Positions 1 through 64,000 of a stretch of DNA of 64,000 bases are shown in pieces. This stretch comes from Prevotella sp. oral taxon 475 (GTDB taxonomy: Bacteria; Bacteroidota; Bacteroidia; Bacteroidales; Bacteroidaceae): NCBI RefSeq assembly GCF_018127805.1, contig NZ_CP072334.1, positions 558,001 through 622,000 on the forward strand. Direction: 5' to 3'. The translations under genes were made by a program, and so were the position numbers. Numbering within the stretch: the stretch's first letter is position 1; each line of letters starts with the position of its first letter. The notes under the pieces are model-generated. The model was not told the DNA's origin, did not search any database, and saw nothing but the letters and a program-made list of their open reading frames with translations.

Positions 1-1
1 T

Positions 2-1204
2 ATCGTGGCCTTCGTTCTCACACCGTTGTTCTATCGTTTGCAGCTCACTTCGGTTTACGAATACCTGCGTAACCGTTTTGGACAGCAAGCTTACCACACG
101 GGAGCATGGTTCTTCTTCATCTCGAAGATGCTTGGAGCGGCCGTTCGTCTTTTCCTCGTATGCTTCACTTTACAGCTTCTGGCTTTCGGTCCATTGGGCA
201 TCCCCTTCTGGGTTAACGTGGCCTTGTCTGTAGGTTGCGTGTGGTTTTACACCCATAAGGGTGGCGTTAAGTCGGTAATTTGGGCCGACCTGATAAAGAC
301 CACCTGTCTTATCGTGTCGGTGGCACTGTGCATTTGGTTCATCGCGGACGATTTACAGCTGTCGTTCGGCGGCGTGGTGAGTCACATTAGCCAAAGCGAC
401 ATGAGCCGCATGTTCTTCTTCGACGACGTTAACAACAAGCAATTCTTCTTCAAACAGTTCTTTGCCGGCATCTTCACCACCATCGCCATGACCGGTTTAG
501 ACCAAGATATGATGCAGCGCAACCTAAGTTGTCGCAACAGTCGCGAGTCTCAAAAGAACATGGTGATTAGCATTCTGCTGCAATTCATCGTGGTTGCGGC
601 CTTCCTGATGTTAGGTGTGCTGCTCTACGAAGAGGCTGCACGCCACGGCGTAACGGCTACAGGCGACCAGCTTTTCCCCACCATCGCCACAGGAGGCTTG
701 CTTCCGGGCGTTGTTGGCGTGCTGTTCATCGTTGGTTTGTCAGCTTCGGCCTATAATGCAGCAGGCTCGGCGCTCACCGCACTCACCACTTCGTTCACCG
801 TAGACATACTCGGGGCTGGCAAACGCAGCGAAAGCGAAGTTACCCGAATGCGAAAACGGGTGCACATAGGCATGGCCGTAGTGATGGGCTTGTCTATTAT
901 CGTGTTCAATGTGCTGAACAACACCAGCGTGGTAGATGCCGTTTACACCCTAGCCAGCTACACCTACGGACCTATATTGGGCCTCTTCGCCTTTGGCATA
1001 CTTGTAAAGCGACCTGTGCGCGACCGCTGGATACCCCTTGTGGCCTTGGCTTCGCCCCTGCTCTGTTGGGTGCTCGACCGCCATTCAGAGGCCTGGTTCA
1101 ACGGCTATCATTTCAGTTACGAGTTGTTGATACTCAACGCCCTGTTCACCTTCGTGGGTCTTTGCCTGCTCATCAAGCGAGGCGAGGCCGCTCAAAAAAT
1201 ATAG
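2..1204 (+). CDS. Sodium:solute symporter (SSS family), 5' end outside the window; possible MurNAc permease
   Basis: The frame is open from the first base, so the true start lies upstream. About 400 residues are present and perhaps the first 70-80 are missing. The visible part starts at the TSVYEYLRNRFG segment, typical of the third helix of SSS transporters, and continues with many hydrophobic helices. LDQDMMQRNLSCR, near residue 170 of the visible part, is another family hallmark. Family knowledge: these are Na+-coupled importers of sugars, sialic acids or amino acids. Its place at the head of a MurNAc salvage cluster suggests it imports MurNAc or a related amino sugar, as the non-PTS permease MurT does in Tannerella forsythia. 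The substrate is inference; sialic acid or another sugar is possible. Confidence 0.85.
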   Translation: MVAFVLTPLFYRLQLTSVYEYLRNRFGQQAYHTGAWFFFISKMLGAAVRLFLVCFTLQLLAFGPLGIPFWVNVALSVGCVWFYTHKGGVKSVIWADLIKTTCLIVSVALCIWFIADDLQLSFGGVVSHISQSDMSRMFFFDDVNNKQFFFKQFFAGIFTTIAMTGLDQDMMQRNLSCRNSRESQKNMVISILLQFIVVAAFLMLGVLLYEEAARHGVTATGDQLFPTIATGGLLPGVVGVLFIVGLSASAYNAAGSALTALTTSFTVDILGAGKRSESEVTRMRKRVHIGMAVVMGLSIIVFNVLNNTSVVDAVYTLASYTYGPILGLFAFGILVKRPVRDRWIPLVALASPLLCWVLDRHSEAWFNGYHFSYELLILNALFTFVGLCLLIKRGEAAQKI

Positions 1205-1299
1205 CAAAAGATGGTTAGAAGCAACTGTCAACAGTATTGGTTCTATCAAATCCATCAGCCACATCAGTTCCATCAAGTCACATCAGAAAGGAGATAAAG

Positions 1300-4065
1300 A
1301 TGTTTAGACGCAACATATCAATCGTAGCCCTTTGCCTTGCTGCCCTCTCTACATGGGCGCAGCAGGTAGCTCCAACGACCTTTGCACCCCGCTGCGACCA
1401 GCCGTTGGTAACCAACATGTCGGTTCCCACTACGCCCACACAGGGCCTTTCGGGCAGACACATCGCCGTTTGGCATAGTCATGGCCGATATTATGAGCGC
1501 ACACTAGACCGCTGGGAGTGGCAGCGCGCACGTCTATTGCAAACCGTAGAAGACCTCTACACGCAGAGTTACGTGCTGCCTTTCCTCGTGCCCATGCTCG
1601 AAAATGCAGGCGCAAACGTGCTTGTGCCGCGCGAAAGAGATTGGAATACGAATGAAGTGGTGGTAGACAACGATGCCAACACACTGTCGCCACACACCAT
1701 ATATAAAGAGCGCAACGGCCAACAGGCATGGCAACAGGGACAGGGTGAAGGTTTTGCCTACCGCCATAAGGTGTACACCAACTTTCAAAATCCCTTCCGC
1801 GATGGTACGTTTCGCAGCGTGCAATCGATAAAGAAGGGGCAAGAGAGCCTTGCCGAATGGGTGCCCAACGTGCCAAAGACTGGCGAATATGCCGTTTATG
1901 TATCGTATAAAACCGTGCCTGGAAGCACCTCCACGGCCCATTACACGGTGCATCACCAAGGTGGAGAAAGTCATTTCCGCGTGAACCAACAGATGGGTGG
2001 CGGAACATGGATTTACCTCGGCAAGTTTGTTTTTGACGAGAAAGCAGGCCAACAGCATCGTGTTAGCCTAAGCAACAACACGGGAAAAGTGGGCGAATTG
2101 GTGACGGCCGACGGTGTGAAGTTTGGTGGTGGCATGGGTAATATCGGTAGGCCCGACATTAGCGGCTATCCTCGCTTCACCGAGGCAGCACGCTATTGGC
2201 TGCAATGGGCTGGCGTGCCAGACTGTGTTTACTCTGCTTCGCGTGGCGAGAACGACTACACCGACGACTATAAAAGTCGTGGAATGTGGGTCAACTGGCT
2301 TGCAGGCGGGTCGGAATGTTACCCCGATGGACAGGGACTTAACGTGCCCATCGACCTCTCTTTAGCCTTCCACAGTGATGCCGGAACCACCAAAGACGAC
2401 CGCACCATCGGTACATTAGGCATCTATTACAGCCAATCTTACGACAGCGTGTTTGCCAATGGCGCCTCGCGACATCTCTGCAAAGACCTTACCGAGAGCG
2501 TACAAAACAGCATATTAAACGACATTCGCGCACTATACGAACCCCTTTGGAACAGTCGTGGCAGTCGCGACGCCTCGTATTTCGAAGCTCGCACACCCCG
2601 CGTTCCCGCTATGTTGCTCGAATTACTTTCGCATCAAAACTTCGCCGACATGCGTTATGGCCTCGACCCGCGCTTCCGTTTCACCGTAAGTAGGGCCATC
2701 TATAAGGGCATGTTACGCTTTATCTGCGCCCAAAGGGGACAAACACCCGTGGTTGCACCACTGCCCGTAGACCATCTTTCGGCATCGCTTAAAGGCACCG
2801 ATCAGGTGGAACTGACGTGGAAAGCCGTGGCCGACACACTCGAACCCACGGCTATGCCCGACCGATACATTGTTTATACCCGTCTGGGTAACGGCGCATT
2901 CGACAACGGCAAGGTGGTAAAACGCAACCGCTATGTGGCTCGCATACCCTCCGACGTGGTGTGCAGCTTCCGCGTTGAGGCGGTGAACAAGGGCGGAAAG
3001 AGCTTCCCCTCCGAAACAATGGCTGTGGCACGATGCTCGGCCTGCATGGGTAAAAAGGCCTTGGTGGTAAATGGTTTCGACCGTGTTTCTGCCCCAGCCG
3101 ACTTCGTTGCGCCTGCTCCTGCCGACACATTGTATGCTGGATTCCTCGATCACATCGACCACGGCGTGCCTTATCTGCAAGACATCAGCTACACAGGAAG
3201 CCAAAAAGAGTTTAACCGAAGCCTGCCTTGGCTCGACGACGACTCGGGTGGATATGGCGATAGCTATGGAAACGAAGAGACGAAGGTGATTGCCGGAAAC
3301 ACGTTCGACTATCCCGCACTACACGGCGAGGCCATCTTGAAGGCGGGTTTGAGCTTCGAATCGTGTGCCAACGAGTGCCTCGACAAGGCGAAAGACGGAT
3401 ACGCCTTTGTTGATTATATACTAGGTAAGCAATGCCAAACCAAGATGGGACGTGGCAATGTGCACCCCTTGATGTTTAAGACCTTCGATGCGAAGGTGCA
3501 AAAAACATTGGCGGAGTATGCCCAACGTGGCGTTCACCTGTTTGTTTCGGGTGCATACGTGGCCAGCGACCTTTGGTGCAACCCCTTGGCTAAGCCCTTA
3601 GAGAGCGACCAACGTTTTGCTGCCGAGGTGCTGAAATATAAGTGGCGCAACTCGCGCGCTGCCCTCACAGGAAGCGTTCGCATGGTGCGCTCACCACTAG
3701 AACTGGGTGTGGGCGAGATGAACTACGCCAACACGCTGAACTCGGAACAATATATAGTGGAGTCGCCTGATGCCCTCGAGGCGGCCGACTCAACGGGATA
3801 TACCGTGATGCGCTATCCCGAGAACAACCTCAGTGCAGCCGTTGCCTCGCAAGGCAGCTATAAGACGTTCGTCATGGGCTTCCCCTTCGAGAGCATCACA
3901 CAGGCCTTCTGTCGCGAGAAACTGATGAAAACCATCGTCGATTTCTTTATGCGCCAGCCCCACGAAGACATTACGCACGACTCGAAACAGGATGAGAAAA
4001 AGGCCAGACACATCACTTCGTTTACCGGAGAGGTGAAAAGTGTAAACCCGCCAACGAAGAAATAA
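1300..4065 (+). CDS. Secreted N-acetylmuramoyl-L-alanine amidase-like protein with golvesin-like and FN3 domains
   Basis: This is a 921-residue protein. The ATG at 1300 was chosen because it follows AGGAGATAAAG and opens a signal peptide ending near STWAQQ. An earlier TTG at 1237 adds an implausible leader. The Amidase_3-like part is split: WHSHG and PRERD near the N terminus, then AFHSDAG and LELLSHQNF near residues 360-450. Together they supply the His/Glu/His zinc ligands and the catalytic Glu expected of amidases. Between them, near residues 180-280, is a golvesin/xanthan-lyase-type beta domain, and near residues 490-590 an FN3-like domain. The final third has no fold I can name. It probably cuts stem peptides from glycan strands in the periplasm, feeding the genes that follow. 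Databases may label such proteins xanthan lyase; the zinc motif argues for amidase. Confidence 0.8.
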   Translation: MFRRNISIVALCLAALSTWAQQVAPTTFAPRCDQPLVTNMSVPTTPTQGLSGRHIAVWHSHGRYYERTLDRWEWQRARLLQTVEDLYTQSYVLPFLVPMLENAGANVLVPRERDWNTNEVVVDNDANTLSPHTIYKERNGQQAWQQGQGEGFAYRHKVYTNFQNPFRDGTFRSVQSIKKGQESLAEWVPNVPKTGEYAVYVSYKTVPGSTSTAHYTVHHQGGESHFRVNQQMGGGTWIYLGKFVFDEKAGQQHRVSLSNNTGKVGELVTADGVKFGGGMGNIGRPDISGYPRFTEAARYWLQWAGVPDCVYSASRGENDYTDDYKSRGMWVNWLAGGSECYPDGQGLNVPIDLSLAFHSDAGTTKDDRTIGTLGIYYSQSYDSVFANGASRHLCKDLTESVQNSILNDIRALYEPLWNSRGSRDASYFEARTPRVPAMLLELLSHQNFADMRYGLDPRFRFTVSRAIYKGMLRFICAQRGQTPVVAPLPVDHLSASLKGTDQVELTWKAVADTLEPTAMPDRYIVYTRLGNGAFDNGKVVKRNRYVARIPSDVVCSFRVEAVNKGGKSFPSETMAVARCSACMGKKALVVNGFDRVSAPADFVAPAPADTLYAGFLDHIDHGVPYLQDISYTGSQKEFNRSLPWLDDDSGGYGDSYGNEETKVIAGNTFDYPALHGEAILKAGLSFESCANECLDKAKDGYAFVDYILGKQCQTKMGRGNVHPLMFKTFDAKVQKTLAEYAQRGVHLFVSGAYVASDLWCNPLAKPLESDQRFAAEVLKYKWRNSRAALTGSVRMVRSPLELGVGEMNYANTLNSEQYIVESPDALEAADSTGYTVMRYPENNLSAAVASQGSYKTFVMGFPFESITQAFCREKLMKTIVDFFMRQPHEDITHDSKQDEKKARHITSFTGEVKSVNPPTKK

Positions 4066-4179
4066 GGCGTGGTCAGTAACAAAATATCATTAAAATGTAA
4101 TGCAGGGATGGGAAAATAGGCTTGAAAGGCTGAATAAGGTGAGAAGGTGAAAAAATGCCTAACATCATCTATGCATTTG

Positions 4180-4246
4180 GCTTAACTCCTTAACTCCATA
4201 ACTCCTTAACTCCTCAAAACAACTCATAAACTTATAAACTCATAAC
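4180..4246 (+). repeat. AACTC-rich direct-repeat leader upstream of the GT2 gene
   Basis: Short direct repeats (CTTAACTCCTTAACTCC, then AACTCATAAACTTATAAACTC) fill the 70 bp before the GT2 start codon. A similar arrangement lies just before the sugar kinase at 9878-9963. The region is poor in G and likely unstructured on mRNA. The function is unknown; a shared 5' leader or promoter region is the simplest reading. Confidence 0.5.
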
Positions 4247-4249
4247 GAT

Positions 4250-5662
4250 ATGAAGAAAATAACTTGTTTCGTACCTTATATAGACGAGGCTCAGGCTGGT
4301 AAAACATTGTCGGCCTTGCGTGCTTCACAGTTGGTAGACAAGGTTGTTTGCCTTGACCAACCTGTGTTTAAGTCGGAAACCATCCGTCGAATAGCCGCCG
4401 AGAGCAATGCCGATTACGCCTTGGTTTATACCAAGAGCACCACGCTAGAACTGGGATACATGGCCCTAGAACGCCTTTTGCAGATTGCACAAGACACCGA
4501 TGCAGGCCTAGTTTACGCCGATCATTACCAAGTAAAGGGTAACGAACAGGTTAAAGCGCCCGTTATCGACTATCAAAAGGGTTCGTTAAGAGATGATTTC
4601 GACTTTGGTTCGGTGCTCTTCTTCAATGCTGCCGCCCTCAAAGAAAGCGTGCAACGCATGACAGACACCTACCAACACGCTGGTCTTTACGACCTACGGT
4701 TGAAGCTCAGTCAACGCTACTCGCTGGTACACGCGAACGAATACTTGTACAGCGAGGTAGAGGAAGACAACAGAAAGAGCGGCGAAAAGCAGTTTGATTA
4801 TGTTGACCCACGCAACCGCGACCGCCAAATTGAGATGGAAAAGGCATGCACTCAACACCTGAAAGAGATTGGAGGATACCTCGAACCTCACTTCAAAGAC
4901 ATCGACTTCAACCAAGGTGAGTTCGAAGTAGAGGCATCGGTAATTATCCCCGTTCGTAATAGGGTGGCCACTGTTGGTGCCGCCATCGAGTCGGTATTGA
5001 AACAACAGACCAAGTTTAAGTTCAACCTCATCGTCATCGACAATCATAGCACCGACGGAACAACCGAAGCCATCGACGCGTTTAAGGCCGACGGGCGCGT
5101 GGTGCACCTTGTTCCCGAACGCAACGACCTTGGCATTGGCGGCTGTTGGAACTATGGCGTGAACTCCGCTCACTGTGGAAAGTTCGCCGTTCAGCTAGAC
5201 AGTGACGACCTATATAAGGACGAACATACGTTGCAAACTATCGTCGACGCCTTCTATGAGCAAAAGTGCGCCATGGTGATAGGTTCATATATGATGACCG
5301 ATTTCGACCTGAACGAACTTCCCCCTGGCGTTATCGACCACAAAGAGTGGACGCCCGACAACGGCCGAAACAACGCCTTGCGCATCAACGGACTGGGTGC
5401 TCCCCGCGCTTTCTATACTCCTGTGTTGCGAGCTATTGGCTTACCCAACACCAGTTATGGTGAAGACTACGCCATGGGACTAAACATTTCGCGCCATTAT
5501 CAAATTGGACGCATCTACGATGTACTTTACCTGTGTCGCCGTTGGGGTGGAAACTCTGATGCTGCATTGAGCATCGAGAAGGTAAATGCCAACAACCTGT
5601 ACAAGGATAGGATAAGAACGTGGGAGTTGGAAGCACGTATTGCGGCCAACAAACAACGCTAA
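4250..5662 (+). CDS. Glycosyltransferase family 2 protein with two GT-A-like modules
   Basis: This is a 470-residue cytoplasmic protein with no signal peptide or membrane span. The C-terminal module is a clear GT-A fold: [10 protein letters not shown] near residue 230, VIDNHSTDG near 262, the metal-binding LDSDDLY near 307, GEDYAMGL near 400 as the likely catalytic-base region, and [10 protein letters not shown] near 425. The N-terminal 200 residues look like a second, degenerate GT-A unit, with [10 protein letters not shown] in the place of the DxD strand. GT2 enzymes move sugars from nucleotide donors. Donor and acceptor cannot be read here. Its position between amidase and permease genes suggests a link to amino-sugar or wall metabolism, which is unproven. 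Confidence 0.8.
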
Positions 5663-5901
5663 AAAAGACAATAATAGGTACTAAGATAAAAAGAATGACA
5701 GGAAAACATCCTTGCATTAATCCGCCTGCCGTCTTCACAAAGAGGGCAGGACGGATAGCAAGGTAAAAGATGTGGTCCGCAAATTAAGCGCCTAACCACA
5801 AGTTTGGTCTTTCAAATCGCAAGTACCAACACCTCTCGACGCAACCGAAAATTTGCGTAGACAAAGTAGCGAAAGCAATATAACGAAGCAATATCAGCAA
5901 A

Positions 5902-7266
5902 ATGAAGAATGTAACAAAGAACATAAACCCATGGCTATGGATACCCACGCTCTACTTTGCAGAGGGTATTCCTTACTTCATAGTCAACAATATCTCGGTG
6001 ATTTTGTTCACTCGCATGGGTGTGCCCAATGGCGAGATGGCCCTCTTCACCAGTCTTATTTACTTCCCCTGGGTGATTAAGCCCCTGTGGAGTCCCTTTG
6101 TAGACATCCTACGCACTAAACGTTGGTGGATTGTCATGATGCAAATTGTGATGAGTATAGCCTTCATCTTGCTCACGTTCTCCATTCCGCATCCCTCGCC
6201 CGACGTTATTTCGGCTACCGCTACACCTGTTAGCCTCTTCACTTTCACGCTGATACTCTTCGTTATAACCGCCTTTGCCTCGGCCACACACGACATAGCG
6301 GCCGACGGTTTCTACATGCTTGCCCTCAACCAACAGCAACAATCCTTCTTCGTTGGCATTCGAAGCACCTTCTATCGACTATCGTCCATCTTCGGGCAAG
6401 GCGTATTGGTGTATGTTGCAGGCGTGTTAGAAACCCGAACGGGCAACATTCCATGGGCTTGGACCATCACCATGGCCATCACGGCCGTGATGTTTAGCGG
6501 CATCACCATCTATCACACGTTCTTTGTTCCGCGTGCCAAAGAAGACGCAGAGAAAGATGCTGAAAACCCCACGGACAAGGAAACGCAGAAACGAAGCACA
6601 GCCGAGGAAATATTCGACGAGTTCGCACGCACGTTCAGTCTTTACTTCAAGAAGCCTGGTGTGTTGCTCGCCATCGTCTTTATGCTACTCTATCGCTTGC
6701 CCGAAGCGTTCTTGCTCAAGATGGTTAGCCCCTTCTTGCTAGACAAGCGGGTCAATGGCGGACTGGCATTAAGTACCGAGGACGTTGGCTTTGTTTATGG
6801 AACCATTGGCGTTATCTTCCTCACCGTGGGCGGAATTATTGGTGGCATGGCCGCTTCTCGTTGGGGATTGAAGAAGAGTCTTTGGCCAATGGCTGCCTGC
6901 ATGACGCTGCCTTGCTTCACCTTTGTGTACCTAAGCATGGCCATGCCCACCAATTTGGTGGTTATTAGCGTATGTGTTGCCATCGAACAGTTTGGCTATG
7001 GCTTCGGCTTCACAGCCTACATGCTCTACATGATGTACTTTGCAGAAGGCGAATTTAAGACTGCCCACTATGCCATCTGCACCGCTTTCATGGCTGCAAG
7101 TATGATGATTCCTGGCATGGTGGCGGGATATCTGCAAGAGCTATTGGGCTACGAACACTTCTTTTGGATGGTTATCATCTGCTGTATTGCCACTGTGGGC
7201 GTTACGCTAACGATTAAAGTAGACCCCGAATATGGACGTAAACGCATAACGAAAAATGAAAAATAA
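5902..7266 (+). CDS. ampG: AmpG-like MFS permease
   Basis: This 454-residue inner-membrane protein has about 12 hydrophobic segments and a charged central loop near residues 205-235, rich in E and K, as in two-bundle MFS carriers. AEGIPYFIVN near residue 15 and SPFVDILRTKRWW near residue 55 resemble the AmpG family. AmpG proteins import muropeptides (GlcNAc-anhydroMurNAc peptides) with protons. The stop overlaps the start of the next gene by 11 bp, so it is translationally linked to NamZ. Gene context supports muropeptide or MurNAc-disaccharide uptake. The exact cargo is inferred. The 239-bp spacer upstream holds an imperfect GC-rich hairpin near 5720-5755 and no promoter box I can recognise. 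Confidence 0.82.
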   Translation: MKNVTKNINPWLWIPTLYFAEGIPYFIVNNISVILFTRMGVPNGEMALFTSLIYFPWVIKPLWSPFVDILRTKRWWIVMMQIVMSIAFILLTFSIPHPSPDVISATATPVSLFTFTLILFVITAFASATHDIAADGFYMLALNQQQQSFFVGIRSTFYRLSSIFGQGVLVYVAGVLETRTGNIPWAWTITMAITAVMFSGITIYHTFFVPRAKEDAEKDAENPTDKETQKRSTAEEIFDEFARTFSLYFKKPGVLLAIVFMLLYRLPEAFLLKMVSPFLLDKRVNGGLALSTEDVGFVYGTIGVIFLTVGGIIGGMAASRWGLKKSLWPMAACMTLPCFTFVYLSMAMPTNLVVISVCVAIEQFGYGFGFTAYMLYMMYFAEGEFKTAHYAICTAFMAASMMIPGMVAGYLQELLGYEHFFWMVIICCIATVGVTLTIKVDPEYGRKRITKNEK

Positions 7267-8506
7267 AACCCTCCTTACCATCGTCCTAGCGCTCGCAGCT
7301 ATGTTTGTCCACACCCAAATGTGGGCAAAGAAAACGGTGCTAACGGGTATCGACGTGCTTACGCAACAGAAATTCAAATGCTTGCAGGGCAAACGCGTGG
7401 GATTGATAACCAACCCCACAGGCGTAAATGCCAACCTCGTATCTACCGTCGATGTGCTGAAAGCCGCCCCGGGTGTAAACCTCGTGGCCCTGTATGGTCC
7501 TGAACATGGTGTACGTGGCGACATCCATGCGGGCGATAAGATAGAAACGGCGCGCGATGCAAAGACAGGATTGCCCGTGTTTTCGCTCTACGGCAAAACA
7601 CGGAAACCAACACCCGAGATGCTAAAAGACGTTGATGTGCTGGTGTACGACATTCAAGACATCGGTTGTCGTTCGTTTACCTTCATCAGCACCATGGGTC
7701 TGGCCATGGAAGCAGCGGCCGAAAACGATAAGGAATTTGTGGTATTAGACCGCCCAAACCCACTTGGCGGACTGAAAATAGAGGGAAATATCACCGACGA
7801 CGACTGCATATCGTTCGTCAGTCAGTTTAAGATACCTTATATATATGGACTAACTTGCGGCGAATTGGCACGTATGCTCAACGATGAAGGCATGATCAAA
7901 GGTGGCGTTCGCTGCAAACTGACGGTGGTAAAGATGAAAAACTGGAAGCGAACGATGGGCTATGCCGACACGGGTTTGCAATGGATTGCCTCGTCGCCAC
8001 ATATCCCACAGGCCGTAACCTCCTATTACTACCCCACAAGTGGCATTCTTGGTGAACTGGGGTATCTGTCTATCGGCGTGGGATATACCATCCCTTTCCA
8101 AATGTTTGCAGCACCTTGGATAGATGCCGTGCAGCTTGCCGACGCCATGAACGCCCATCAACTTCCCGGCGTTACCTTCCGTCCCATCTACCTCAAGCCC
8201 TTTTACAGCGTGGGTAAGGGCGAACTGTTGCAGGGCGTACAGATGCACATCACCGACTTCCAACGCGTTGAGCTAACGCCCATGCAGTTTGTTTTCATCG
8301 AAGAAGTGGCGCGCCTATATCCCAAGCACGCTGTTTTGGCGCACGCCGACGTTAAGCGCTTCGACATGTTCGACAAGGTGTCGGGATCTAAACAAGTGCG
8401 CATCAAGATGGCTATGCACAACCGTTGGGCCGACCTCAAACCTTTCTGGGATAAGGATGTGGCCCAATTCCGCACGCTTTCAAAGAAATATTATCTATAT
8501 AAATAA
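7256..8506 (+). CDS. namZ: Exo-beta-N-acetylmuramidase NamZ (DUF1343)
   Basis: This is a 416-residue protein with a signal peptide, MKNKTLLTIVLALAAMFVHT, cut near residue 24. DUF1343 hallmarks are GLITNPTGV near residue 49, LYGPEHGVRGD near 80, YDIQDIGCRSFTF near 131 and DRPNPLGG near 164. The Glu in PEHGVRG lies where the catalytic acid of NamZ is thought to be. The family removes MurNAc one unit at a time from the non-reducing end of peptidoglycan fragments. Acting in the periplasm, it would provide free MurNAc for the permease, kinase and MurQ encoded in this cluster. It overlaps the AmpG-like gene by 11 bp and is followed after 17 bp by the DUF5009 gene. Length and motifs are complete. 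Confidence 0.9.
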   Translation: MKNKTLLTIVLALAAMFVHTQMWAKKTVLTGIDVLTQQKFKCLQGKRVGLITNPTGVNANLVSTVDVLKAAPGVNLVALYGPEHGVRGDIHAGDKIETARDAKTGLPVFSLYGKTRKPTPEMLKDVDVLVYDIQDIGCRSFTFISTMGLAMEAAAENDKEFVVLDRPNPLGGLKIEGNITDDDCISFVSQFKIPYIYGLTCGELARMLNDEGMIKGGVRCKLTVVKMKNWKRTMGYADTGLQWIASSPHIPQAVTSYYYPTSGILGELGYLSIGVGYTIPFQMFAAPWIDAVQLADAMNAHQLPGVTFRPIYLKPFYSVGKGELLQGVQMHITDFQRVELTPMQFVFIEEVARLYPKHAVLAHADVKRFDMFDKVSGSKQVRIKMAMHNRWADLKPFWDKDVAQFRTLSKKYYLYK

Positions 8507-8523
8507 CCCCAAACACCCGACCT

Positions 8524-9723
8524 ATGGAAAAGAATAAGACCACTAGTAGGATTTTATCCATCGACATTTTGCGTGGTTTGACCATCGCGGGCATGATAAC
8601 CGTGAACAATCCAGGCAGTTGGAGTTACATGTATGCACCGCTCGAGCATGCCGAATGGAACGGTCTGACACCCACCGACCTCGTTTTTCCCTTCTTCATG
8701 TGCGTGATGGGGATGTGCATCTACATCGCCATGAGCAAGTTTAACTTTGCTTGCAACCGTGCCACCGTGTACAAGATATTAAAACGTATGGTGCTAATCT
8801 ACCTCGTAGGTTTGGCCATTGGTTGGTTCGCCAAGTTCTGCTACCGCTGGAATAATCCACAAGAGGGGGCCGATTTCTTCTCCCAACTGTGGTACATGGT
8901 ATGGTCGTTCGACAAAATTCGCTTAACGGGTGTACTGGCAAGACTCGCCGTTTGCTATGGCATAACGGCGTTGTTGGCCATCACCGTGCGGCATAAGCAT
9001 CTGCCCTACATTGTTGGCGGACTGTTGGTAGCCTATTTTGTGATATTGATGGCAGGCAACGGGTTCGCCTACGACGAAACAAATATCCTCTCGATTGTAG
9101 ACCGCGCAGTGCTTACCGATGCCCACATGTATCACGACAACGGCATCGATCCCGAAGGTTTGCTGAGCACCCTACCCTCGATAGCTCACACCCTGTTGGG
9201 CTTTATCATTGGCGGCATGCTCTTCCGCAAAGCTGACGCAGGCGTGCAACAACTCGACGCACGTGCCAATATCACCCTAACCAAGGTTGTTCCCCTTTTC
9301 GTTGTGGGCACATCGTTGCTATTTGCAGGCTATTTGCTTAGCTATGGTTGCCCCATCAACAAGAAAGTGTGGTCGCCCACCTTCGTATTGGTAACCTGCG
9401 GACTAGCCTCCATGCTCTTAGCCCTATTTACTTGGATTATCGACGTTAAGGGCAAAAAGAAGTGGAGCAAGTTCTTCGAAGTGTTTGGCGTTAATCCGCT
9501 CTTCCTATTTGTGCTGAGCGACTTCTTCGCCATTGTCTTCGGCGCATTCACCTTCCCCGTAGGTGAAAAACAGATGAATGTCATTGGCTTCGTCTACTCG
9601 CAGCTGTTATCGCCCATCTTCGGCCAATACGGTGGTTCGTTGGTCTATTCGCTGCTCTTTATCGCCCTCAATTGGGTTATTGGTTATCAACTATATAAGA
9701 AGAAAATATACATTAAGTTGTGA
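8524..9723 (+). CDS. DUF5009 membrane acyltransferase (NagX/HGSNAT-like)
   Basis: This 399-residue integral membrane protein has about ten hydrophobic helices. The N-terminal SIDILRGLTIAGMITVNNPG and the following PTDLVFPFFMCVMG are diagnostic of the heparan-alpha-glucosaminide N-acetyltransferase/DUF5009 family. Members carry acetyl groups from cytosolic acetyl-CoA across the membrane to amino sugars. Within this salvage cluster it may re-acetylate de-N-acetylated glucosamine or muramic acid on imported fragments. That role is inference; the family assignment is firm. The start codon follows the NamZ stop by 17 bp, so the two are probably co-transcribed. Confidence 0.83.
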   Translation: MEKNKTTSRILSIDILRGLTIAGMITVNNPGSWSYMYAPLEHAEWNGLTPTDLVFPFFMCVMGMCIYIAMSKFNFACNRATVYKILKRMVLIYLVGLAIGWFAKFCYRWNNPQEGADFFSQLWYMVWSFDKIRLTGVLARLAVCYGITALLAITVRHKHLPYIVGGLLVAYFVILMAGNGFAYDETNILSIVDRAVLTDAHMYHDNGIDPEGLLSTLPSIAHTLLGFIIGGMLFRKADAGVQQLDARANITLTKVVPLFVVGTSLLFAGYLLSYGCPINKKVWSPTFVLVTCGLASMLLALFTWIIDVKGKKKWSKFFEVFGVNPLFLFVLSDFFAIVFGAFTFPVGEKQMNVIGFVYSQLLSPIFGQYGGSLVYSLLFIALNWVIGYQLYKKKIYIKL

Positions 9724-9877
9724 GAATTTGAATTTTGACGTTTTTGAGTTTTGAAGTTCATGAGTTGTGGACAAATTGTTTTAGACCAACCAAAATAATT
9801 ACCCTATCATCAACTAGAATAAAAAGCAACTTAAAACTCACAAACCCAAGCATTCATCAACTCAAAAACTCGAAAGC

Positions 9878-9963
9878 CATTGGCTTAACTCCTTAAACGC
9901 CATAATCCCTTAACTCCCAAGACAGAATCAGTAAACTTGTAAACTAAAAAAACTCATAAACTC
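9878..9963 (+). repeat. AACTC-rich leader upstream of the sugar kinase, related to the one before the GT2 gene
   Basis: The 240-bp spacer after the acyltransferase gene is AT-rich. Its last 86 bp repeat the pattern seen before the GT2 gene at 4180: TGGCTTAACTCCTTAA, then AAACTTGTAAACT and AACTCATAAACTC just before ATG. The start of the spacer (about 9735-9765) and 9855-9872 carry loosely complementary GAGTTTT and AACTCAAAA runs. No canonical promoter box was found. Confidence 0.45.
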
Positions 9964-10803
9964 ATGCAATATATTCTCATTGCCGACAGTGGCTCTACTA
10001 AAACAGACTGGTGTGTAGTGCAAAACGGACAGCAACAGGGCCGATATGAAACCAAGGGAATGAACCCTTTCTTTCAGACACAGGTCCAAATGGAAGAGGA
10101 GATACGCCAAAACCTCTTACCCCAACTGCCCAACGAACAGCCCACAGCAGTGTTTTTCTATGGTGCAGGATGCACGCCCGAGAAGTCGCCATTGGTGAAA
10201 GAGAGTCTCGAACGCTGCTTTCCTGGCGCAACCACCATTGAGGTCAACTCCGACCTCTTGGCTGCCGCCCGTTCCCTTTGCGGTTACCAGCCTGGCATCG
10301 CCTGCATTCTGGGCACAGGTTCAAACTCGTGTTTCTACGATGGTAAGGGTATTTCGTTCAACGTTCCCGCATTAGGCTTCATCCTAGGCGATGAAGGTAG
10401 CGGTGCCAACCTTGGCAAAAGGCTCGTAGGCGACATACTTAAAAACCAATTCCCAGGTGACTTAAAGACGGCGTTCTTTGAAGAATTCGACACCAGTATG
10501 GCAGATATCATCGACCGTGTTTACCGTCAACCCTTCCCAAGTAGGTTCCTTGCAGGCTTCAGTCCGTTCCTTTCGCGCCATCGCGAGCATCCAGCAGTAC
10601 ACCAATTGTTGGTTAACGCCTTCAAATCGTTTATTCGCCGAAACGTGATGCAGTACGATTACAACAAGCACACCATGAACTGTATTGGCTCTATTGCCGA
10701 CGTTTACCGCAACGAAGTGGCTGAAGCAGCACAGATTTTGGGCGTTACCTTGGGGCAGATAAAGAAAAGCCCGATGGAGGGATTGGTAACTTATCACTCA
10801 TAA
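9964..10803 (+). CDS. murK: MurNAc/GlcNAc kinase, BadF/BadG-type ATPase (MurK-like)
   Basis: This is a 279-residue actin-fold sugar kinase. DSGSTKTDW at residue 7 is the first phosphate-binding loop, GTGSNSCFYDG near residue 116 the second, and GDEGSGANLGKRL near residue 138 the family signature. Such enzymes use ATP to phosphorylate GlcNAc or MurNAc at O6. With MurQ directly downstream, MurNAc to MurNAc-6-phosphate is the likely reaction, as for MurK of Tannerella forsythia. Specificity for GlcNAc, or for both sugars, cannot be excluded from sequence. The ATG follows an AACTC-rich leader. No signal peptide is present, so it acts in the cytoplasm. Confidence 0.83.
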   Translation: MQYILIADSGSTKTDWCVVQNGQQQGRYETKGMNPFFQTQVQMEEEIRQNLLPQLPNEQPTAVFFYGAGCTPEKSPLVKESLERCFPGATTIEVNSDLLAAARSLCGYQPGIACILGTGSNSCFYDGKGISFNVPALGFILGDEGSGANLGKRLVGDILKNQFPGDLKTAFFEEFDTSMADIIDRVYRQPFPSRFLAGFSPFLSRHREHPAVHQLLVNAFKSFIRRNVMQYDYNKHTMNCIGSIADVYRNEVAEAAQILGVTLGQIKKSPMEGLVTYHS

Positions 10804-10814
10804 TCCCAACCATC

Positions 10815-10975
10815 GCCCCTCTCTCCAAAGGTGGAGAGAAGAAGTATTCAGTGCAACCACATAATGTGGCCACAAAGCAAACAAACACAGCAAGCAAAGC
10901 TATCATAAGTAAATAAATATAGAATACAAAGCCATCACACAGCATATCGATCCCCTCTACCCTTTGAGAGGGGCG
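10815..10975. repeat. Intergenic element bounded by inverted CGCCCCTCTC repeats
   Basis: The spacer between the kinase and murQ is bounded by CGCCCCTCTC at its left end and the inverse GAGAGGGGCG at its right end, with CAAAGG/CCTTTG extending the match. Each end also forms its own small hairpin (10821-10838 and 10952-10973). The 130 bp between the ends are AT-rich and have no gene. It looks like a dispersed palindromic repeat or a small non-autonomous element; a variant (GCCTCTCTCTACAGGGAAGAGGC) occurs near 18145-18168. Confidence 0.45.
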
Positions 10976-11005
10976 AACGGGGTGAGGCTTCACATCTATT
11001 ACATT

Positions 11006-11827
11006 ATGTCATTCACAAAGATAACCGAGCAGCCGTCGCTCTATAACAACCTCGAAACAAAGACGGCAGAAGAACTTCTGAGAGACATCAACACCGAAGA
11101 CCGAAAGGTGGCAGAGGCTGTTGAGAAGACCATTCCACAAGTGGCGAAGCTCGTAGAACTAATTGTGCCCCGCATGAAACGCGGTGGACGCATCTTTTAT
11201 ATGGGTGCAGGAACAAGCGGAAGATTGGGCGTGCTAGACGCTAGCGAGCTTCCCCCAACCTTCGGCGTACCCAAAACGCTGGTCATCGGCCTTATCGCAG
11301 GTGGCGACACGGCGCTTCGCAATGCCGTTGAAAATGCCGAAGACGATGAGGAACGCGGATGGGACGAGCTCACCGAGTTTAACATTAACGAGAAAGACAC
11401 CGTTATTGGCATTGCCGCTTCGGGTACAACGCCCTACGTGGTGGGTGCTCTTCGATGCGCAAGAGAGCATGGAATACTCACCGCTTGCATCACTAGCAAC
11501 CCCGATTCGCCTATGGCAGCCGAGTCGGATGTGGCTATCGAGATGGTTGTAGGTCCCGAATACGTTACGGGAAGCTCGCGAATGAAGTCGGGAACGGGTC
11601 AAAAGATGATTCTCAACATGATTTCAACCGCCGTGATGATACAGCTTGGTCGCGTTAAAGGCAACAAGATGGTGAACATGCAGCTTAGCAACAAGAAACT
11701 GGTTGACCGTGGAACGCGCATGCTCGTTGAGATGCTTGGTTTGGAATACGGCAAAGCCAAGAACCTACTTTTGCTCCATGGGTCGGTAGAAAAGGCCTTG
11801 GAAGAATACAAACGCCCTCACGAATAA
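11006..11827 (+). CDS. murQ: N-acetylmuramic acid 6-phosphate etherase
   Basis: This is 273 residues from the ATG at 11006; an upstream ATG at 10964 adds 14 residues translated from the repeat and is rejected. SIS-fold motifs are complete: FYMGAGTSGRLGVLDASELP with the catalytic Glu, NAVENAEDDEERGWDEL with the second key Glu, IAASGTTPYVVGAL and TGSSRMKSGTGQKM. MurQ removes the lactyl ether of MurNAc-6-phosphate to give GlcNAc-6-phosphate and D-lactate in the cytoplasm. It is the central step of MurNAc salvage and confirms the purpose of the cluster. It is slightly shorter than E. coli MurQ (298). The next gene starts 20 bp downstream. Confidence 0.95.
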   Translation: MSFTKITEQPSLYNNLETKTAEELLRDINTEDRKVAEAVEKTIPQVAKLVELIVPRMKRGGRIFYMGAGTSGRLGVLDASELPPTFGVPKTLVIGLIAGGDTALRNAVENAEDDEERGWDELTEFNINEKDTVIGIAASGTTPYVVGALRCAREHGILTACITSNPDSPMAAESDVAIEMVVGPEYVTGSSRMKSGTGQKMILNMISTAVMIQLGRVKGNKMVNMQLSNKKLVDRGTRMLVEMLGLEYGKAKNLLLLHGSVEKALEEYKRPHE

Positions 11828-11847
11828 CCCCCAAACGCAAATAAACG

Positions 11848-13701
11848 ATGTTCAGGATTTTGTTTTCGGCTCTCTGTGCTTTTGCCCTTAACGCCTCGGC
11901 TAACAACATTCCCACGGCTTCACCCGAAGAAGTGGGCATGAGTTTGGCACGTCTGCGCGCTGCCGACGAAGTTATTCTGCGCGCCATTCGCGACCATCGC
12001 ACACCTGGTGCAGTGCTTGCTGTGGTGCGCCGCGGAAAAATGGCCTACCTTAAAGCCTATGGCAATAGGCAAACCTACCCCACCACGCAACCCATGACCA
12101 CCCAAACGGTGTTCGACATGGCATCGTGTACCAAGCCCATGGCTACGGCCATAGCGGCCATGTTACTAGTAGAGCGGGGTAAGCTGCGCCTTTCCGACCC
12201 CGTTAGCACTTATCTGCCCGAGTTTAAAAACTGGCATGGCGAGGGTAAAGACAGTGTAACGATACGCGTGGAAGACCTGCTGACACACACTTCAGGACTA
12301 CCGCCTTACGCCCCGGTAAAGACATTGGCCGAGGCCAACGGCAAGCCCAACCCCGCCAAACTGATGGCATACATCGCACGCTGCAAACGCGATTTTAAGC
12401 CACATACCGACATGCAGTACAGCTGCCTGAACTATATCACCCTGCAAAACATCGTTGAACGCATCACGGGACAATCGCTCCGCACCTTCGCTGCCAACAA
12501 TATCTTCATCCCATTGGGTATGAAGCACACCGATTTCTTGCCCTGCGCACCCGACAAAAGCGGTAAGCTGGCCAACACATCACAGCCTCGCTGGGTGACC
12601 AACGGCGAACAAGCAAGCCTCACGCCCATAGCTCCCACCGAGCGACAACCCAACGGAACGGTGAAACAAGGTCAGGTACACGACCCCTTGGCATGCACAC
12701 TTAATGGTGGCGTGTCGGGTAATGCGGGCCTATTTTCCTCTGCCGAAGACGTGGCTACGCTTTGCGCCATGCTCCAAAACGGAGGTGAATGGGGCGGAAA
12801 ACGCATCCTTAGTCCGCTAACGGTGAAGGCCATGCGCTCTATTCCACAAAATTTCAACAGCTTTGGGCGTAGCCTTGGCTGGGATGTAAGTTCGGCATAC
12901 GCCTCCAATCAAGGCGATTTGCTTAGCGACGAAGCCTACGGACATACGGGCTACACAGGCACATCGATCGTTATCGACCCTGTTAACGACCTCTCCATCA
13001 TCTTACTTTGCAACAGCGTTCACCCCGTAGACACCACCAATGTGATACGTCTGCGCGCCCAAGTGGCCAATGCCGTGGCCGCAAGCATCACCAACGAGGC
13101 TGCCGCTTTCCCTGGTTATTACTACGCTAGGATGCGTACTTTCGAGGCCGAACCACCCATCCGCTCTACCGATATTGTGATGTTGGGCAACAGCCTTACC
13201 GAAGGTGGTCGCGATTGGGCAGAAAAATTGGGCAAGCCCAACGTGCGCAATCGTGGCATTAGTGGTGATGTGGCGATGGGTATTGATGCTCGTCTGTTCC
13301 AAATTACGCCCCACAAACCTGCTAAAATATTCTTACTCGTCGGCATTAACGATGTAAGCCACGACCTCACCGTAGACAGCATCGTTACCAATATACGTTT
13401 GCTGGTAGACCATATACACGCCCAATCACCCAAAACTAAATTGGTGTTACAAAGCCTTCTACCCATACGCGAGAGCACAGGGCGATGGAAACGCCTGCAA
13501 GGCAAAACCGACATGATACCCCAAATCAATGCGCGCCTCGAAGCGTTGGCACGCGAAAAGGGGCTCACTTTCATCAATCTCTTCCCCCACTTCACCGAAC
13601 CAGGCACCAATGTGCTACGTTCCGAGCTAACCTACGATGGGCTGCACCTCAGCAAGGCAGGCTACGACGTATGGGTGAAGTTGTTGAAACCCCATCTATA
13701 A
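11848..13701 (+). CDS. Beta-lactamase-like serine hydrolase fused to an SGNH/GDSL esterase
   Basis: This is a 617-residue secreted protein with a signal peptide over residues 1-18. Residues about 25-410 form a class C beta-lactamase/esterase domain: S93-C-T-K96 with the nucleophile Ser and Lys, Y191-S-C where YxN is usual, and HTGYTG near residue 370. Residues about 430-617 form an SGNH hydrolase: VMLGNSLTEGG (block I Ser), NRGISGD (Gly), VGINDV (Asn) and YDGLHLSKAG (Asp/His). Both active sites look intact. Downstream of murQ, it may remove peptides or acyl groups from wall fragments before uptake; that is inference. The fusion joins two esterase/peptidase folds in one chain. A terminator follows at 13775. 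Confidence 0.85.
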   Translation: MFRILFSALCAFALNASANNIPTASPEEVGMSLARLRAADEVILRAIRDHRTPGAVLAVVRRGKMAYLKAYGNRQTYPTTQPMTTQTVFDMASCTKPMATAIAAMLLVERGKLRLSDPVSTYLPEFKNWHGEGKDSVTIRVEDLLTHTSGLPPYAPVKTLAEANGKPNPAKLMAYIARCKRDFKPHTDMQYSCLNYITLQNIVERITGQSLRTFAANNIFIPLGMKHTDFLPCAPDKSGKLANTSQPRWVTNGEQASLTPIAPTERQPNGTVKQGQVHDPLACTLNGGVSGNAGLFSSAEDVATLCAMLQNGGEWGGKRILSPLTVKAMRSIPQNFNSFGRSLGWDVSSAYASNQGDLLSDEAYGHTGYTGTSIVIDPVNDLSIILLCNSVHPVDTTNVIRLRAQVANAVAASITNEAAAFPGYYYARMRTFEAEPPIRSTDIVMLGNSLTEGGRDWAEKLGKPNVRNRGISGDVAMGIDARLFQITPHKPAKIFLLVGINDVSHDLTVDSIVTNIRLLVDHIHAQSPKTKLVLQSLLPIRESTGRWKRLQGKTDMIPQINARLEALAREKGLTFINLFPHFTEPGTNVLRSELTYDGLHLSKAGYDVWVKLLKPHL

Positions 13702-13774
13702 AGAAGGTTCGGCGCAAAAGACAACCGCTCTTCCCATCCGCTTCGTTCAATGTTGCTCTATGAGAAAAGCTCCT

Positions 13775-13812
13775 ATGCCTTGTCATTCCCAAGCGATGAC
13801 AAGGCATTTTTT
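13775..13812 (+). terminator. Rho-independent terminator of the salvage cluster
   Basis: A perfect 12-bp stem (ATGCCTTGTCAT with ATGACAAGGCAT) and a 9-nt loop are followed by TTTTTT. It lies 74 bp after the serine hydrolase stop codon and closes the + strand cluster. The rest of the 490-bp gap holds a 22-bp-period repeat element and a promoter. Confidence 0.9.
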
Positions 13813-13956
13813 GTCATTGGGTTGAACGAAAATCCTCAATAACTTTTGTGCAAGCTACCGTGTAACGATGGATGGGTTAACCCTAACTCACATCTGTGAT
13901 CATGTATAGAAAATCGTTTCAGTCATATCGGTTTTGCCTGTCTGGAGAGACGGGTT

Positions 13957-14042
13957 CGCAAAAGCTAAGCTTTCGCATGCCCATCTCTTAGCTTTTGCAG
14001 GGCGTTTTCTTAGCTTTTGCACCCTAAAAGCTAAGAGATGGG
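13957..14042. repeat. 22-bp-period repeat element, copy 1
   Basis: Four copies of the core AAAAGCTAAG or its complement CTTAGCTTTT begin at 13960, 13987, 14009 and 14026. The two inverted cores are exactly 22 bp apart. A perfect 17-bp inverted repeat joins 13980-13996 and 14026-14042 (CCCATCTCTTAGCTTTT). It lies between the salvage-cluster terminator and the TonB-receptor promoter. Confidence 0.85.
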
Positions 14043-14130
14043 AAACTGGAGCGTATTTTTGCTCCCCGTCGAGCTTATAGACAGGCTGCGATAGGACTGT
14101 TAGCAGGAGGAAATATAACCATTTTTAGGT

Positions 14131-14162
14131 ATTGCTTTGTGTCGGTTGAATGACTAACTTTG
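14131..14162 (+). promoter_or_regulatory. Bacteroidota-type promoter for the TonB-receptor locus
   Basis: ATTG at 14131, a 20-bp spacer and TAACTTTG at 14155 match the -33/-7 consensus (TTTG, 19-21 bp, TAnnTTTG). Transcription would start near 14168, leaving a leader of about 25 nt. Confidence 0.75.
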
Positions 14163-14192
14163 CACACATATTGTATTGTTGGGGAAAACAGC

Positions 14193-17162
14193 ATGTTTAG
14201 AATCCACCTCATCATCCTGTTGTTCTTCGGGATGACCACTTCAGTATTGGCTCAAGGCGTCACCCTTTCGGGTGTAGTAACATCGCAGAAAGACGGGCAA
14301 GCGATAGAGTTTGCCACGGTGTTGCTGAAAGAAAGCGGACTTTGGGGTGTGTCAGACCGCAAAGGGCGATTCACGATCAAAAACGTGCCGACGGGCAAGA
14401 CTACGCTCACGGTACGGTGTTTGGGCTTTGCCACGCGTCAACTCACCGTTGTCGCGGGCGAGAACACGGGTTCTGTGCCCATCCGTTTGGATGAAGACAA
14501 TCTCAAACTCAATGAAGTGGAAGTGGTGGCCACCCGTAAACGCGATGAGGCCACAACCTCTTACACCATCGACCGCATGGCGTTGGACAACCGGCAGGTG
14601 CTCAATCTGGGCGACATCATGAGTCTGTTGCCGGGCGGGAAAACCTGGAATAGCACGTTGATGGACAACAGTCGCATCGCCCTGCGCAGCGATGGAGGCG
14701 AGAAAGGTAACGCCTCCTTCGGCACAGCGATAGAGGTAGACGGCGTAAGACTGAACAACAACGCCACACCGGGCGAGACCTTGGGGGCCGGAACGCGCAC
14801 CGTGGGTACGTCGAACATCGAAAGCGTGGAGGTGGTCACGGGCATCCCGTCGGTAGAATACGGCGATTTGAGCAACGGTATCGTCAAGGTGAATACACGA
14901 CGGGGCAAGTCGCCTTTCGTGGTGGAGGGCAAACTGAGCCAGCACACACGGCAAATAGCCTTGAACAAAGGCTTCGACTTAGGGCGAAACGCGGGACTTC
15001 TCAATCTGTCTCTCGAGCATGCACGATCGTTTTCAGACGTCGCCTCGCCCCATACGGCCTACCAACGCAACGCTTTCTCGCTGCACTACATGAACGTTTT
15101 CCTACGCACGGGGATGCCGTTGACGCTCAACGTCGGACTGACGGGCAACGTGGGGGGATATAATTCGAAAGCAGACCCCGACCAAAACCTGGAGAGCTAT
15201 GAGAAAAGACGCGACAATGCCTGGAGCGGGAATCTGTCGTTGGAATGGTTGCTGAATAGGAAATGGTTGACAAGTCTTTCGCTCAAAGCCTCTCTTTCGT
15301 ATGCAGACCGCTTCTACGAAGACTATTCGCACACGAGCAGTGCTTCCACTCAGGCTTATATTCACACCTTGGAGGAGGGCTATTTCGTCGCGGCCGACTA
15401 CGATAAAAATCCCACGTCGAACATCATTCTCGGGCCCACGGGCTACTGGTATGTACGCAGTTTCAACGACTCTAAGCCTCTTAGCTACGACCTCAAGCTA
15501 AAGGCCGATTGGACCAAACGCTTCGGCAGAGTGATGAGCAAGGCCCTTCTCGGGGCCGATTTCTCGGGAAGCAACAACCACGGACAGGGCACTTACTATG
15601 AGCATCCACGCTATACGCCCACGTGGAGACCCTTTCGATACAGCGATCAGCCTACAATGAACAACCTGGGGCTCTACGTTGAAGAGAAGATCGGCGTGCC
15701 TGTGGTGGCCGGTTCCACCTTTGAAATAACGGCAGGACTGCGCAACGATCTCACCTTCATCAGCGGTTCGGCTTATGGAACGGCATCGACGCTCTCGCCA
15801 CGCACCAACGCTCGCTATATCTTTTGGCAGGGAAGACAGGCTTGGATCAGCGATCTGAGTCTGCATGCAGGGTGGGGCAAGTCGGTGAAATTGCCCTCTT
15901 TCCAAGTGCTTTACCCCACAACCAGTTATCAAGATCGGCTCGCTTTTACGCCGGGAAGCACCGCTGCCAACAAGGCTTACTATGCCTATCACACCCATCC
16001 GTCGAAAGCCGTGTACAATCCCGACCTCAAATGGCAATCTACTCATCAAGTGGACGTGGGCTTCGAAGCCCGAGTGCGCGGCACACGCATCAACGTTTCG
16101 GCTTTCTATCACAAAACGTTCAACCCCTATATGGCCACCGTTGTCTACACGCCCTACAGCTATAAATACACCTCTCAGGCCGCTTTAGAGAGGATAGGCA
16201 TCCCTTCGGCCCACCGGAAATATAGCATCGACCGGCAGACGGGCATCGTTACGGTGACCGATGTCACAGGTGCCAAACCGCCGGTGCAGCTCGATTACAA
16301 GGTGCGCAACAGCTATTTGGTGAATCGGAAGTACGAAAACGGATCGCCCACAGAGCGTTACGGCTTGGAATGGATGGTGGATTTCACACCCATTAAGGCC
16401 CTTCGCACGTCGTTAAGACTGGATGGCAATTGTTATTTCTACAAGGGATTAGACGAGAAACTCTTTGCCGACATGCCTGCAGGAGTAGGTTCTACGATGA
16501 GTAATGGGCAACCTTACAGTTACATCGGCTATTATCGAGGTAGCAGTAACACCTCTACCGCCAACACGGCAAGTGCCTCTGTGAGCAACGGAAGCCTCTC
16601 TCGACAGGTCAATCTCAATGCCACCGTCACCACACACATCCCCCGAATCAGGATGATTGTTTCGCTAAGGGTGGAGAGTTCGCTGTATCAGTACAATCGT
16701 TCGCTGAGCGAACTGCGGCACGGAACTCGCGGATATGCCGTCGAAAAGGGCGAAGACTTCTTCGGAAAACCCTATACCCGCGATGTGAGAGATCGCTTTG
16801 TGGTGGTCTATCCCGAGTATTATGCCACCTGGGATGCCCCCGATCGACTGATACCTTTTGCCGAAAAGTTTGCTTGGGCAAAAGAGAACGACCGGCGATT
16901 GTACAACGACCTGGCCCGATTGGTAGTGCGTTCGAACTATGCTTATATGATGAATCCCAACCGGGTATCGAGTTATTGCGCTGCCACCATCAGTGCCACG
17001 AAAGAGATTGGCGACCATATCTCGGTGTCGTTCTATGCCAATAACTTCTGGGACACCCAGCAAAAGGTGCGCTCTTCACAAACGGGACTGGAGACATCTC
17101 TCTATGGCAGCGGTTATGTTCCATCGTTTTACTATGGTCTTTCGCTACGATTGAAACTCTGA
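14193..17162 (+). CDS. TonB-dependent outer-membrane receptor with carboxypeptidase-regulatory-like domain
   Basis: This is 989 residues from the ATG at 14193, which opens a signal peptide ending at SVLAQG. Residues about 23-105 form a CarboxypepD-reg-like beta domain (VTLSGVVTSQKDGQAIEFAT). The plug follows at about 130-245, with VDGVRLNNN and VEVVTGIPSVEYGD, then a 22-strand barrel ending in the outer-membrane-type FYYGLSLRLKL. The lack of an adjacent SusD argues against a glycan SusCD system. It heads a five-gene locus with a lipoprotein, a small tailed protein, and DUF4876 and DUF6850 proteins. The ligand is unknown; metal, heme or peptide are possibilities. A promoter is visible 30 bp upstream. 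Confidence 0.88.
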   Translation: MFRIHLIILLFFGMTTSVLAQGVTLSGVVTSQKDGQAIEFATVLLKESGLWGVSDRKGRFTIKNVPTGKTTLTVRCLGFATRQLTVVAGENTGSVPIRLDEDNLKLNEVEVVATRKRDEATTSYTIDRMALDNRQVLNLGDIMSLLPGGKTWNSTLMDNSRIALRSDGGEKGNASFGTAIEVDGVRLNNNATPGETLGAGTRTVGTSNIESVEVVTGIPSVEYGDLSNGIVKVNTRRGKSPFVVEGKLSQHTRQIALNKGFDLGRNAGLLNLSLEHARSFSDVASPHTAYQRNAFSLHYMNVFLRTGMPLTLNVGLTGNVGGYNSKADPDQNLESYEKRRDNAWSGNLSLEWLLNRKWLTSLSLKASLSYADRFYEDYSHTSSASTQAYIHTLEEGYFVAADYDKNPTSNIILGPTGYWYVRSFNDSKPLSYDLKLKADWTKRFGRVMSKALLGADFSGSNNHGQGTYYEHPRYTPTWRPFRYSDQPTMNNLGLYVEEKIGVPVVAGSTFEITAGLRNDLTFISGSAYGTASTLSPRTNARYIFWQGRQAWISDLSLHAGWGKSVKLPSFQVLYPTTSYQDRLAFTPGSTAANKAYYAYHTHPSKAVYNPDLKWQSTHQVDVGFEARVRGTRINVSAFYHKTFNPYMATVVYTPYSYKYTSQAALERIGIPSAHRKYSIDRQTGIVTVTDVTGAKPPVQLDYKVRNSYLVNRKYENGSPTERYGLEWMVDFTPIKALRTSLRLDGNCYFYKGLDEKLFADMPAGVGSTMSNGQPYSYIGYYRGSSNTSTANTASASVSNGSLSRQVNLNATVTTHIPRIRMIVSLRVESSLYQYNRSLSELRHGTRGYAVEKGEDFFGKPYTRDVRDRFVVVYPEYYATWDAPDRLIPFAEKFAWAKENDRRLYNDLARLVVRSNYAYMMNPNRVSSYCAATISATKEIGDHISVSFYANNFWDTQQKVRSSQTGLETSLYGSGYVPSFYYGLSLRLKL

Positions 17163-17192
17163 TTCCAACCCCTTGAAACCTCAAAAAGAAAG

Positions 17193-17594
17193 ATGACACA
17201 TCGTTATATATATAATAAGGTATACCCTCTCTTGCTTTTGGGCCTGCTCTTACTGCCAGTAGGCACCGCGTGCAGCTATGAAGAGCAGATGGAAACCTGT
17301 CCGGTGAGTGTGGCGTTGGTGTATCCGGCCAACACCATCGAGCCCTATCGCGGTGCAAGAGTGGAACTGAAAGACGCCACGGCCTCGATTTTTGTCGACT
17401 CGACCGATGCCTATGGGGTGGCACATTTCCGCGTTCCGCCCGGCATTTACGAGACAACGAGTTCGTCGACGCTCATCACCACCGATTGGAAATACTTCTT
17501 CAACGGGGTGAAAAGCATGATCATCATCTCGCCCGATAGCACCAATCGATTGCGATTGGAGCTGAGAATGTCGAAGAAAAGAATTGTTCATTAA
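17193..17594 (+). CDS. Small lipoprotein of the DUF4876/DUF6850 locus
   Basis: This 133-residue protein has a basic N terminus, a hydrophobic segment and the lipobox VGTAC, so it is probably lipidated at Cys27 or so. The mature part is a beta-rich domain (VALVYPANTIEPYRGARVEL, then FVDSTDAYGVAHFRVPPGIY) that resembles carboxypeptidase-regulatory or prealbumin-like folds. It starts 30 bp after the receptor stop and is likely co-transcribed. It may sit on the outer membrane beside the receptor as a surface subunit. No specific function can be stated. Confidence 0.75.
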   Translation: MTHRYIYNKVYPLLLLGLLLLPVGTACSYEEQMETCPVSVALVYPANTIEPYRGARVELKDATASIFVDSTDAYGVAHFRVPPGIYETTSSSTLITTDWKYFFNGVKSMIIISPDSTNRLRLELRMSKKRIVH

Positions 17595-17624
17595 CGAAAA
17601 TAGAAACCATCAAACCCAATGATT

Positions 17625-18134
17625 ATGAAGAAAATTGTATGTTTAACGCTGGCCTTTGCTGCCCTTTTGCTACTTCCCCGTGCAGCGTATGCCGAGGAAG
17701 AAGGCACCATTGAGGTGTCTTACCTTGTGGTTGTAGGGAGCGGAGGTAGTCAAACGGAGTTGGCTTTGGGTGACAATCCCATGCTTTCGTTCAAAAACGA
17801 TAGCGTCATTGTGACCTGCAACAGCAAGGAAATTATGTTCAATCTGTCTGAAGTGACCGACTATCACTTCATCACCAAAAAGGTGACAACGGGCATCAGC
17901 CACACGCCGAGCTTGTCCGACGCCACGGCCGAGCCTACTTTTACCCCCGATGATGCCACTTTCTCGGGATTGAAAGCGGGTACCCGAATTCTCGTTTTTA
18001 CGACAAACGGACAGCTCGTGACCACCATCCAGGCCGCAGAAGACGGTACGGCAAAGGTGAATCTTTCTCATCTGCCACGGGGTATCTACATCTTACGTGC
18101 ACCCGGAAAGAGCTTTAAAATACTGAATCGATAA
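17625..18134 (+). CDS. Small secreted protein with a T9SS type A-like C-terminal tail
   Basis: This is about 169 residues. Two in-frame ATGs lie at 17619 and 17625; the second gives the usual MKK start. A signal peptide ends near AAYAEE. The central part (MLSFKNDSVIVTCNSKEIMF, then LSEVTDYHF) is a beta repeat common in Prevotella secreted proteins. The last 55 residues match the type IX sorting-tail pattern: LKAGTRILVFTTNGQLVTTI, then LSHLPRGIYILRA and a short basic end. If it is a true tail, most of this protein is tail, so it may be a minimal surface protein or partner of the receptor. That is inference. Confidence 0.72.
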   Translation: MKKIVCLTLAFAALLLLPRAAYAEEEGTIEVSYLVVVGSGGSQTELALGDNPMLSFKNDSVIVTCNSKEIMFNLSEVTDYHFITKKVTTGISHTPSLSDATAEPTFTPDDATFSGLKAGTRILVFTTNGQLVTTIQAAEDGTAKVNLSHLPRGIYILRAPGKSFKILNR

Positions 18135-18187
18135 CAAAATCCATCGCCTCTCTCTACAGGGAAGAGGCTAAAAAACGAAAAATAACG

Positions 18188-19309
18188 ATGAAAAAATTTC
18201 TACTTTCTCTGCTCACCGCCACCGTTTTTGCCACTGGCAGTTGGGCACAAACCTGGAATATGGTTGTTACTCGTGAAGACGGAACCCAGGAAGTCATTCC
18301 CACCACGAAGGTGAAGAGCGTGAGTTTTCAGCTCCCCGACCAAAACGCCGACCAGCTCATCATCAAAGAAATCTACTGTGGCGGTTGCCCATTGGATGAA
18401 GGCGACGGCTATTTTCAGAAAGACAAAGGTTTTATTATCTATAACAACAGTTCGAAAGTCGTTGTAGCCAACAACTTAGCGGTAGCCATCGTCTCGCCGT
18501 TTAACTCCTATATCAAGACTAACAATTGGTATGTGGGGGGTAAACTCTCCTATGCCGACCAGCAATACATACCTGCCATTCATGGTATCTGGTGGTTTCA
18601 GTCGGCTTTGATTGTGCAACCTTATTCGCAAGTGGTAGTGAGCTGTCAGGGTAGTGTAGACAACACACAGACCTACAGCAAGTCTGTCAACTACGCCAAC
18701 AAAGACTATTACGCCATGTACGACCCCGAAAGCGGCTATGATGGCGAAAGCTGGTATCCCTCCCCTTCCGAATTGATCTCCACTTCGCATTACCTCAAAG
18801 CCAAAAGGATAGGACTGGGTATCGCATGGCCCTTGAGCGTAGGAGCACCCGGTCTGATTCTGTTCCATACAAAGGATGTGAAGCCGGCCGAGTTTGCCAA
18901 TAACGTGGCCAATGTGATCTATCCTCCGGGTGCAAAACAGACGGAAGTGAACGCTTGCTTCAAAATTCCCACCTCTTGGATTATCGATGGTGTGGAAGTG
19001 TATTCTACCCCTTCTAAGAGCCAAAACAAAAAACGTCTCACCTCGGAGATTGATGGTGGGGCAGTGTATCTCACCCCACAGAAAGGCCATACCCTTTATC
19101 GCAACGTCGACAAGACGGCTACAGAGGCTCTGCCAGAGAACGCAGGAAAACTGGTTTACACCTATACGATGGGCGTGACCACGGGAGATCCTAACAACAT
19201 CGATGCCGAAGCCTCCATCAAAAAAGGAGCACACATCGTGTATATGGACACCAATAATTCTACCGACGACTTCCACGAGCGCAAAGAATTCTCTATTCGC
19301 GGCAAGTGA
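18188..19309 (+). CDS. DUF4876-type secreted protein
   Basis: This 373-residue protein has a signal peptide ending at GSWAQT. A short N-terminal motif (MVVTREDGTQEVIPTTKVKS) precedes a lamin-tail-like beta domain: LIIKEIYCGGCP, KGFIIYNNSSKVV, NNLAVAIVSPF and, later, WIIDGVEVYS. This matches DUF4876 proteins found next to TonB receptors in Bacteroidota. No catalytic residues can be recognised. It is probably periplasmic or surface exposed and encoded in one operon with the receptor; the gap to the previous gene is 53 bp with a small hairpin. Its biochemical role is unknown. Confidence 0.75.
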   Translation: MKKFLLSLLTATVFATGSWAQTWNMVVTREDGTQEVIPTTKVKSVSFQLPDQNADQLIIKEIYCGGCPLDEGDGYFQKDKGFIIYNNSSKVVVANNLAVAIVSPFNSYIKTNNWYVGGKLSYADQQYIPAIHGIWWFQSALIVQPYSQVVVSCQGSVDNTQTYSKSVNYANKDYYAMYDPESGYDGESWYPSPSELISTSHYLKAKRIGLGIAWPLSVGAPGLILFHTKDVKPAEFANNVANVIYPPGAKQTEVNACFKIPTSWIIDGVEVYSTPSKSQNKKRLTSEIDGGAVYLTPQKGHTLYRNVDKTATEALPENAGKLVYTYTMGVTTGDPNNIDAEASIKKGAHIVYMDTNNSTDDFHERKEFSIRGK

Positions 19310-19393
19310 AAAGGCAGACCCCGGGAGAATCTCTCCCGAGGATGGCTTAACGGAAGACAAACGACTGATCATCAGACGTTTACAAAACCAATG

Positions 19394-19479
19394 GTAAAAG
19401 CTTAGCTTTTACGACCTAAAAGCTAAGAAAACGGACTGCAAAAGCTTAGAAAATGCAATGCAAAAGCTTAGCTTTTACC
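19394..19479. repeat. 22-bp-period repeat element, copy 2
   Basis: Cores AAAAGCTTAG or AAAAGCTAAG begin at 19396, 19418, 19440 and 19462, exactly 22 bp apart. The ends form a near-perfect 18-bp inverted repeat (GGTAAAAGCTTAGCTTTT). It sits in the 276-bp gap between the DUF4876 and DUF6850 genes. A separate imperfect hairpin (GACGAGGAGAG with CTCTCTCGTC) follows near 19508-19536 and has no T-run. Confidence 0.88.
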
Positions 19480-19585
19480 ATCCTACCTTTCAACGGGCAG
19501 TAGGCGGACGAGGAGAGATCTTACGCTCTCTCGTCCCGCCCATCTGTCCTATTCCTGCACATTCCACTCCCCTCACACCTCAAAA

Positions 19586-21208
19586 ATGACATTCCCAGCG
19601 AGCAAATACCTTCTGCAAGCGGCACTCTTGATGATGCCGGGCTTACTTTTGGCAAAGGGACGAGACGGCGCACAGGCGGCGTATCGCGATTTCAGGTTGA
19701 TTCAACAATCCGATGCATGGCTTACATCGGTCAATGCCGCCGGGCTCACCGCCTATCAATGGCGAAACATCTCCACGGCACAGGTGGATTGGAAGCTCAG
19801 CCAGGGCGACCTGGTCGACTATTTTCAGTCGGCCCACACGGTGCAGGCGGGAGCGCAGGTCGAGTCGTTCTATCGGCTGAACGCCCGTAGCGTGCTCTAC
19901 GGAAAGATGAGCTACGACAACTTCTCGGGACGAAACATGGTGGGTTCGGCTTTTATCGACCCCACACGAAAGCCGTTCGACCTCTCTGAAGACTCGCTCA
20001 CCAACAGCGGAAAGAAACATCGCGACACCTATCGCTTGGTGGGTGCTTTCGGCATCGACCTCTGGCGCGGACTCGCTTTTGGAGCAAAGGTCGACTATAC
20101 AGCGGCCAACTATGCCAAATACAAAGACCTGCGGCATCGCAACACGCTGATGGACATGAAGTTCTCTGTGGGCATCACCGCCCCCGTGGGTCGGTTGTTG
20201 CGCCTCGGGGCCAACTATTTTTATCGGCGAAGCACCGAGAGTCTGCGGTTCACCACGTATGGAAAAAGCGAAAAACCCTATCAGTCGCTCATCGATTATG
20301 CCGCCTTTATGGGCGAGGTGGAACAGCTGGGCAATTACGGTTTCACCGATCAAACCACCACACAACCCCTTGTAGACGAGTATAACGGCGGGGCTTTGCA
20401 GGTGGCTTTGCAAGCGGACCGGATGTCGTTTTTCAACAGTCTACAGGTCGTTCGCCGTCACGGCCATTACGGAAGAAACTCTCCCTATTCCATTCTTTAC
20501 ACCCATCACCGGGCCAACCTCTATGAATACCGCGGCGTTCTCTCACTGCACCGGGGGCACAACCTGCACCAACTGGCCCTGAATATCGACATCGAGAATC
20601 TCGAAAACCACAAAAACACCTACCGTAGTATGCTGAACGAGGCAGGGTCTACCTACTATGCCTACTACGATGCTGTGAAAATGGCCAACAAGGTTTGGAC
20701 AGAAGGCAGTTTGATTTACACCGCTTTCCTGGGCATTTGCGCGGAAAGATCCGTCTGGACGCTACAGGCCGGCATACGGTTCATGCAGCGAAAGCAAACC
20801 GCCTACCGATACCCTTACTTCCGGCGGCAGGACATCCGCCACACAGAACCCTTCGTTTCGGTGGAACGAAACATTCCGGTCGGCACGTCGTTGCTCACGA
20901 CTACCGTGGGGCTTGCCGCACTTTGGGGCAGCGGAGAGCCCTTTGTAGATGGCACTTTTGCCACGCCCTCCAATAAACAAAGTCCTCCACCAACGATGGA
21001 TGCTTATCTTTATCGCAACTATCACTGCCTCACCGCCCGGCAACAGGCTCTGTATGCCGCTCTGAAATATAGCTTCGTGGTGCCGGGTACGCTGTTTCCC
21101 GTCTATGCAAAGGCAGACTTCCATTGGCGACACACCCCACAATCCTCCCCTCTCCTGAACAATCAGCATCGCTCTCGCTTGCTCTTGGCCGTGGGATGCA
21201 TCTTCTAA
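19586..21208 (+). CDS. DUF6850-type outer-membrane beta-barrel protein
   Basis: This 540-residue protein has a signal peptide ending near LLLAKG. The rest alternates aromatic and polar residues in many amphipathic strands (YRLNARSVLYGKMSYDNFSG, VGITAPVGRLLRLGANYFYR) and ends LLLAVGCIF with a terminal Phe, as outer-membrane barrels do. It matches the DUF6850 barrels that accompany DUF4876 genes. It may be a channel or an anchor for the DUF4876 partner. It is separated from the upstream genes by a 22-bp-period repeat, so it could be expressed from its own promoter, although no -7 box was found. Confidence 0.75.
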   Translation: MTFPASKYLLQAALLMMPGLLLAKGRDGAQAAYRDFRLIQQSDAWLTSVNAAGLTAYQWRNISTAQVDWKLSQGDLVDYFQSAHTVQAGAQVESFYRLNARSVLYGKMSYDNFSGRNMVGSAFIDPTRKPFDLSEDSLTNSGKKHRDTYRLVGAFGIDLWRGLAFGAKVDYTAANYAKYKDLRHRNTLMDMKFSVGITAPVGRLLRLGANYFYRRSTESLRFTTYGKSEKPYQSLIDYAAFMGEVEQLGNYGFTDQTTTQPLVDEYNGGALQVALQADRMSFFNSLQVVRRHGHYGRNSPYSILYTHHRANLYEYRGVLSLHRGHNLHQLALNIDIENLENHKNTYRSMLNEAGSTYYAYYDAVKMANKVWTEGSLIYTAFLGICAERSVWTLQAGIRFMQRKQTAYRYPYFRRQDIRHTEPFVSVERNIPVGTSLLTTTVGLAALWGSGEPFVDGTFATPSNKQSPPPTMDAYLYRNYHCLTARQQALYAALKYSFVVPGTLFPVYAKADFHWRHTPQSSPLLNNQHRSRLLLAVGCIF

Positions 21209-21265
21209 GGTAGAGCTGTTCTATAAAATAGACCTATCGATAGGCATTCTCAAAAACTTTTTTCG

Positions 21266-21273
21266 TAACTTTG
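21266..21273 (+). promoter_or_regulatory. Probable -7 box (TAACTTTG) for leuS, with a hairpin leader
   Basis: TAACTTTG matches the Bacteroidota -7 box, but no good -33 element lies 19-21 bp upstream. The resulting leader of about 95 nt contains a hairpin, CGCCAA (21319) with TTGGCG (21340). No T-box features were recognised. Confidence 0.5.
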
Positions 21274-21376
21274 TGCCTTGTTAGAAAACGCACTTTAAGG
21301 AACGAAAAAAGAACCTGTCGCCAAGGCTCTAACGGCTTTTTGGCGCACCAATCCGTAAATAAAACGAATCGCAATA

Positions 21377-24274
21377 ATGGAATACAACTTCAGGGAGATT
21401 GAGAAGAAGTGGCAAAAACGATGGGCGGAGATGGCTACCTATCGGGTGACGGAAGATGAGAGCAAAGAGAAGTTCTATGTTCTCAACATGTTCCCTTACC
21501 CTTCAGGGGCCGGTCTGCACGTGGGACACCCGTTGGGCTACATCGCTTCAGACATCTACGCGCGCTATAAACGGCTGAGAGGTTTCAATGTGCTCAACCC
21601 TATGGGTTATGATGCTTACGGATTGCCGGCCGAACAATATGCTATCCAAACGGGACAACACCCTGCTGTGACTACAGAAACGAATATCAAGAGATATAGA
21701 GAGCAGTTGGATAAAATCGGTTTCTCCTTCGACTGGAGCCGAGAAGTACGCACCTGCGATCCGTCTTATTATAAATGGACGCAGTGGACGTTCCAAAAGA
21801 TGTTCGATTCTTACTATGACAATGCCCAACAACGGGCTTTGCCTATCGAAAATCTCATCGCTCATCTCTCTAAACAAGGTACTGTAGGGCTGAATGCGGC
21901 TTGTTCGGAAGAACTTTCGCTCTCGGCCGAAGCGTGGAAAGCCCTGAATGAGAAAGAACAACAAGAGGTGTTGATGAACTATCGCATAGCTTATCTGGGC
22001 GAAACGATGGTGAATTGGTGCGCCGAATTGGGCACTGTGCTGGCCAACGATGAGGTGATAGACGGTGTGAGCGAACGTGGCGGCTATCCGGTGGTGCAGA
22101 AAAAGATGCGCCAATGGTGTCTCCGGGTGAGTGCTTACGCACAAAGACTGCTCGAAGGTCTGGAAGAAGTGGACTGGACTGAGTCGCTGAAAGAGACACA
22201 ACGCAACTGGATTGGACGATCGGAAGGGGCCGAAGTAGAGTTTGCTGTTCAAGATAGCGACCTGAAAATCACGATTTTCACCACCCGAGCCGATACGCTA
22301 TTCGGCGTAACCTTTATGGTGCTGGCTCCCGAAAGCGAATGGGTGCCCCTGCTGACAAAGCCCGAACGACAGAAAGAAGTGGACGAATATCTCGCTGCAA
22401 CCAAAAAACGTACGGAACGTGAGCGTATCTCCGACCGTCGGGTCAGCGGTGTTTTCACCGGCTCTTACGGCGTGAATCCGCTCACAGGCGAGGCTGTTCC
22501 CATCTGGATCAGCGACTATGTGTTGTGCGGTTACGGTACGGGAGCCATCATGGCCGTGCCTGCTCATGATAGCAGAGACTATGCTTTCGCTCGTCATTTC
22601 TCGCTGCCCATCGTTCCGTTGATTGAGGGAGCCGATGTGAGCGAGCAGAGTTTCGATGCCAAAGAGGGTATTGTGATGAACTCTCCTGCTGCATCTTCGG
22701 TCTCAAAAGAAGGTTCGAGGGGTGGACATCAGACGAAAAACGCTGAATTGGTGCTCAACGGACTCACCGTGAAAGAGGCCATTGCCAAGACCAAGGTCTA
22801 TCTGTCGGAACACGGACTGGGACGTATCAAGGTGAATTATCGCCTGCGTGATGCGATCTTTTCTCGTCAACGCTATTGGGGAGAACCGTTTCCTGTGTAT
22901 TATAAGGAAGGAATGCCTTGCATGATTCCCGACAAATGCCTACCTTTGGAACTGCCCGCAGTGGACGAATACAAACCTACCGCAACCGGAGAGCCGCCTT
23001 TGGGCAACGCTAAGCTGTGGGCCTGGGACGAGAAAGCACAGCAGGTGGTAGCAACGGAGAAGATCAACAACGTAGATGTCTTCCCGCTTGAATTGAATAC
23101 GATGCCCGGATTTGCCGGCTCTTCAGCCTATTACCTGCGTTATATGTCGCCCCACGATAACCAAGCCTTAGTCAATCGTAAGGCCGATGCTTATTGGCAG
23201 AACGTGGATCTCTATGTGGGCGGAACGGAACATGCCACGGGACATCTTATCTACAGTAGGTTTTGGAATCAGTTTCTCTACGACCTGGGCGTGTCTTGTC
23301 GGGAAGAACCGTTCCGGAAATTGGTGAATCAGGGGATGATTCAAGGTCGCAGCAATTTTGTTTACCGTGTGGCGACATCGCAGACAGAGGCTACTGCCGT
23401 GCCCACCTTTGTGTCTTTCGGACTGAAAGAGAGCTATGACGTGACTCCGATTCATGTCGATGTGAACATTGTTCACGGCGATGTGCTCGACCTGGAAGCC
23501 TTTAAGGCCTGGCGTCCGGAGTATCAAGACGCACAGTTGATCCTGGAAGACGGTCGTTATCTCTGCGGTTGGGCGGTAGAAAAGATGTCGAAAAGCATGT
23601 ACAACGTAGTGAATCCCGATCGTATTGTAGAACAGTATGGGGCTGATACGCTGCGTCTTTACGAGATGTTCTTAGGCCCTGTGGAGCAGAGTAAGCCCTG
23701 GGATACCAACGGAATCGACGGTTGTCACCGTTTCTTAAAGAAGTTCTGGGGACTGTTTTATCATCATCGAACGGGCGAATTCCTTCCCAACGACACGCCA
23801 GCTACGGCCGAAGAACTGAAATCGGCTCATCGTTTGCTGAAGAAACTGACGGCTGACATCGAGCAATTCTCCTACAATACGGCTGTCTCCGCTTTCATGA
23901 TCTGTGTCAACGAGCTGTCTCAAGCCCACTGTACGAACCGCGAACTGCTGACCAAACTTGTGGTAGCACTTGCTCCTTTTGCACCGCACATCACCGAAGA
24001 ACTATGGGCAGCACTGGGAAACAGCGGTAGTGTGTGCGACGCACAATGGTCTTTGCACGACGAACGCTACCTGGTTGAGAGCGAAATACAGCTCACTGTC
24101 TCCTTTAACGGTAAGGCTCGCTATCAGAAAACCTTCCCCGCCGATGCCGCAAATGCCGACATCGAGCAGGCCGTTCTTGAAGATGAACGTTCACAAAAAT
24201 ACCTCGACGGCAAGCAAATCCTCAAAGTGATTATCGTGCCGAAGAAGATAGTCAATGTTGTAGTGAAAGGATAA
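21377..24274 (+). CDS. leuS: Leucyl-tRNA synthetase
   Basis: This is a 965-residue class I synthetase. The HIGH signature appears as HVGHPLG in [16 protein letters not shown] near residue 42. The CP1 editing domain is inserted at about 230-430, with [13 protein letters not shown] and the editing-site [10 protein letters not shown]. The KMSKS loop is [10 protein letters not shown] near residue 737. The C-terminal anticodon-binding and connective domains are complete, ending in [14 protein letters not shown]. It charges tRNA-Leu in the cytoplasm. It is somewhat longer than the E. coli enzyme (860), as is usual in Bacteroidota. The YitT gene starts 14 bp after its stop and is probably co-transcribed. 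Confidence 0.97.
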
Positions 24275-24288
24275 AGGAGGAAAAAGCG

Positions 24289-25254
24289 ATGACCATCGAC
24301 CACAAAATCATTTTCAACGAGGTGAAAGATTATGTCTTTATCACCCTCGGACTGTGTCTTTATGCTTTCGGGCTTGTTGTTTTCCTCATGCCCTATGAGA
24401 TTGTTACTGGTGGCGTAACTGGTATGTCGCTTGTCATTTACTATGCCACCGGTTTCAAATTGGAAAACACCTATCTCATCATCAACATCTCTCTGTTGGC
24501 ATTAGCCCTGAAAGTGCTGGGCTGGCGGTTCTTGATGAAAACCATTTACGCCATTGTGGCCCTCTATTTTATCGTGAAATTCGCCCAATGGTTGATGCCT
24601 AAGGATGTCAACGGCCAACTAATTAAGATTCTTGGCGAAGGACAGAACTTCATGTCGTTGCTGATTGGTTGCACCCTGACGGGATCTTCGCTCGCTATTG
24701 TCTTTCTCAACAACGGCAGTACGGGTGGAACCGACATCATTGCAGCCGTGGTGAACAAGTATTTTAATCTTTCCTTGGGGCAAGTTCTGTTCTTAGTAGA
24801 TATCGTTATCATTGGCAGCTGTTTCTTCTTTCCGCAGTTCGGCAGTTACTTCGACCGTTCTCGCATGATGGTCTTTGGGCTTTGCACGATGATTATCGAA
24901 AACTTTATGCTCGATTACGTGATGAATGCCCGCCGCGAGTCGGTTCAGTTTCTCATCTTCTCCAAGATGCACCAAGAGATTGCCAGTGCCATTGCCCTCC
25001 ATACCGACCATAGTTTGACGATACTCGACGGTCATGGCTGGTACACCGGGCAAGACATGAAAGTGCTGTGTGTACTGGCTAAGAAGAACGAAAGCCAGAT
25101 GATATTCCGTCTCATCAAGATGATCGACCCCAAAGCCTTTGTGAGTCAGAGTGCAGTCATCGGCGTTTATGGCGAAGGATTCGACACCATCAAGGTAAAA
25201 ACACCCAAAGAGCTACCAACGAAAGGAAGACCGAAAGAGAACAAGAACGCTTAA
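24289..25254 (+). CDS. YitT family membrane protein (DUF161 + DUF2179)
   Basis: This is a 321-residue inner-membrane protein. Residues about 15-200 carry five or six helices with the family pattern FGLVVFLMPYEIVTGGVTGM near residue 26 and NNGSTGGTDIIAAVVN near residue 142. The C-terminal 100 residues form the soluble DUF2179 domain (TILDGHGWYTGQDMKVLCVL). Function is not established for the family; transport is suspected. A good AGGAGG-type site precedes the ATG, unusual in this window. It lies 14 bp downstream of leuS, and a bidirectional terminator follows. Confidence 0.88.
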   Translation: MTIDHKIIFNEVKDYVFITLGLCLYAFGLVVFLMPYEIVTGGVTGMSLVIYYATGFKLENTYLIINISLLALALKVLGWRFLMKTIYAIVALYFIVKFAQWLMPKDVNGQLIKILGEGQNFMSLLIGCTLTGSSLAIVFLNNGSTGGTDIIAAVVNKYFNLSLGQVLFLVDIVIIGSCFFFPQFGSYFDRSRMMVFGLCTMIIENFMLDYVMNARRESVQFLIFSKMHQEIASAIALHTDHSLTILDGHGWYTGQDMKVLCVLAKKNESQMIFRLIKMIDPKAFVSQSAVIGVYGEGFDTIKVKTPKELPTKGRPKENKNA

Positions 25255-25308
25255 TTGGGTAGCGAAAAGACCTCCCCAAGAGAGGTCGTCATGCCTCTTC
25301 AAGAGACC

Positions 25309-25344
25309 AAAAGGCCCGGTGCGACATCGCACCGGGCCTTTTGT
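25309..25344. terminator. Bidirectional rho-independent terminator between YitT and msrAB
   Basis: A perfect 16-bp stem (AAAAGGCCCGGTGCGA with TCGCACCGGGCCTTTT) encloses a 2-nt CA loop. With A-runs on the left and T-runs on the right, it can end transcripts from both converging genes. Confidence 0.92.
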
Positions 25345-25393
25345 GTGGGAAGCATCTGCCCATCAACGTCTTTCCCATTCGGAAAGAAAAGTA

Positions 25394-26470
25394 TCACAGT
25401 AGCTTGAGATAAGCCCCATAGCCCTCCTTTTCCATGTCGGCTTTGGGGATAAAACGCAGCGAAGCACTGTTGATGCAATAACGCAGACCGCCACTTTCTT
25501 TAGGTCCATCGTTGAAGACATGTCCTAAATGAGCATGGCCTTTAGTGCTGCGCACCTCAGTTCGAGTCATTCCATGCGAGTGGTCTTCTGTTTTCTGGAG
25601 CAAATGATTGTCGATGGGTTTGGAGAAAGCGGGCCATCCGCAACCCGAGTCGAACTTGTCGGTAGAGAGGAAAAGCGGTTCGCCCGTGGTCACATCGACG
25701 TAAATACCTTCGCGAAACTCATGGTCGTATTCGTTATTGAACGGTTGTTCGGTGGCCGCTCGCTGCGTCACCTCATACTGTATCGGCGTGAGACGAGACC
25801 TTAGCTCCGCATCCGTTGGTCGAACGTAAGCCCTGGGCTTCTCTTCCGGCTTGTTCGCTTTGCGCGCCAACTCGAAAAGAGCTTTGGGAAGATGACAATA
25901 GCCTCCAGGATTTTTCTCTAAATAATCCTGATGATATTCCTCCGCCGCATAAAAATTCTTTAGCGGCAACACCTCGACCATGAGGCGTCGATGGAGCTTT
26001 TTGCTCAGCTTAGAGAGCTCGGCTTGAATGAGCGGCCCGTCGGCAGGGTCGGAATAATAGACACCTGTGCGATATTGCGTTCCGATGTCGTTGCCCTGTT
26101 GGTTGAGTGTGGTCGGGTCGATCGAGAGGAAGTAGAGTTGCAAGAGCATCGAGAGCGGCAGCACATCCGGCTGATACACCACCTGCACAGCCTCTGCAAA
26201 GCCCGTGCGATGAGAGCACACCTGCTCGTAAGACGGGTTTTTGCCATTACCATTGGCATAGCCCGTTTGGGTGTTGAGCACTCCGTTGATTTGTTTGAGG
26301 AAATGTTCCGTGCCCCAAAAGCATCCTCCGGCGAGATAGATCTCCGCCTGTTGATGAGTTGTTTGATTCATTGTTTCGTTTGTTTTCATCCGATTCTTTC
26401 CGCTGCCTGCGCAGCAAATGAAACATGTGCAGGCAAACCATGTTGCCATGTTTAAAGAAAATCGTCTCAT
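25394..26470 (-). CDS. msrAB: Bifunctional methionine sulfoxide reductase MsrA-MsrB, exported
   Basis: This is 358 residues from the ATG at 26470, the start best placed behind a promoter at 26495-26526. MsrA carries [13 protein letters not shown] with its catalytic Cys at about residue 50. MsrB follows with [20 protein letters not shown] and the catalytic Cys in [13 protein letters not shown]. MsrB lacks the two CxxC zinc pairs found in many homologues. The N terminus has a hydrophobic stretch with several Cys ([17 protein letters not shown]), so it is probably exported and perhaps lipidated. It would repair both S- and R-methionine sulfoxide in envelope proteins. An internal Met (MKTNETMNQ) could give a cytoplasmic form. 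Confidence 0.93.
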
Positions 26471-26494
26471 TCTCTTTTTGTTGTTAGTTGATAG

Positions 26495-26526
26495 CAAAAC
26501 TACAAAAAAAAGACAAGTTGGCCAAT
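26495..26526 (-). promoter_or_regulatory. Promoter of msrAB
   Basis: Read on the - strand: ATTG (26526-26523), a 20-bp spacer, then TAGTTTTG (26502-26495). The start site would be near 26489, about 19 nt before the chosen ATG, which supports that start codon. Confidence 0.75.
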
Positions 26527-26621
26527 ATTGCAGGCAAAAAAGAGTATGGCAGCATACAGACAAATCTCGTTTTCCCGCCAAAAGAACATCCCATAAAATC
26601 GGAATGCTCCATGGCATGCGC

Positions 26622-26712
26622 GCCATCTCTTAGCTTTTGGCGTGCAAAAGCTAAGGAAACGCATGGCGAAAGCTAAGAAAACGACGCGCAAAAGCTTAGC
26701 TTTCGCGCGTCG
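26622..26712. repeat. 22-bp-period repeat element, copy 3
   Basis: Cores start at 26646 (AAAAGCTAAG), 26668 (GAAAGCTAAG) and 26690 (AAAAGCTTAG), each 22 bp apart, with an inverted CTTAGCTTTT at 26629. GC-rich ends (GCGCGC-type) flank it. It lies in the 413-bp divergent gap between msrAB and gpmA, where it cannot be a terminator of either neighbour. Confidence 0.85.
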
Positions 26713-26800
26713 TTATTATAAACGCTTGTCGATCATCGACTTGCAGACAGAGAAAGAAGGAAAAGAGAAGAACACTTTTTCTTGATCCCTATATGTAGGT

Positions 26801-26832
26801 ATTGCCCAGTTGAGGAAATATATGTAAATTTG
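26801..26832 (+). promoter_or_regulatory. Promoter of gpmA
   Basis: ATTG at 26801, a 20-bp spacer and TAAATTTG at 26825 match the Bacteroidota consensus. The leader would be about 45 nt. The bases before the -33 element (TAGGT) are the same as those before the TonB-receptor promoter at 14131. Confidence 0.8.
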
Positions 26833-26883
26833 CAACAAAACGCCAAAGCAGGCGTTTGGTTATCCATATTTTTAGCAAAACGT

Positions 26884-27573
26884 ATGAAAAAATTAGTCAT
26901 TATTCGCCACGGAGAAAGCGAATGGAATCAGAAGAACCTGTTTACAGGTTGGGTAGACGTAGAACTTTCCGACAAAGGACGGGAAGAAGCTAAGCGAGCA
27001 GGACAGTTGATGAAAGAAGCCGGACTGGACTTCGACCTCTGCTACACCTCTTATCTCAAGCGTGCCATCAACACCCAGCAGATTGCCCTCAAAGAGATGC
27101 AACGCGAATGGCTGCCCGTTGTGAAGTCGTGGCGGCTCAACGAGCGTCATTACGGAGCTCTCTCGGGTCTCAACAAGAAAGAAACTGCTGAGAAATATGG
27201 CGACGAGCAGGTGCACATCTGGCGTCGTAGCTTCGACGTTCGTCCGCCGATGATGGAAGAGAACAACGAATATTCGGCCCGCAAAAATCCGGCCTATCGC
27301 CATCTTTCGGTAGAAGACATTCCCATGTGCGAGAGCTTGAAAGACACCATCGCACGCACCGTGCCCTACTTCGAGGTGGAAATCAAACCGCAAATCATGG
27401 AAGGCAAGCGCGTCTTTATTGCTGCACACGGCAACTCTTTGCGCTCGCTCATCAAATATTTCGAGGGTATCTCCGATGAAGAAATCATCAATGTGGAGAT
27501 TCCTACGGGTACTCCGCTCGTGTATGAGTTCGACGACGACTTCAAAGTAACGAACAAATACTATCTGAAATAA
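26884..27573 (+). CDS. gpmA: 2,3-bisphosphoglycerate-dependent phosphoglycerate mutase
   Basis: This is 229 residues from the ATG at 26884; an upstream in-frame ATG at 26782 lies before the promoter and is rejected. The phosphohistidine motif LVIIRHGESEWN is at residue 4, with the substrate loop NLFTGWVDVELSDKG and SWRLNERHYGALSGLNK next, and the second catalytic His in VFIAAHGNSLRSLI near residue 178. It interconverts 3- and 2-phosphoglycerate in glycolysis. It is about 20 residues shorter than E. coli GpmA because of a shorter C-terminal tail. A methyltransferase gene follows after 22 bp. Confidence 0.95.
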   Translation: MKKLVIIRHGESEWNQKNLFTGWVDVELSDKGREEAKRAGQLMKEAGLDFDLCYTSYLKRAINTQQIALKEMQREWLPVVKSWRLNERHYGALSGLNKKETAEKYGDEQVHIWRRSFDVRPPMMEENNEYSARKNPAYRHLSVEDIPMCESLKDTIARTVPYFEVEIKPQIMEGKRVFIAAHGNSLRSLIKYFEGISDEEIINVEIPTGTPLVYEFDDDFKVTNKYYLK

Positions 27574-27595
27574 AACATAAAACGAAGACATTGCC

Positions 27596-28435
27596 ATGGA
27601 AGAGAAATTCAAATTGAGAGACGTGGTGCAGGAGACGCTGCTCATACCTCTTTATTATAGAGCCTTAGAAACGCGTCGACCCAAAGGCAATATCTTGAAA
27701 GACGACCTGGCCGAGAGGCTGATCGACCGAATAGATTACGACTTTTCGAAGCTCGATGCCGCCCCACTGAGCAAGTTGGGCTGCGTAGTAAGAGGCAGAT
27801 ATTACGACGATGCCACCCGTCGCTTTCTCTCTTCTCATGGCAATGCCGTCGTTGTGAACGTGGGCTGTGGTCTGGACACACGCTATCAACGCATCCCGGA
27901 GCATGACAAGGCTGTGTTCTACGAGGTGGATCTGCCCGAGGTGATTGAACTTCGGCGTGCGCTGATCCCTGAACCGGCGGGCGATCGCTATCTATCGGCC
28001 TCACTGTTAGACGTGGAATGGATGGACAACCTTCGGGCTGCGCATCCACAAAGCAGTTTTATCTTTATCGTAGAAGGCGTGTTGATGTATTTCTACGAAG
28101 AACAGGTGCGGCAGTTTATCGATCGGATTGCCGAGCGTTTTGCCGGCGGAATGCTCTGCTTCGACGTCTGTGGACCGATGATGAGCAAGCATCGGGTCAA
28201 GCCGGATGCCTTGAAAAACTCGGCGGCAGAAATACGTTCGGGCATTGAAGACGGACATCTCGTGGAGCAATGGAACCCGAAGCTCCGCCTCGTTGAACAG
28301 GCTATTTACATGAATCGCTATCGATCGCGTTGGGGATGGATGGGCTATACGATAGGACTGTCTAAACGACTGTCGTGCAAATTCTCTTCGATGCTGCAAT
28401 ACGAGATCGTAGGATCAACCGAAGATAAAGGCTAA
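27596..28435 (+). CDS. Class I SAM-dependent methyltransferase, leucine-carboxyl-methyltransferase (PPM1/Tcmp) type
   Basis: This is a 279-residue soluble protein. VVNVGCGLDTRYQRI near residue 84 is the SAM-binding motif I in the form typical of the LCM/PPM1 family, followed by FYEVDLPEVIELR (acidic loop) and FIFIVEGVLMYFYEEQVRQF (motif post-II). Bacterial members methylate small molecules or polyketide acids, and most have unknown substrates. It is probably co-transcribed with gpmA (22 bp apart), but no metabolic link is evident. A long terminator follows directly. Confidence 0.85.
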   Translation: MEEKFKLRDVVQETLLIPLYYRALETRRPKGNILKDDLAERLIDRIDYDFSKLDAAPLSKLGCVVRGRYYDDATRRFLSSHGNAVVVNVGCGLDTRYQRIPEHDKAVFYEVDLPEVIELRRALIPEPAGDRYLSASLLDVEWMDNLRAAHPQSSFIFIVEGVLMYFYEEQVRQFIDRIAERFAGGMLCFDVCGPMMSKHRVKPDALKNSAAEIRSGIEDGHLVEQWNPKLRLVEQAIYMNRYRSRWGWMGYTIGLSKRLSCKFSSMLQYEIVGSTEDKG

Positions 28436-28439
28436 AAAC

Positions 28440-28493
28440 AAAGCATCGACGGACGGACAAGAGACCTACTCTGTCCGTCCGTCGATGCTTTGT
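28440..28493 (+). terminator. Rho-independent terminator after the methyltransferase gene
   Basis: A perfect 20-bp stem (28440-28459 with 28472-28491; inner sequence GACGGACGGACA/TGTCCGTCCGTC) with a 12-nt loop lies 4 bp after the stop codon. The trailing T-run is short (TTTGTTC). Confidence 0.85.
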
Positions 28494-28600
28494 TCACCTC
28501 CCAGCGGCCATCCCGCCTGTCTTTTGGGGACGTTCCCTCTCCGTCTGCCTGGTCAACCTTCCCTCCTTGAACACCCAATCACCCACCAATCCATCTACCG

Positions 28601-30370
28601 ATGTCTCCTTTAAAACAACTTTTTGCCTATGCCGGCCGGTTCAAATACCTTACGATGGCCTCCTGGTTCTTGTCGGCAGCCAGTGCATGGGCGGCTCTTG
28701 TGCCCTTCGTTTATATCTGGATGATTCTGCGCGACGTGCTCACCGTGGCTCCACACTTCGAGCGTGCCACGCAAACAGCCCACTACGGATGGATGGCCGT
28801 GGCCTTTTCGTTGCTCTCTATCGGGCTTTATCTTCTGGGGTTGCTCTGTTCACATCTGGCGGCCTTTCGCATAGCCGCCAACATTCGCTCACGCTTGATG
28901 CACCATATCATCACGCTGCCGCAGGGTTTTGTGGGTAATGAGGGGAGTGGAAGCCTGCGTAAGATTGTCAACGAATCGAGTGAGGCCACCGAAACCTATT
29001 TGGCTCATCAGCTTCCCGATAAAGCCGGCAGCATGGCAACACCCATTGGACTGCTTGTTTTGCTGCTCGTTTTCGACTGGAGGCTGGGACTTCTCTCGCT
29101 CTTACCCATGCTGCTGGGCTTCGCCATTATGTATTCTTTCATGACTGGCAAAGAGCTTCAAACCAAAATGGCCGAATATCAGACCGCACTCGACAGCATG
29201 TCGAATCAAGCCGTTGAGTATGTGCGAGGCATTCCCGTGGTCAAAACCTTCGGACAGACGGTGTTTTCGTTCAAGAAATTCAAGCAAGCGATAGACGATT
29301 ACCAACGTTGGGTGATCGATTACACCCGGCAGATGCGCCTGCCTATGGTGTGTTACACTACTGTTATCAATTCCGTCTTCGCCGTTTTGGTGGCGGCTGC
29401 CCTTTATATGGCACAAGAAGGGGTAACACAGACGTTTCTTCTTCATCTGATTTACTATGTCATCATTACGCCCATCATCACCGTGATGCTCACCAGAATT
29501 ATGTATCAGAGTCAGAACAACTTGATTGTTGCCGAGGCTTTGAAGCGCATCAACGGCGTGCTGACTCTGCAACCACTGAGCGAACCCCGAGAAAGCCGTC
29601 TGCCAGAGGATAACTCCATCGTGTTGGAAGAGGTGGTTTTCAGATACAAAGGGGCCGTCAAGAATGCCCTCGACGGTATCTCTCTGCATGTGAAAGCCGG
29701 CGAACAGGTGGCTCTCGTGGGGCCTTCGGGCGGTGGAAAAACTACCTTGGGTCATCTCATCACTCGTTTTTGGGATGTAGATAGCGGTGTGGTGCGAATC
29801 GGAAACGTAGACGTTTGCCACCTCCGCAAAGAAGATTTGATGCGTCAGGTGTCGTTTGTCTTCCAGGATAGTCGTTTGTTAAAGGGGTCGATTCTCGACA
29901 ATGTGCGGCTCGGCAGACCCGAGGCCACTGAGCAAGAGGTGAGAGAGGCATTGCACAAAGCCCAGTGCGACGACATCATCGACAAGCTTCCCGACGGACT
30001 GCACTCCGTCATCGGCACCCAAGGAACTTATCTCTCAGGCGGCGAGCAGCAACGCATTGCCATTGCACGGGTGATGCTTCAAGATACGCCTATCGTGATT
30101 TTGGACGAGGCAACGGCCTTTGCCGACCCCGACAACGAGGCCCGTGTGCAGGCGGCCTTTGCCGAAATGGCGCGCGGAAAGACCGTCATCACCATTGCAC
30201 ACCGCCTCTCTGCGGTGACGAAAGCCCACCGAATCTATGTGCTCAAGGGAGGAAAGATTGTCGAGGAAGGCACCCATCACAGTTTGATCGCCCGCAAAGA
30301 AGGGCTTTATGCACGTCTTTGGGCCGAGTATAACCAATCTGTTCACTGGAACGTAGGAGGGGAAAAATGA
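28601..30370 (+). CDS. ABC exporter half-transporter, subunit 1
   Basis: This is a 589-residue protein with an N-terminal six-helix membrane domain (about 15-310) and a C-terminal ATPase. Walker A is GPSGGGKTTLGH near residue 375, the signature is LSGGEQQRIAIARV and Walker B is IVILDEATAFADPDNE. The AFADPDNE form, where ASLD is usual, is frequent in one half of heterodimeric siderophore/peptide-type exporters. The stop overlaps the next ABC gene (ATGA), so the two subunits are made together. Substrate is unknown; no biosynthetic genes lie nearby. Confidence 0.88.
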   Translation: MSPLKQLFAYAGRFKYLTMASWFLSAASAWAALVPFVYIWMILRDVLTVAPHFERATQTAHYGWMAVAFSLLSIGLYLLGLLCSHLAAFRIAANIRSRLMHHIITLPQGFVGNEGSGSLRKIVNESSEATETYLAHQLPDKAGSMATPIGLLVLLLVFDWRLGLLSLLPMLLGFAIMYSFMTGKELQTKMAEYQTALDSMSNQAVEYVRGIPVVKTFGQTVFSFKKFKQAIDDYQRWVIDYTRQMRLPMVCYTTVINSVFAVLVAAALYMAQEGVTQTFLLHLIYYVIITPIITVMLTRIMYQSQNNLIVAEALKRINGVLTLQPLSEPRESRLPEDNSIVLEEVVFRYKGAVKNALDGISLHVKAGEQVALVGPSGGGKTTLGHLITRFWDVDSGVVRIGNVDVCHLRKEDLMRQVSFVFQDSRLLKGSILDNVRLGRPEATEQEVREALHKAQCDDIIDKLPDGLHSVIGTQGTYLSGGEQQRIAIARVMLQDTPIVILDEATAFADPDNEARVQAAFAEMARGKTVITIAHRLSAVTKAHRIYVLKGGKIVEEGTHHSLIARKEGLYARLWAEYNQSVHWNVGGEK

Positions 30371-32094
30371 AACTGAAACGCATCTTACAACATCGTTACG
30401 CCCTCTCTTCACAGGGTGCAACCGACCTGATGAAGGCCTGTTTGGCCAGTTGTGCAACCTACATCGTGCTGATGATGCCCGTCGGACTGCTCTATTATCT
30501 GGTCGCCGATCTGATTCAAGGCGGCACCATCGCTACGCCACGTGCCGTCCTTTACGGGCTGGGTGCCGTGCTTTGTCTGCTGTTCATCGCCCTGACCACC
30601 CGCTTTCAGTACAACGCAACCTTCTTTGCCACCTATGTGGAAAGTGGAATCCGGCGCGTAACGCTGGCAGAACGATTGCGGAAATTGCCGCTTTCGTTCT
30701 TCGGAAAGAAAGACCTGGCCGACCTCACCAGCAGAATGATGGCCGATTGTGCCACCCTCGAGACAGCATCTTCCCACTATATTCCTCAGTTTTTCGGCAG
30801 TTTGCTCTCGCTCATCCCTATCTCTGTGGGCCTTTTCCTCTTCGATTGGCAACTGGCTTTGGCCGCATTGTGGCCCTTACCGGTGTGTTGTGTCATCATG
30901 GTCTTTGCGCCGAAGTTGCAAAACCGGTTAGGTCGGCGGCAGATGGCGGCCAAGATGGCCTGCGCCGACGGCATACAAGAGTGCTTGGAAGCCCTTCGCG
31001 ACCTACGGGCAAATAACGCTGAGGAAACGTATATGCAAGGATTGGACACGAAAATCAAAGCTGTGGAACGCCGAGCTTTCATAAGCGAACTCGGCCTGTC
31101 GGCTTTTGTGGTTTCGGCACAGATGATTCTGCGATTCGGAATTGTCTCTGTGGCTCTTGTCGGCAGCATTTTGCTCACCGAGGGACGCTTGGACGTGCTC
31201 ACGTTTTTTGCGTTTCTGCTCACCGTCTCTCGTCTTTACGACCCACTTTCCGAGTCGCTCATTCACCTTGCGGCCCTCATAACCCTCAACGTGCAGACCG
31301 AACGGATGAACGAAATTCTCGAACATCCCCTGCAAGAAGGCTCCGATAGGCTCTCTAATCAGGGGTTCGACATCGTCTTCTCTCACGTGAGCTTTGCTTA
31401 TGATGCTGCAACGCCCGTACTGTCGGACGTCTCGTTCACCGCCCGACAGGGGGAAGTGACAGCTATCATCGGACCTTCGGGTGGCGGAAAAACCACCATC
31501 TCGCGCTTAGCTGCCCGCTTTTGGGACATCCCCCAACCGGGAAAAATCACCGTAGGAGGGATGGATATTGCCACCATCGACCCCGAAAGACTACTCTCAC
31601 TCTATTCTATCGTGTTTCAGGACGTGACGCTTTTCAACAACAGCATTCTTGAAAATATCCGTATCGGACGGAAAAATGCCACCGACGAAGAGGTCATGGC
31701 CGCAGCCCGACTGGCTCATTGCGACGAGTTTGTCGAGCTATTGCCGCAGGGATGGCACACGCAGATTGGCGAAAACGGGGCCGAGCTGTCTGGCGGCGAA
31801 CGTCAACGCCTCTCTCTGGCACGGGCTTTCTTGAAGGATGCGCCCATCATTCTGCTCGATGAAGCCACGGCTTCGCTCGATGTGGAGAATGAGACGATGA
31901 TACAAGAGGCCCTCTCTCGGCTCATTCGGAATAAAACGGTGCTTATCATTGCCCATCGGTTGCGTACGGTTGCGGGAGCTGACAACATCGTTGTGCTCAG
32001 TGAGGGATGCGTCGTTCAGCAGGGAACCGCACAACAACTCTATCAAGAGACGGACGGCCTCTACCGCGAAATGGTGGAGAAACAAAGGACTTGA
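30367..32094 (+). CDS. ABC exporter half-transporter, subunit 2
   Basis: This is a 575-residue protein with a membrane domain (about 20-300) and an ATPase with Walker A GPSGGGKTTISR, signature LSGGERQRLSLARAF, and Walker B IILLDEATASLDVENE with the catalytic Glu. IVFQDVTLFNNSILENIRIG is the Q-loop region. It starts inside the stop codon of subunit 1 (4-bp overlap) and would form the partner of a heterodimeric exporter. Both subunits have a canonical-looking catalytic Glu after Walker B, so neither site is obviously dead. Cargo is unknown. Confidence 0.88.
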   Translation: MKLKRILQHRYALSSQGATDLMKACLASCATYIVLMMPVGLLYYLVADLIQGGTIATPRAVLYGLGAVLCLLFIALTTRFQYNATFFATYVESGIRRVTLAERLRKLPLSFFGKKDLADLTSRMMADCATLETASSHYIPQFFGSLLSLIPISVGLFLFDWQLALAALWPLPVCCVIMVFAPKLQNRLGRRQMAAKMACADGIQECLEALRDLRANNAEETYMQGLDTKIKAVERRAFISELGLSAFVVSAQMILRFGIVSVALVGSILLTEGRLDVLTFFAFLLTVSRLYDPLSESLIHLAALITLNVQTERMNEILEHPLQEGSDRLSNQGFDIVFSHVSFAYDAATPVLSDVSFTARQGEVTAIIGPSGGGKTTISRLAARFWDIPQPGKITVGGMDIATIDPERLLSLYSIVFQDVTLFNNSILENIRIGRKNATDEEVMAAARLAHCDEFVELLPQGWHTQIGENGAELSGGERQRLSLARAFLKDAPIILLDEATASLDVENETMIQEALSRLIRNKTVLIIAHRLRTVAGADNIVVLSEGCVVQQGTAQQLYQETDGLYREMVEKQRT

Positions 32095-32140
32095 TAGGTA
32101 GAAAGAAACGTGTTGATTTTCAGGTGTTTAGAAGATGCTT

Positions 32141-32225
32141 TGCAAAAGCTTAGCTTTTACACGTCAAAAGCTAAGAAAATGGCATGCAAAAGCTAAGAGA
32201 TGGGCGTGCGAAAGCTTAGCTTTTA
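32141..32225. repeat. 22-bp-period repeat element, copy 4
   Basis: Cores begin at 32144 (AAAAGCTTAG), 32166 (AAAAGCTAAG), 32188 (AAAAGCTAAG) and 32210 (GAAAGCTTAG), exactly 22 bp apart. The 12-bp spacers also look related: AAAATGGCATGC and AGATGGGCGTGC. It lies between the ABC genes and the beta-galactosidase gene. Confidence 0.9.
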
Positions 32226-32380
32226 AGAAGTAAGGAGGAAAGTAGTAAGTAGTAAGGAGGGAGGTAGTAAGGAGTAAGGAAGAAAGTAGTAAGAAGTAAG
32301 GAGGGGAATAGTAAGAAGTGAGGAGGGAAGTAGGAAGGAGTAAGAAGGGAAGAAATGGAGTGGGGAAGGAGCAAGGAGGG
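32226..32380. repeat. Polypurine tract of imperfect AGTAAGGAGG-type repeats
   Basis: About 150 bp are almost entirely A and G on the + strand apart from regular single T residues: repeats of AGTAAG, AAGGAGGGA and AAGTAGTAAG. It directly abuts the repeat element at 32225. It is too degenerate to be protein coding and is followed by the beta-galactosidase promoter region. Strand-asymmetric tracts like this arise by slippage. Confidence 0.8.
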
Positions 32381-32424
32381 GTGTTAAAGTTCCCGATTTG
32401 CATAGACGTTACAAGAAAAACGAG

Positions 32425-35715
<3,291 letters not shown>

Positions 35716-35831
35716 CAGAGCCATTTCTATGTGAGTTCGAGCTATGTTGGGGATGTTCTTATGCCAACTATCCCATAGGAACGCTTTTCTCGTTCTTCTT
35801 AGCTCCTTCCTACTCTTCTCCTTTCTTCTCT

Positions 35832-35910
35832 ATCTCTTAGCTTTTGCACCCCATTTTCTTAGCTTTTGAGTTGTAAAAGCTAAGAAAATGGGGTGCAAAA
35901 GCTAAGAGAT
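35832..35910. repeat. 22-bp-period repeat element, copy 5: perfect inverted repeat with 36-bp arms
   Basis: Arms 35832-35867 and 35875-35910 are perfectly complementary over 36 bp with a 7-nt loop (GAGTTGT). Each arm holds two cores 22 bp apart (35836 and 35858; 35875 and 35897). It lies in the 310-bp convergent gap between the beta-galactosidase and der genes, where the hairpin could end transcription from either side. The remainder of the gap shows nothing else. Confidence 0.95.
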
Positions 35911-36025
35911 GGGAATACGTTTTCTAAGCGCCTGATTTCCAGCTATATATAAAGAGGGTTCCTTTCTGCCGGATAGAAACGCTTCATCTCGTCGAACTTG
36001 TTGATGAGACTCCTGCAAAGCAGGT

Positions 36026-37339
36026 TTATTTCTGTCGGATAAACACGTTGATAGGGCAACCGTGCATATCCCAATTTTCGCGTATCTTATTTTCGAGAAA
36101 GCGGCGATAGTTCTCTTTGACATATTGCGGCAGATTGGCATAGAACACAAACGAGGGGATCTGCGTGTTGGGTAACTGCGTGCAATACTTGATTTTGATG
36201 TACTTCCCTTTGGTGGAAGGTGGTGGATAAGCTTCGATCAGCGGGAGCATCACCTCGTTGAGTTTCGAGGTTCCCACACGTGCTTTACGGTTGAGATACA
36301 CCTGCTTGGCCGTCTCGAGCACACGGAAGATACGCTGCTTGGTGAGGGCCGAGGCAAAGATGATGGGGAAATCGACAAAGGGAGCCATGCGTTCGCGGAT
36401 GGCATTTTCGAAGGTCTTGATGACGTTTTGGTCTTTGTCCTGCACCAAATCCCACTTGTTGACTACGACGACAAGCGACTTCTGGTTCTTCTGTATCAAC
36501 TGAAAGATGTTCATGTCCTGTGCTTCGATGCCGCGGGTGGCATCGATCATCAGGATGCAAACATCGCTATGCTCGATGGAACGGATGGAACGCATGACGC
36601 TGTAGAATTCCAAATCCTCGGTGACTTTGTTCTTTCGACGTATCCCGGCGGTATCAACGAGATAGAAATCGAACCCGAATTTATCGAAGCGCGTATAGAT
36701 ACTGTCGCGTGTCGTGCCGGCTATCTCGGTAACGATATTGCGGTCTTCGCCGATGAAAGCGTTGATGATGCTGCTCTTTCCGGCATTGGGGCGGCCCACA
36801 ACGGCAAAGCGCGGGATGCCGTCTTCTACCTCTTCGGTCTCTACGGGCTGGAGTTTGTCGAGCACAACGTCGAGCAAGTCGCCCGTTCCGCTTCCCGTTG
36901 CTGCACTAATGGGATAGGGGTCGCCCAGTCCGAGCGAATAGAACACCGGAGCTTCGTATATCTGTTCGTTGCTGTCGGCTTTGTTTACCACCAGCACTAC
37001 GGGCACCTTTGTTCGGCGTAAAATGGCGGCCACGTCTTCGTCCAGGTCGGTTATGCCGGTGTTGACATCGACGAGGAAGAGCACAAGATCGGCCTCTTCG
37101 GTGGCAATGAGCACCTGACGACGGATGGCATCCTCGAAGATGTCTTCCGAATTGACTACCCATCCGCCCGTGTCTACTACGGAAAACTCGCGTCCTGCCC
37201 AGTCGCACTTACCGTATTGACGGTCTCGTGTGGTGCCGGCAGTATCGCTAACGATAGCACTACGGGTCTTTGTGAGTCGATTAAATAAGGTGGATTTGCC
37301 CACATTGGGCCGTCCAACGATTGCTACTAAATTTGCCAT
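36026..37339 (-). CDS. der: Ribosome-biogenesis GTPase Der
   Basis: This is 437 residues with two tandem GTPase domains and a C-terminal KH-like domain. The first P-loop is [11 protein letters not shown] at residue 8 with DTAGTTRDR and VNKADSNE; the second is [11 protein letters not shown] near residue 180 with [10 protein letters not shown] and [12 protein letters not shown]. It acts in assembly of the 50S subunit. It starts 6 bp after the era stop, so the two GTPases are co-transcribed. Length and motifs are standard. Confidence 0.97.
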
Positions 37340-37345
37340 GTCTTT

Positions 37346-38227
37346 TTATTCTGGGTTATAACCGAAACCGTCTAATTCTCTTTTTGAGCTGCGCCAGTCT
37401 TTATCTACCTTCACAAAGGTCTCGAGATAGATGCTCTTATCGAAGAAACGTTCCAATGTTTTGCGAGCCTCCGTGCTCACTTTCTTCAACGCCACGCCTT
37501 GATGACCAATGATAATGCCTTTCTGACTGTCGCGTTCCACATAGATGACGGCGTTGATATGGATGATTTTCTCTGTCTCTTTGAAACTTTCTACCTTCAC
37601 TTCCACCGAGTAAGGCACCTCTTTATCGTAGTAGAGCAGTATCTTTTCGCGGATGATCTCGCTCACGAAGAATCGCGCCGGCTTATCGGTGAGCTGATCT
37701 TTGTCGAAGTAAGGCGGAGAATCGGGCAAGAGTTCTTTGATTCGTTTGAGCAATAGGTCGGTGCCAAACTTGTTCTTAGCCGATATGGGAAGTATCTCTG
37801 CGTTGGGCAATAGCTTGTGCCAACGCTCCACAATATGTGCCAACGCCTTTGGATTGCTCTCATCTATCTTGTTGATGAGCAGCAGAACGGGAATCGTCAT
37901 CCCTCGTACTTTCTCCAAGAAGTCGAGGTTTTTCTCGGGATTTTCAACCACATCGGTGACATAAAGCAACACATCGGCATCTTTTAGAGCTGATTCGGAA
38001 AAGGCCAACATCGACTCTTGCAGTTTGTAATTAGGTTTGAGCACTCCCGGTGTGTCCGAGAATACAATCTGCATGTCGTCTGTATTGACGATGCCCATGA
38101 TGCGATGGCGTGTGGTTTGTGCCTTAAAGGTGGCTATCGAGATACGTTCGCCCACCAATTGGTTCATCAACGTGCTCTTCCCCACATTGGGATTGCCCAC
38201 GATGTTTACAAATCCTGCTTTATGCAT
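37346..38227 (-). CDS. era: GTPase Era
   Basis: This is 293 residues from the ATG at 38227; an in-frame ATG 30 bp upstream is less likely. G motifs are [24 protein letters not shown] and NKIDE. The C-terminal KH domain (about 205-290) contains GIIIGHQGVALKKV. Era binds 16S rRNA near its 3' end and takes part in 30S assembly. A terminator hairpin (38246-38281) separates it from fabH upstream, so era-der may have its own promoter within a short 90-bp gap, although none was recognised. Confidence 0.96.
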   Translation of the reverse strand: MHKAGFVNIVGNPNVGKSTLMNQLVGERISIATFKAQTTRHRIMGIVNTDDMQIVFSDTPGVLKPNYKLQESMLAFSESALKDADVLLYVTDVVENPEKNLDFLEKVRGMTIPVLLLINKIDESNPKALAHIVERWHKLLPNAEILPISAKNKFGTDLLLKRIKELLPDSPPYFDKDQLTDKPARFFVSEIIREKILLYYDKEVPYSVEVKVESFKETEKIIHINAVIYVERDSQKGIIIGHQGVALKKVSTEARKTLERFFDKSIYLETFVKVDKDWRSSKRELDGFGYNPE

Positions 38228-38245
38228 AGTGGTTTCTTTTAGGCC

Positions 38246-38281
38246 AAAAAGACGCATCTTTCATACAAAAGGATGCGTCTT
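38246..38281 (-). terminator. Rho-independent terminator after fabH
   Basis: On the - strand, a 10-bp stem (GATGCGTCTT... read from 38281, with AAGACGCATC at 38249-38258 on the + strand) and a loop of about 13 nt run into TTTTT. It lies 37 bp after the fabH stop and before era. Confidence 0.75.
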
Positions 38282-38317
38282 CTCTGATAATTACCTATTG
38301 AAGTTGAAGTTCCTATT

Positions 38318-39340
38318 TCATTTATTCTGCTCTGCCGCCTCAGCTCCGTCGTATGCCCACTTATAATAAGACGCGCCATGAACGAAACCTGCGCCAAAGG
38401 CAGTGAAGAGAATGTTGTCTCCTTTCTTCAGTTGCTTTTCAAAATCCCACAGCACCAACGGCATGCAAGCTGCGCTGGTGTTGCCGTAACGTTGAATGTT
38501 GACCAGCACTTTCTCCATCGGAGCACCCACTCTTTTTGCCACAGCTTCGATGATACGCAGGTTGGCTTGATGCGGAACGATATAGTCTACGTCGTCCTTT
38601 GTCAGCTTGTTGCGTTCCATTAGCTTGGTGCAATCGTCGCCCATAGCCGATACAGCGTAGCGATAAACGGTGCGACCCTCTTGGTAGGTGTAGTGTAAAT
38701 GATGGTCGACGGTGAACTGCGACGACGGACAAACCGATCCTCCGGCTTTCACATGCAGGAAAGGAAGCCCTATGCCGTCTGCCAAGTGGAGTGAATCCAT
38801 CAGTCCGACGTTCTCTTCCATTGTGCCTTCTACCATCACGGCACCGGCTCCATCGCCAAAGAGCGGACACGTAGCGCGGTCGGAATAGTCGGTGATGGCC
38901 GACATTTTATCGGCTCCGATCACGATGATACGCTTGTGTCGGCCGCTCTGAATCATGTTGCACGCCACATCAAAGGCATACATGAATCCGCAACAGGCTG
39001 CCGAAAAGTCGAACGCAAAGGCCTTTTTTAAGCCTAATTTGCCTAAAACAATCGATGCAGTGGAAGGATGGATATAGTCGGGTGTGGTCGTAGCGACGAT
39101 AACAGCATCGATACTGTCGGGGTCTGCCCCAGTCTTTTTCATCAGAAGTCTCGCCGCTTTTCGCGCCAAATAAGACGTTCCAAGTCCCTCTTCCGTCAGG
39201 ATGCGGCGTTCTTTGATGCCCGTACGCGTAGTAATCCATTCGTCATTAGTGTCTACCATCCTCGAGAGCTCTTCGTTATTGAGCACATAATCGGGGATAT
39301 AGCCTGCGACGCCTGTGATTATCGCATTAATTTTATCCAT
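38318..39340 (-). CDS. fabH: Beta-ketoacyl-ACP synthase III
   Basis: This is 340 residues from the ATG at 39340, whose A overlaps the rpmF stop (TAATG). Thiolase-fold motifs: catalytic Cys in FSAACCGFMYA near residue 118, His in VPHQANLRII near 260, and Asn in YGNTSAACMP near 290. It starts fatty-acid synthesis by condensing acetyl-CoA with malonyl-ACP. The 1-bp overlap shows translational coupling with rpmF, and the DUF177-rpmF-fabH order is widely conserved. The C-terminal tail (YDGAEAAEQNK) is a little longer than usual. Confidence 0.96.
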   Translation of the reverse strand: MDKINAIITGVAGYIPDYVLNNEELSRMVDTNDEWITTRTGIKERRILTEEGLGTSYLARKAARLLMKKTGADPDSIDAVIVATTTPDYIHPSTASIVLGKLGLKKAFAFDFSAACCGFMYAFDVACNMIQSGRHKRIIVIGADKMSAITDYSDRATCPLFGDGAGAVMVEGTMEENVGLMDSLHLADGIGLPFLHVKAGGSVCPSSQFTVDHHLHYTYQEGRTVYRYAVSAMGDDCTKLMERNKLTKDDVDYIVPHQANLRIIEAVAKRVGAPMEKVLVNIQRYGNTSAACMPLVLWDFEKQLKKGDNILFTAFGAGFVHGASYYKWAYDGAEAAEQNK

Positions 39341-39528
39341 TATTCTGCAATCTCTTCCTTGACGATAGCCACCTTTCCGCGGTATTGTCCGCAGGTGGGA
39401 CAAACGGTATGATATACATGATAAGCGCCACAGTTAGGGCAAAGTGCCAGTGTAGGAGCAACAGCCTTATCGTGAGTTCTTCTCTTCAGCGTGCGAGTTT
39501 TCGACTGTCTTCTTTTAGGATGTGCCAT
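39340..39528 (-). CDS. rpmF: 50S ribosomal protein L32
   Basis: This is a 62-residue protein beginning MAHPKRRQSKTRTLKRR, the standard L32 start. A zinc ribbon of two CxxC pairs, CPNCGAYH and CPTCGQYRGK, sits in the centre. It lies 6 bp after the DUF177 gene and overlaps fabH by 1 bp. The four-cysteine form suggests no zinc-independent adaptation. Confidence 0.97.
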   Translation of the reverse strand: MAHPKRRQSKTRTLKRRTHDKAVAPTLALCPNCGAYHVYHTVCPTCGQYRGKVAIVKEEIAE

Positions 39529-39534
39529 TTTGTT

Positions 39535-40068
39535 TTAATCTTTAATATTGTTTTTTATTTGTTTCAGTTTCATCCACCGTGGGTCTACGGCCTGTTCTGT
39601 CGGTCCGTTTCCATCGGTATGAGCCACATGTGCCTTGAGGCTGTCTATCATTTCGGGGTTACATAGGCCAGATTCGTGCACATGTCGAATAGGAATAGCC
39701 AGTGCAATCGTCTCGTAAACGAACCACGACAGGTCGAGAACACCGCTTTCTTCTTCCACGATCACCATCTCTTCGCTTTCCGAATTTGCTTCTCCGAATC
39801 TCACAATCAGTCGATGATCCGTGTCGACAGACTGCTGCATTTCGTCGAGACAGAGGTCGCAAGGAATGCTGACCGAACCTTTTACATGAAAGTTCAGCTC
39901 GAAAAGATCGACTCTTCTGTCGACTTCCAGCTCTACTTTGAGCTCTCCTCTTTGCACTTCGGGCGCGTCAATAGCCCGAAAAAAGTCGTCGTTTACGTCG
40001 AATTCCATTCGGGTTACGCCTTGGCCAAGTGTCTTGAGGTTGATTTGAAAGGTTTCCAAGTCACACAT
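39535..40068 (-). CDS. yceD: DUF177 (YceD) protein linked to 23S rRNA accumulation
   Basis: This is 177 residues from the ATG at 40068. The N terminus (FQINLKTLGQG, then FDVNDDFF) and the pair CDLCLDEM near residue 75 are typical of the DUF177 family. Its gene sits before rpmF across bacteria. Family members affect 23S rRNA accumulation. A -7 box lies only 9 bp upstream of the chosen ATG; if both are right, the mRNA would have almost no leader. An internal ATG at 40008 is possible but would cut off conserved residues. Confidence 0.88.
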   Translation of the reverse strand: MCDLETFQINLKTLGQGVTRMEFDVNDDFFRAIDAPEVQRGELKVELEVDRRVDLFELNFHVKGSVSIPCDLCLDEMQQSVDTDHRLIVRFGEANSESEEMVIVEEESGVLDLSWFVYETIALAIPIRHVHESGLCNPEMIDSLKAHVAHTDGNGPTEQAVDPRWMKLKQIKNNIKD

Positions 40069-40076
40069 TTGGTGTG

Positions 40077-40084
40077 CAAAGTTA
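40077..40084 (-). promoter_or_regulatory. Probable -7 box (TAACTTTG) of the DUF177-rpmF-fabH operon
   Basis: On the - strand TAACTTTG ends 9 bp before the DUF177 ATG. No TTTG lies 19-21 bp further up, so the -33 element is missing or weak. Confidence 0.45.
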
Positions 40085-40291
40085 CAAAGATTTTCTGATA
40101 TGTGGAGACGAGACCGCAAAAAAATTATCTCTGTGTGATGTCAAAACCGCAAACAGCACGGCAGACATAAGTCTTTTGAAAGAGCCAAACGAACGGGCGC
40201 AACTTATTGACGCGGGACGCGTAACGCCGCAGATGTTTAAGTATATGATAAGTCGTTGCGTATCAATATTTTAGAAATTGATTTTCAAACA

Positions 40292-40367
40292 CTTAGCTTT
40301 TACCTTGCATTTTCTTAGCTTTTACACTCCCAACTCTTAGCTTTTGCACGTCGTTTTCTTAGCTTTT
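40292..40367. repeat. 22-bp-period repeat element, copy 6
   Basis: Four cores CTTAGCTTTT start at 40292, 40314, 40336 and 40358, all in one orientation and exactly 22 bp apart. Unlike the other copies it has no inverted arm, so it is a plain tandem array. It lies in the 409-bp gap between the SusD gene and the DUF177 operon; the rest of the gap shows no gene. Confidence 0.9.
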
Positions 40368-40477
40368 GTAAAGCCAGGGCACAAAAGACGATGGCGAAAG
40401 GGAGAGCAACGGTATCTCATTGAAACGAAATGGGGCGAATGAAACACCGACGATGCGAGGCCTTTTTGCCAGAGCGA

Positions 40478-42106
40478 TCAGAACGCGCTGTTGGGTTGGA
40501 GGCGTTTGTTGGCCCCGATAGCGCGGTTGGGAATAGGGAAAAGGGTGGTATGGCCGTTGCTTTCGCCAGTCAAGGGCGTGCGTAGGTCGTAGGCTTGGGT
40601 GAACTTCGAGAAGCGAATCAGGTCTTGTCGGCGCCAACCTTCCCACATCAGCTCGAGTAGACGCTCGGCGAGGATGTTGTCGAGGGTGGCTGTTCGCGGC
40701 CCCATTCCTGCCCGGGCACGCACGAGATGCAGCTCAGCGTCGCCGTTTTGCCCGTTGCGCACCTTGGCTTCTGCCAGCATCAGCAGTACGTCGGCATAGC
40801 GATAGAGCACGATGTCGTTGTCTTGCAGTTTGCCGTCGAAGAAGGCTTTGCGGTCGATTTCATATTTGCTCATCCGCGCGCCGGCTGTTTTGATGTAGCG
40901 AGAGGCCGACAAGTTGCACTGTACTTCAAGAGGTTGGTAGACGAGCGGTGTGCCGTCGTCGAGCCGAACGGTGTCGCCGTCTACAAGAATCGTGTCCGAA
41001 TAGAAGTTCAGCGCATAGCGATGGTCCACCTGCGGGGTGCCGTAGCCAAAGGCGCGGACGGTGGAAAGCGTGGCGCAGGCTCCGTTTTCGGAACCCAGTC
41101 CGAGGGCCTTGCCATGGTGATAATTGCGCGAGCGAAAGAGGTATTGATATTGGTTGGCATAGAGATGCTTGTCCATGGGGATGGTAAAGATGTTCTCAGC
41201 CGAGTTCTCATTGTGGATCTTGAAATTGTCGGCATAGTTGTTTTCGAGTCGATAGCCCAGGTCGGCGATTCGGTTGCAGTAGTGAATTACGGTTTGCCAG
41301 GCATTCATCTGCACGCCGTTCACGGTGAAATAGATGTCGCGCCCGGCCTTTCGGGCTGTGGTCGTGGGGTTATCGCAACTGAAGACCTCGGCGTTGAGGG
41401 CCAGTTTGGCCAGCAGGAAATAGGCCACAGGACGTGTCAGCCGGCCATAATAGTTGCCCATGTGGTGGGAAGGGGTAGGGGCGAGCTGCGGAGCAACGGT
41501 CTGTAATTCGTCGAAAGCAAAACTGAATACCTCGCTGCGACGGGTGTTCGTCACCCGGTTCACCTTACTTTCGGGTGCGGTGAGCAGTGGTACGTTGCCG
41601 AAAAGATCGATCAGATAATAGTAGAACATCGCCCTGATGGCACGCACTTCGGCCCGATAGCTCTCGTATTGGCCGGTGGTGAGGAGCGAACGGTGCTTGT
41701 CGAGTCTGCCGAGGGCATCGTTGCAGAGCACAACCACTTTGTAGAGATAACACCAAAGGGTGTAAAGCTCCTGGTCGTCGGCACTCCATTCGTGGCGGTA
41801 AAGGCGTTGCCAGAAGCCGCCATCGTACCAGTCGGCCCCGCGAATAGGGATGATGGCCTCATCGGTGGTAAAGGTGTTGTAGTCGTAAACACCGCGATAG
41901 GTGCCTTGAAGTCCGTTGCCATCGGCCTCGCCACCGATGTAATTGTAGAGCTCTCCGACGGTGTTGAGATACAAACTGGCGGGCGAATCGAAGACCTGCG
42001 CTTCCGAAAGACGGTCGCGAGGCTGGTCGTCGAGACATGAGAAGAGCCCCGGTCCAATGGTCAACAGAATAGCTGTGAGCGTGAAAAGAGACTTGACGGA
42101 ACGCAT
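40478..42106 (-). CDS. SusD/RagB-type outer-membrane lipoprotein (orphan pair)
   Basis: This is a 542-residue protein with a signal peptide and lipobox GLFSC (Cys near residue 24). SusD hallmarks are the N-terminal DDQPRDRLSEAQVF, the helical AIRAMFYYYLIDLFGNVPLL near residue 150, and the C-terminal LAERLLELMWEGWRRQDLIRF. It caps the neighbouring SusC barrel on the cell surface and binds the incoming ligand. The gene follows SusC after 25 bp. No glycosidase, sulfatase or regulator gene lies near, so the ligand is open. Confidence 0.92.
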   Translation of the reverse strand: MRSVKSLFTLTAILLTIGPGLFSCLDDQPRDRLSEAQVFDSPASLYLNTVGELYNYIGGEADGNGLQGTYRGVYDYNTFTTDEAIIPIRGADWYDGGFWQRLYRHEWSADDQELYTLWCYLYKVVVLCNDALGRLDKHRSLLTTGQYESYRAEVRAIRAMFYYYLIDLFGNVPLLTAPESKVNRVTNTRRSEVFSFAFDELQTVAPQLAPTPSHHMGNYYGRLTRPVAYFLLAKLALNAEVFSCDNPTTTARKAGRDIYFTVNGVQMNAWQTVIHYCNRIADLGYRLENNYADNFKIHNENSAENIFTIPMDKHLYANQYQYLFRSRNYHHGKALGLGSENGACATLSTVRAFGYGTPQVDHRYALNFYSDTILVDGDTVRLDDGTPLVYQPLEVQCNLSASRYIKTAGARMSKYEIDRKAFFDGKLQDNDIVLYRYADVLLMLAEAKVRNGQNGDAELHLVRARAGMGPRTATLDNILAERLLELMWEGWRRQDLIRFSKFTQAYDLRTPLTGESNGHTTLFPIPNRAIGANKRLQPNSAF

Positions 42107-42131
42107 GATGAGGGGATTTGCAGGTGTGATG

Positions 42132-44852
42132 TCAGAACTGTATGCTCATGCCAAGCGAGAAAGAGCGGTAGGGAGGGTAAGAACGCTTGTCGTCGATGCC
42201 TAACGTGTTGTTCACCACATGACTGTTGATGATGGGCGTTAGTCCGCTGTAGGCAGTGAGTGTAGCCAGATTGTTGACGCTGAAAGAAAGTCGCAGCGCA
42301 CTGATATAACGCGAAACGACGGGCAGATTGTAGCCCACGGTGAGGTAATCGAAGTTGAGATAGTCGCCCGGTTCAAGCCAATAGTCAGTGGCAGTTTGGT
42401 CTTTGATATTGCGTGTCGGGGCCTCTGCCAGTACGTTATAGTCGGGAAAACTGCCCATATTCATGTAGGTGAGCGACGTTCCGTTGTAAATCTTATGCCC
42501 GAAAGCCCCGTTCAGCTGGATGGCTACATCCCAATGGCGGTATCGAAAGCTGATGTTCGATCCCAATGAAGCCTTTGGAACGGCTTGTCCGGCCACATAT
42601 CGGTCGCCGCCATCTTCGAGATTGATACGTCCGTTGTGGTCTAAATCGGCGCAAACATACCGATAAGACCCATCGGGGGCTTGCTCTAAACCGGTGCAAT
42701 GAGGAAGATAGAACACGCCAAGCGGCTGACCTACGATTTGATAAACAATGTTGTTGTGCCCTCCATGCATGCCGGCACCATTGAGAGAACCCACCGGTGT
42801 GATATCGGGCGATGAGAGATACTCGTCGCCATACTTGCCGCTGAGCGAGAGCAATCGGTTCTTTTGCATCGAGAGATTGAGGTTTACGCTGAGTTCCAGG
42901 TCGTGTTTGCGAATCAGATCTACCCCTAATCCCAGTTCGAAACCACTGTTACTCATGCTTCCGATGTTGGCAAACAGCTTGTTGAAAGCAAACGGAGGCA
43001 CACTTACATCATAGTTATAGAGCATGTCTGTGGTCTTTGATGCATAGTATTCGGCATAGAGATGCAGTCGGTTATCGAAGAGTCCGGCTTCAAGACCGAT
43101 GTTAAACGAACTCCGAGTCTCCCATTTCAGATTGGGATTGACGTTCTTCAGCAGGCCTTGCGTTACCGTTGGCACGCCATAATAAGGCACAACGCCGTTG
43201 GGCATCAAAGCATAGAGAGCATTGTAGGCCGTGATTCCGCCGAGATTTCCCGATCGTCCGTAGCTTGTTCTCAGTTTGAGGAGGTTGCAATGTCGCAGGT
43301 TTCGTAGCCAAGGCTCTTGCTGAACGTTCCACTCAAGGCCAACCGACGGAAAATAACCCCAGGTGTTGTTGTCGCCCACTAATGAAGAACCATCGGCCCG
43401 AAGACTCAAGGATGCCACATAACGGTCCAGCAACGTATAGTTCAAATGCCCCATCAGCGAGGCGAGCGACGGCGATTCGTATCCGCTTCCCGTACCTCCG
43501 TAAGGATGAATGTTGCCTGCCATGAGGTTGTTATAGCCGTAATCGTTATTGACAAAGCCGCGAACGGTGGTGTAAAAGTTCTGCCGTCGACTCTTCTGAT
43601 ACTCCGAATGGGCGGTAAACGCTAAGGCATGAACGCCCCATGTGCGGTGATAGACGAGCTGAAAGCTGCCCAAGAGGTCTTCCATCTTTGACTCTCGGCG
43701 ATAAGCTCTGCCGTGTGCTTCGGTCCAGGTGGGTTGAAATTGCGCGTTCTCCATCGAGTTATAAGAATAAGAACCGAAGATTTTGGCGGTCAGATGCTTG
43801 GCCAAGGCAAAGTCAAACGTGACGTGTGTGTTGAGGTTCAGCCCCCGTTCGTCGTCCTTTTGTAGCAAAAGAGCCATCGGATGGGCAATTTGTGAGGCCA
43901 GCGTGTTGACATCCCAGCCGCCCGAAGCGTTGCGATGAGCAGAGAAAGTGGGGTTTTGCGAGGCGGCAGAGTAGAACAACCTCTGCGTGTCGAATATCTT
44001 TTTGTTGGCCAAGGACGAGCCGAACACGCCGAAGTTGATGGTGAGCCAATGGTCGAAAGCCTGCTGCATGAGATCGAATTTTGCTGTAAAATTGCGATAT
44101 TCGTTGGCTTTCACCGGCATTTGATGTTCCATAATGCTCACCGAGGCACGGTAGTTGGCTTGTTCATTGCCACCTGTAAAGGCCAGATGATGGTTCTGAA
44201 TGAAACCTGTTCGGGTGATGGCGGCGGGGAAATCGTTGTCTTCACCACCGTCGTTATAGCTCAATCCCCGCGTTCGAGCTGTCGAAATATATCCCTCTCG
44301 GTCCAACATCTCGAGGTTTTTATACACCGATTCGAAGCCGATATTTCCGTCGTAAGAGATGCGAAACTGCCCTTTCAGTCCTTGAACGGTCGTAACGAGG
44401 ATGACGCCCGATGCCCCTCGCGAACCGTATTGAGCCGTTTCCGAAGCATTTTTCAACACTTTGAACGACAGAATGTCGGCCGGATAGATGGTAGACAGCG
44501 TGGCAATATCGCTCGAAACGCCATCGATCACCACCAAAGGGTCGTTTCCGCCGGTGAGAGAAGTCGTTCCGCGCACCCGCACACTGTTGAGCATGGCCTG
44601 CCGTTGGTCGCCTCCGCGCGACACGTTCACACCCGGAAGTCGACCGTTTAAGGCGTCGAGAGGATTCAGAATGAGCCCTTTGTTGCTCCAACCGTCAAGG
44701 GTTTTTCGGATGATCGCCTGAGATTGACCTGTCAACAGACTGTCTTTCGCCACGGGAGCGAGCCTTTTCGGAACCTCCAAACCCGTCTGTGCCGCTCCAT
44801 CGAGAGGACAAACGACTGCCAAGAAACTGAGAAAAAGGGAGAACAACTTCAT
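42132..44852 (-). CDS. SusC/RagA-type TonB-dependent transporter (orphan pair)
   Basis: This is 906 residues from the ATG at 44852, which begins a signal peptide ending DGAAQT. The plug starts almost at once (NPLDALNGRLPGVNVSRGGD, VRVRGTTSLTGGNDPLVVID, ASETAQYGSRGASGVILVTT), so the usual N-terminal carboxypeptidase-like domain of SusC proteins is absent. The barrel is complete and ends RSFSLGMSIQF. It works with the SusD protein downstream. It lies 88 bp after the FMN-binding protein gene with no promoter box seen, so read-through from the mrp-FMN transcript is possible. Confidence 0.92.
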   Translation of the reverse strand: MKLFSLFLSFLAVVCPLDGAAQTGLEVPKRLAPVAKDSLLTGQSQAIIRKTLDGWSNKGLILNPLDALNGRLPGVNVSRGGDQRQAMLNSVRVRGTTSLTGGNDPLVVIDGVSSDIATLSTIYPADILSFKVLKNASETAQYGSRGASGVILVTTVQGLKGQFRISYDGNIGFESVYKNLEMLDREGYISTARTRGLSYNDGGEDNDFPAAITRTGFIQNHHLAFTGGNEQANYRASVSIMEHQMPVKANEYRNFTAKFDLMQQAFDHWLTINFGVFGSSLANKKIFDTQRLFYSAASQNPTFSAHRNASGGWDVNTLASQIAHPMALLLQKDDERGLNLNTHVTFDFALAKHLTAKIFGSYSYNSMENAQFQPTWTEAHGRAYRRESKMEDLLGSFQLVYHRTWGVHALAFTAHSEYQKSRRQNFYTTVRGFVNNDYGYNNLMAGNIHPYGGTGSGYESPSLASLMGHLNYTLLDRYVASLSLRADGSSLVGDNNTWGYFPSVGLEWNVQQEPWLRNLRHCNLLKLRTSYGRSGNLGGITAYNALYALMPNGVVPYYGVPTVTQGLLKNVNPNLKWETRSSFNIGLEAGLFDNRLHLYAEYYASKTTDMLYNYDVSVPPFAFNKLFANIGSMSNSGFELGLGVDLIRKHDLELSVNLNLSMQKNRLLSLSGKYGDEYLSSPDITPVGSLNGAGMHGGHNNIVYQIVGQPLGVFYLPHCTGLEQAPDGSYRYVCADLDHNGRINLEDGGDRYVAGQAVPKASLGSNISFRYRHWDVAIQLNGAFGHKIYNGTSLTYMNMGSFPDYNVLAEAPTRNIKDQTATDYWLEPGDYLNFDYLTVGYNLPVVSRYISALRLSFSVNNLATLTAYSGLTPIINSHVVNNTLGIDDKRSYPPYRSFSLGMSIQF

Positions 44853-44940
44853 CGGATAGGGATTTAAATGAGGTTGACGGGCTACCCGCAACACAGCATC
44901 GATAGGCCGCAAGGAGGCCCGTCGGAGTGGGAAAGCAGCG

Positions 44941-45342
44941 TTATTTCTTTTTCTTATAATACGCTAAACCGGCCTGTACGTTCTTAATCAGCGCGTTAGA
45001 CGAGAACGTGGCACCGCTCACGGCATCTGGTTCGGTCTTGGCAGCCTTAGCCATGGGCTTTCCTTCCCAAGCTGCGAGGATGGCTTTGGCCCGTTCGAAG
45101 AACTTGGGTGTTTCGCGATTGGGCAACGCTTCCACCCGAATCACCTTGTTGTTCTTGATGTAAATCTTCACAGGCGTTGTGCCTTTAAATCCTTTAACGT
45201 CTCGTGTCAGCTCGGTGGTGTTGATAATGGTCACACCATTTTCGGTTGTCAGCACTTCGTCGTGCTGCACGGCACTGGTTAAAAACGTAAGAATGGGCAC
45301 CGCCGATAAAGCAAAGAGCAGTCCAAGCAGTATTCTTTTCAT
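44941..45342 (-). CDS. Exported FMN-binding domain protein
   Basis: This is 133 residues from the ATG at 45342. The N-terminal signal or anchor (MKRILLGLLFALSAVPILTF) is followed by one FMN_bind domain. DAVSGATFSSNALI near residue 105 contains the DxxSGAT flavinylation site, where ApbE attaches FMN to Thr. It resembles the domain of the membrane protein at 50634-51716 (same DAVSGATFSS and a related VKGFKGTTPVKIYI segment), so the two probably belong to one extracytosolic electron-transfer chain. It lies 98 bp downstream of mrp and upstream of SusC. Confidence 0.88.
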   Translation of the reverse strand: MKRILLGLLFALSAVPILTFLTSAVQHDEVLTTENGVTIINTTELTRDVKGFKGTTPVKIYIKNNKVIRVEALPNRETPKFFERAKAILAAWEGKPMAKAAKTEPDAVSGATFSSNALIKNVQAGLAYYKKKK

Positions 45343-45440
45343 ATCTCTTCTGTATAATGTTATTTTCTGTTGACTATATATAAGGTATCGCGCGCGCACG
45401 AAGTCCCGAATATTCCGGTAAAGAACGAGAAGCAAAACCG

Positions 45441-46544
45441 CTATCGATTCACCTGCACAATCTGCGTTGGAGCCTGCTCTTTGTTACGTCTGTTGGTGAC
45501 AGTGACCACTGCTTGCGCCAGATTGATGAACGCCTGTCCTGTCATCGTTTCCACATCGAGTGCGGCAGGCGTACCTTGATCACCGTTCTCACAGATGCTT
45601 TGCACGATAGGAATCTGCGCCAAGAGGGGCACATGCATCTCTTCGGCCAAACGTTTGCAGCCCTCTCGCCCGAAGAGATAGTAGCGATTCTCGGGCAATT
45701 CGGCAGGAGTGAACCAAGCCATATTCTCGATGAGGCCGAGAATGGGCACGTTCACCTTCTCGTTGCGGTACATATCGATACCTTTTCGTGCATCGGCCAG
45801 AGCCACATCTTGCGGCGTACTCACAATCACCGCTCCCGTAATGGCGAGCGTCTGCAAGAGTGTGAGGTGTATATCGCTGGTTCCCGGCGGTGTGTCGAGG
45901 ATAAAGAAGTCGAGTTCGCCCCAGTTGGCGTCGGCGATGAGCTGTTTGAGCGCATTCGAAGCCATGCTGCCGCGCCATAGCGTAGCCGTCTCTTTGCCGA
46001 CGAAAAAGCCGATGCTGAGTAGCTTGACGCCATATTTCTCGACAGGCTCGATCAAGTCGCGGCCGTCTATCTGCGTGGCATAGGGGCGCGCTCCTTCCAC
46101 ATCGAACATCTTTGGCATAGAAGGTCCGAAGACATCGGCATCCAACAGTCCCACCCGATAGCCCAGTTTGGCCAGTGCAATGGCCAAATTGGCCGAGACG
46201 GTGCTCTTTCCTACGCCCCCCTTTCCCGAACTCACGGCGATGATATTCTTCACCTGCGGCAGGAGTTTGCCCACCTCGGGCCGGGGTTTCGAGGCGAATT
46301 CGGTTTTGATTTCCACCTCGATGTCTTTGCTGATGTGATAGTGCAGGGCTGCCTCAGTGGCTTTGAGGGTAGACTTGAGAAAAGGATCGGTCTCTTTGGG
46401 AAAGAGCAATGTGAAGCTCACCTTCATCCCGTCGATGCGCACATCGTCTGCCAACATGCCGCTCTCGATCAGGTTTTTCTTCGTACCCGGATACATCACC
46501 GTGGCCAAGACATCTGTAATCAGTTTCGGATATAATGTTATCAT
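45441..46544 (-). CDS. mrp: Mrp/ApbC-type iron-sulfur carrier P-loop ATPase
   Basis: This is 367 residues with an N-terminal MIP18/DUF59 domain (1-90) and a MinD-like ATPase with deviant Walker A SSGKGGVGKSTVS near residue 104, LLDADVFGPSMPKMF, and FFILDTPPGTSDIHLTLLQ. Mrp proteins deliver Fe-S clusters to apoproteins. The usual CxxC pair after ENMAWF is replaced by ENMAWFTPAELPENRYYLFG, so the cluster-bridging cysteines are missing. A clear promoter precedes the gene at 46566-46597. The FMN-binding protein gene follows. Confidence 0.93.
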   Translation of the reverse strand: MITLYPKLITDVLATVMYPGTKKNLIESGMLADDVRIDGMKVSFTLLFPKETDPFLKSTLKATEAALHYHISKDIEVEIKTEFASKPRPEVGKLLPQVKNIIAVSSGKGGVGKSTVSANLAIALAKLGYRVGLLDADVFGPSMPKMFDVEGARPYATQIDGRDLIEPVEKYGVKLLSIGFFVGKETATLWRGSMASNALKQLIADANWGELDFFILDTPPGTSDIHLTLLQTLAITGAVIVSTPQDVALADARKGIDMYRNEKVNVPILGLIENMAWFTPAELPENRYYLFGREGCKRLAEEMHVPLLAQIPIVQSICENGDQGTPAALDVETMTGQAFINLAQAVVTVTNRRNKEQAPTQIVQVNR

Positions 46545-46565
46545 CTTTTTTCAATTAAAGTTATG

Positions 46566-46597
46566 CAAAAATAACGATATTCTAAGGACAGAGCAAA
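46566..46597 (-). promoter_or_regulatory. Promoter of mrp
   Basis: On the - strand TTTG (46597-46594), exactly 20 bp, then TATTTTTG (46573-46566): a full match to the Bacteroidota consensus. The leader is about 15 nt. Confidence 0.85.
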
Positions 46598-46797
46598 TAA
46601 ATAGCCGAAATAAAAGCGGAGCGGCCCGTTGGGCACCTCCTTGCAGGATTTCGGCAGTGGTGTTGCTCGTTGTTGGCACTGGCTTCATTGGACTTTAACG
46701 GCGCCAGCGAAAATCCCTCGAAAGCGGCAACGCCCCCACTCATCCTCCCAACCATCAGCAAGGGCATGCCAAAAGGCAGCCTTTTAGCCGCCATTTT

Positions 46798-46858
46798 CTT
46801 AGCTTTTAGGATGCAAAAGACAAGAAAATGGGTTGCAAAAAGTGGTCTTTTGCAACCC
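46798..46858. repeat. Degenerate copy of the 22-bp-period repeat, copy 7
   Basis: One intact core (CTTAGCTTTT, 46798) is followed by a mutated one (AAAAGACAAG, 46815) and then AAAATGGGTTGC, the usual spacer. A hairpin GGGTTGCAAAA (46830) with TTTTGCAACCC (46848) ends it. It lies in the 560-bp gap between mrp and the HMA gene. Confidence 0.7.
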
Positions 46859-47037
46859 TACTCCTAATCGCTTGAGGTTCAGAAAGATAGCTCCCTACCT
46901 CCAAACGCTGGCACATCCCTACCCCATTGCCCCATCCCCTTATATATAATAAGGTGTAACAGGCCCAGGTTGCAGCCCACAGGGCAGGCCCTTTTTTAGA
47001 AACGACGCACCCTTCTGAACCTCATTGCGGTGCAAAG

Positions 47038-47081
47038 CCACCCCATGCAAAGCCTCAACAAAGGGGCACTGCGTGGGGTGG
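47038..47081. other. Hairpin downstream of the HMA protein gene
   Basis: CCACCCCATGCA (47038) pairs with TGCGTGGGGTGG (47070) over 12 positions with one G-T wobble. It lies 24 bp after the stop of the HMA gene on the - strand. It lacks a T-run, so it is a possible but not proven terminator. The rest of the 46859-47037 gap has an AT-rich small palindrome (CCTTATATATAATAAGG) and no gene that I can support. Confidence 0.5.
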
Positions 47082-47104
47082 CAACTTCTTTTAGCCTCTG
47101 GAAA

Positions 47105-47434
47105 TCACATGTTCTTGCAAGCTTCTCCCTCGTGTGTGGGAATCTTTGCTTTCTGATCGGTTTTCGTAGCCTTATAACCAAACTTCTCGAAAGCCTTCTG
47201 AAGTTTCTCTTCGGTTGTTTTCTTAGGGTCGTAAGAAACGTAAACCTTTTGCGCTTCGACATCGGTTCGGATGGCTTTGACCCCCTTTTCGAAGCGGAGA
47301 TTACCCTTTATCTTTGCCTCGCAGTTGGCACAATGCATCTGCGGAGTGGTGGTAAAGACAACGGTTTGAACATCTTTTGCGGTTGCGATGATGGCGAACA
47401 AAGAGAGCACCATCGAGAAAATATTTTTTTTCAT
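47105..47434 (-). CDS. Secreted heavy-metal-associated (HMA) domain protein
   Basis: This is 109 residues from the ATG at 47434. The signal peptide MKKNIFSMVLSLFAIIATAK leads into one HMA domain: the metal-binding MHCANCEAKIKGNL, then GVKAIRTDVEAQKVYVSYDP and the terminal FEKFGYKAT. The CxxC pair binds Cu(I) or similar soft metals. The tail has an extra His and Cys (THEGEACKNM). The gene follows a TonB receptor by 101 bp on the same strand, so a periplasmic metal-shuttle role for metal brought in, or sensed, at the surface is likely. Confidence 0.88.
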   Translation of the reverse strand: MKKNIFSMVLSLFAIIATAKDVQTVVFTTTPQMHCANCEAKIKGNLRFEKGVKAIRTDVEAQKVYVSYDPKKTTEEKLQKAFEKFGYKATKTDQKAKIPTHEGEACKNM

Positions 47435-47535
47435 TTCTTTATTTGTTGTGGAAAGAGGCACCGGTTGTGTTGCCATGCCTCTGTCCGGGTTGATTGTTTT
47501 TTGTTTTTAACGAGCTGCAACGGTTGCAGGAGGGC

Positions 47536-49596
47536 CTACAATCGTTTTCCAAGATTCATGCGAATGCCCACATATCCCATTGCACCTTGCACCGGTGCGT
47601 AGATCATTGTGGGTTCGAAAGCTCTGCCCCAAGGGTTGTTATAGCCCACGATGGGGTTCTTCTGTTTGTAGTTGGTGAGGTTTTCGCCCCCGATATACAC
47701 CGAGAAATGGCGAAAATAGCGTGTGATCTGCGCGTTCAGCTGCCCGTATGCACTGAAATGGCGCTCCCATGAGGGGTTGCCCAGCGGTGTTGTGTAAGGT
47801 TCTGGCAGTCTTCCGCCACCGTTCAACACTGCTGTTGCATCGAACTGCCATAGTCCTAAGGGCGTTTTATAGCTGAGTGTGAGCAGCCCTTTGTAACGAC
47901 TTTGCAGCGGTTTCCACCGCAGCTGTCCGCCATAAGTGGCCTTCACGAGGTTGTAACGATAGGCAGCCGTAAGCTCAAGAGCATTGAACAGCAGGTAGGA
48001 AGCATCTACCTGAACCGTGTGCGAATAGCTTTTCCCATCCAGATGGGTGATGTGTAGCTCGTCGGGACGGGTGTCGTAGTCGACGATTGTCTGCTCGAGG
48101 AAGTGCGTGTAGTAATAGTCGGCATTCAACTTCAGCGTCTGTCGACCCACGGGGATGAGAAAACTCAAGCTCGTTCCGTAGTTCCAGGCTGCCTCTTGCC
48201 TGAGATCGTCGATGATGAGACGACGTCCCGATGCCATTAGGTAGTTGTTTTCTGCCAGTGCATGTGGACTTCGATAGCCCTTTCCTGCCGAAAGGCGGAT
48301 CGTGAGCAGGTCTGAGGGCATCCACTTCAGGTGGAAACGCGGGGTGAAAAAGGTGCCATACACGTTGCTATGATCTACCCGCAGACCAGCCATAGCCACA
48401 AAATGGTGGTTCATACTGTAGGTATATTGCACGTATGCACCTGGTGTTGTTTCGCTCTCAAGGGCCCTTTCTATCGGATAAAGATTGCCATAGACGGATG
48501 GAACAACGCCTTGGGGCAGCGAGAGGCTCTGCCGAAGCGCATCGTGATTGAGGCTTAAGCCCGCAGAAAGGTTGTGACTGGGGGTGAAATCGGTTTCAAA
48601 AATCAACGAGGCATAGGCGTTTTTCTCGTTCACATCATATTCTTTGATGCCATAACGAGCATCCTGCTGATGCAAAGAAACATTCCCCATGAAAGCCAAA
48701 TTCGTTCCGTGTGCTGCATTTAGGATAAGAGCATGCTTCATATAACCCTCGTAACGGTTGGTGTTGATCTCGATTCGGTAGGGCGAAAGACCCCCAAACA
48801 GTGCTTGGCCCTTGTGGGTTTGTCCGCTTGTACGGTCTTCTTTCAAGAGCGACAGACCTGTGTGCAAGATGTAATTGCCCCGTTTCCAAAACCAACGGTT
48901 CTGCAAATTATACTGTTTTATCTGCGGATCGTCTTGAAATCCATCGCTATTGCCATCGTGATGGCTCCAATTGTTTTCTACGTGCGCCAGTATTTCGGTG
49001 CTCAAATTCTTATCGCCGTTGATGTGTAAGTTCCCATCTGCGTTTGCTTCGAACTTGCCCATGGTGCTTCCATAGAGGTTGATCGAGAGTCCTTTGTCGT
49101 CTTCTGGCTTCACATATTCTACGTTGATTTGTCCGGTAATGGCTTCGTATCCGTTCTTGACCGAGGAGTTTCCCTTACTCACCTGCATGCTTTTCATCCA
49201 GCTTCCGGGAACATATCCCAGTCCATAGGGTAGGGCTGCCCCTCGAAAGTTGGGTAGATTCTCGGTCAACATCTGCACATACGTGCCACTTAAGCCCAGC
49301 AATTTCACTTGCTTTGCCCCCGTTGTGGCGTCGGAATAGTTCACATCGACAGAGGGATTGGTGACGAAACTCTCGCCAAGATTGCAGCAAGCCGCCTTGA
49401 AAAGCTCGTCGCGGAGAATCTCTTTGCCATTGATTGCCCCTTTGAGTGAGCGTGTTGTGGCCTTACGAGAGGTGATGGTTACGTTTGCTAACGTCTGCTC
49501 TTTCATTGTTGTAGCAGAGTCGGGGGCAGCCGTTTGGGCTGCTATGGGCATCGCCAACAAAAGCGTTAGCCCAGATAGAGATATGATTTTCTTCAT
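47536..49596 (-). CDS. TonB-dependent receptor of a putative metal locus
   Basis: This is 686 residues from the ATG at 49596. A signal peptide ends at PIAAQT; the plug follows (LANVTITSRKATTRSLKGAI, LTENLPNFRGAALPYGLGYV, VKNGYEAITGQINVEYVKPE), then the barrel ends YVGIRMNLGKRL. No SusD partner is present, and the size is that of small-ligand receptors (siderophore, cobalamin or copper type). The HMA protein gene downstream and the Cys/His protein gene upstream favour copper or another metal. Its 235-bp upstream region is structured, see the feature at 49632-49780. Confidence 0.88.
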   Translation of the reverse strand: MKKIISLSGLTLLLAMPIAAQTAAPDSATTMKEQTLANVTITSRKATTRSLKGAINGKEILRDELFKAACCNLGESFVTNPSVDVNYSDATTGAKQVKLLGLSGTYVQMLTENLPNFRGAALPYGLGYVPGSWMKSMQVSKGNSSVKNGYEAITGQINVEYVKPEDDKGLSINLYGSTMGKFEANADGNLHINGDKNLSTEILAHVENNWSHHDGNSDGFQDDPQIKQYNLQNRWFWKRGNYILHTGLSLLKEDRTSGQTHKGQALFGGLSPYRIEINTNRYEGYMKHALILNAAHGTNLAFMGNVSLHQQDARYGIKEYDVNEKNAYASLIFETDFTPSHNLSAGLSLNHDALRQSLSLPQGVVPSVYGNLYPIERALESETTPGAYVQYTYSMNHHFVAMAGLRVDHSNVYGTFFTPRFHLKWMPSDLLTIRLSAGKGYRSPHALAENNYLMASGRRLIIDDLRQEAAWNYGTSLSFLIPVGRQTLKLNADYYYTHFLEQTIVDYDTRPDELHITHLDGKSYSHTVQVDASYLLFNALELTAAYRYNLVKATYGGQLRWKPLQSRYKGLLTLSYKTPLGLWQFDATAVLNGGGRLPEPYTTPLGNPSWERHFSAYGQLNAQITRYFRHFSVYIGGENLTNYKQKNPIVGYNNPWGRAFEPTMIYAPVQGAMGYVGIRMNLGKRL

Positions 49597-49631
49597 TTGA
49601 TTTGATTCTTTGTTGTTGCTCATGTTGATGA

Positions 49632-49780
49632 AATTGCCAACCAAAGGCGCCCCAACGGCAGGCACGCGAGCCTTTTTGGCGAACGAACAGCGGGGCCGTC
49701 GACCGTTCTAAACCTTAGAACAACATGGGATGGTTGGCAATTGGTCACGCCTACGCCCTTTAGGGACTCTGCCAAAAAGG
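49632..49780 (-). promoter_or_regulatory. Structured leader upstream of the metal TonB receptor
   Basis: Two perfect inverted repeats interleave: AATTGCCAACCA (49632) with TGGTTGGCAATT (49731), and CCTTTTTGGC (49671) with GCCAAAAAGG (49771). The order A-B-A'-B' allows a pseudoknot or two exclusive folds. A third hairpin, GTTCTAA-ACC-TTAGAAC (49705-49721), sits inside. It lies between the Cys/His protein gene and the receptor. No known riboswitch consensus was recognised. Confidence 0.55.
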
Positions 49781-49830
49781 TGCGACGAAGCCTCCATTGC
49801 TGGTGTGAACAGGAATGGGGAACGAAAGAA

Positions 49831-50214
49831 TCAAATTAAAAGTGTTGTCAGCATTCGAAGATATTGCCGCGCCGAGCCATGCCAAAGCAGGGGCGACATT
49901 CTTCCGGGAACCTTTGCCAAAATGGGCAAAGGCAAGAGTTGAGGAAGCGTTAGCAGTTGCGGAAGAAGAGAAAGCTGAACGGGCAGAACCTGATGGATGC
50001 CCGTTGGCGCCATATCTGTTGGCGATAGGGTTTTCATTTGCAGCTTCATGCAATGCCCATCGTCCGCAGTGTTGCAATGTTTTTTTGATGGAACGCTGGC
50101 AAGAGAGACATTCCCCGTATGCTCACACACTACTGTGAGGATGCCCGAACCAATCCATACAATCATTGTAGAGAGGAGGAACGAGAGGAGAAGAGTTGCT
50201 GATTTTCTCATCAT
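49831..50214 (-). CDS. Small exported Cys/His-containing protein, possibly HYC_CC_PP-like
   Basis: This is 127 residues from the ATG at 50214 (or 50211). The N-terminal segment MRKSATLLLSFLLSTMIVWI is a signal or anchor. It is followed by scattered Cys and His (VVCEHTGN, KKHCNTADDGHCMKL) and a proline/leucine-rich tail (LLPQLLTLPQLLPLP). The layout recalls small HYC/CC/PP proteins found beside metal-efflux or TonB genes in Bacteroidota; the match is weak. An open frame on the other strand (49815-50138) overlaps it. The - strand is preferred because it has a -7 box at 50223 and lies with the receptor and HMA genes. Confidence 0.5.
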   Translation of the reverse strand: MMRKSATLLLSFLLSTMIVWIGSGILTVVCEHTGNVSLASVPSKKHCNTADDGHCMKLQMKTLSPTDMAPTGIHQVLPVQLSLLPQLLTLPQLLPLPILAKVPGRMSPLLWHGSARQYLRMLTTLLI

Positions 50215-50222
50215 TTGGGCAA

Positions 50223-50254
50223 CAAAGATAGAGATTTCGCCCGGATTCGAGCAA
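50223..50254 (-). promoter_or_regulatory. Promoter of the metal locus
   Basis: On the - strand TATCTTTG (50230-50223) fits the -7 box. The bases 20 bp upstream are TTGC (50254-50251), a poor -33. The ATG follows after 8 bp, so the leader would be very short. Confidence 0.5.
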
Positions 50255-50386
50255 CAATTTAGGCTTTTTAGCGTTTCGTTGACTATCAAGCGGGGGTCGC
50301 CTTGGGGCAAAAGGAAGGGGGAAAGAAAAGAGCCGGCCGAACAAGAGAAGGGCGTGTGCGGTGGAATTGCAATTCTGCCCCTCTGG

Positions 50387-50418
50387 CTTGCACGTATCAA
50401 TAAAATGCCATACCTTTG
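50387..50418 (+). promoter_or_regulatory. Promoter of the FMN-binding/4Fe-4S membrane protein gene
   Basis: CTTG at 50387, 20 bp, then TACCTTTG at 50411. The leader to the ATG at 50634 would be about 210 nt, long for this window. No conserved RNA element was recognised in it. This and the preceding promoter divide the 419-bp divergent gap. Confidence 0.65.
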
Positions 50419-50633
50419 AAGCCCCCATTTGATTCGTTGGGAAACAACAGATACAAAACAGAGCATCCCGTTCGCTTTCGTCTGCACACAGATCGACTTC
50501 GCTGGTAGATAGCCTGCCCATCAGAGAAGACACAAAAGAACAAAGACCGTAACAGAACGCGGAAAGCGCACGAAAGGCGATGCAGATGGCCCCGTTGGAG
50601 GAGCCCTTTACAAAGCAAAACAAGAGAAAAAGA

Positions 50634-51716
50634 ATGAGAAAAGGATTGGCAAAGCATGGGTTCAGTTTCCTGGTCTGCCTGTTGGTGATGGTGGCAGCGG
50701 CTGTTCATAAGGAACGAAAGTTGATGGGCTACGAACTCACGAGCCAACAACCCAACGGGAAAACAACCCAAACACCCGACACGATGCGAACACTGGCTGA
50801 CGGGCGAGTGGTGATCTACACCGCACCGCTGGCAAAAGATGTGCAGGGATATGCCGGACCGGTGCCGTTGGAGATCTATCTCAAAGAGGGAAAGGTGCAA
50901 AAGGTGGTGGCGTTGGAGAATAGTGAGACGCCCGATTTTTTCGAAATGGCTGCAGAACTCTTGCCTCTTTGGCAAGGAAAAACCACGGAAGAGGCTCTGA
51001 ACCTGCAGGTAGACGCGGTGAGCGGAGCCACTTTCTCGTCTAAAGCCTTGATTGCTGCTGTGCAAAGAGGACTGCAATATGCACAGAAAAAAGCCCATCG
51101 GCCCAGTCTTTGGCAACAGATCGATCGCTCGCCGGCGGCTCTTGCTGCCCTCGTTGTGGTGTTGCTGGGAGCCATCGTTCCCCTTTTTAGTCGAAACAAA
51201 CGCTATCGCACGGTGCAGAAGGTACTCAACGTGGTGGTGTTGGGCTTCTGGACGGGCACCTTTATCTCCTATTCGCTCATCGTGAGTTATGTGTCCAACG
51301 GTGTCAATCTCTGGACTGCTCTCGTGCCGGTGGTGATGTTGATCACGGCTTTTATCTATCCGTTTTTCGGAAAGAAAAATTATTATTGCACACATCTCTG
51401 TCCCTGCGGCTCATTGCAGGATTTAACAGGGAAGATACACCACCGGAAGTGGAAGATCGGCCTGCGAACGGAACGCCGACTGGAACGTTTCCGCAAATGG
51501 CTTTGGGGCGTGCTGATGTTGCTTCTCATCACGAACGTGTGGGCCTCGTGGATGAATTACGAGATGTTTGTGGCCTTTATCCTCCAGTCGGCCTCGTGGA
51601 TTGTCATCGTATGGGCCCTGCTTTTTATCGTGCTCTCGGTGTGGGTGCCCCGTCCCTACTGTCGTTTCGTGTGCCCGACGGGCACGCTTTTTAAGTTGGC
51701 GCAGAAGATCAAGTAG
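50634..51716 (+). CDS. Membrane protein with FMN-binding domain and NapH/NosR-like 4Fe-4S motifs
   Basis: This is 360 residues from the ATG at 50634, behind AAGAGAAAAAGA; an ATG at 50580 is possible. A signal anchor (residues about 8-26) is followed by a periplasmic FMN_bind domain with DAVSGATFSSKALI, the flavinylation site. Then come about five helices and two Cys clusters, CTHLCPCGSLQD and PYCRFVCPTGTLFKL, like those of NosR and NapH that hold [4Fe-4S] centres. It would pass electrons between the membrane pool and periplasmic partners through flavin. The exported FMN protein at 44941 is a likely partner. ApbE is not in the window. Confidence 0.85.
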   Translation: MRKGLAKHGFSFLVCLLVMVAAAVHKERKLMGYELTSQQPNGKTTQTPDTMRTLADGRVVIYTAPLAKDVQGYAGPVPLEIYLKEGKVQKVVALENSETPDFFEMAAELLPLWQGKTTEEALNLQVDAVSGATFSSKALIAAVQRGLQYAQKKAHRPSLWQQIDRSPAALAALVVVLLGAIVPLFSRNKRYRTVQKVLNVVVLGFWTGTFISYSLIVSYVSNGVNLWTALVPVVMLITAFIYPFFGKKNYYCTHLCPCGSLQDLTGKIHHRKWKIGLRTERRLERFRKWLWGVLMLLLITNVWASWMNYEMFVAFILQSASWIVIVWALLFIVLSVWVPRPYCRFVCPTGTLFKLAQKIK

Positions 51717-51881
51717 AGAAAAATCCCTTCTTTTCTTTATCCGTACGTCTGGAAGAACTCTCGAAAAGAGTCGTTTTGTCTTACAAAAACATCTTGAATC
51801 GCCATTTTAGCCTTAAAAATGACAAGGGAAAGGCAGGAAAACGAATAAAATGAAAATAAGAAAGATATTTTCATTATTTTT

Positions 51882-51913
51882 CTTGTAATAAAACGAAATA
51901 ATTCATACATTTG
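51882..51913 (+). promoter_or_regulatory. Promoter of the five-gene SusCD operon
   Basis: CTTG at 51882, 20 bp and TACATTTG at 51906. Leader about 50 nt. The region upstream is AT-rich. Confidence 0.75.
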
Positions 51914-51970
51914 CCAAATAAGTATAACACGAAAGACAAATGAAGGCAAATTTCAACACGAGAGCTTGAT

Positions 51971-54900
51971 ATGAAAAGACGAATGAGTATGATTTTGGGA
52001 GCCTTATTCCTCTGTATAGGAATGGCATTTGCCCAAGAAAAAATCTCCGGAACAGTCGTTTCCGGAGAAGACGGAGAACCGATCATCGGGGCTTCTGTTG
52101 TTGCGCAGGGCGACAAAGCAAAGGCCGTGACCGACTTGAACGGTAAGTTTACCATCCATGTTGCCGAAGGAAAACTCATTTCCATTAGTTATGTGGGAAT
52201 GGCTACGCAGACCGTGAAAGCTAAAAACGGCATGACCGTCACGCTGAATCCCAATCAGACGTTGCAAGAGGTGGTGGTTACGGGTATGACCACAACCGAT
52301 AAGCGGCTCTTTACGGGAGCTACCACCAAGATTAAGGCCGACGATGCCAAGATCAGCGGTATGCCCGACATCAGCCGTTCGCTGGAAGGGCGGGCCGCAG
52401 GTGTGAGCGTGCAGAACGTATCGGGCACCTTCGGAACGGCTCCCAAGATTAGAGTGCGTGGTGCTACGTCTATCTATGGCAGTTCGAAACCGCTGTGGGT
52501 GGTCGACGGTGTCATCATGGAAGATGTGGTGAACGTGGATGCCGACGCGCTGTCTTCGGGCGATGCGTCGACCCTGATCTCGTCGGCTATCGCCGGTTTG
52601 AATGCCGACGATATCGAGAGCTTTCAGATTCTTAAAGACGGTTCGGCCACCTCTATCTACGGAGCACGAGCAATGGCGGGCGTGATTGTCGTTACTACTA
52701 AGAAAGGACGTGCCGGACAGGTACACATTAGCTATACGGGCGAATACACGATGCGCCTTATTCCCAACTATTCTCAACTCAACTTGATGAACTCGCAAGA
52801 GCAAATGGACGTTTATCAGGACATGGAGCAGAAGGGATGGCTAAAATATGCCGAGGTGGCCAATGCTTCTAACTCGGGCGTTTACGGAAAGATGTATCAG
52901 ATGTTGAGTGCCTATAACCCCATGACCGGGCAGTTTCTCCTACCCAATACGCCCGAGGCAAAAGCGGCTTATCTGCACGATGCCGAGTATCGAAACACCA
53001 ATTGGTTCAGCGAACTCTTCTCCAACAACATCATGCACAACCATTCGGTGAGCGTTACGGCCGGTACGGAGAAAGCACAACTCTATGCTTCGCTGAGCGC
53101 AATGTTAGATCCGGGATGGAGCTTGCGTAGCAATGTGCAACGCTATACTCTCAATCTCAATGCTTCTTTCAACCTGTCGAAGAAGCTGCAACTGGGCCTT
53201 ATCGGTAATGGATCTTACCGTAAGCAGACGGCTCCTGGCACTTTGAGTTCTGGAACCGATCCCGTGTCGGGCGAAGTGAGTCGCGATTTCGATATCAACC
53301 CTTACTCGTATGCGGTGAATACCTCGAGAACGCTGGATGCTCACACGTTCTACACACGCAGTTATGCCCCGTTCAACATTCTGCACGAACTGGAAAACAA
53401 CTATATGGACCTGAATGTAGCCGACTTCCGAGCACAGGCGAAGTTGAGTTACAAACCTATCACCAAGGTAGACCTTAGTGTTTTAGGCGCAGTAAAATAT
53501 ACCGGGACCTCGCGCGAACATTATATCACGGAGAGTTCAAACCAAGCACAGGCCTACCGAGCTATGTATACGTCGGTGATTCGTAACAATAACCCCTATC
53601 TTTACAAAGATCCGGAGCATCTGTTCGACCTCCCTATGTCGGTGTTGCCTTACGGAGGAATGTATCATCGCACGGATAACCGAATGTTCGGATGGGACTT
53701 CCGCGCATCGGCCAGCTACAACGACGTTATCGCTAAAGACCATATCATCAATACGTACTTAGGTATGGAGACCAATTCTTATACGCGTCACAGCTCGTGG
53801 TTCCAAGGTTATGGCATGCAATACGAGATGGGTGAAGAGGCGAATTGGGCTTATCAGATGTTCAAGAAGAAGCAAGAGGATGGCGGTAGTTATTATGGGC
53901 TCGGCAATACCAATACGCGTAGTGCGGCTTTCTTTGCCAATGCTACCTATTCGTGGAAAGGACGCTACACCGTGAACGGCACTTTGCGCTATGAAGGCAC
54001 CAATGGCTTGGGTCTTTCGCGACAGTCACGATGGCTCCCCACTTGGAATGTGTCGGCAGCATGGAACGCACATGAAGAGCCTTGGTTTGAGAAGAAAGTG
54101 GGCAAGGTGATGTCTCATTTCACTTTCAAGGCTTCCTACTCGCTCACAGCTGACCGTCCGCCGGTGACAAACGCTCTGGCGATCATCAAAAGCATCACGC
54201 CCTGGCGATATTTCACGGGTAATAGTGAGACAGGATTGTATAGATCGAACCCTGCCAACCCCGACTTGACCTATGAAAAGAAGCATGAACTGAACTTAGG
54301 CGTGGACATTGGTTTCCTGAAAAACCGCATTAACCTCTCGGTAGACTGGTATAAACGTAACAACTACGACCTTGTGGGAGCTACGGCTACCGACGGAACC
54401 GACGGATTCTCTACCAAATATGGCAATGTAGCCTCGATGGAGAGCAACGGTTTGGAGCTGAGTCTGACCACCAACAACATCAAAACGAAGAACTTTACGT
54501 GGACCACCAACTTTATCTACTCGTATATCCATAATGAAATCACAGATTTGAAGGCCCGTACAAGGATGTACGGTTTGGTAAGCGGTTCGGGATTCGCTCG
54601 CAAAGGATATCCGGCACGCTCGCTGTTCTCTATTCCTTTCATGGGACTTACGGGCGATGGACTGCCCACTTTCCGCGACCAGGATGGAAATATCTCGGTG
54701 AAGGGAATTCAATTCCAAACCTCCGACCCCGAGAAACTGAACTTCCTGAAGTATGAAGGACCTACAGACCCGACGAATACGGGTAGCTTCGGCAATATCT
54801 TCACTTACAAGGGATTTACGCTCAACGTGTTTCTCACCTACTCGTTCGGTAATGTGGTGCGGTTGAATCCGTGCTTTAGGAATTCTTATAGCGATCTTAC

Positions 54901-55285
54901 CGCAACTCCAAGAGAGTTTCGCAACCGCTGGAGAATACCCGGTGACGAGAAAACTACGAATATTCCAGGTATCGCAACGGCACGCCAGAACTACGAAATT
55001 GCGAATCTCAACATTGCTTACAGTGCCTACAACTACTCGACGGAACGTATTGCCAAGGGCGACTTTATCCGTTTGAAAGAGGTTTCCTTAGGGTACGACC
55101 TGCCCAAAAAGCTCATTTCGAACCTCGGTCTTAGCACCATCTCGATGAAGTTGCAGGGCACTAACTTGCTGTTGCTTTATGCCGACAAGAAGCTGAACGG
55201 GCAAGACCCCGAGTTCTTTAATACCGGCGGTGTGGCTATTCCGATGGCTAAGCAGTTCACCTTCACACTAAGAGTAGGGCTTTAA
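51971..55285 (+). CDS. SusC/RagA-type TonB-dependent transporter
   Basis: This 1104-residue protein has a signal peptide ending GMAFAQ. The CarboxypepD-reg-like domain spans about 24-100 (ISGTVVSGEDGEPIIGASVV), and the TonB plug about 105-240 with SLEGRAAGVSVQNVSG, KIRVRGATSIYGSSKPLWVV and the SusC signature SATSIYGARAMAGVIVVTTK. The barrel is complete, ending FTFTLRVGL. It heads an operon with SusD, a zinc metallohydrolase lipoprotein, DUF4302 and BACON proteins. That set is known in Bacteroidota without a defined substrate; peptides or protein-bound ligands are plausible because of the hydrolase. Confidence 0.94.
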   Translation: MKRRMSMILGALFLCIGMAFAQEKISGTVVSGEDGEPIIGASVVAQGDKAKAVTDLNGKFTIHVAEGKLISISYVGMATQTVKAKNGMTVTLNPNQTLQEVVVTGMTTTDKRLFTGATTKIKADDAKISGMPDISRSLEGRAAGVSVQNVSGTFGTAPKIRVRGATSIYGSSKPLWVVDGVIMEDVVNVDADALSSGDASTLISSAIAGLNADDIESFQILKDGSATSIYGARAMAGVIVVTTKKGRAGQVHISYTGEYTMRLIPNYSQLNLMNSQEQMDVYQDMEQKGWLKYAEVANASNSGVYGKMYQMLSAYNPMTGQFLLPNTPEAKAAYLHDAEYRNTNWFSELFSNNIMHNHSVSVTAGTEKAQLYASLSAMLDPGWSLRSNVQRYTLNLNASFNLSKKLQLGLIGNGSYRKQTAPGTLSSGTDPVSGEVSRDFDINPYSYAVNTSRTLDAHTFYTRSYAPFNILHELENNYMDLNVADFRAQAKLSYKPITKVDLSVLGAVKYTGTSREHYITESSNQAQAYRAMYTSVIRNNNPYLYKDPEHLFDLPMSVLPYGGMYHRTDNRMFGWDFRASASYNDVIAKDHIINTYLGMETNSYTRHSSWFQGYGMQYEMGEEANWAYQMFKKKQEDGGSYYGLGNTNTRSAAFFANATYSWKGRYTVNGTLRYEGTNGLGLSRQSRWLPTWNVSAAWNAHEEPWFEKKVGKVMSHFTFKASYSLTADRPPVTNALAIIKSITPWRYFTGNSETGLYRSNPANPDLTYEKKHELNLGVDIGFLKNRINLSVDWYKRNNYDLVGATATDGTDGFSTKYGNVASMESNGLELSLTTNNIKTKNFTWTTNFIYSYIHNEITDLKARTRMYGLVSGSGFARKGYPARSLFSIPFMGLTGDGLPTFRDQDGNISVKGIQFQTSDPEKLNFLKYEGPTDPTNTGSFGNIFTYKGFTLNVFLTYSFGNVVRLNPCFRNSYSDLTATPREFRNRWRIPGDEKTTNIPGIATARQNYEIANLNIAYSAYNYSTERIAKGDFIRLKEVSLGYDLPKKLISNLGLSTISMKLQGTNLLLLYADKKLNGQDPEFFNTGGVAIPMAKQFTFTLRVGL

Positions 55286-55392
55286 TGACAAGAAAGGTTT
55301 TTCTTCGATAGATGGACAGACAGGGGAGAACCCGTCTCTGCCTTTCCTTCATAGGAGAAGAACGATCTAAGAATGCTAAAAAGAAGAAGACA

Positions 55393-56982
55393 ATGAAGAA
55401 GAATAAGATAGTAAGCACAGGTCTCGTGGCCTTGGGACTGTTGCTGAGCGGCTGCAACGACTTTCTCAATGTGAATCCCGACAACCGTACAACGGTGAAC
55501 AACGTAGAGAAAATCAAAGGAATATTGGTTTCTGCTTACTCGGTTAACTCTAACCTAATGGTGACAGAATACATGTCGGACAATGCAGACGAATACAAGA
55601 ATACCCGCACCGATAGGTTCTTTGATCAGACCTACCGATGGGAAACGATTACCGATGTGGCACCTAACGATGCGCCCGAACGTTGGTGGGGTAGCTATTA
55701 CTCGGCTATTGCCAATGCCAATACGGCCCTCAAGGCTATAGAAGAACAGGGTGGAGCAACCACCGTAGAACTGAAAGAGTGCAAGGGAGAGGCCTTGATA
55801 TGTCGCGCCTACGCCCACTTCATGTTGGTGAACCTGTTCTGTCAGAACTATAACACTCAAACCGGCAACAAGGATCTGGGTATTCCTTATATGTATGACA
55901 CCGATACGAAGATTGGTGTGGTGCGTAATCGCGAGACGGTAGCTGCTGTTTACGAGAAAATAGGTAAAGACCTTGAAGAGGGTCTGCCCCTGGTGGGCGA
56001 CTCGCACCTTAAGGTTCTGAAGTTCCATTTCAATCAAAAAGCGGCATATGCCTTTGCAACACGCTATTATCTATTCCACGAAGAGTGGCAGAAAGCTGTG
56101 CAATATGCCGGCGCTTGCCTTGGAAACTCGCCTCAGACAGTGCTTAGAGACTGGAAAAGCTATGAGGATATGCAGCGCGACCGCAAAGCTTACACACTGA
56201 AATATGTGGAGAGCTCGAACAAGTGCAACCTGCTGTTGCAAAGTGTGGCCTCCGAGGCACCACGTGCGTTTAATAACTTTTACGCTCTCAAGAAATATGC
56301 ACACGGCCCTTATTTGGATAACAATGAGACATTCAAAGCTCCTAATATATGGGGCAGTGCCACGTTCTACGATCAAGGTCCGTTCCTCTATGTTGTCGGC
56401 GTAGACGAGGCTTACGACATCCCTTGGCGTATTCCATTCCTGTTCCAAGAGACAGACCCTGTGAAGCATACGGGGTATCTGAAGACCATCTTCCCGGCAT
56501 TTACCACCGACGAATGCCTCTTGAACAGAGCCGAGGCTTACATCATGCTGAAGAAATACGACCTCGCGGCAGCCGATCTCACTCTTTGGATGCAGAACAT
56601 CCTGAAAACCACGATGGTGCTTACGCCCTCTTCTATCGAGGCTTTCTACAAGCCCATCGGTTATAGCTATGAGGATGCGGACAAGATGCTGTCTACCATC
56701 AAGAAGCATCTTCATCCTAAGTTTGCCATCGAGGCAGAAGGCAGCAGGCAAGAATGTATGTTGCAGTGCGTGTTAGGCTTCAAGCGCATCGAAGCCTTGC
56801 ATACGGGTGCTCGTTGGTTCGACATTAAACGGTATGGCATCGAGATTGTTCGACGTGTCATTGACAGCAGCGGCGTACCCGAGAAAGTGACCGATCGCCT
56901 GTTGCAAGACGACCCGCGCCGCGCCATCCAGCTTCCGCCAAGCACGTTGGATGCTGGTCAGACGCCCAATCCGAGAAACTAA
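55393..56982 (+). CDS. SusD/RagB-type outer-membrane lipoprotein
   Basis: This is 529 residues from the ATG at 55393; an in-frame ATG 81 bp upstream gives no signal peptide. The lipobox LLLSGCND predicts lipidation near Cys20. SusD features: FLNVNPDNRTTVNNV, the TPR-like CKGEALICRAYAHFMLVNLF, DLGIPYMYDTDT near residue 175, and a C-terminal ECMLQCVLGFKRIEALHTGA. It pairs with the SusC just upstream (107-bp gap). Confidence 0.93.
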   Translation: MKKNKIVSTGLVALGLLLSGCNDFLNVNPDNRTTVNNVEKIKGILVSAYSVNSNLMVTEYMSDNADEYKNTRTDRFFDQTYRWETITDVAPNDAPERWWGSYYSAIANANTALKAIEEQGGATTVELKECKGEALICRAYAHFMLVNLFCQNYNTQTGNKDLGIPYMYDTDTKIGVVRNRETVAAVYEKIGKDLEEGLPLVGDSHLKVLKFHFNQKAAYAFATRYYLFHEEWQKAVQYAGACLGNSPQTVLRDWKSYEDMQRDRKAYTLKYVESSNKCNLLLQSVASEAPRAFNNFYALKKYAHGPYLDNNETFKAPNIWGSATFYDQGPFLYVVGVDEAYDIPWRIPFLFQETDPVKHTGYLKTIFPAFTTDECLLNRAEAYIMLKKYDLAAADLTLWMQNILKTTMVLTPSSIEAFYKPIGYSYEDADKMLSTIKKHLHPKFAIEAEGSRQECMLQCVLGFKRIEALHTGARWFDIKRYGIEIVRRVIDSSGVPEKVTDRLLQDDPRRAIQLPPSTLDAGQTPNPRN

Positions 56983-57015
56983 CAAGCGACGTTTAACGAT
57001 AAATTCAGCACAAAG

Positions 57016-57921
57016 ATGAAAAAGAACCTATTCATATCCACCTGTCTGTTGGGGCTGTGTACGCTTTTCGCAGGCAGTTGCTCAGAAGATAAGCTCTCGT
57101 CGGAGAGCGTCATCACCTTGGGCAAAGAAGGGTCGACACCTCTCGACCAATGGCTCAAGCGGAACTACATCGACACGTATAACATCGAGTTCAAATACCG
57201 ATACAAAGATGTCGAGTCCGACTTCTCTTATTATACCGTTCCCGCCCGATACGACAGAGCCGTGAAGATGGCCAATTTGGTGAAGTATTCCTGCCTCGAG
57301 GCGTTCGACGAAGCAGCGGGGATTGACTTCACCCGCAACAACTTTCCCAAACTGATTTACCTCATGGGGAACTGGGAATTCAAGAACAACGGTACCTATA
57401 TTCTCGGTACGGCAGAAGGAGGAAAGAAGATTTTACTATCGGGTATCAACTACATCGATCAGGTGTTGACGGATGCGAAGAGCATCAACCAGTATTATCT
57501 CAAAACTGTTTACCACGAGTTTACTCATATCCTGAACCAGACTAAACCCTATTCTGCCGACTTCCAGCTTGTTACCGGCAAAGGCTATGTGGCCGACAGC
57601 TGGAGCAAAGAACCTTATGTGACAGACAACTATTGCTTGGAACATGGTTTTATCTCGGCCTATTCGCAACACTCGGACATAGAAGATTTTGCCGAGATGT
57701 TCTCTATCTACGTGACCAATACCCCCGAGCAGTGGGAAAAGTGGATGAAGATAGCAGAGGCTAAAGGTCAGAAAGGCTTTATCGTTTCCAAACTCGACAT
57801 CGTGCGCAACTATATGCGCGACTCGTGGGGTATCAATCTCGACCAGCTGCGTGACATCTTCCTGCGCCGCCAGGCCGATATTGTTGCAGGTAGAATAGAC
57901 CTGACCGATATTTCGTTATAA
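57016..57921 (+). CDS. Substrate import-associated zinc metallohydrolase lipoprotein
   Basis: This is a 301-residue lipoprotein with lipobox FAGSCSE (Cys near residue 22). The zinc motif is HEFTH in LKTVYHEFTHILNQ near residue 170, with a downstream Glu in SDIEDFAEMFSIYVT near residue 222 as the likely third ligand. This fits the family of zinc metallohydrolases always found beside SusC/SusD genes. It would sit on the outer surface and cut or modify the ligand before import. Whether it acts on peptides or other bonds is not known. It starts 33 bp after SusD. Confidence 0.85.
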   Translation: MKKNLFISTCLLGLCTLFAGSCSEDKLSSESVITLGKEGSTPLDQWLKRNYIDTYNIEFKYRYKDVESDFSYYTVPARYDRAVKMANLVKYSCLEAFDEAAGIDFTRNNFPKLIYLMGNWEFKNNGTYILGTAEGGKKILLSGINYIDQVLTDAKSINQYYLKTVYHEFTHILNQTKPYSADFQLVTGKGYVADSWSKEPYVTDNYCLEHGFISAYSQHSDIEDFAEMFSIYVTNTPEQWEKWMKIAEAKGQKGFIVSKLDIVRNYMRDSWGINLDQLRDIFLRRQADIVAGRIDLTDISL

Positions 57922-57940
57922 CCCTTAATCCCTTAGAACA

Positions 57941-59290
57941 ATGAGAAGATATAAAATATGGTCAGTGCTCGCACTCTTGCTCGCGATGCTTTCGCTGCAA
58001 TCGTGCTTGAAAGAACAGTCTGACACTTTCGACAAGGCATCGTCTATCCGGCTGCAAGAGTATATGGACAAGGCGCAAACCACCTTGGTGAATGCACCGC
58101 ATGGATGGCTCTTCGAGATATTTCCCGACAATACGCAGAAATACGGCGGATTCGCCTTCACGGTCAAATTCGACCAACAACAGGCAGAGGTACGTAGCAT
58201 TCTCTCGCCCGGTGTTGTGGCCACCTCTTATTATAAGATGACTGCCGAGCAAGGACCCGCTATCACGTTCGATACCTACAACGAATTGATGCACCGCTTC
58301 TCTGACCCCTCGTCAGAGAAATACCAAGCGGATCGGGGTGACTTCGAATTCGTCGTAGACAGCATCTCGGACGATTTGATTCCTGTTCACGGCTACCGAA
58401 CGAAGAATACCATGTTCCTGCGCAAGCTCACCAAGCCCGCCGAAGAGTATCTCACAGACGTGAAGACGTTTACGGCCGATTTCATCAATGCAACCATGTG
58501 GGCTTTTAAAGGTCAGGTGAACGGCGTAGAGATACAGGGAGAAATCAGCCCTTCGAGTAGGAAAATCGTTATTTCCGTAGGAGGACGACAAGTGCAGGAA
58601 GCCGTGGTCTTCACCGATAAGGGTGTTCGACTCTACGTTCCCATTAGCGTCAACGGTATGCCGCTCTATGAGTTTGAATTCGATAAGACCACCCTCAACT
58701 ATGTGGCAAAGGATTTCTACGGACATTCTGTAGCCTTGCAAGGCGAACGTCCGGCATGGTACAGAACATTCAAGGCCCATGAAGGAACCTACGACTTGAC
58801 GATGACGGCCTATGTAGGAGATGCTTCCGGCAATTACACCACATCCGATGTCACCACCGAGGTGCAGTTAGTGGCTGGAAGCGATAACAACTCTTATCTC
58901 ATCAAAGGATTGAACGATGGCTATGATGTCAAACTGGCTTACGACCGAGCAAAAGATCGACTCAGCCTCAACTACCAAGTCCTCACAACGTTGCCCAACG
59001 GCCATACTATCCGAATGCTGCCTTGGGACACGCAGAAAGGATATATTACTTGGACGGAAGGAGTAGGGCTCAGCTTGCTGTGGAACAAAAACACACAGAC
59101 TTACAGTTTCGCCGACAACGGCGTTTGGAAACTGAATGGCGACAATGTGGTGCACGGTTTCATCCTGTACGACTATGACAATAGCGGAACACGCTTAGGA
59201 GCAGCCGAACAACCCTCTTTCTATCCCTATATCTTCAAGGGCAATATCCCTTACATCACAAAAATGAAAACCCTTAAAAAGAAAAGCTAA
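57941..59290 (+). CDS. DUF4302 lipoprotein
   Basis: This 449-residue protein has lipobox LSLQSCLKE (Cys near residue 22). The N-terminal half matches DUF4302 (LVNAPHGWLFEIFPDNTQKY, GGFAFTVKFD, SYYKMTAEQGPAITFDTYN). The rest is beta-rich with no motifs I can name. DUF4302 proteins accompany SusCD and zinc-metallohydrolase genes. It probably helps bind the ligand at the surface. It starts 19 bp after the metallohydrolase gene and abuts the next gene with no gap. Confidence 0.85.
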   Translation: MRRYKIWSVLALLLAMLSLQSCLKEQSDTFDKASSIRLQEYMDKAQTTLVNAPHGWLFEIFPDNTQKYGGFAFTVKFDQQQAEVRSILSPGVVATSYYKMTAEQGPAITFDTYNELMHRFSDPSSEKYQADRGDFEFVVDSISDDLIPVHGYRTKNTMFLRKLTKPAEEYLTDVKTFTADFINATMWAFKGQVNGVEIQGEISPSSRKIVISVGGRQVQEAVVFTDKGVRLYVPISVNGMPLYEFEFDKTTLNYVAKDFYGHSVALQGERPAWYRTFKAHEGTYDLTMTAYVGDASGNYTTSDVTTEVQLVAGSDNNSYLIKGLNDGYDVKLAYDRAKDRLSLNYQVLTTLPNGHTIRMLPWDTQKGYITWTEGVGLSLLWNKNTQTYSFADNGVWKLNGDNVVHGFILYDYDNSGTRLGAAEQPSFYPYIFKGNIPYITKMKTLKKKS

Positions 59291-60397
59291 ATGAAAAAGT
59301 TCATCTGCTTTCTGCTTGCTGCCACGGCCCTGTTTGCCGTCGGTGCCTGCAGCAACGACGAGACCGGCGGGGGCAGAGCCGCCAAGGCCATTGTCGTTGA
59401 TAGTGCCAATGTGCTCTTCTCCGATGCTCCCGGCACAGGGAAGGTGGTCGTAACGGCAGCCAACGGCATCACTAAGGTCGAGAGCTCTAACGACTGGTGC
59501 CAAGCCACCATCAATGGCAACACGGTTGTCGTCACCGTTACGCAAAACCTCTCGCGTATGGGACGTGCAGCGCAGCTCACCATTTGGTCGGGCAATGATT
59601 CACAACAAATCACCATCCAGCAACTCGGTTTGTCGGGAATTTTCTTCAGTGGCCAGGAAGATAACCTCGTGGCCTATAAAGATACGGTGCTCACTTTTCC
59701 GCTCGTGTCGCCGGCAGGATATCCCATCTCGGTCACAAGCACAGCATCGTGGATGAGCACTACCATCGAAAAGGGTATTCTCAAGATTGCCGTGACAGCC
59801 AACACCAGCAGCAACTATCGAACGGGTAAACTCATCTTTACCTCCGGACCACGTAACGACAAGATGGAAGTAACTGTTTCGCAAGGCTGGAACATGGCCT
59901 CGAAAGTGGACGGAGCGTGGAAGCTCTACTACTATTCTACCGCCGACACGACAGGACGGCAACCCAGAGTGTGGAACGTCACCCTCAAGAACGACTCGAT
60001 GCACGTTGCCTTTGGTTCACGCGGCAACATCATCATCCCCATCAAGGCAGATCTGCTTTATGCTAAGTTTTCTATTCAGGCAACGGTGCGTTGTGGTGGA
60101 ACCTATCAAGGGTACACGCCCTTCTTATTCTTCGGGACGCCCGACAACAAATCGTGGTCTGGCTACAACCGCACCACCTCGCTGGCAGAGGGCCGAGTGA
60201 TGGCCGACGGTCAAGGCAATCTGCGTGTGCATTTTGCTGGGAATGTTTATGACGAACGTTACGAGTTTGCCTCGTTCCTCTTCTATTTCCACGACGGAGT
60301 TCCATCGGGCTTACCCACTAGCAACAAAACCCTTAAGAGCAGCTTTAATCCGATGTTCTACCCTTACTTGGTAAAAGAAGGTGCCGTAACGCCGTAA
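59291..60397 (+). CDS. BACON-domain lipoprotein
   Basis: This 368-residue lipoprotein has lipobox AVGACSND (Cys near residue 20). Two BACON-like Ig domains are visible: residues about 40-115 (SNDWCQATINGNTVVVTVTQ, AQLTIWSGNDSQQITIQQLG) and 120-205 (STASWMSTTIEKGILKIAVT, GPRNDKMEVTVSQGW). The C-terminal 160 residues are an unassigned beta domain. BACON domains bind carbohydrate or mucin-like ligands in several systems, but not in all. The gene begins at the base after the DUF4302 stop. A terminator follows at 60488. Confidence 0.83.
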   Translation: MKKFICFLLAATALFAVGACSNDETGGGRAAKAIVVDSANVLFSDAPGTGKVVVTAANGITKVESSNDWCQATINGNTVVVTVTQNLSRMGRAAQLTIWSGNDSQQITIQQLGLSGIFFSGQEDNLVAYKDTVLTFPLVSPAGYPISVTSTASWMSTTIEKGILKIAVTANTSSNYRTGKLIFTSGPRNDKMEVTVSQGWNMASKVDGAWKLYYYSTADTTGRQPRVWNVTLKNDSMHVAFGSRGNIIIPIKADLLYAKFSIQATVRCGGTYQGYTPFLFFGTPDNKSWSGYNRTTSLAEGRVMADGQGNLRVHFAGNVYDERYEFASFLFYFHDGVPSGLPTSNKTLKSSFNPMFYPYLVKEGAVTP

Positions 60398-60487
60398 AAG
60401 GCAACGCAAAGGTTCCGCCTTCGGAGGACAAGTGATCCGAAGGTGACAAAAATACCGGCTGCAGTCCTCGCGCTGCCTCATCAGTCA

Positions 60488-60520
60488 ATGGGCATTGAAG
60501 TCATCTTCAATGCCCATTTT
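60488..60520 (+). terminator. Rho-independent terminator of the SusCD operon
   Basis: A perfect 13-bp stem (ATGGGCATTGAAG with CTTCAATGCCCAT), TCAT loop and TTTT tail, 90 bp after the BACON gene. Confidence 0.9.
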
Positions 60521-60569
60521 CTATTCTATACCAGTCAACTTGCAAGAAACTATCAACACAACAGAGAAG

Positions 60570-60672
60570 AGAGGTCACCTCCCGATGTGCGAGAGGTGAC
60601 CTCTTGCTATGCGGGAGATGACCTCCCGCACCTTGAGAGGTGCCTTCCTTTTTCTCGGGAGGTCATCTCTCG
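60570..60672. repeat. Cluster of GAGGTGACCTC-type palindromes
   Basis: Three related palindromes lie in a row: AGAGGTCACCTC (60570) with GAGGTGACCTCT (60593); GCGGGAG-ATGAC-CTCCCGC (60611-60629); and CGGGAGGTCATCTCTCG (60656-60672), an inverted near-copy of the second. This occupies the gap between the operon terminator and the IS element; nothing else was seen there. Confidence 0.75.
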
Positions 60673-60735
60673 CCTATTGCGCAATGGCCTGCGTCATTTT
60701 TGCAAAGCATTGAGATTTCATTTTCTGGAGATGAA

Positions 60736-61986
60736 ATGAGACCTCTGCAAAACCTGCACCCTCTCAATTTTCACCTATATACTCTTAGAAGAATGAATAT
60801 TTTTGACCAAAAGATGCCGTTGGAGGTTACTTTTTGAGTAGATAATAATCTTTTATCGGTGTATTTTCATGTTATCTGATAGAATTTGACACAATAATCC
60901 CTGGTGTTCGGTATAAGTTGTAGGCAATGGATTCCATAATATGCTGCGCATGTGTTTTTGAAAGTCCAACGTATCTTGCTATTCCAGCACCAAACCATCT
61001 ATGCATAGAACCAAAGGTACGTTCTACTTTGTAGCGTGTCTTACTCATAGTAATGTTGATACGTTGCTGCCTTTCAGTAATTTCATGTCCTCTTGTTCCC
61101 TTATGCATGATGCGACTTTTAAGTTTCATACGTTTGAGGGTTTCTTTGTTCTCCATCGAGTCATATCCTTTATCGGCATAAACAAGTGCTTTCCGTGGCA
61201 ATTTAGCTTTCTTTAGGGGTGTTTCTAAGTGTTTCATATCACTTTCATTGGCAGCTGTCGTTTCCTCGGCAAGCACCATTCCGTTTTCATCCGTTACCGT
61301 GTGACGCTTGTAACCGAAGTGGAGCTTTCCCATCTTCTTTACCCAACGGGCTTCTGTATCTACGTTAGGCTTGACAACTTCTTTGAGTATAGCTTTCTCA
61401 GAAGCCTCTATGTTCTCATCCTCTTTTCTATCCTCAACGACCTCATAGCTCTTACCTCCACGGGGGCGGTGGGGAGTATTCGTAATGCTGGCATCAACAA
61501 TGGCACCACGCTTAACAATGATTCCTTTAGCTTCCAATTGCCTGTTAAACTCCTCAAGAAGCGTATCATACAAATCCGCTTCAACAAGAATGTTGCGAAA
61601 ACGGCACACTGTAGTACTATCAGGAACGATATCTTCCATGCCAAGACCTGCAAAGCGACTAAAAGACAGGCGGTCGTTAACCTGATCTTCAACTTCTCCG
61701 TCACTCAGACCATACCAGGTGCGGAGTAATTCAATCTTGAATAAAACAAGGCTGTCATAGCTGGGCCGACCGGTAGACTTATAACCTTTTGTATAAGCCA
61801 CTTCTATTATAGCCCGAATAGGTGCTCAATCAATAACTGTGTTTATTTGTGAAAAGAATGTCTACTTGACCTTTCTTTGCGCAAGGAACATATCAGCAAA
61901 ACTGGGAGAGGATAACTTCTGTTTCATACGATAAAGGTACAAAAATATTTAAGAAAATTATGGGAAGAGTTTTGCAGAGGTCTCAT
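60736..61986 (-). mobile_element. IS5-family insertion sequence with 18-bp terminal inverted repeats
   Basis: ATGAGACCTCTGCAAAAC at 60736-60753 is matched perfectly by its inverse at 61969-61986, giving an element of about 1.25 kb. It encloses one transposase gene on the - strand. No clear target duplication is visible at the edges. The right end is only 4 bp from the stop codon of the GH5 gene. Size and transposase type resemble IS1126 of Porphyromonas. About 118 bp between the left end and the transposase stop are noncoding. Confidence 0.88.
60872..61927 (-). pseudogene. IS5-family transposase with two in-frame stop codons
   Basis: From the ATG at 61927 the frame reads MKQKLSSPSFADMFLAQRKV, then meets TAG at codon 22 (61864-61862) and TGA at codon 34 (61828-61826), and continues without shift for 317 codons. 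The TGA falls where a Trp (TGG) is expected in VIDxAPIRAII. The rest is a full DDE transposase: VDASITNTPHRPRGG, VYADKGYDS and KVERTFGSMHRWFG supply D, D and E. A GTG at 61801 could start a 309-residue form lacking the DNA-binding N terminus. A -7-like box, TATTTTTG, lies at 61947-61940. Probably inactive. Confidence 0.85.
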
Positions 61987-61990
61987 ATTG

Positions 61991-63229
61991 TTATTTTCCT
62001 GATGCGGGAGTCTTTTTATTCAACCTCTTGAACACATCCTTAAAATATTTGGCCCGTTGAGTTTCTTTTGCTTGTGGAGCTGGAGCCTTTTCTCTACTAA
62101 ACCAGAATGCATTAAGACCTTCCGGACTTTCCAGACTCCATCCTTGCCACTCGCGGAAAGCATGGAAGCACCAAGAGAAATTATTCTTCTCGAAGATATC
62201 TATAACATCTTTAAACCAATTGATAGCCGAATTTACAGGTGCCCATGTGATGACACTGAATTCACCGATCAAGACAGGAACTTTATATTCAGAGGCAAAA
62301 TTTGTCAGGGGCTTGAGTTCAGCTTCTAAGGTTGCTTTGTTACAATAAGTTTCTTCCTTTTCCCACCAATGGTTTTTGGCCTTTCCCGGGTATTCTCTTT
62401 TGAAAGAAGCAATGGCTTCTTCATGAGTCATTGTTTTGGAATTGTATTCTCCTTTATATAATATTCCCTGACAAGCAAAGGTTTCAGGGCAATAGAAATG
62501 AAGACTGTATACCACCCGCTTGTCTTTCTGAATAATCTTTTTCTTTTCTTTTTGGAAGGTTTCTGCCACCAGACCGGGTTGGAAAACAATCCATACGTTT
62601 TTGTTAACAGTGCGAATTACTGTTATGATATCGGGTACCATAGCCAACCATTCCTGCACCGCAGCTCTGCCTTTCTCGCTGGGCTCGTTGAAAAGATCAT
62701 ATCCCCATATCTCATTTTCGTATTCTTTTTTTGTAAAATGCTGTGCAATGTTCTTCCACATCCGGATAAGAGCATCTTTCATTTCCGGATGATTTGCCCA
62801 AAAACCACGCTGGTTGTGGTCGTCTAATGTTGGTACTTTTCCGTTTACATAGATAGGAGGCTCATGCAAGTCTAGAATAACTTTTACATTTACACTTTGT
62901 GCAGCACGTACTTTTTCTTCTACCGAATTCAGATATTCCGGCAAGGTTGCCCATAAATCTTTTCCCTTTTTCAAAGCATAAGTTGCTGGGTTAAGTTGCA
63001 ATCTTATGACGTTGGCGCCCCAAGTACTCAAATCTTTGATTGTTTGTGGGTGTAGTCCGTTAGCAGTCTGAACCATGAAGCCTCGCACTCTTGGGGGGGA
63101 CGTTACTACTACCGGTGGGTTAGGGGGATTAGGGTTGGGATTAGGTGCAGGAGATGTGTCTGGGGTATTCTTATCACCGCAAGCAAATAGGATTGGCAAC
63201 ATAAACAACAATGCAATAATTTTTTTCAT
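61991..63229 (-). CDS. GH5-type glycoside hydrolase lipoprotein
   Basis: This 412-residue lipoprotein has lipobox LFACGDK (Cys near residue 17), then a Pro/Asn-rich linker (PNPNPNPPNPPVVV). The TIM barrel follows: VKVILDLHEPP near residue 118, the acid/base in LFNEPSEKG near 178, HFYCPETFA near 240, nucleophile in VLIGEFSVITW near 320 and WCFHAFREW near 350. It resembles GH5 cellulases/mannanases with an exposed membrane anchor. Codon use is more AT-rich than in the operons to the left, which suggests recent acquisition. The IS ends 4 bp after its stop codon. No promoter box was found in the 178-bp gap upstream. Confidence 0.87.
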   Translation of the reverse strand: MKKIIALLFMLPILFACGDKNTPDTSPAPNPNPNPPNPPVVVTSPPRVRGFMVQTANGLHPQTIKDLSTWGANVIRLQLNPATYALKKGKDLWATLPEYLNSVEEKVRAAQSVNVKVILDLHEPPIYVNGKVPTLDDHNQRGFWANHPEMKDALIRMWKNIAQHFTKKEYENEIWGYDLFNEPSEKGRAAVQEWLAMVPDIITVIRTVNKNVWIVFQPGLVAETFQKEKKKIIQKDKRVVYSLHFYCPETFACQGILYKGEYNSKTMTHEEAIASFKREYPGKAKNHWWEKEETYCNKATLEAELKPLTNFASEYKVPVLIGEFSVITWAPVNSAINWFKDVIDIFEKNNFSWCFHAFREWQGWSLESPEGLNAFWFSREKAPAPQAKETQRAKYFKDVFKRLNKKTPASGK

Positions 63230-63379
63230 AATTACAGTTTTAAGTTAATAATTAAAGTATGAACAATGCTGTGTTCTTCCTCATAATTTTAGTTCTAAGT
63301 ATTGTTAATTAAAATGAGACTATAACCGTATTCTGTTCAACAGATATATTAATTTTGATTAGCCTTTTACTAGTATATT

Positions 63380-63398
63380 AACGTGAGTTCGACGAATT
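63380..63398. repeat. Copy 1 of a 19-bp direct repeat flanking the small secreted protein gene
   Basis: AACGTGAGTTCGACGAATT here matches AACGTGAGTTTGATGAATT at 63781-63799 in the same orientation (17 of 19). The second copy appears to be the left end of an IS, so this may be a solo IS end. Confidence 0.6.
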
Positions 63399-63407
63399 CT
63401 CGTTATG

Positions 63408-63755
63408 TTAATAGCATCTTGAACATGAACGATAGCCTTCACTTCGTGCAGAACTTAAAGATGTGCGAGAGTAGTTTCCACGCCACAATGCAGGACAAGA
63501 TGTTCGTGAATGGTAACAAGAACCTGTAGGAGTGATGTATACAACCCGACCTACTTTAACAGAGCGGGTAGATCTTTTCTTATGGACACTTGGCTTACGG
63601 GCTTTCGAACGCTTACAAGCTTTCCTCCCCTTATACTTCATTTGCGTCTGCAAACTAATGTTTTCTGCGCGGGTTGTAGATGTTGTTTCATACGTAAAAC
63701 TACTTGTGCCTATTAGTGTTGCCACGAAGAGAAGAACAGAAAATAGATGTCTCAT
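63408..63755 (-). CDS. Small basic secreted protein with a Cys/His C-terminal domain
   Basis: This 115-residue protein has a signal peptide ending near TSSFTYE and a very basic middle (KGRKACKRSKARKPSVHKKR). The last 45 residues, VYITPTGSCYHSRTSCPALW then SEGYRSCSRCY, follow the small zinc-binding pattern YHxxxxCxxL...GYxxCxxC seen at the ends of secreted nucleases and other bacterial proteins. The role is unknown; a surface or periplasmic DNA/RNA-binding protein would fit the charge. It lies between two direct repeats in an AT-rich mobile region. Confidence 0.7.
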   Translation of the reverse strand: MRHLFSVLLFVATLIGTSSFTYETTSTTRAENISLQTQMKYKGRKACKRSKARKPSVHKKRSTRSVKVGRVVYITPTGSCYHSRTSCPALWRGNYSRTSLSSARSEGYRSCSRCY

Positions 63756-63780
63756 AATTTTGTTTATATTTGTTATTAAT

Positions 63781-64000
63781 AACGTGAGTTTGATGAATTA
63801 TAAGTGTCTATAAATTTGGTGATTAGCGAAATTTGTTGTAATTGTAAGGTGTTGATATATAGAATTACAAACAAAAATCGCTATGATCACCGAAGACAAA
63901 ATTACTGAAATATTTTGTATGGCAGACGACTTCTGCAAGTTTTTTGACGCTATGATAGCAAAATATACGCTAAAACCTACCGGGAAAAGAAAATATCATC
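63781..64000 (+). mobile_element. Left end of an IS982-like element, cut by the window edge
   Basis: AACGTGAGTTTGATGAATT begins about 100 bp before a transposase start codon, the usual layout of an IS end. The other end lies beyond 64000. Confidence 0.5.
63883..64000 (+). CDS. IS982-like transposase, N-terminal part only
   Basis: The ATG at 63883 opens MITEDKITEIFCMADDFCKF, then FDAMIAKYTLKPTGKRKYH, and runs off the right edge after 39 codons. This is the typical N terminus of IS982-family transposases in Bacteroidota. Catalytic residues lie outside the window, so activity cannot be judged. Confidence 0.75.
   Translation, partial: MITEDKITEIFCMADDFCKFFDAMIAKYTLKPTGKRKYH

Follow-up and report, generated by a model that had tools for sequence, protein, structure and literature searches.

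Plasmid R6K carries iterons of 22 bp, and direct repeats with helical spacing are reported for BldC. REP and BIME sequences, which are associated with RAYT transposases, are many dispersed intergenic palindromic repeats whose sequence is species-specific. Among the papers listed in literature searches, none was seen to describe short-period arrays of the kind reported here in Prevotella or Bacteroides, and the nearest system was BrickBuilt, a MITE/minisatellite of Porphyromonas gingivalis. BrickBuilt is described as occupying 19 loci, with a unit of 23 nt present in 1 to 22.8 copies and with a leader and a tail whose terminal repeats resemble the ends of IS5-family elements (PMC4596501).

Anatomy and register of the arrays

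The initial annotation of the window (the whole stretch of 64,000 nucleotides analysed in this study) described a family of intergenic elements with an exact 22-bp period, and this family is real and wider than was claimed. The core AAAAGCTWAG with at most one mismatch had 35 matches in the window, whereas 100 shuffles averaged 7.9 matches and never exceeded 16. Exact pairs of two cores separated by 12 bp numbered 265 in the whole genome (146 forward and 119 reverse; control 0 and 0), and the figure extrapolated for this genome is about 160 arrays. In a 464-kb sample of the genome, which was picked partly where the genome-wide core-pair search had matches and is hit-biased, 154 of 155 gaps of at most 200 bp between neighbouring centres were multiples of 22 bp (22 bp 151 times and 44 bp three times), and the remaining one was 120 bp. 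The family is thus neither limited to a few copies nor irregularly spaced. Rfam models at gathering scores had 0 matches in the window.

Four units were present in 46 of the 56 sampled arrays (range 2-5), and relaxed scoring of the same 56 gave four units in 42, five in eight, six in five and two in one. Six elements of the window have four units in register (Table 1), and array 7 has only one exact core, is missed by the array finder and shows its four units (AAAAGGCAGCCTTTT, ATTTTCTTAGCTTTT, AAAAGACAAGAAAAT and AAAAAGTGGTCTTTT) only when read in register. The spacing implied by a core and a 12-bp spacer was borne out, with the small correction that a 15-bp unit with CTWAG at its centre and a 7-bp GCANTGC-like spacer describe the repeat better. 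One half of the motif served to detect the arrays, and conservation of its letters is therefore partly built in. Outer half-sites are distinct from inner ones: GTTTT-type half-sites made up 1/92 of the outer and 91/276 of the inner positions (p=2e-12), and CATCTCT-type half-sites 27/92 of the outer and 18/276 of the inner (p=9e-8). When spacers of the sample were compared, those of the same array agreed at 4.24 of 7 letters and those of different arrays at 4.19 of 7. Since spacers are no more alike within than between arrays, tandem duplication or slippage is not what keeps the units alike in the window's genome.

The elements had been placed only between genes, in tandem, convergent and divergent gaps, and the larger sample agrees, as 55 of 56 arrays lie between genes (26 in tandem, 15 in divergent and 14 in convergent gaps) and the 56th lies ahead of the first gene of its stretch, according to our own crude gene caller, whose calls lack at least one real gene, that of a RAYT. 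Array orientation shows no relation to transcription, with 11 arrays running along with it and 11 running against it. The serine-hydrolase gene beside array 1 is PBP4B-like, with a score under the curated cut-off. Of the 56 sampled arrays, 34 have a palindrome at one end or at both, at a distance of about 25-26 bp or one unit more; these palindromes were scored by a fixed pattern, and a profile scan was dropped because it came to match purine repeats and the array units themselves. A single DNA pattern tried on the flanking sequence yielded no match.

Table 1. Arrays and adjoining features in the window, with positions counted from its first letter.
Feature	Position	Strand	Context
Array 1, four units	13960..14040	.	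Between serine-hydrolase gene and SusC-like TonB receptor gene
Palindrome, TTTGTAA-N5-TGANNNTCA-N5-TTACAAA type	19354..19386	.	15/20 letters; centre 26 bp from array 2
Array 2, four units	19396..19476	.	Between DUF4876 and DUF6850 genes
Array 3, four units	26624..26704	.	Divergent gap, MsrA/MsrB gene and histidine phosphatase gene
Palindrome	26715..26747	.	Flanks array 3; 15/20 letters
Palindrome, weak	32102..32134	.	Flanks array 4; 14/20 letters
Array 4, four units	32144..32224	.	Between ABC transporter gene and LacZ-type beta-galactosidase gene
Purine-rich 22-bp tandem repeat, 5.9 copies	32224..32352	.	Directly adjoins array 4
Array 5, four units	35831..35911	.	Inverted halves with 36-bp perfect arms; convergent gap, lacZ-type gene and der
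Palindrome	35921..35953	.	Flanks array 5; 16/20 letters
Palindrome	40245..40277	.	Flanks array 6; 15/20 letters
Array 6, four same-orientation units	40287..40367	.	Between YceD and SusD genes
Array 7, degenerate	46771..46851	.	Four units in register; upstream of Mrp/NUBPL-type gene

Arrays with the same period in related genomes

The exact core pair is rare in the genus, being found in 5 of 397 other genomes (raw tallies of this pair, and of the Bacteroides-type pair, count the own genome too). When 779 kb from 32 other Prevotella genomes were scanned without a motif, a 22-bp period with other motifs was found in 20 of the 32. Self-match at lag 22 was seen in 40 regions compared with at most 21 at other lags from 10 to 60, save the double lag of 44 with 26. 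An open frame of at least 150 codons holds six of these 40 regions, and consensus units were dyad-like in 23 of 39 (24% expected). In a placement scan, lag 22 accounted for 62 intergenic regions and for 0 in called genes, while no other lag between 12 and 32 reached more than 20. Its sample omitted 11 species that had lacked any lag-22 region and was enlarged by G203, G334 and further stretches from species already known for arrays, and the counts show placement, not frequency. Two stretches of G014 were selected for matches. Among viral contigs, one matched the core pair, a match that was inspected only.

Array positions are common to P. brunnea and the window's genome in part only. Three arrays of the window lie in the conserved YceD-to-Der block and at the ABC-transporter pair, and the finder, which would overlook degenerate arrays, detected none at these places in P. 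brunnea. A close relative of G016 was looked for as a partner in an empty-site comparison and not found.

Bacteroides-like genomes hold arrays in which the unit TAAAGC-N3-GCTTTA occurs three or four times. Seven of nine genomes have an array at one Bacteroides-type locus that was approached through the neighbouring gene, and the arrays of G618, G603, G613 and G639 were known beforehand while those of G641, G633 and G573 were not. In an alignment count, the AAAGC/GCTTT arms of these same-locus arrays differ from the consensus at 2 of 210 letters and their spacers differ widely. The 0 of 240 arm differences counted in Bacteroides arrays are partly built in, the arrays having been found by the arms themselves, and the Bacteroides arrays in the gap, phasing, core-pair and unit-number sets were located in the same way. 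One Bacteroides array used as a query drew a single match, to a replicon of B. finegoldii that is labelled a plasmid, and none to a phage; viral contigs gave no match to the Bacteroides core pair. Intrinsic DNA curvature was considered as a common denominator of all these arrays and rejected: A/T-tract phasing (second harmonic), which would speak for bending, was 0.83 against a null of 0.59 in the window's genome, but only slight in Bacteroides (0.82 against 0.75) and equal to the null in other Prevotella (0.69 against 0.69).

Possible function and alternative explanations

The model that we tentatively favour is that the arrays are four-site sets for a putative dimeric, sequence-specific DNA-binding protein that would act cooperatively, on the DNA level, at transcription-unit boundaries. 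Site centres 22 bp apart would be separated by two turns and face the same side of the helix, on which the putative dimer may load cooperatively. The arrays would lie mainly at boundaries between transcription units, where a probable role is that of bidirectional roadblocks or insulators, and/or points of chromosome organisation. We infer protein binding, cooperativity and boundary function alike; the exact register, four units, free spacers, distinct outer and inner half-sites and orientation independent of transcription all argue for binding. The earlier proposal of sites for a cooperative DNA-binding protein is partly supported and is the best-supported one, with the protein itself putative. 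Arrays of the same design with other letters in relatives hint at an unrecognised kind of protein-binding site. It is a more doubtful suggestion that they form a Bacteroidaceae-wide class of boundary elements with four dyad sites at two-turn spacing, in which the specificity of a putative reader would shift by species and more than 100 sites per genome would be rewritten together, with period, site number and intergenic placement fixed. Such elements could be likened to bacterial insulators whose reader evolves along with them.

A less probable alternative, though one that deserves serious attention, is that the arrays are intergenic repeats of a MITE-like or minisatellite-like kind that disperse and serve the host in no way, in line with the mobile palindromic repeat named as the other option in the initial annotation. 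In this reading the four-unit body and the flanking palindrome would reflect the needs of a putative transposase or recombinase. The random orientation relative to genes, the partly different positions in P. brunnea and the near-fixed distance of the palindrome are consistent with this, as is the rumen Prevotella G203, in which several arrays are near-identical tandem copies and look like recent tandem copying. However, free spacers with an intact register are unlike the decaying remnants of a recent master, and the number of units is kept near four. Recent copying of whole arrays was not evident at the top of the identity distribution, where the closest pair agreed at 73 of 81 letters and lay inside the unit-shuffled null (maxima 68-77), though similar pairs were in modest excess. 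Because mean pairwise identity (55.9) was above the null (53.4) and 18 pairs reached 69 of 81 letters where 4.3 were expected, some common ancestry of the arrays is possible on these comparisons.

It is unlikely that the arrays act at the RNA level, as tandem hairpins at transcript ends that would be bidirectional terminators or 3'-end stabilisers; this explanation is good for Bacteroides and poor for the window's genome. At Bacteroides-type loci, which had been selected for holding arrays, gaps of at least 40 bp held an array in 10/16 convergent, 9/63 tandem and 0/18 divergent cases (p=3e-5 for convergent and 0.02 for divergent). In each of the 19 Bacteroides-type arrays the folding z lay below -2, with an average near -5. 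A complementary core pair was present in 7 of 13 non-orthologous arrays where 2.8 would be expected (p=0.005), and a count of adjacent pairs only gave 5 where 2.3 would be expected (p=0.06). At one locus G629 shows, by eye, a T-tailed hairpin in the place where seven relatives carry the array. Bacteroides-like arrays look like 3'-end elements. However, 15 arrays of the window's genome are in divergent gaps, and although over half of all 46 four-unit arrays fold with z below -2, opposed units are absent in 28 of the 46, whose mean z was -0.8 and -1.0. T-runs did not follow arrays as a rule in the flanks looked at, and a stable hairpin followed by a T-run at a transcript end was not the pattern of these arrays. 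The view that a terminator role alone is insufficient is thus upheld for the window's genome.

Mobilisation as REP sequences (BIME-like) by RAYTs is highly improbable and membership was rejected. The window's genome does have two Y1_Tnp (PF01797) proteins; the gene of one has two arrays in its neighbourhood, at about 0.6 kb and 1.2 kb, and that of the other has a variant array at a distance of about 1.1 kb. However, a different palindromic repeat, CCGCGTAGCGG ... GTTGGTCTGTT, immediately surrounds both genes and is the natural REP candidate, the nearest array is more than 600 bp off, 28 of 46 arrays lack opposed units, and the majority consensus drawn from 213 units lacks the GTAG or CGTC tag that is reported at one end of REP sequences.

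Should the arrays prove to be binding sites, an abundant chromosomal element with a putative reader would be common to Prevotella and Bacteroides, and the constant 22-bp period with a changing motif raises the testable question of whether there is one fast-evolving reader. Should they be no more than repeats, they would offer a clear example of a family kept at near-fixed number and spacing.

Comparison with known systems

The arrays resemble REP and BIME sequences in being dispersed, intergenic, palindromic in type and species-specific, but differ in their four-unit, 22-bp register and in that another repeat surrounds the RAYT genes of the window's genome. The Bacteroides-type arrays have in common with bidirectional intrinsic terminators their location in convergent gaps and a potential to form hairpins, whereas a GC-rich stem with a T-run is not the rule in the arrays and divergent gaps are used in the window's genome. 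BrickBuilt is also an intergenic family of short-period direct repeats with imperfect units in the order Bacteroidales. Membership was nevertheless rejected, as spacing is 22 and not 23 bp, four units are the rule and not 1 to 22.8, arrays are far more numerous by extrapolation, units are dyad-like and spacers are free. The anatomy is like that of helically phased iteron and operator arrays, with conserved sites repeated at whole-turn spacing. The present arrays differ from these in being chromosome-wide in many unrelated gaps, in a motif that changes among species and in a reader that is putative.

Structure of the arrays in the own genome

The seven intergenic elements described in the window by the initial annotation proved to be genuine, with 35 core matches compared to 7.9 expected and a maximum of 16 in 100 shuffles. 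When read in register, each of the seven spans 81 bp and comprises four 15-bp units and three 7-bp spacers, and the six clear elements have CTWAG as the unit centre and spacers of the GCANTGC type. A genome-wide search for core pairs 22 bp apart found 146 plus 119 exact pairs in the single 2,560,308-base contig of this genome and none with a reversed-pattern control. A 464-kb sample, made up of the window and 20 stretches selected partly for hits, held 56 arrays, of which 46 had four units, six had three, three had two and one had five. Neighbouring centres no more than 200 bp apart in this sample were separated by 22 bp 151 times, by 44 bp three times and by 120 bp once, which upholds the exact spacing claimed earlier. 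Since the sample contains 91 of the 265 core pairs, about 160 arrays are expected in the whole genome by extrapolation.

AAAAGCT was the commonest half-site (200 of 426), followed by GTTTTCT (62), ATTTTCT (44), CATCTCT (34) and GAAAGCT (28). The second half varies by position: GTTTT-type halves were found in 1 of 92 outer compared to 91 of 276 inner halves, and CATCTCT-type halves in 27 of 92 outer compared to 18 of 276 inner halves. The array therefore has defined ends and is not an open-ended minisatellite. The same register often extends into the flanks, as either a palindrome or a purine-rich 22-bp repeat. The palindrome is of the type TTTGTAA-N5-TGANNNTCA-N5-TTACAAA, with its centre 25-26 bp beyond the array; 33 palindromes in the sample scored at least 15 of 20 compared to none in an equally long first-order Markov sequence. 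With the threshold lowered to 14, one palindrome accompanied 31 of the 56 arrays and two accompanied three, and a purine flank was found at 16 of the 56 at the threshold used. In P. brunnea, the palindrome was present by eye at no fewer than three of four printed array loci, where the units are for the most part full palindromes. The window also holds a further 22-bp tandem repeat of unrelated sequence at 60569-60628 (GAGAGGTGACCTCCCGATATGC, 2.7 copies).

Slippage was ruled out in this genome, as spacers differ inside arrays as much as between them (4.24 identities of 7 within an array, 4.19 between arrays). Recent copying of whole arrays was not evident, with the closest pair (73/81) inside the unit-shuffled null range of 68-77, although 18 array pairs reached at least 69/81 identity compared to 4.3 expected.

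Features associated with the arrays and RAYT-type genes
Feature	Position	Description
Element 7	window 46771-46851	degenerate copy, four-unit frame retained
Purine-rich 22-bp tandem repeat	window 32224-32352	adjoins array 4
RAYT-type Y1_Tnp gene	G000:C1:44270-44611	own genome, stretch L250
RAYT-type Y1_Tnp gene	G000:C1:1098172-1098513	own genome, stretch L251

Placement and RNA folding

With a crude gene caller, 26 arrays of the own genome lay in tandem, 15 in divergent and 14 in convergent gaps, and one convergent gap with two arrays actually contains a RAYT gene that the caller missed. Of the 97 tandem gaps of at least 150 bp, 26 held arrays, as did 15 of the 31 divergent and 13 of the 27 convergent gaps of this size. 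Polar arrays in tandem gaps ran along transcription in 11 cases and opposite to it in 11. The mean fold z of all 46 four-unit arrays was about -3, with 52% and 59% below -2, whereas the 28 of these 46 without opposed units averaged -0.8 on one strand and -1.0 on the other. Folding thus cannot account for all arrays, which agrees with the earlier argument that a terminator role alone is insufficient, and a 3'-end role is not attractive in this genome.

Arrays in other genomes

The exact core pair was found in five of the 397 other genomes of the genus, which is Prevotella as GTDB defines it, with 116 matches in P. brunnea, 17 in a rumen Prevotella and three, two and one in G334, G014 and G326. 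Among named genomes, the triple-core pattern occurred in 32 stretches, which came from P. brunnea and from three MAGs assigned to a rumen Prevotella, Prevotellaceae and Desulfamplus. A motif-free scan counted 33-bp windows that matched their own sequence, shifted by a set lag, at 22 or more positions, and was applied to 40 stretches (779 kb) from 32 other Prevotella genomes. Lag 22 yielded 40 regions and the double lag of 44 yielded 26, and each remaining lag between 10 and 60 gave no more than 21; when three-unit support was required, 28 remained at lag 22 and at most nine at any of the other lags between 12 and 30. At least one lag-22 region was found in 11 of the first 12 genomes (G014 among them chosen for hits) and in nine of the next 20, though some single regions may be due to chance because other lags average about seven regions each. 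An open frame of at least 150 codons covers 6 of the 40 regions, and dyad-like consensus units were found in 23 of 39 compared to 24% by chance. The sequences are genome-specific, such as AAAGGTAACCTTT in G148, TTCCAGCCCCTGGAA in G141, AAAAGTACGTACTTTT in G099, AAAACCTACGCTTTT in G108 and TCCCAACGTGGGA in G074, among others. Other Bacteroidales families (20 genomes, 273 kb, partly masked) gave two regions at lag 22 and three at lag 23. Two of these three are arrays of one 23-bp motif (TCACAAGTTTGTCAGTTTTTA) in G053 (L098:8225-8309 and 9627-9761), possibly a 23-bp counterpart of the 22-bp arrays.

A pair of the generic dyad AAAG-N5-CTTT spaced by 22 bp was present in 49 of 249 family genomes (the own genome included) and 7 of 22 genera, with controls mostly at zero and never above five per strand. 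One genus with large genomes (g27) is taken to be Bacteroides because the array in its genome G639 shares 99% identity with an array of a B. finegoldii record. Its unit is TAAAGC-N3-GCTTTA, and the 19 arrays examined had four units in 11 cases and three in eight at the threshold used. At a locus reached via a neighbouring gene, the gene was present in 9 of 20 genomes and the array lay directly past its stop codon in seven of the nine; G629 has a T-tailed hairpin there by eye, and the array is absent from G615. Across all seven genomes, the AAAGC/GCTTT arms of three units are by our count off consensus by two letters in total, and both loops are widely divergent. The first spacer between dyads is inverted across species: AGACTGGAT in G618 (L253) is letter for letter the reverse complement of ATCCAGTCT from G613 (L257) and G573 (L258), and when reversed it matches the spacer of G603, a 94%-identical neighbour, at 7 of 9 letters. 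The G618 spacer therefore looks flipped, as if a hairpin-mediated or recombinase-mediated process acted within arrays. Among gaps of at least 40 bp, Bacteroides-type arrays were present in 10 of the 16 convergent ones, in 9 of the 63 tandem ones and in none of the 18 divergent ones, and this preference makes a 3'-end role attractive there. Arrays also recur in homologous regions of these genomes (L231, L235, L238, L240, L246); the B. finegoldii record matching L240 has DUF3987, DUF4248, DNA-binding protein and amidase genes annotated there.

Proposed protein binding, possible mobility and the RAYT genes

The initial annotation had proposed sites for a cooperative DNA-binding protein. The intact register, free spacers, near-fixed number of units, distinct ends and strand indifference are as expected if a dimer binds cooperatively along one helix face, although the reader protein itself was not found. 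Placement at the edges of transcription units suggests a roadblock, insulator or nucleoid role. The alternative is that the arrays are a mobile repeat, which accounts for their positional turnover. P. brunnea is about 65-78% identical to the own genome in DNA where aligned, and, judging by coordinates, no fewer than two sampled arrays apparently occupy a gap that holds one in both genomes (L105/L055 and L124/L045), while others do not; its YceD-to-Der block and ABC-transporter pair are conserved without the three arrays found at their edges in the window. However, a mobile repeat leaves unexplained why, at individual loci, the arms persist longer than the spacers.

At L251:271-421 lies a variant array whose units, AAAAGGATAGCTTTC and AAAGGTGTCCTTTC among them, are spaced 22 bp apart; it is followed by sequence like the flanking palindrome and then by a gene for an HU-HIG DNA-binding protein. 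Both RAYT-type genes sit among another palindromic repeat family (CCGCGTAGCGG ... GTTGGTCTGTT ... CAGGGTTGG ... GCCTACCCTG), and together with these palindromes they likely represent the REP/RAYT system of this genome.
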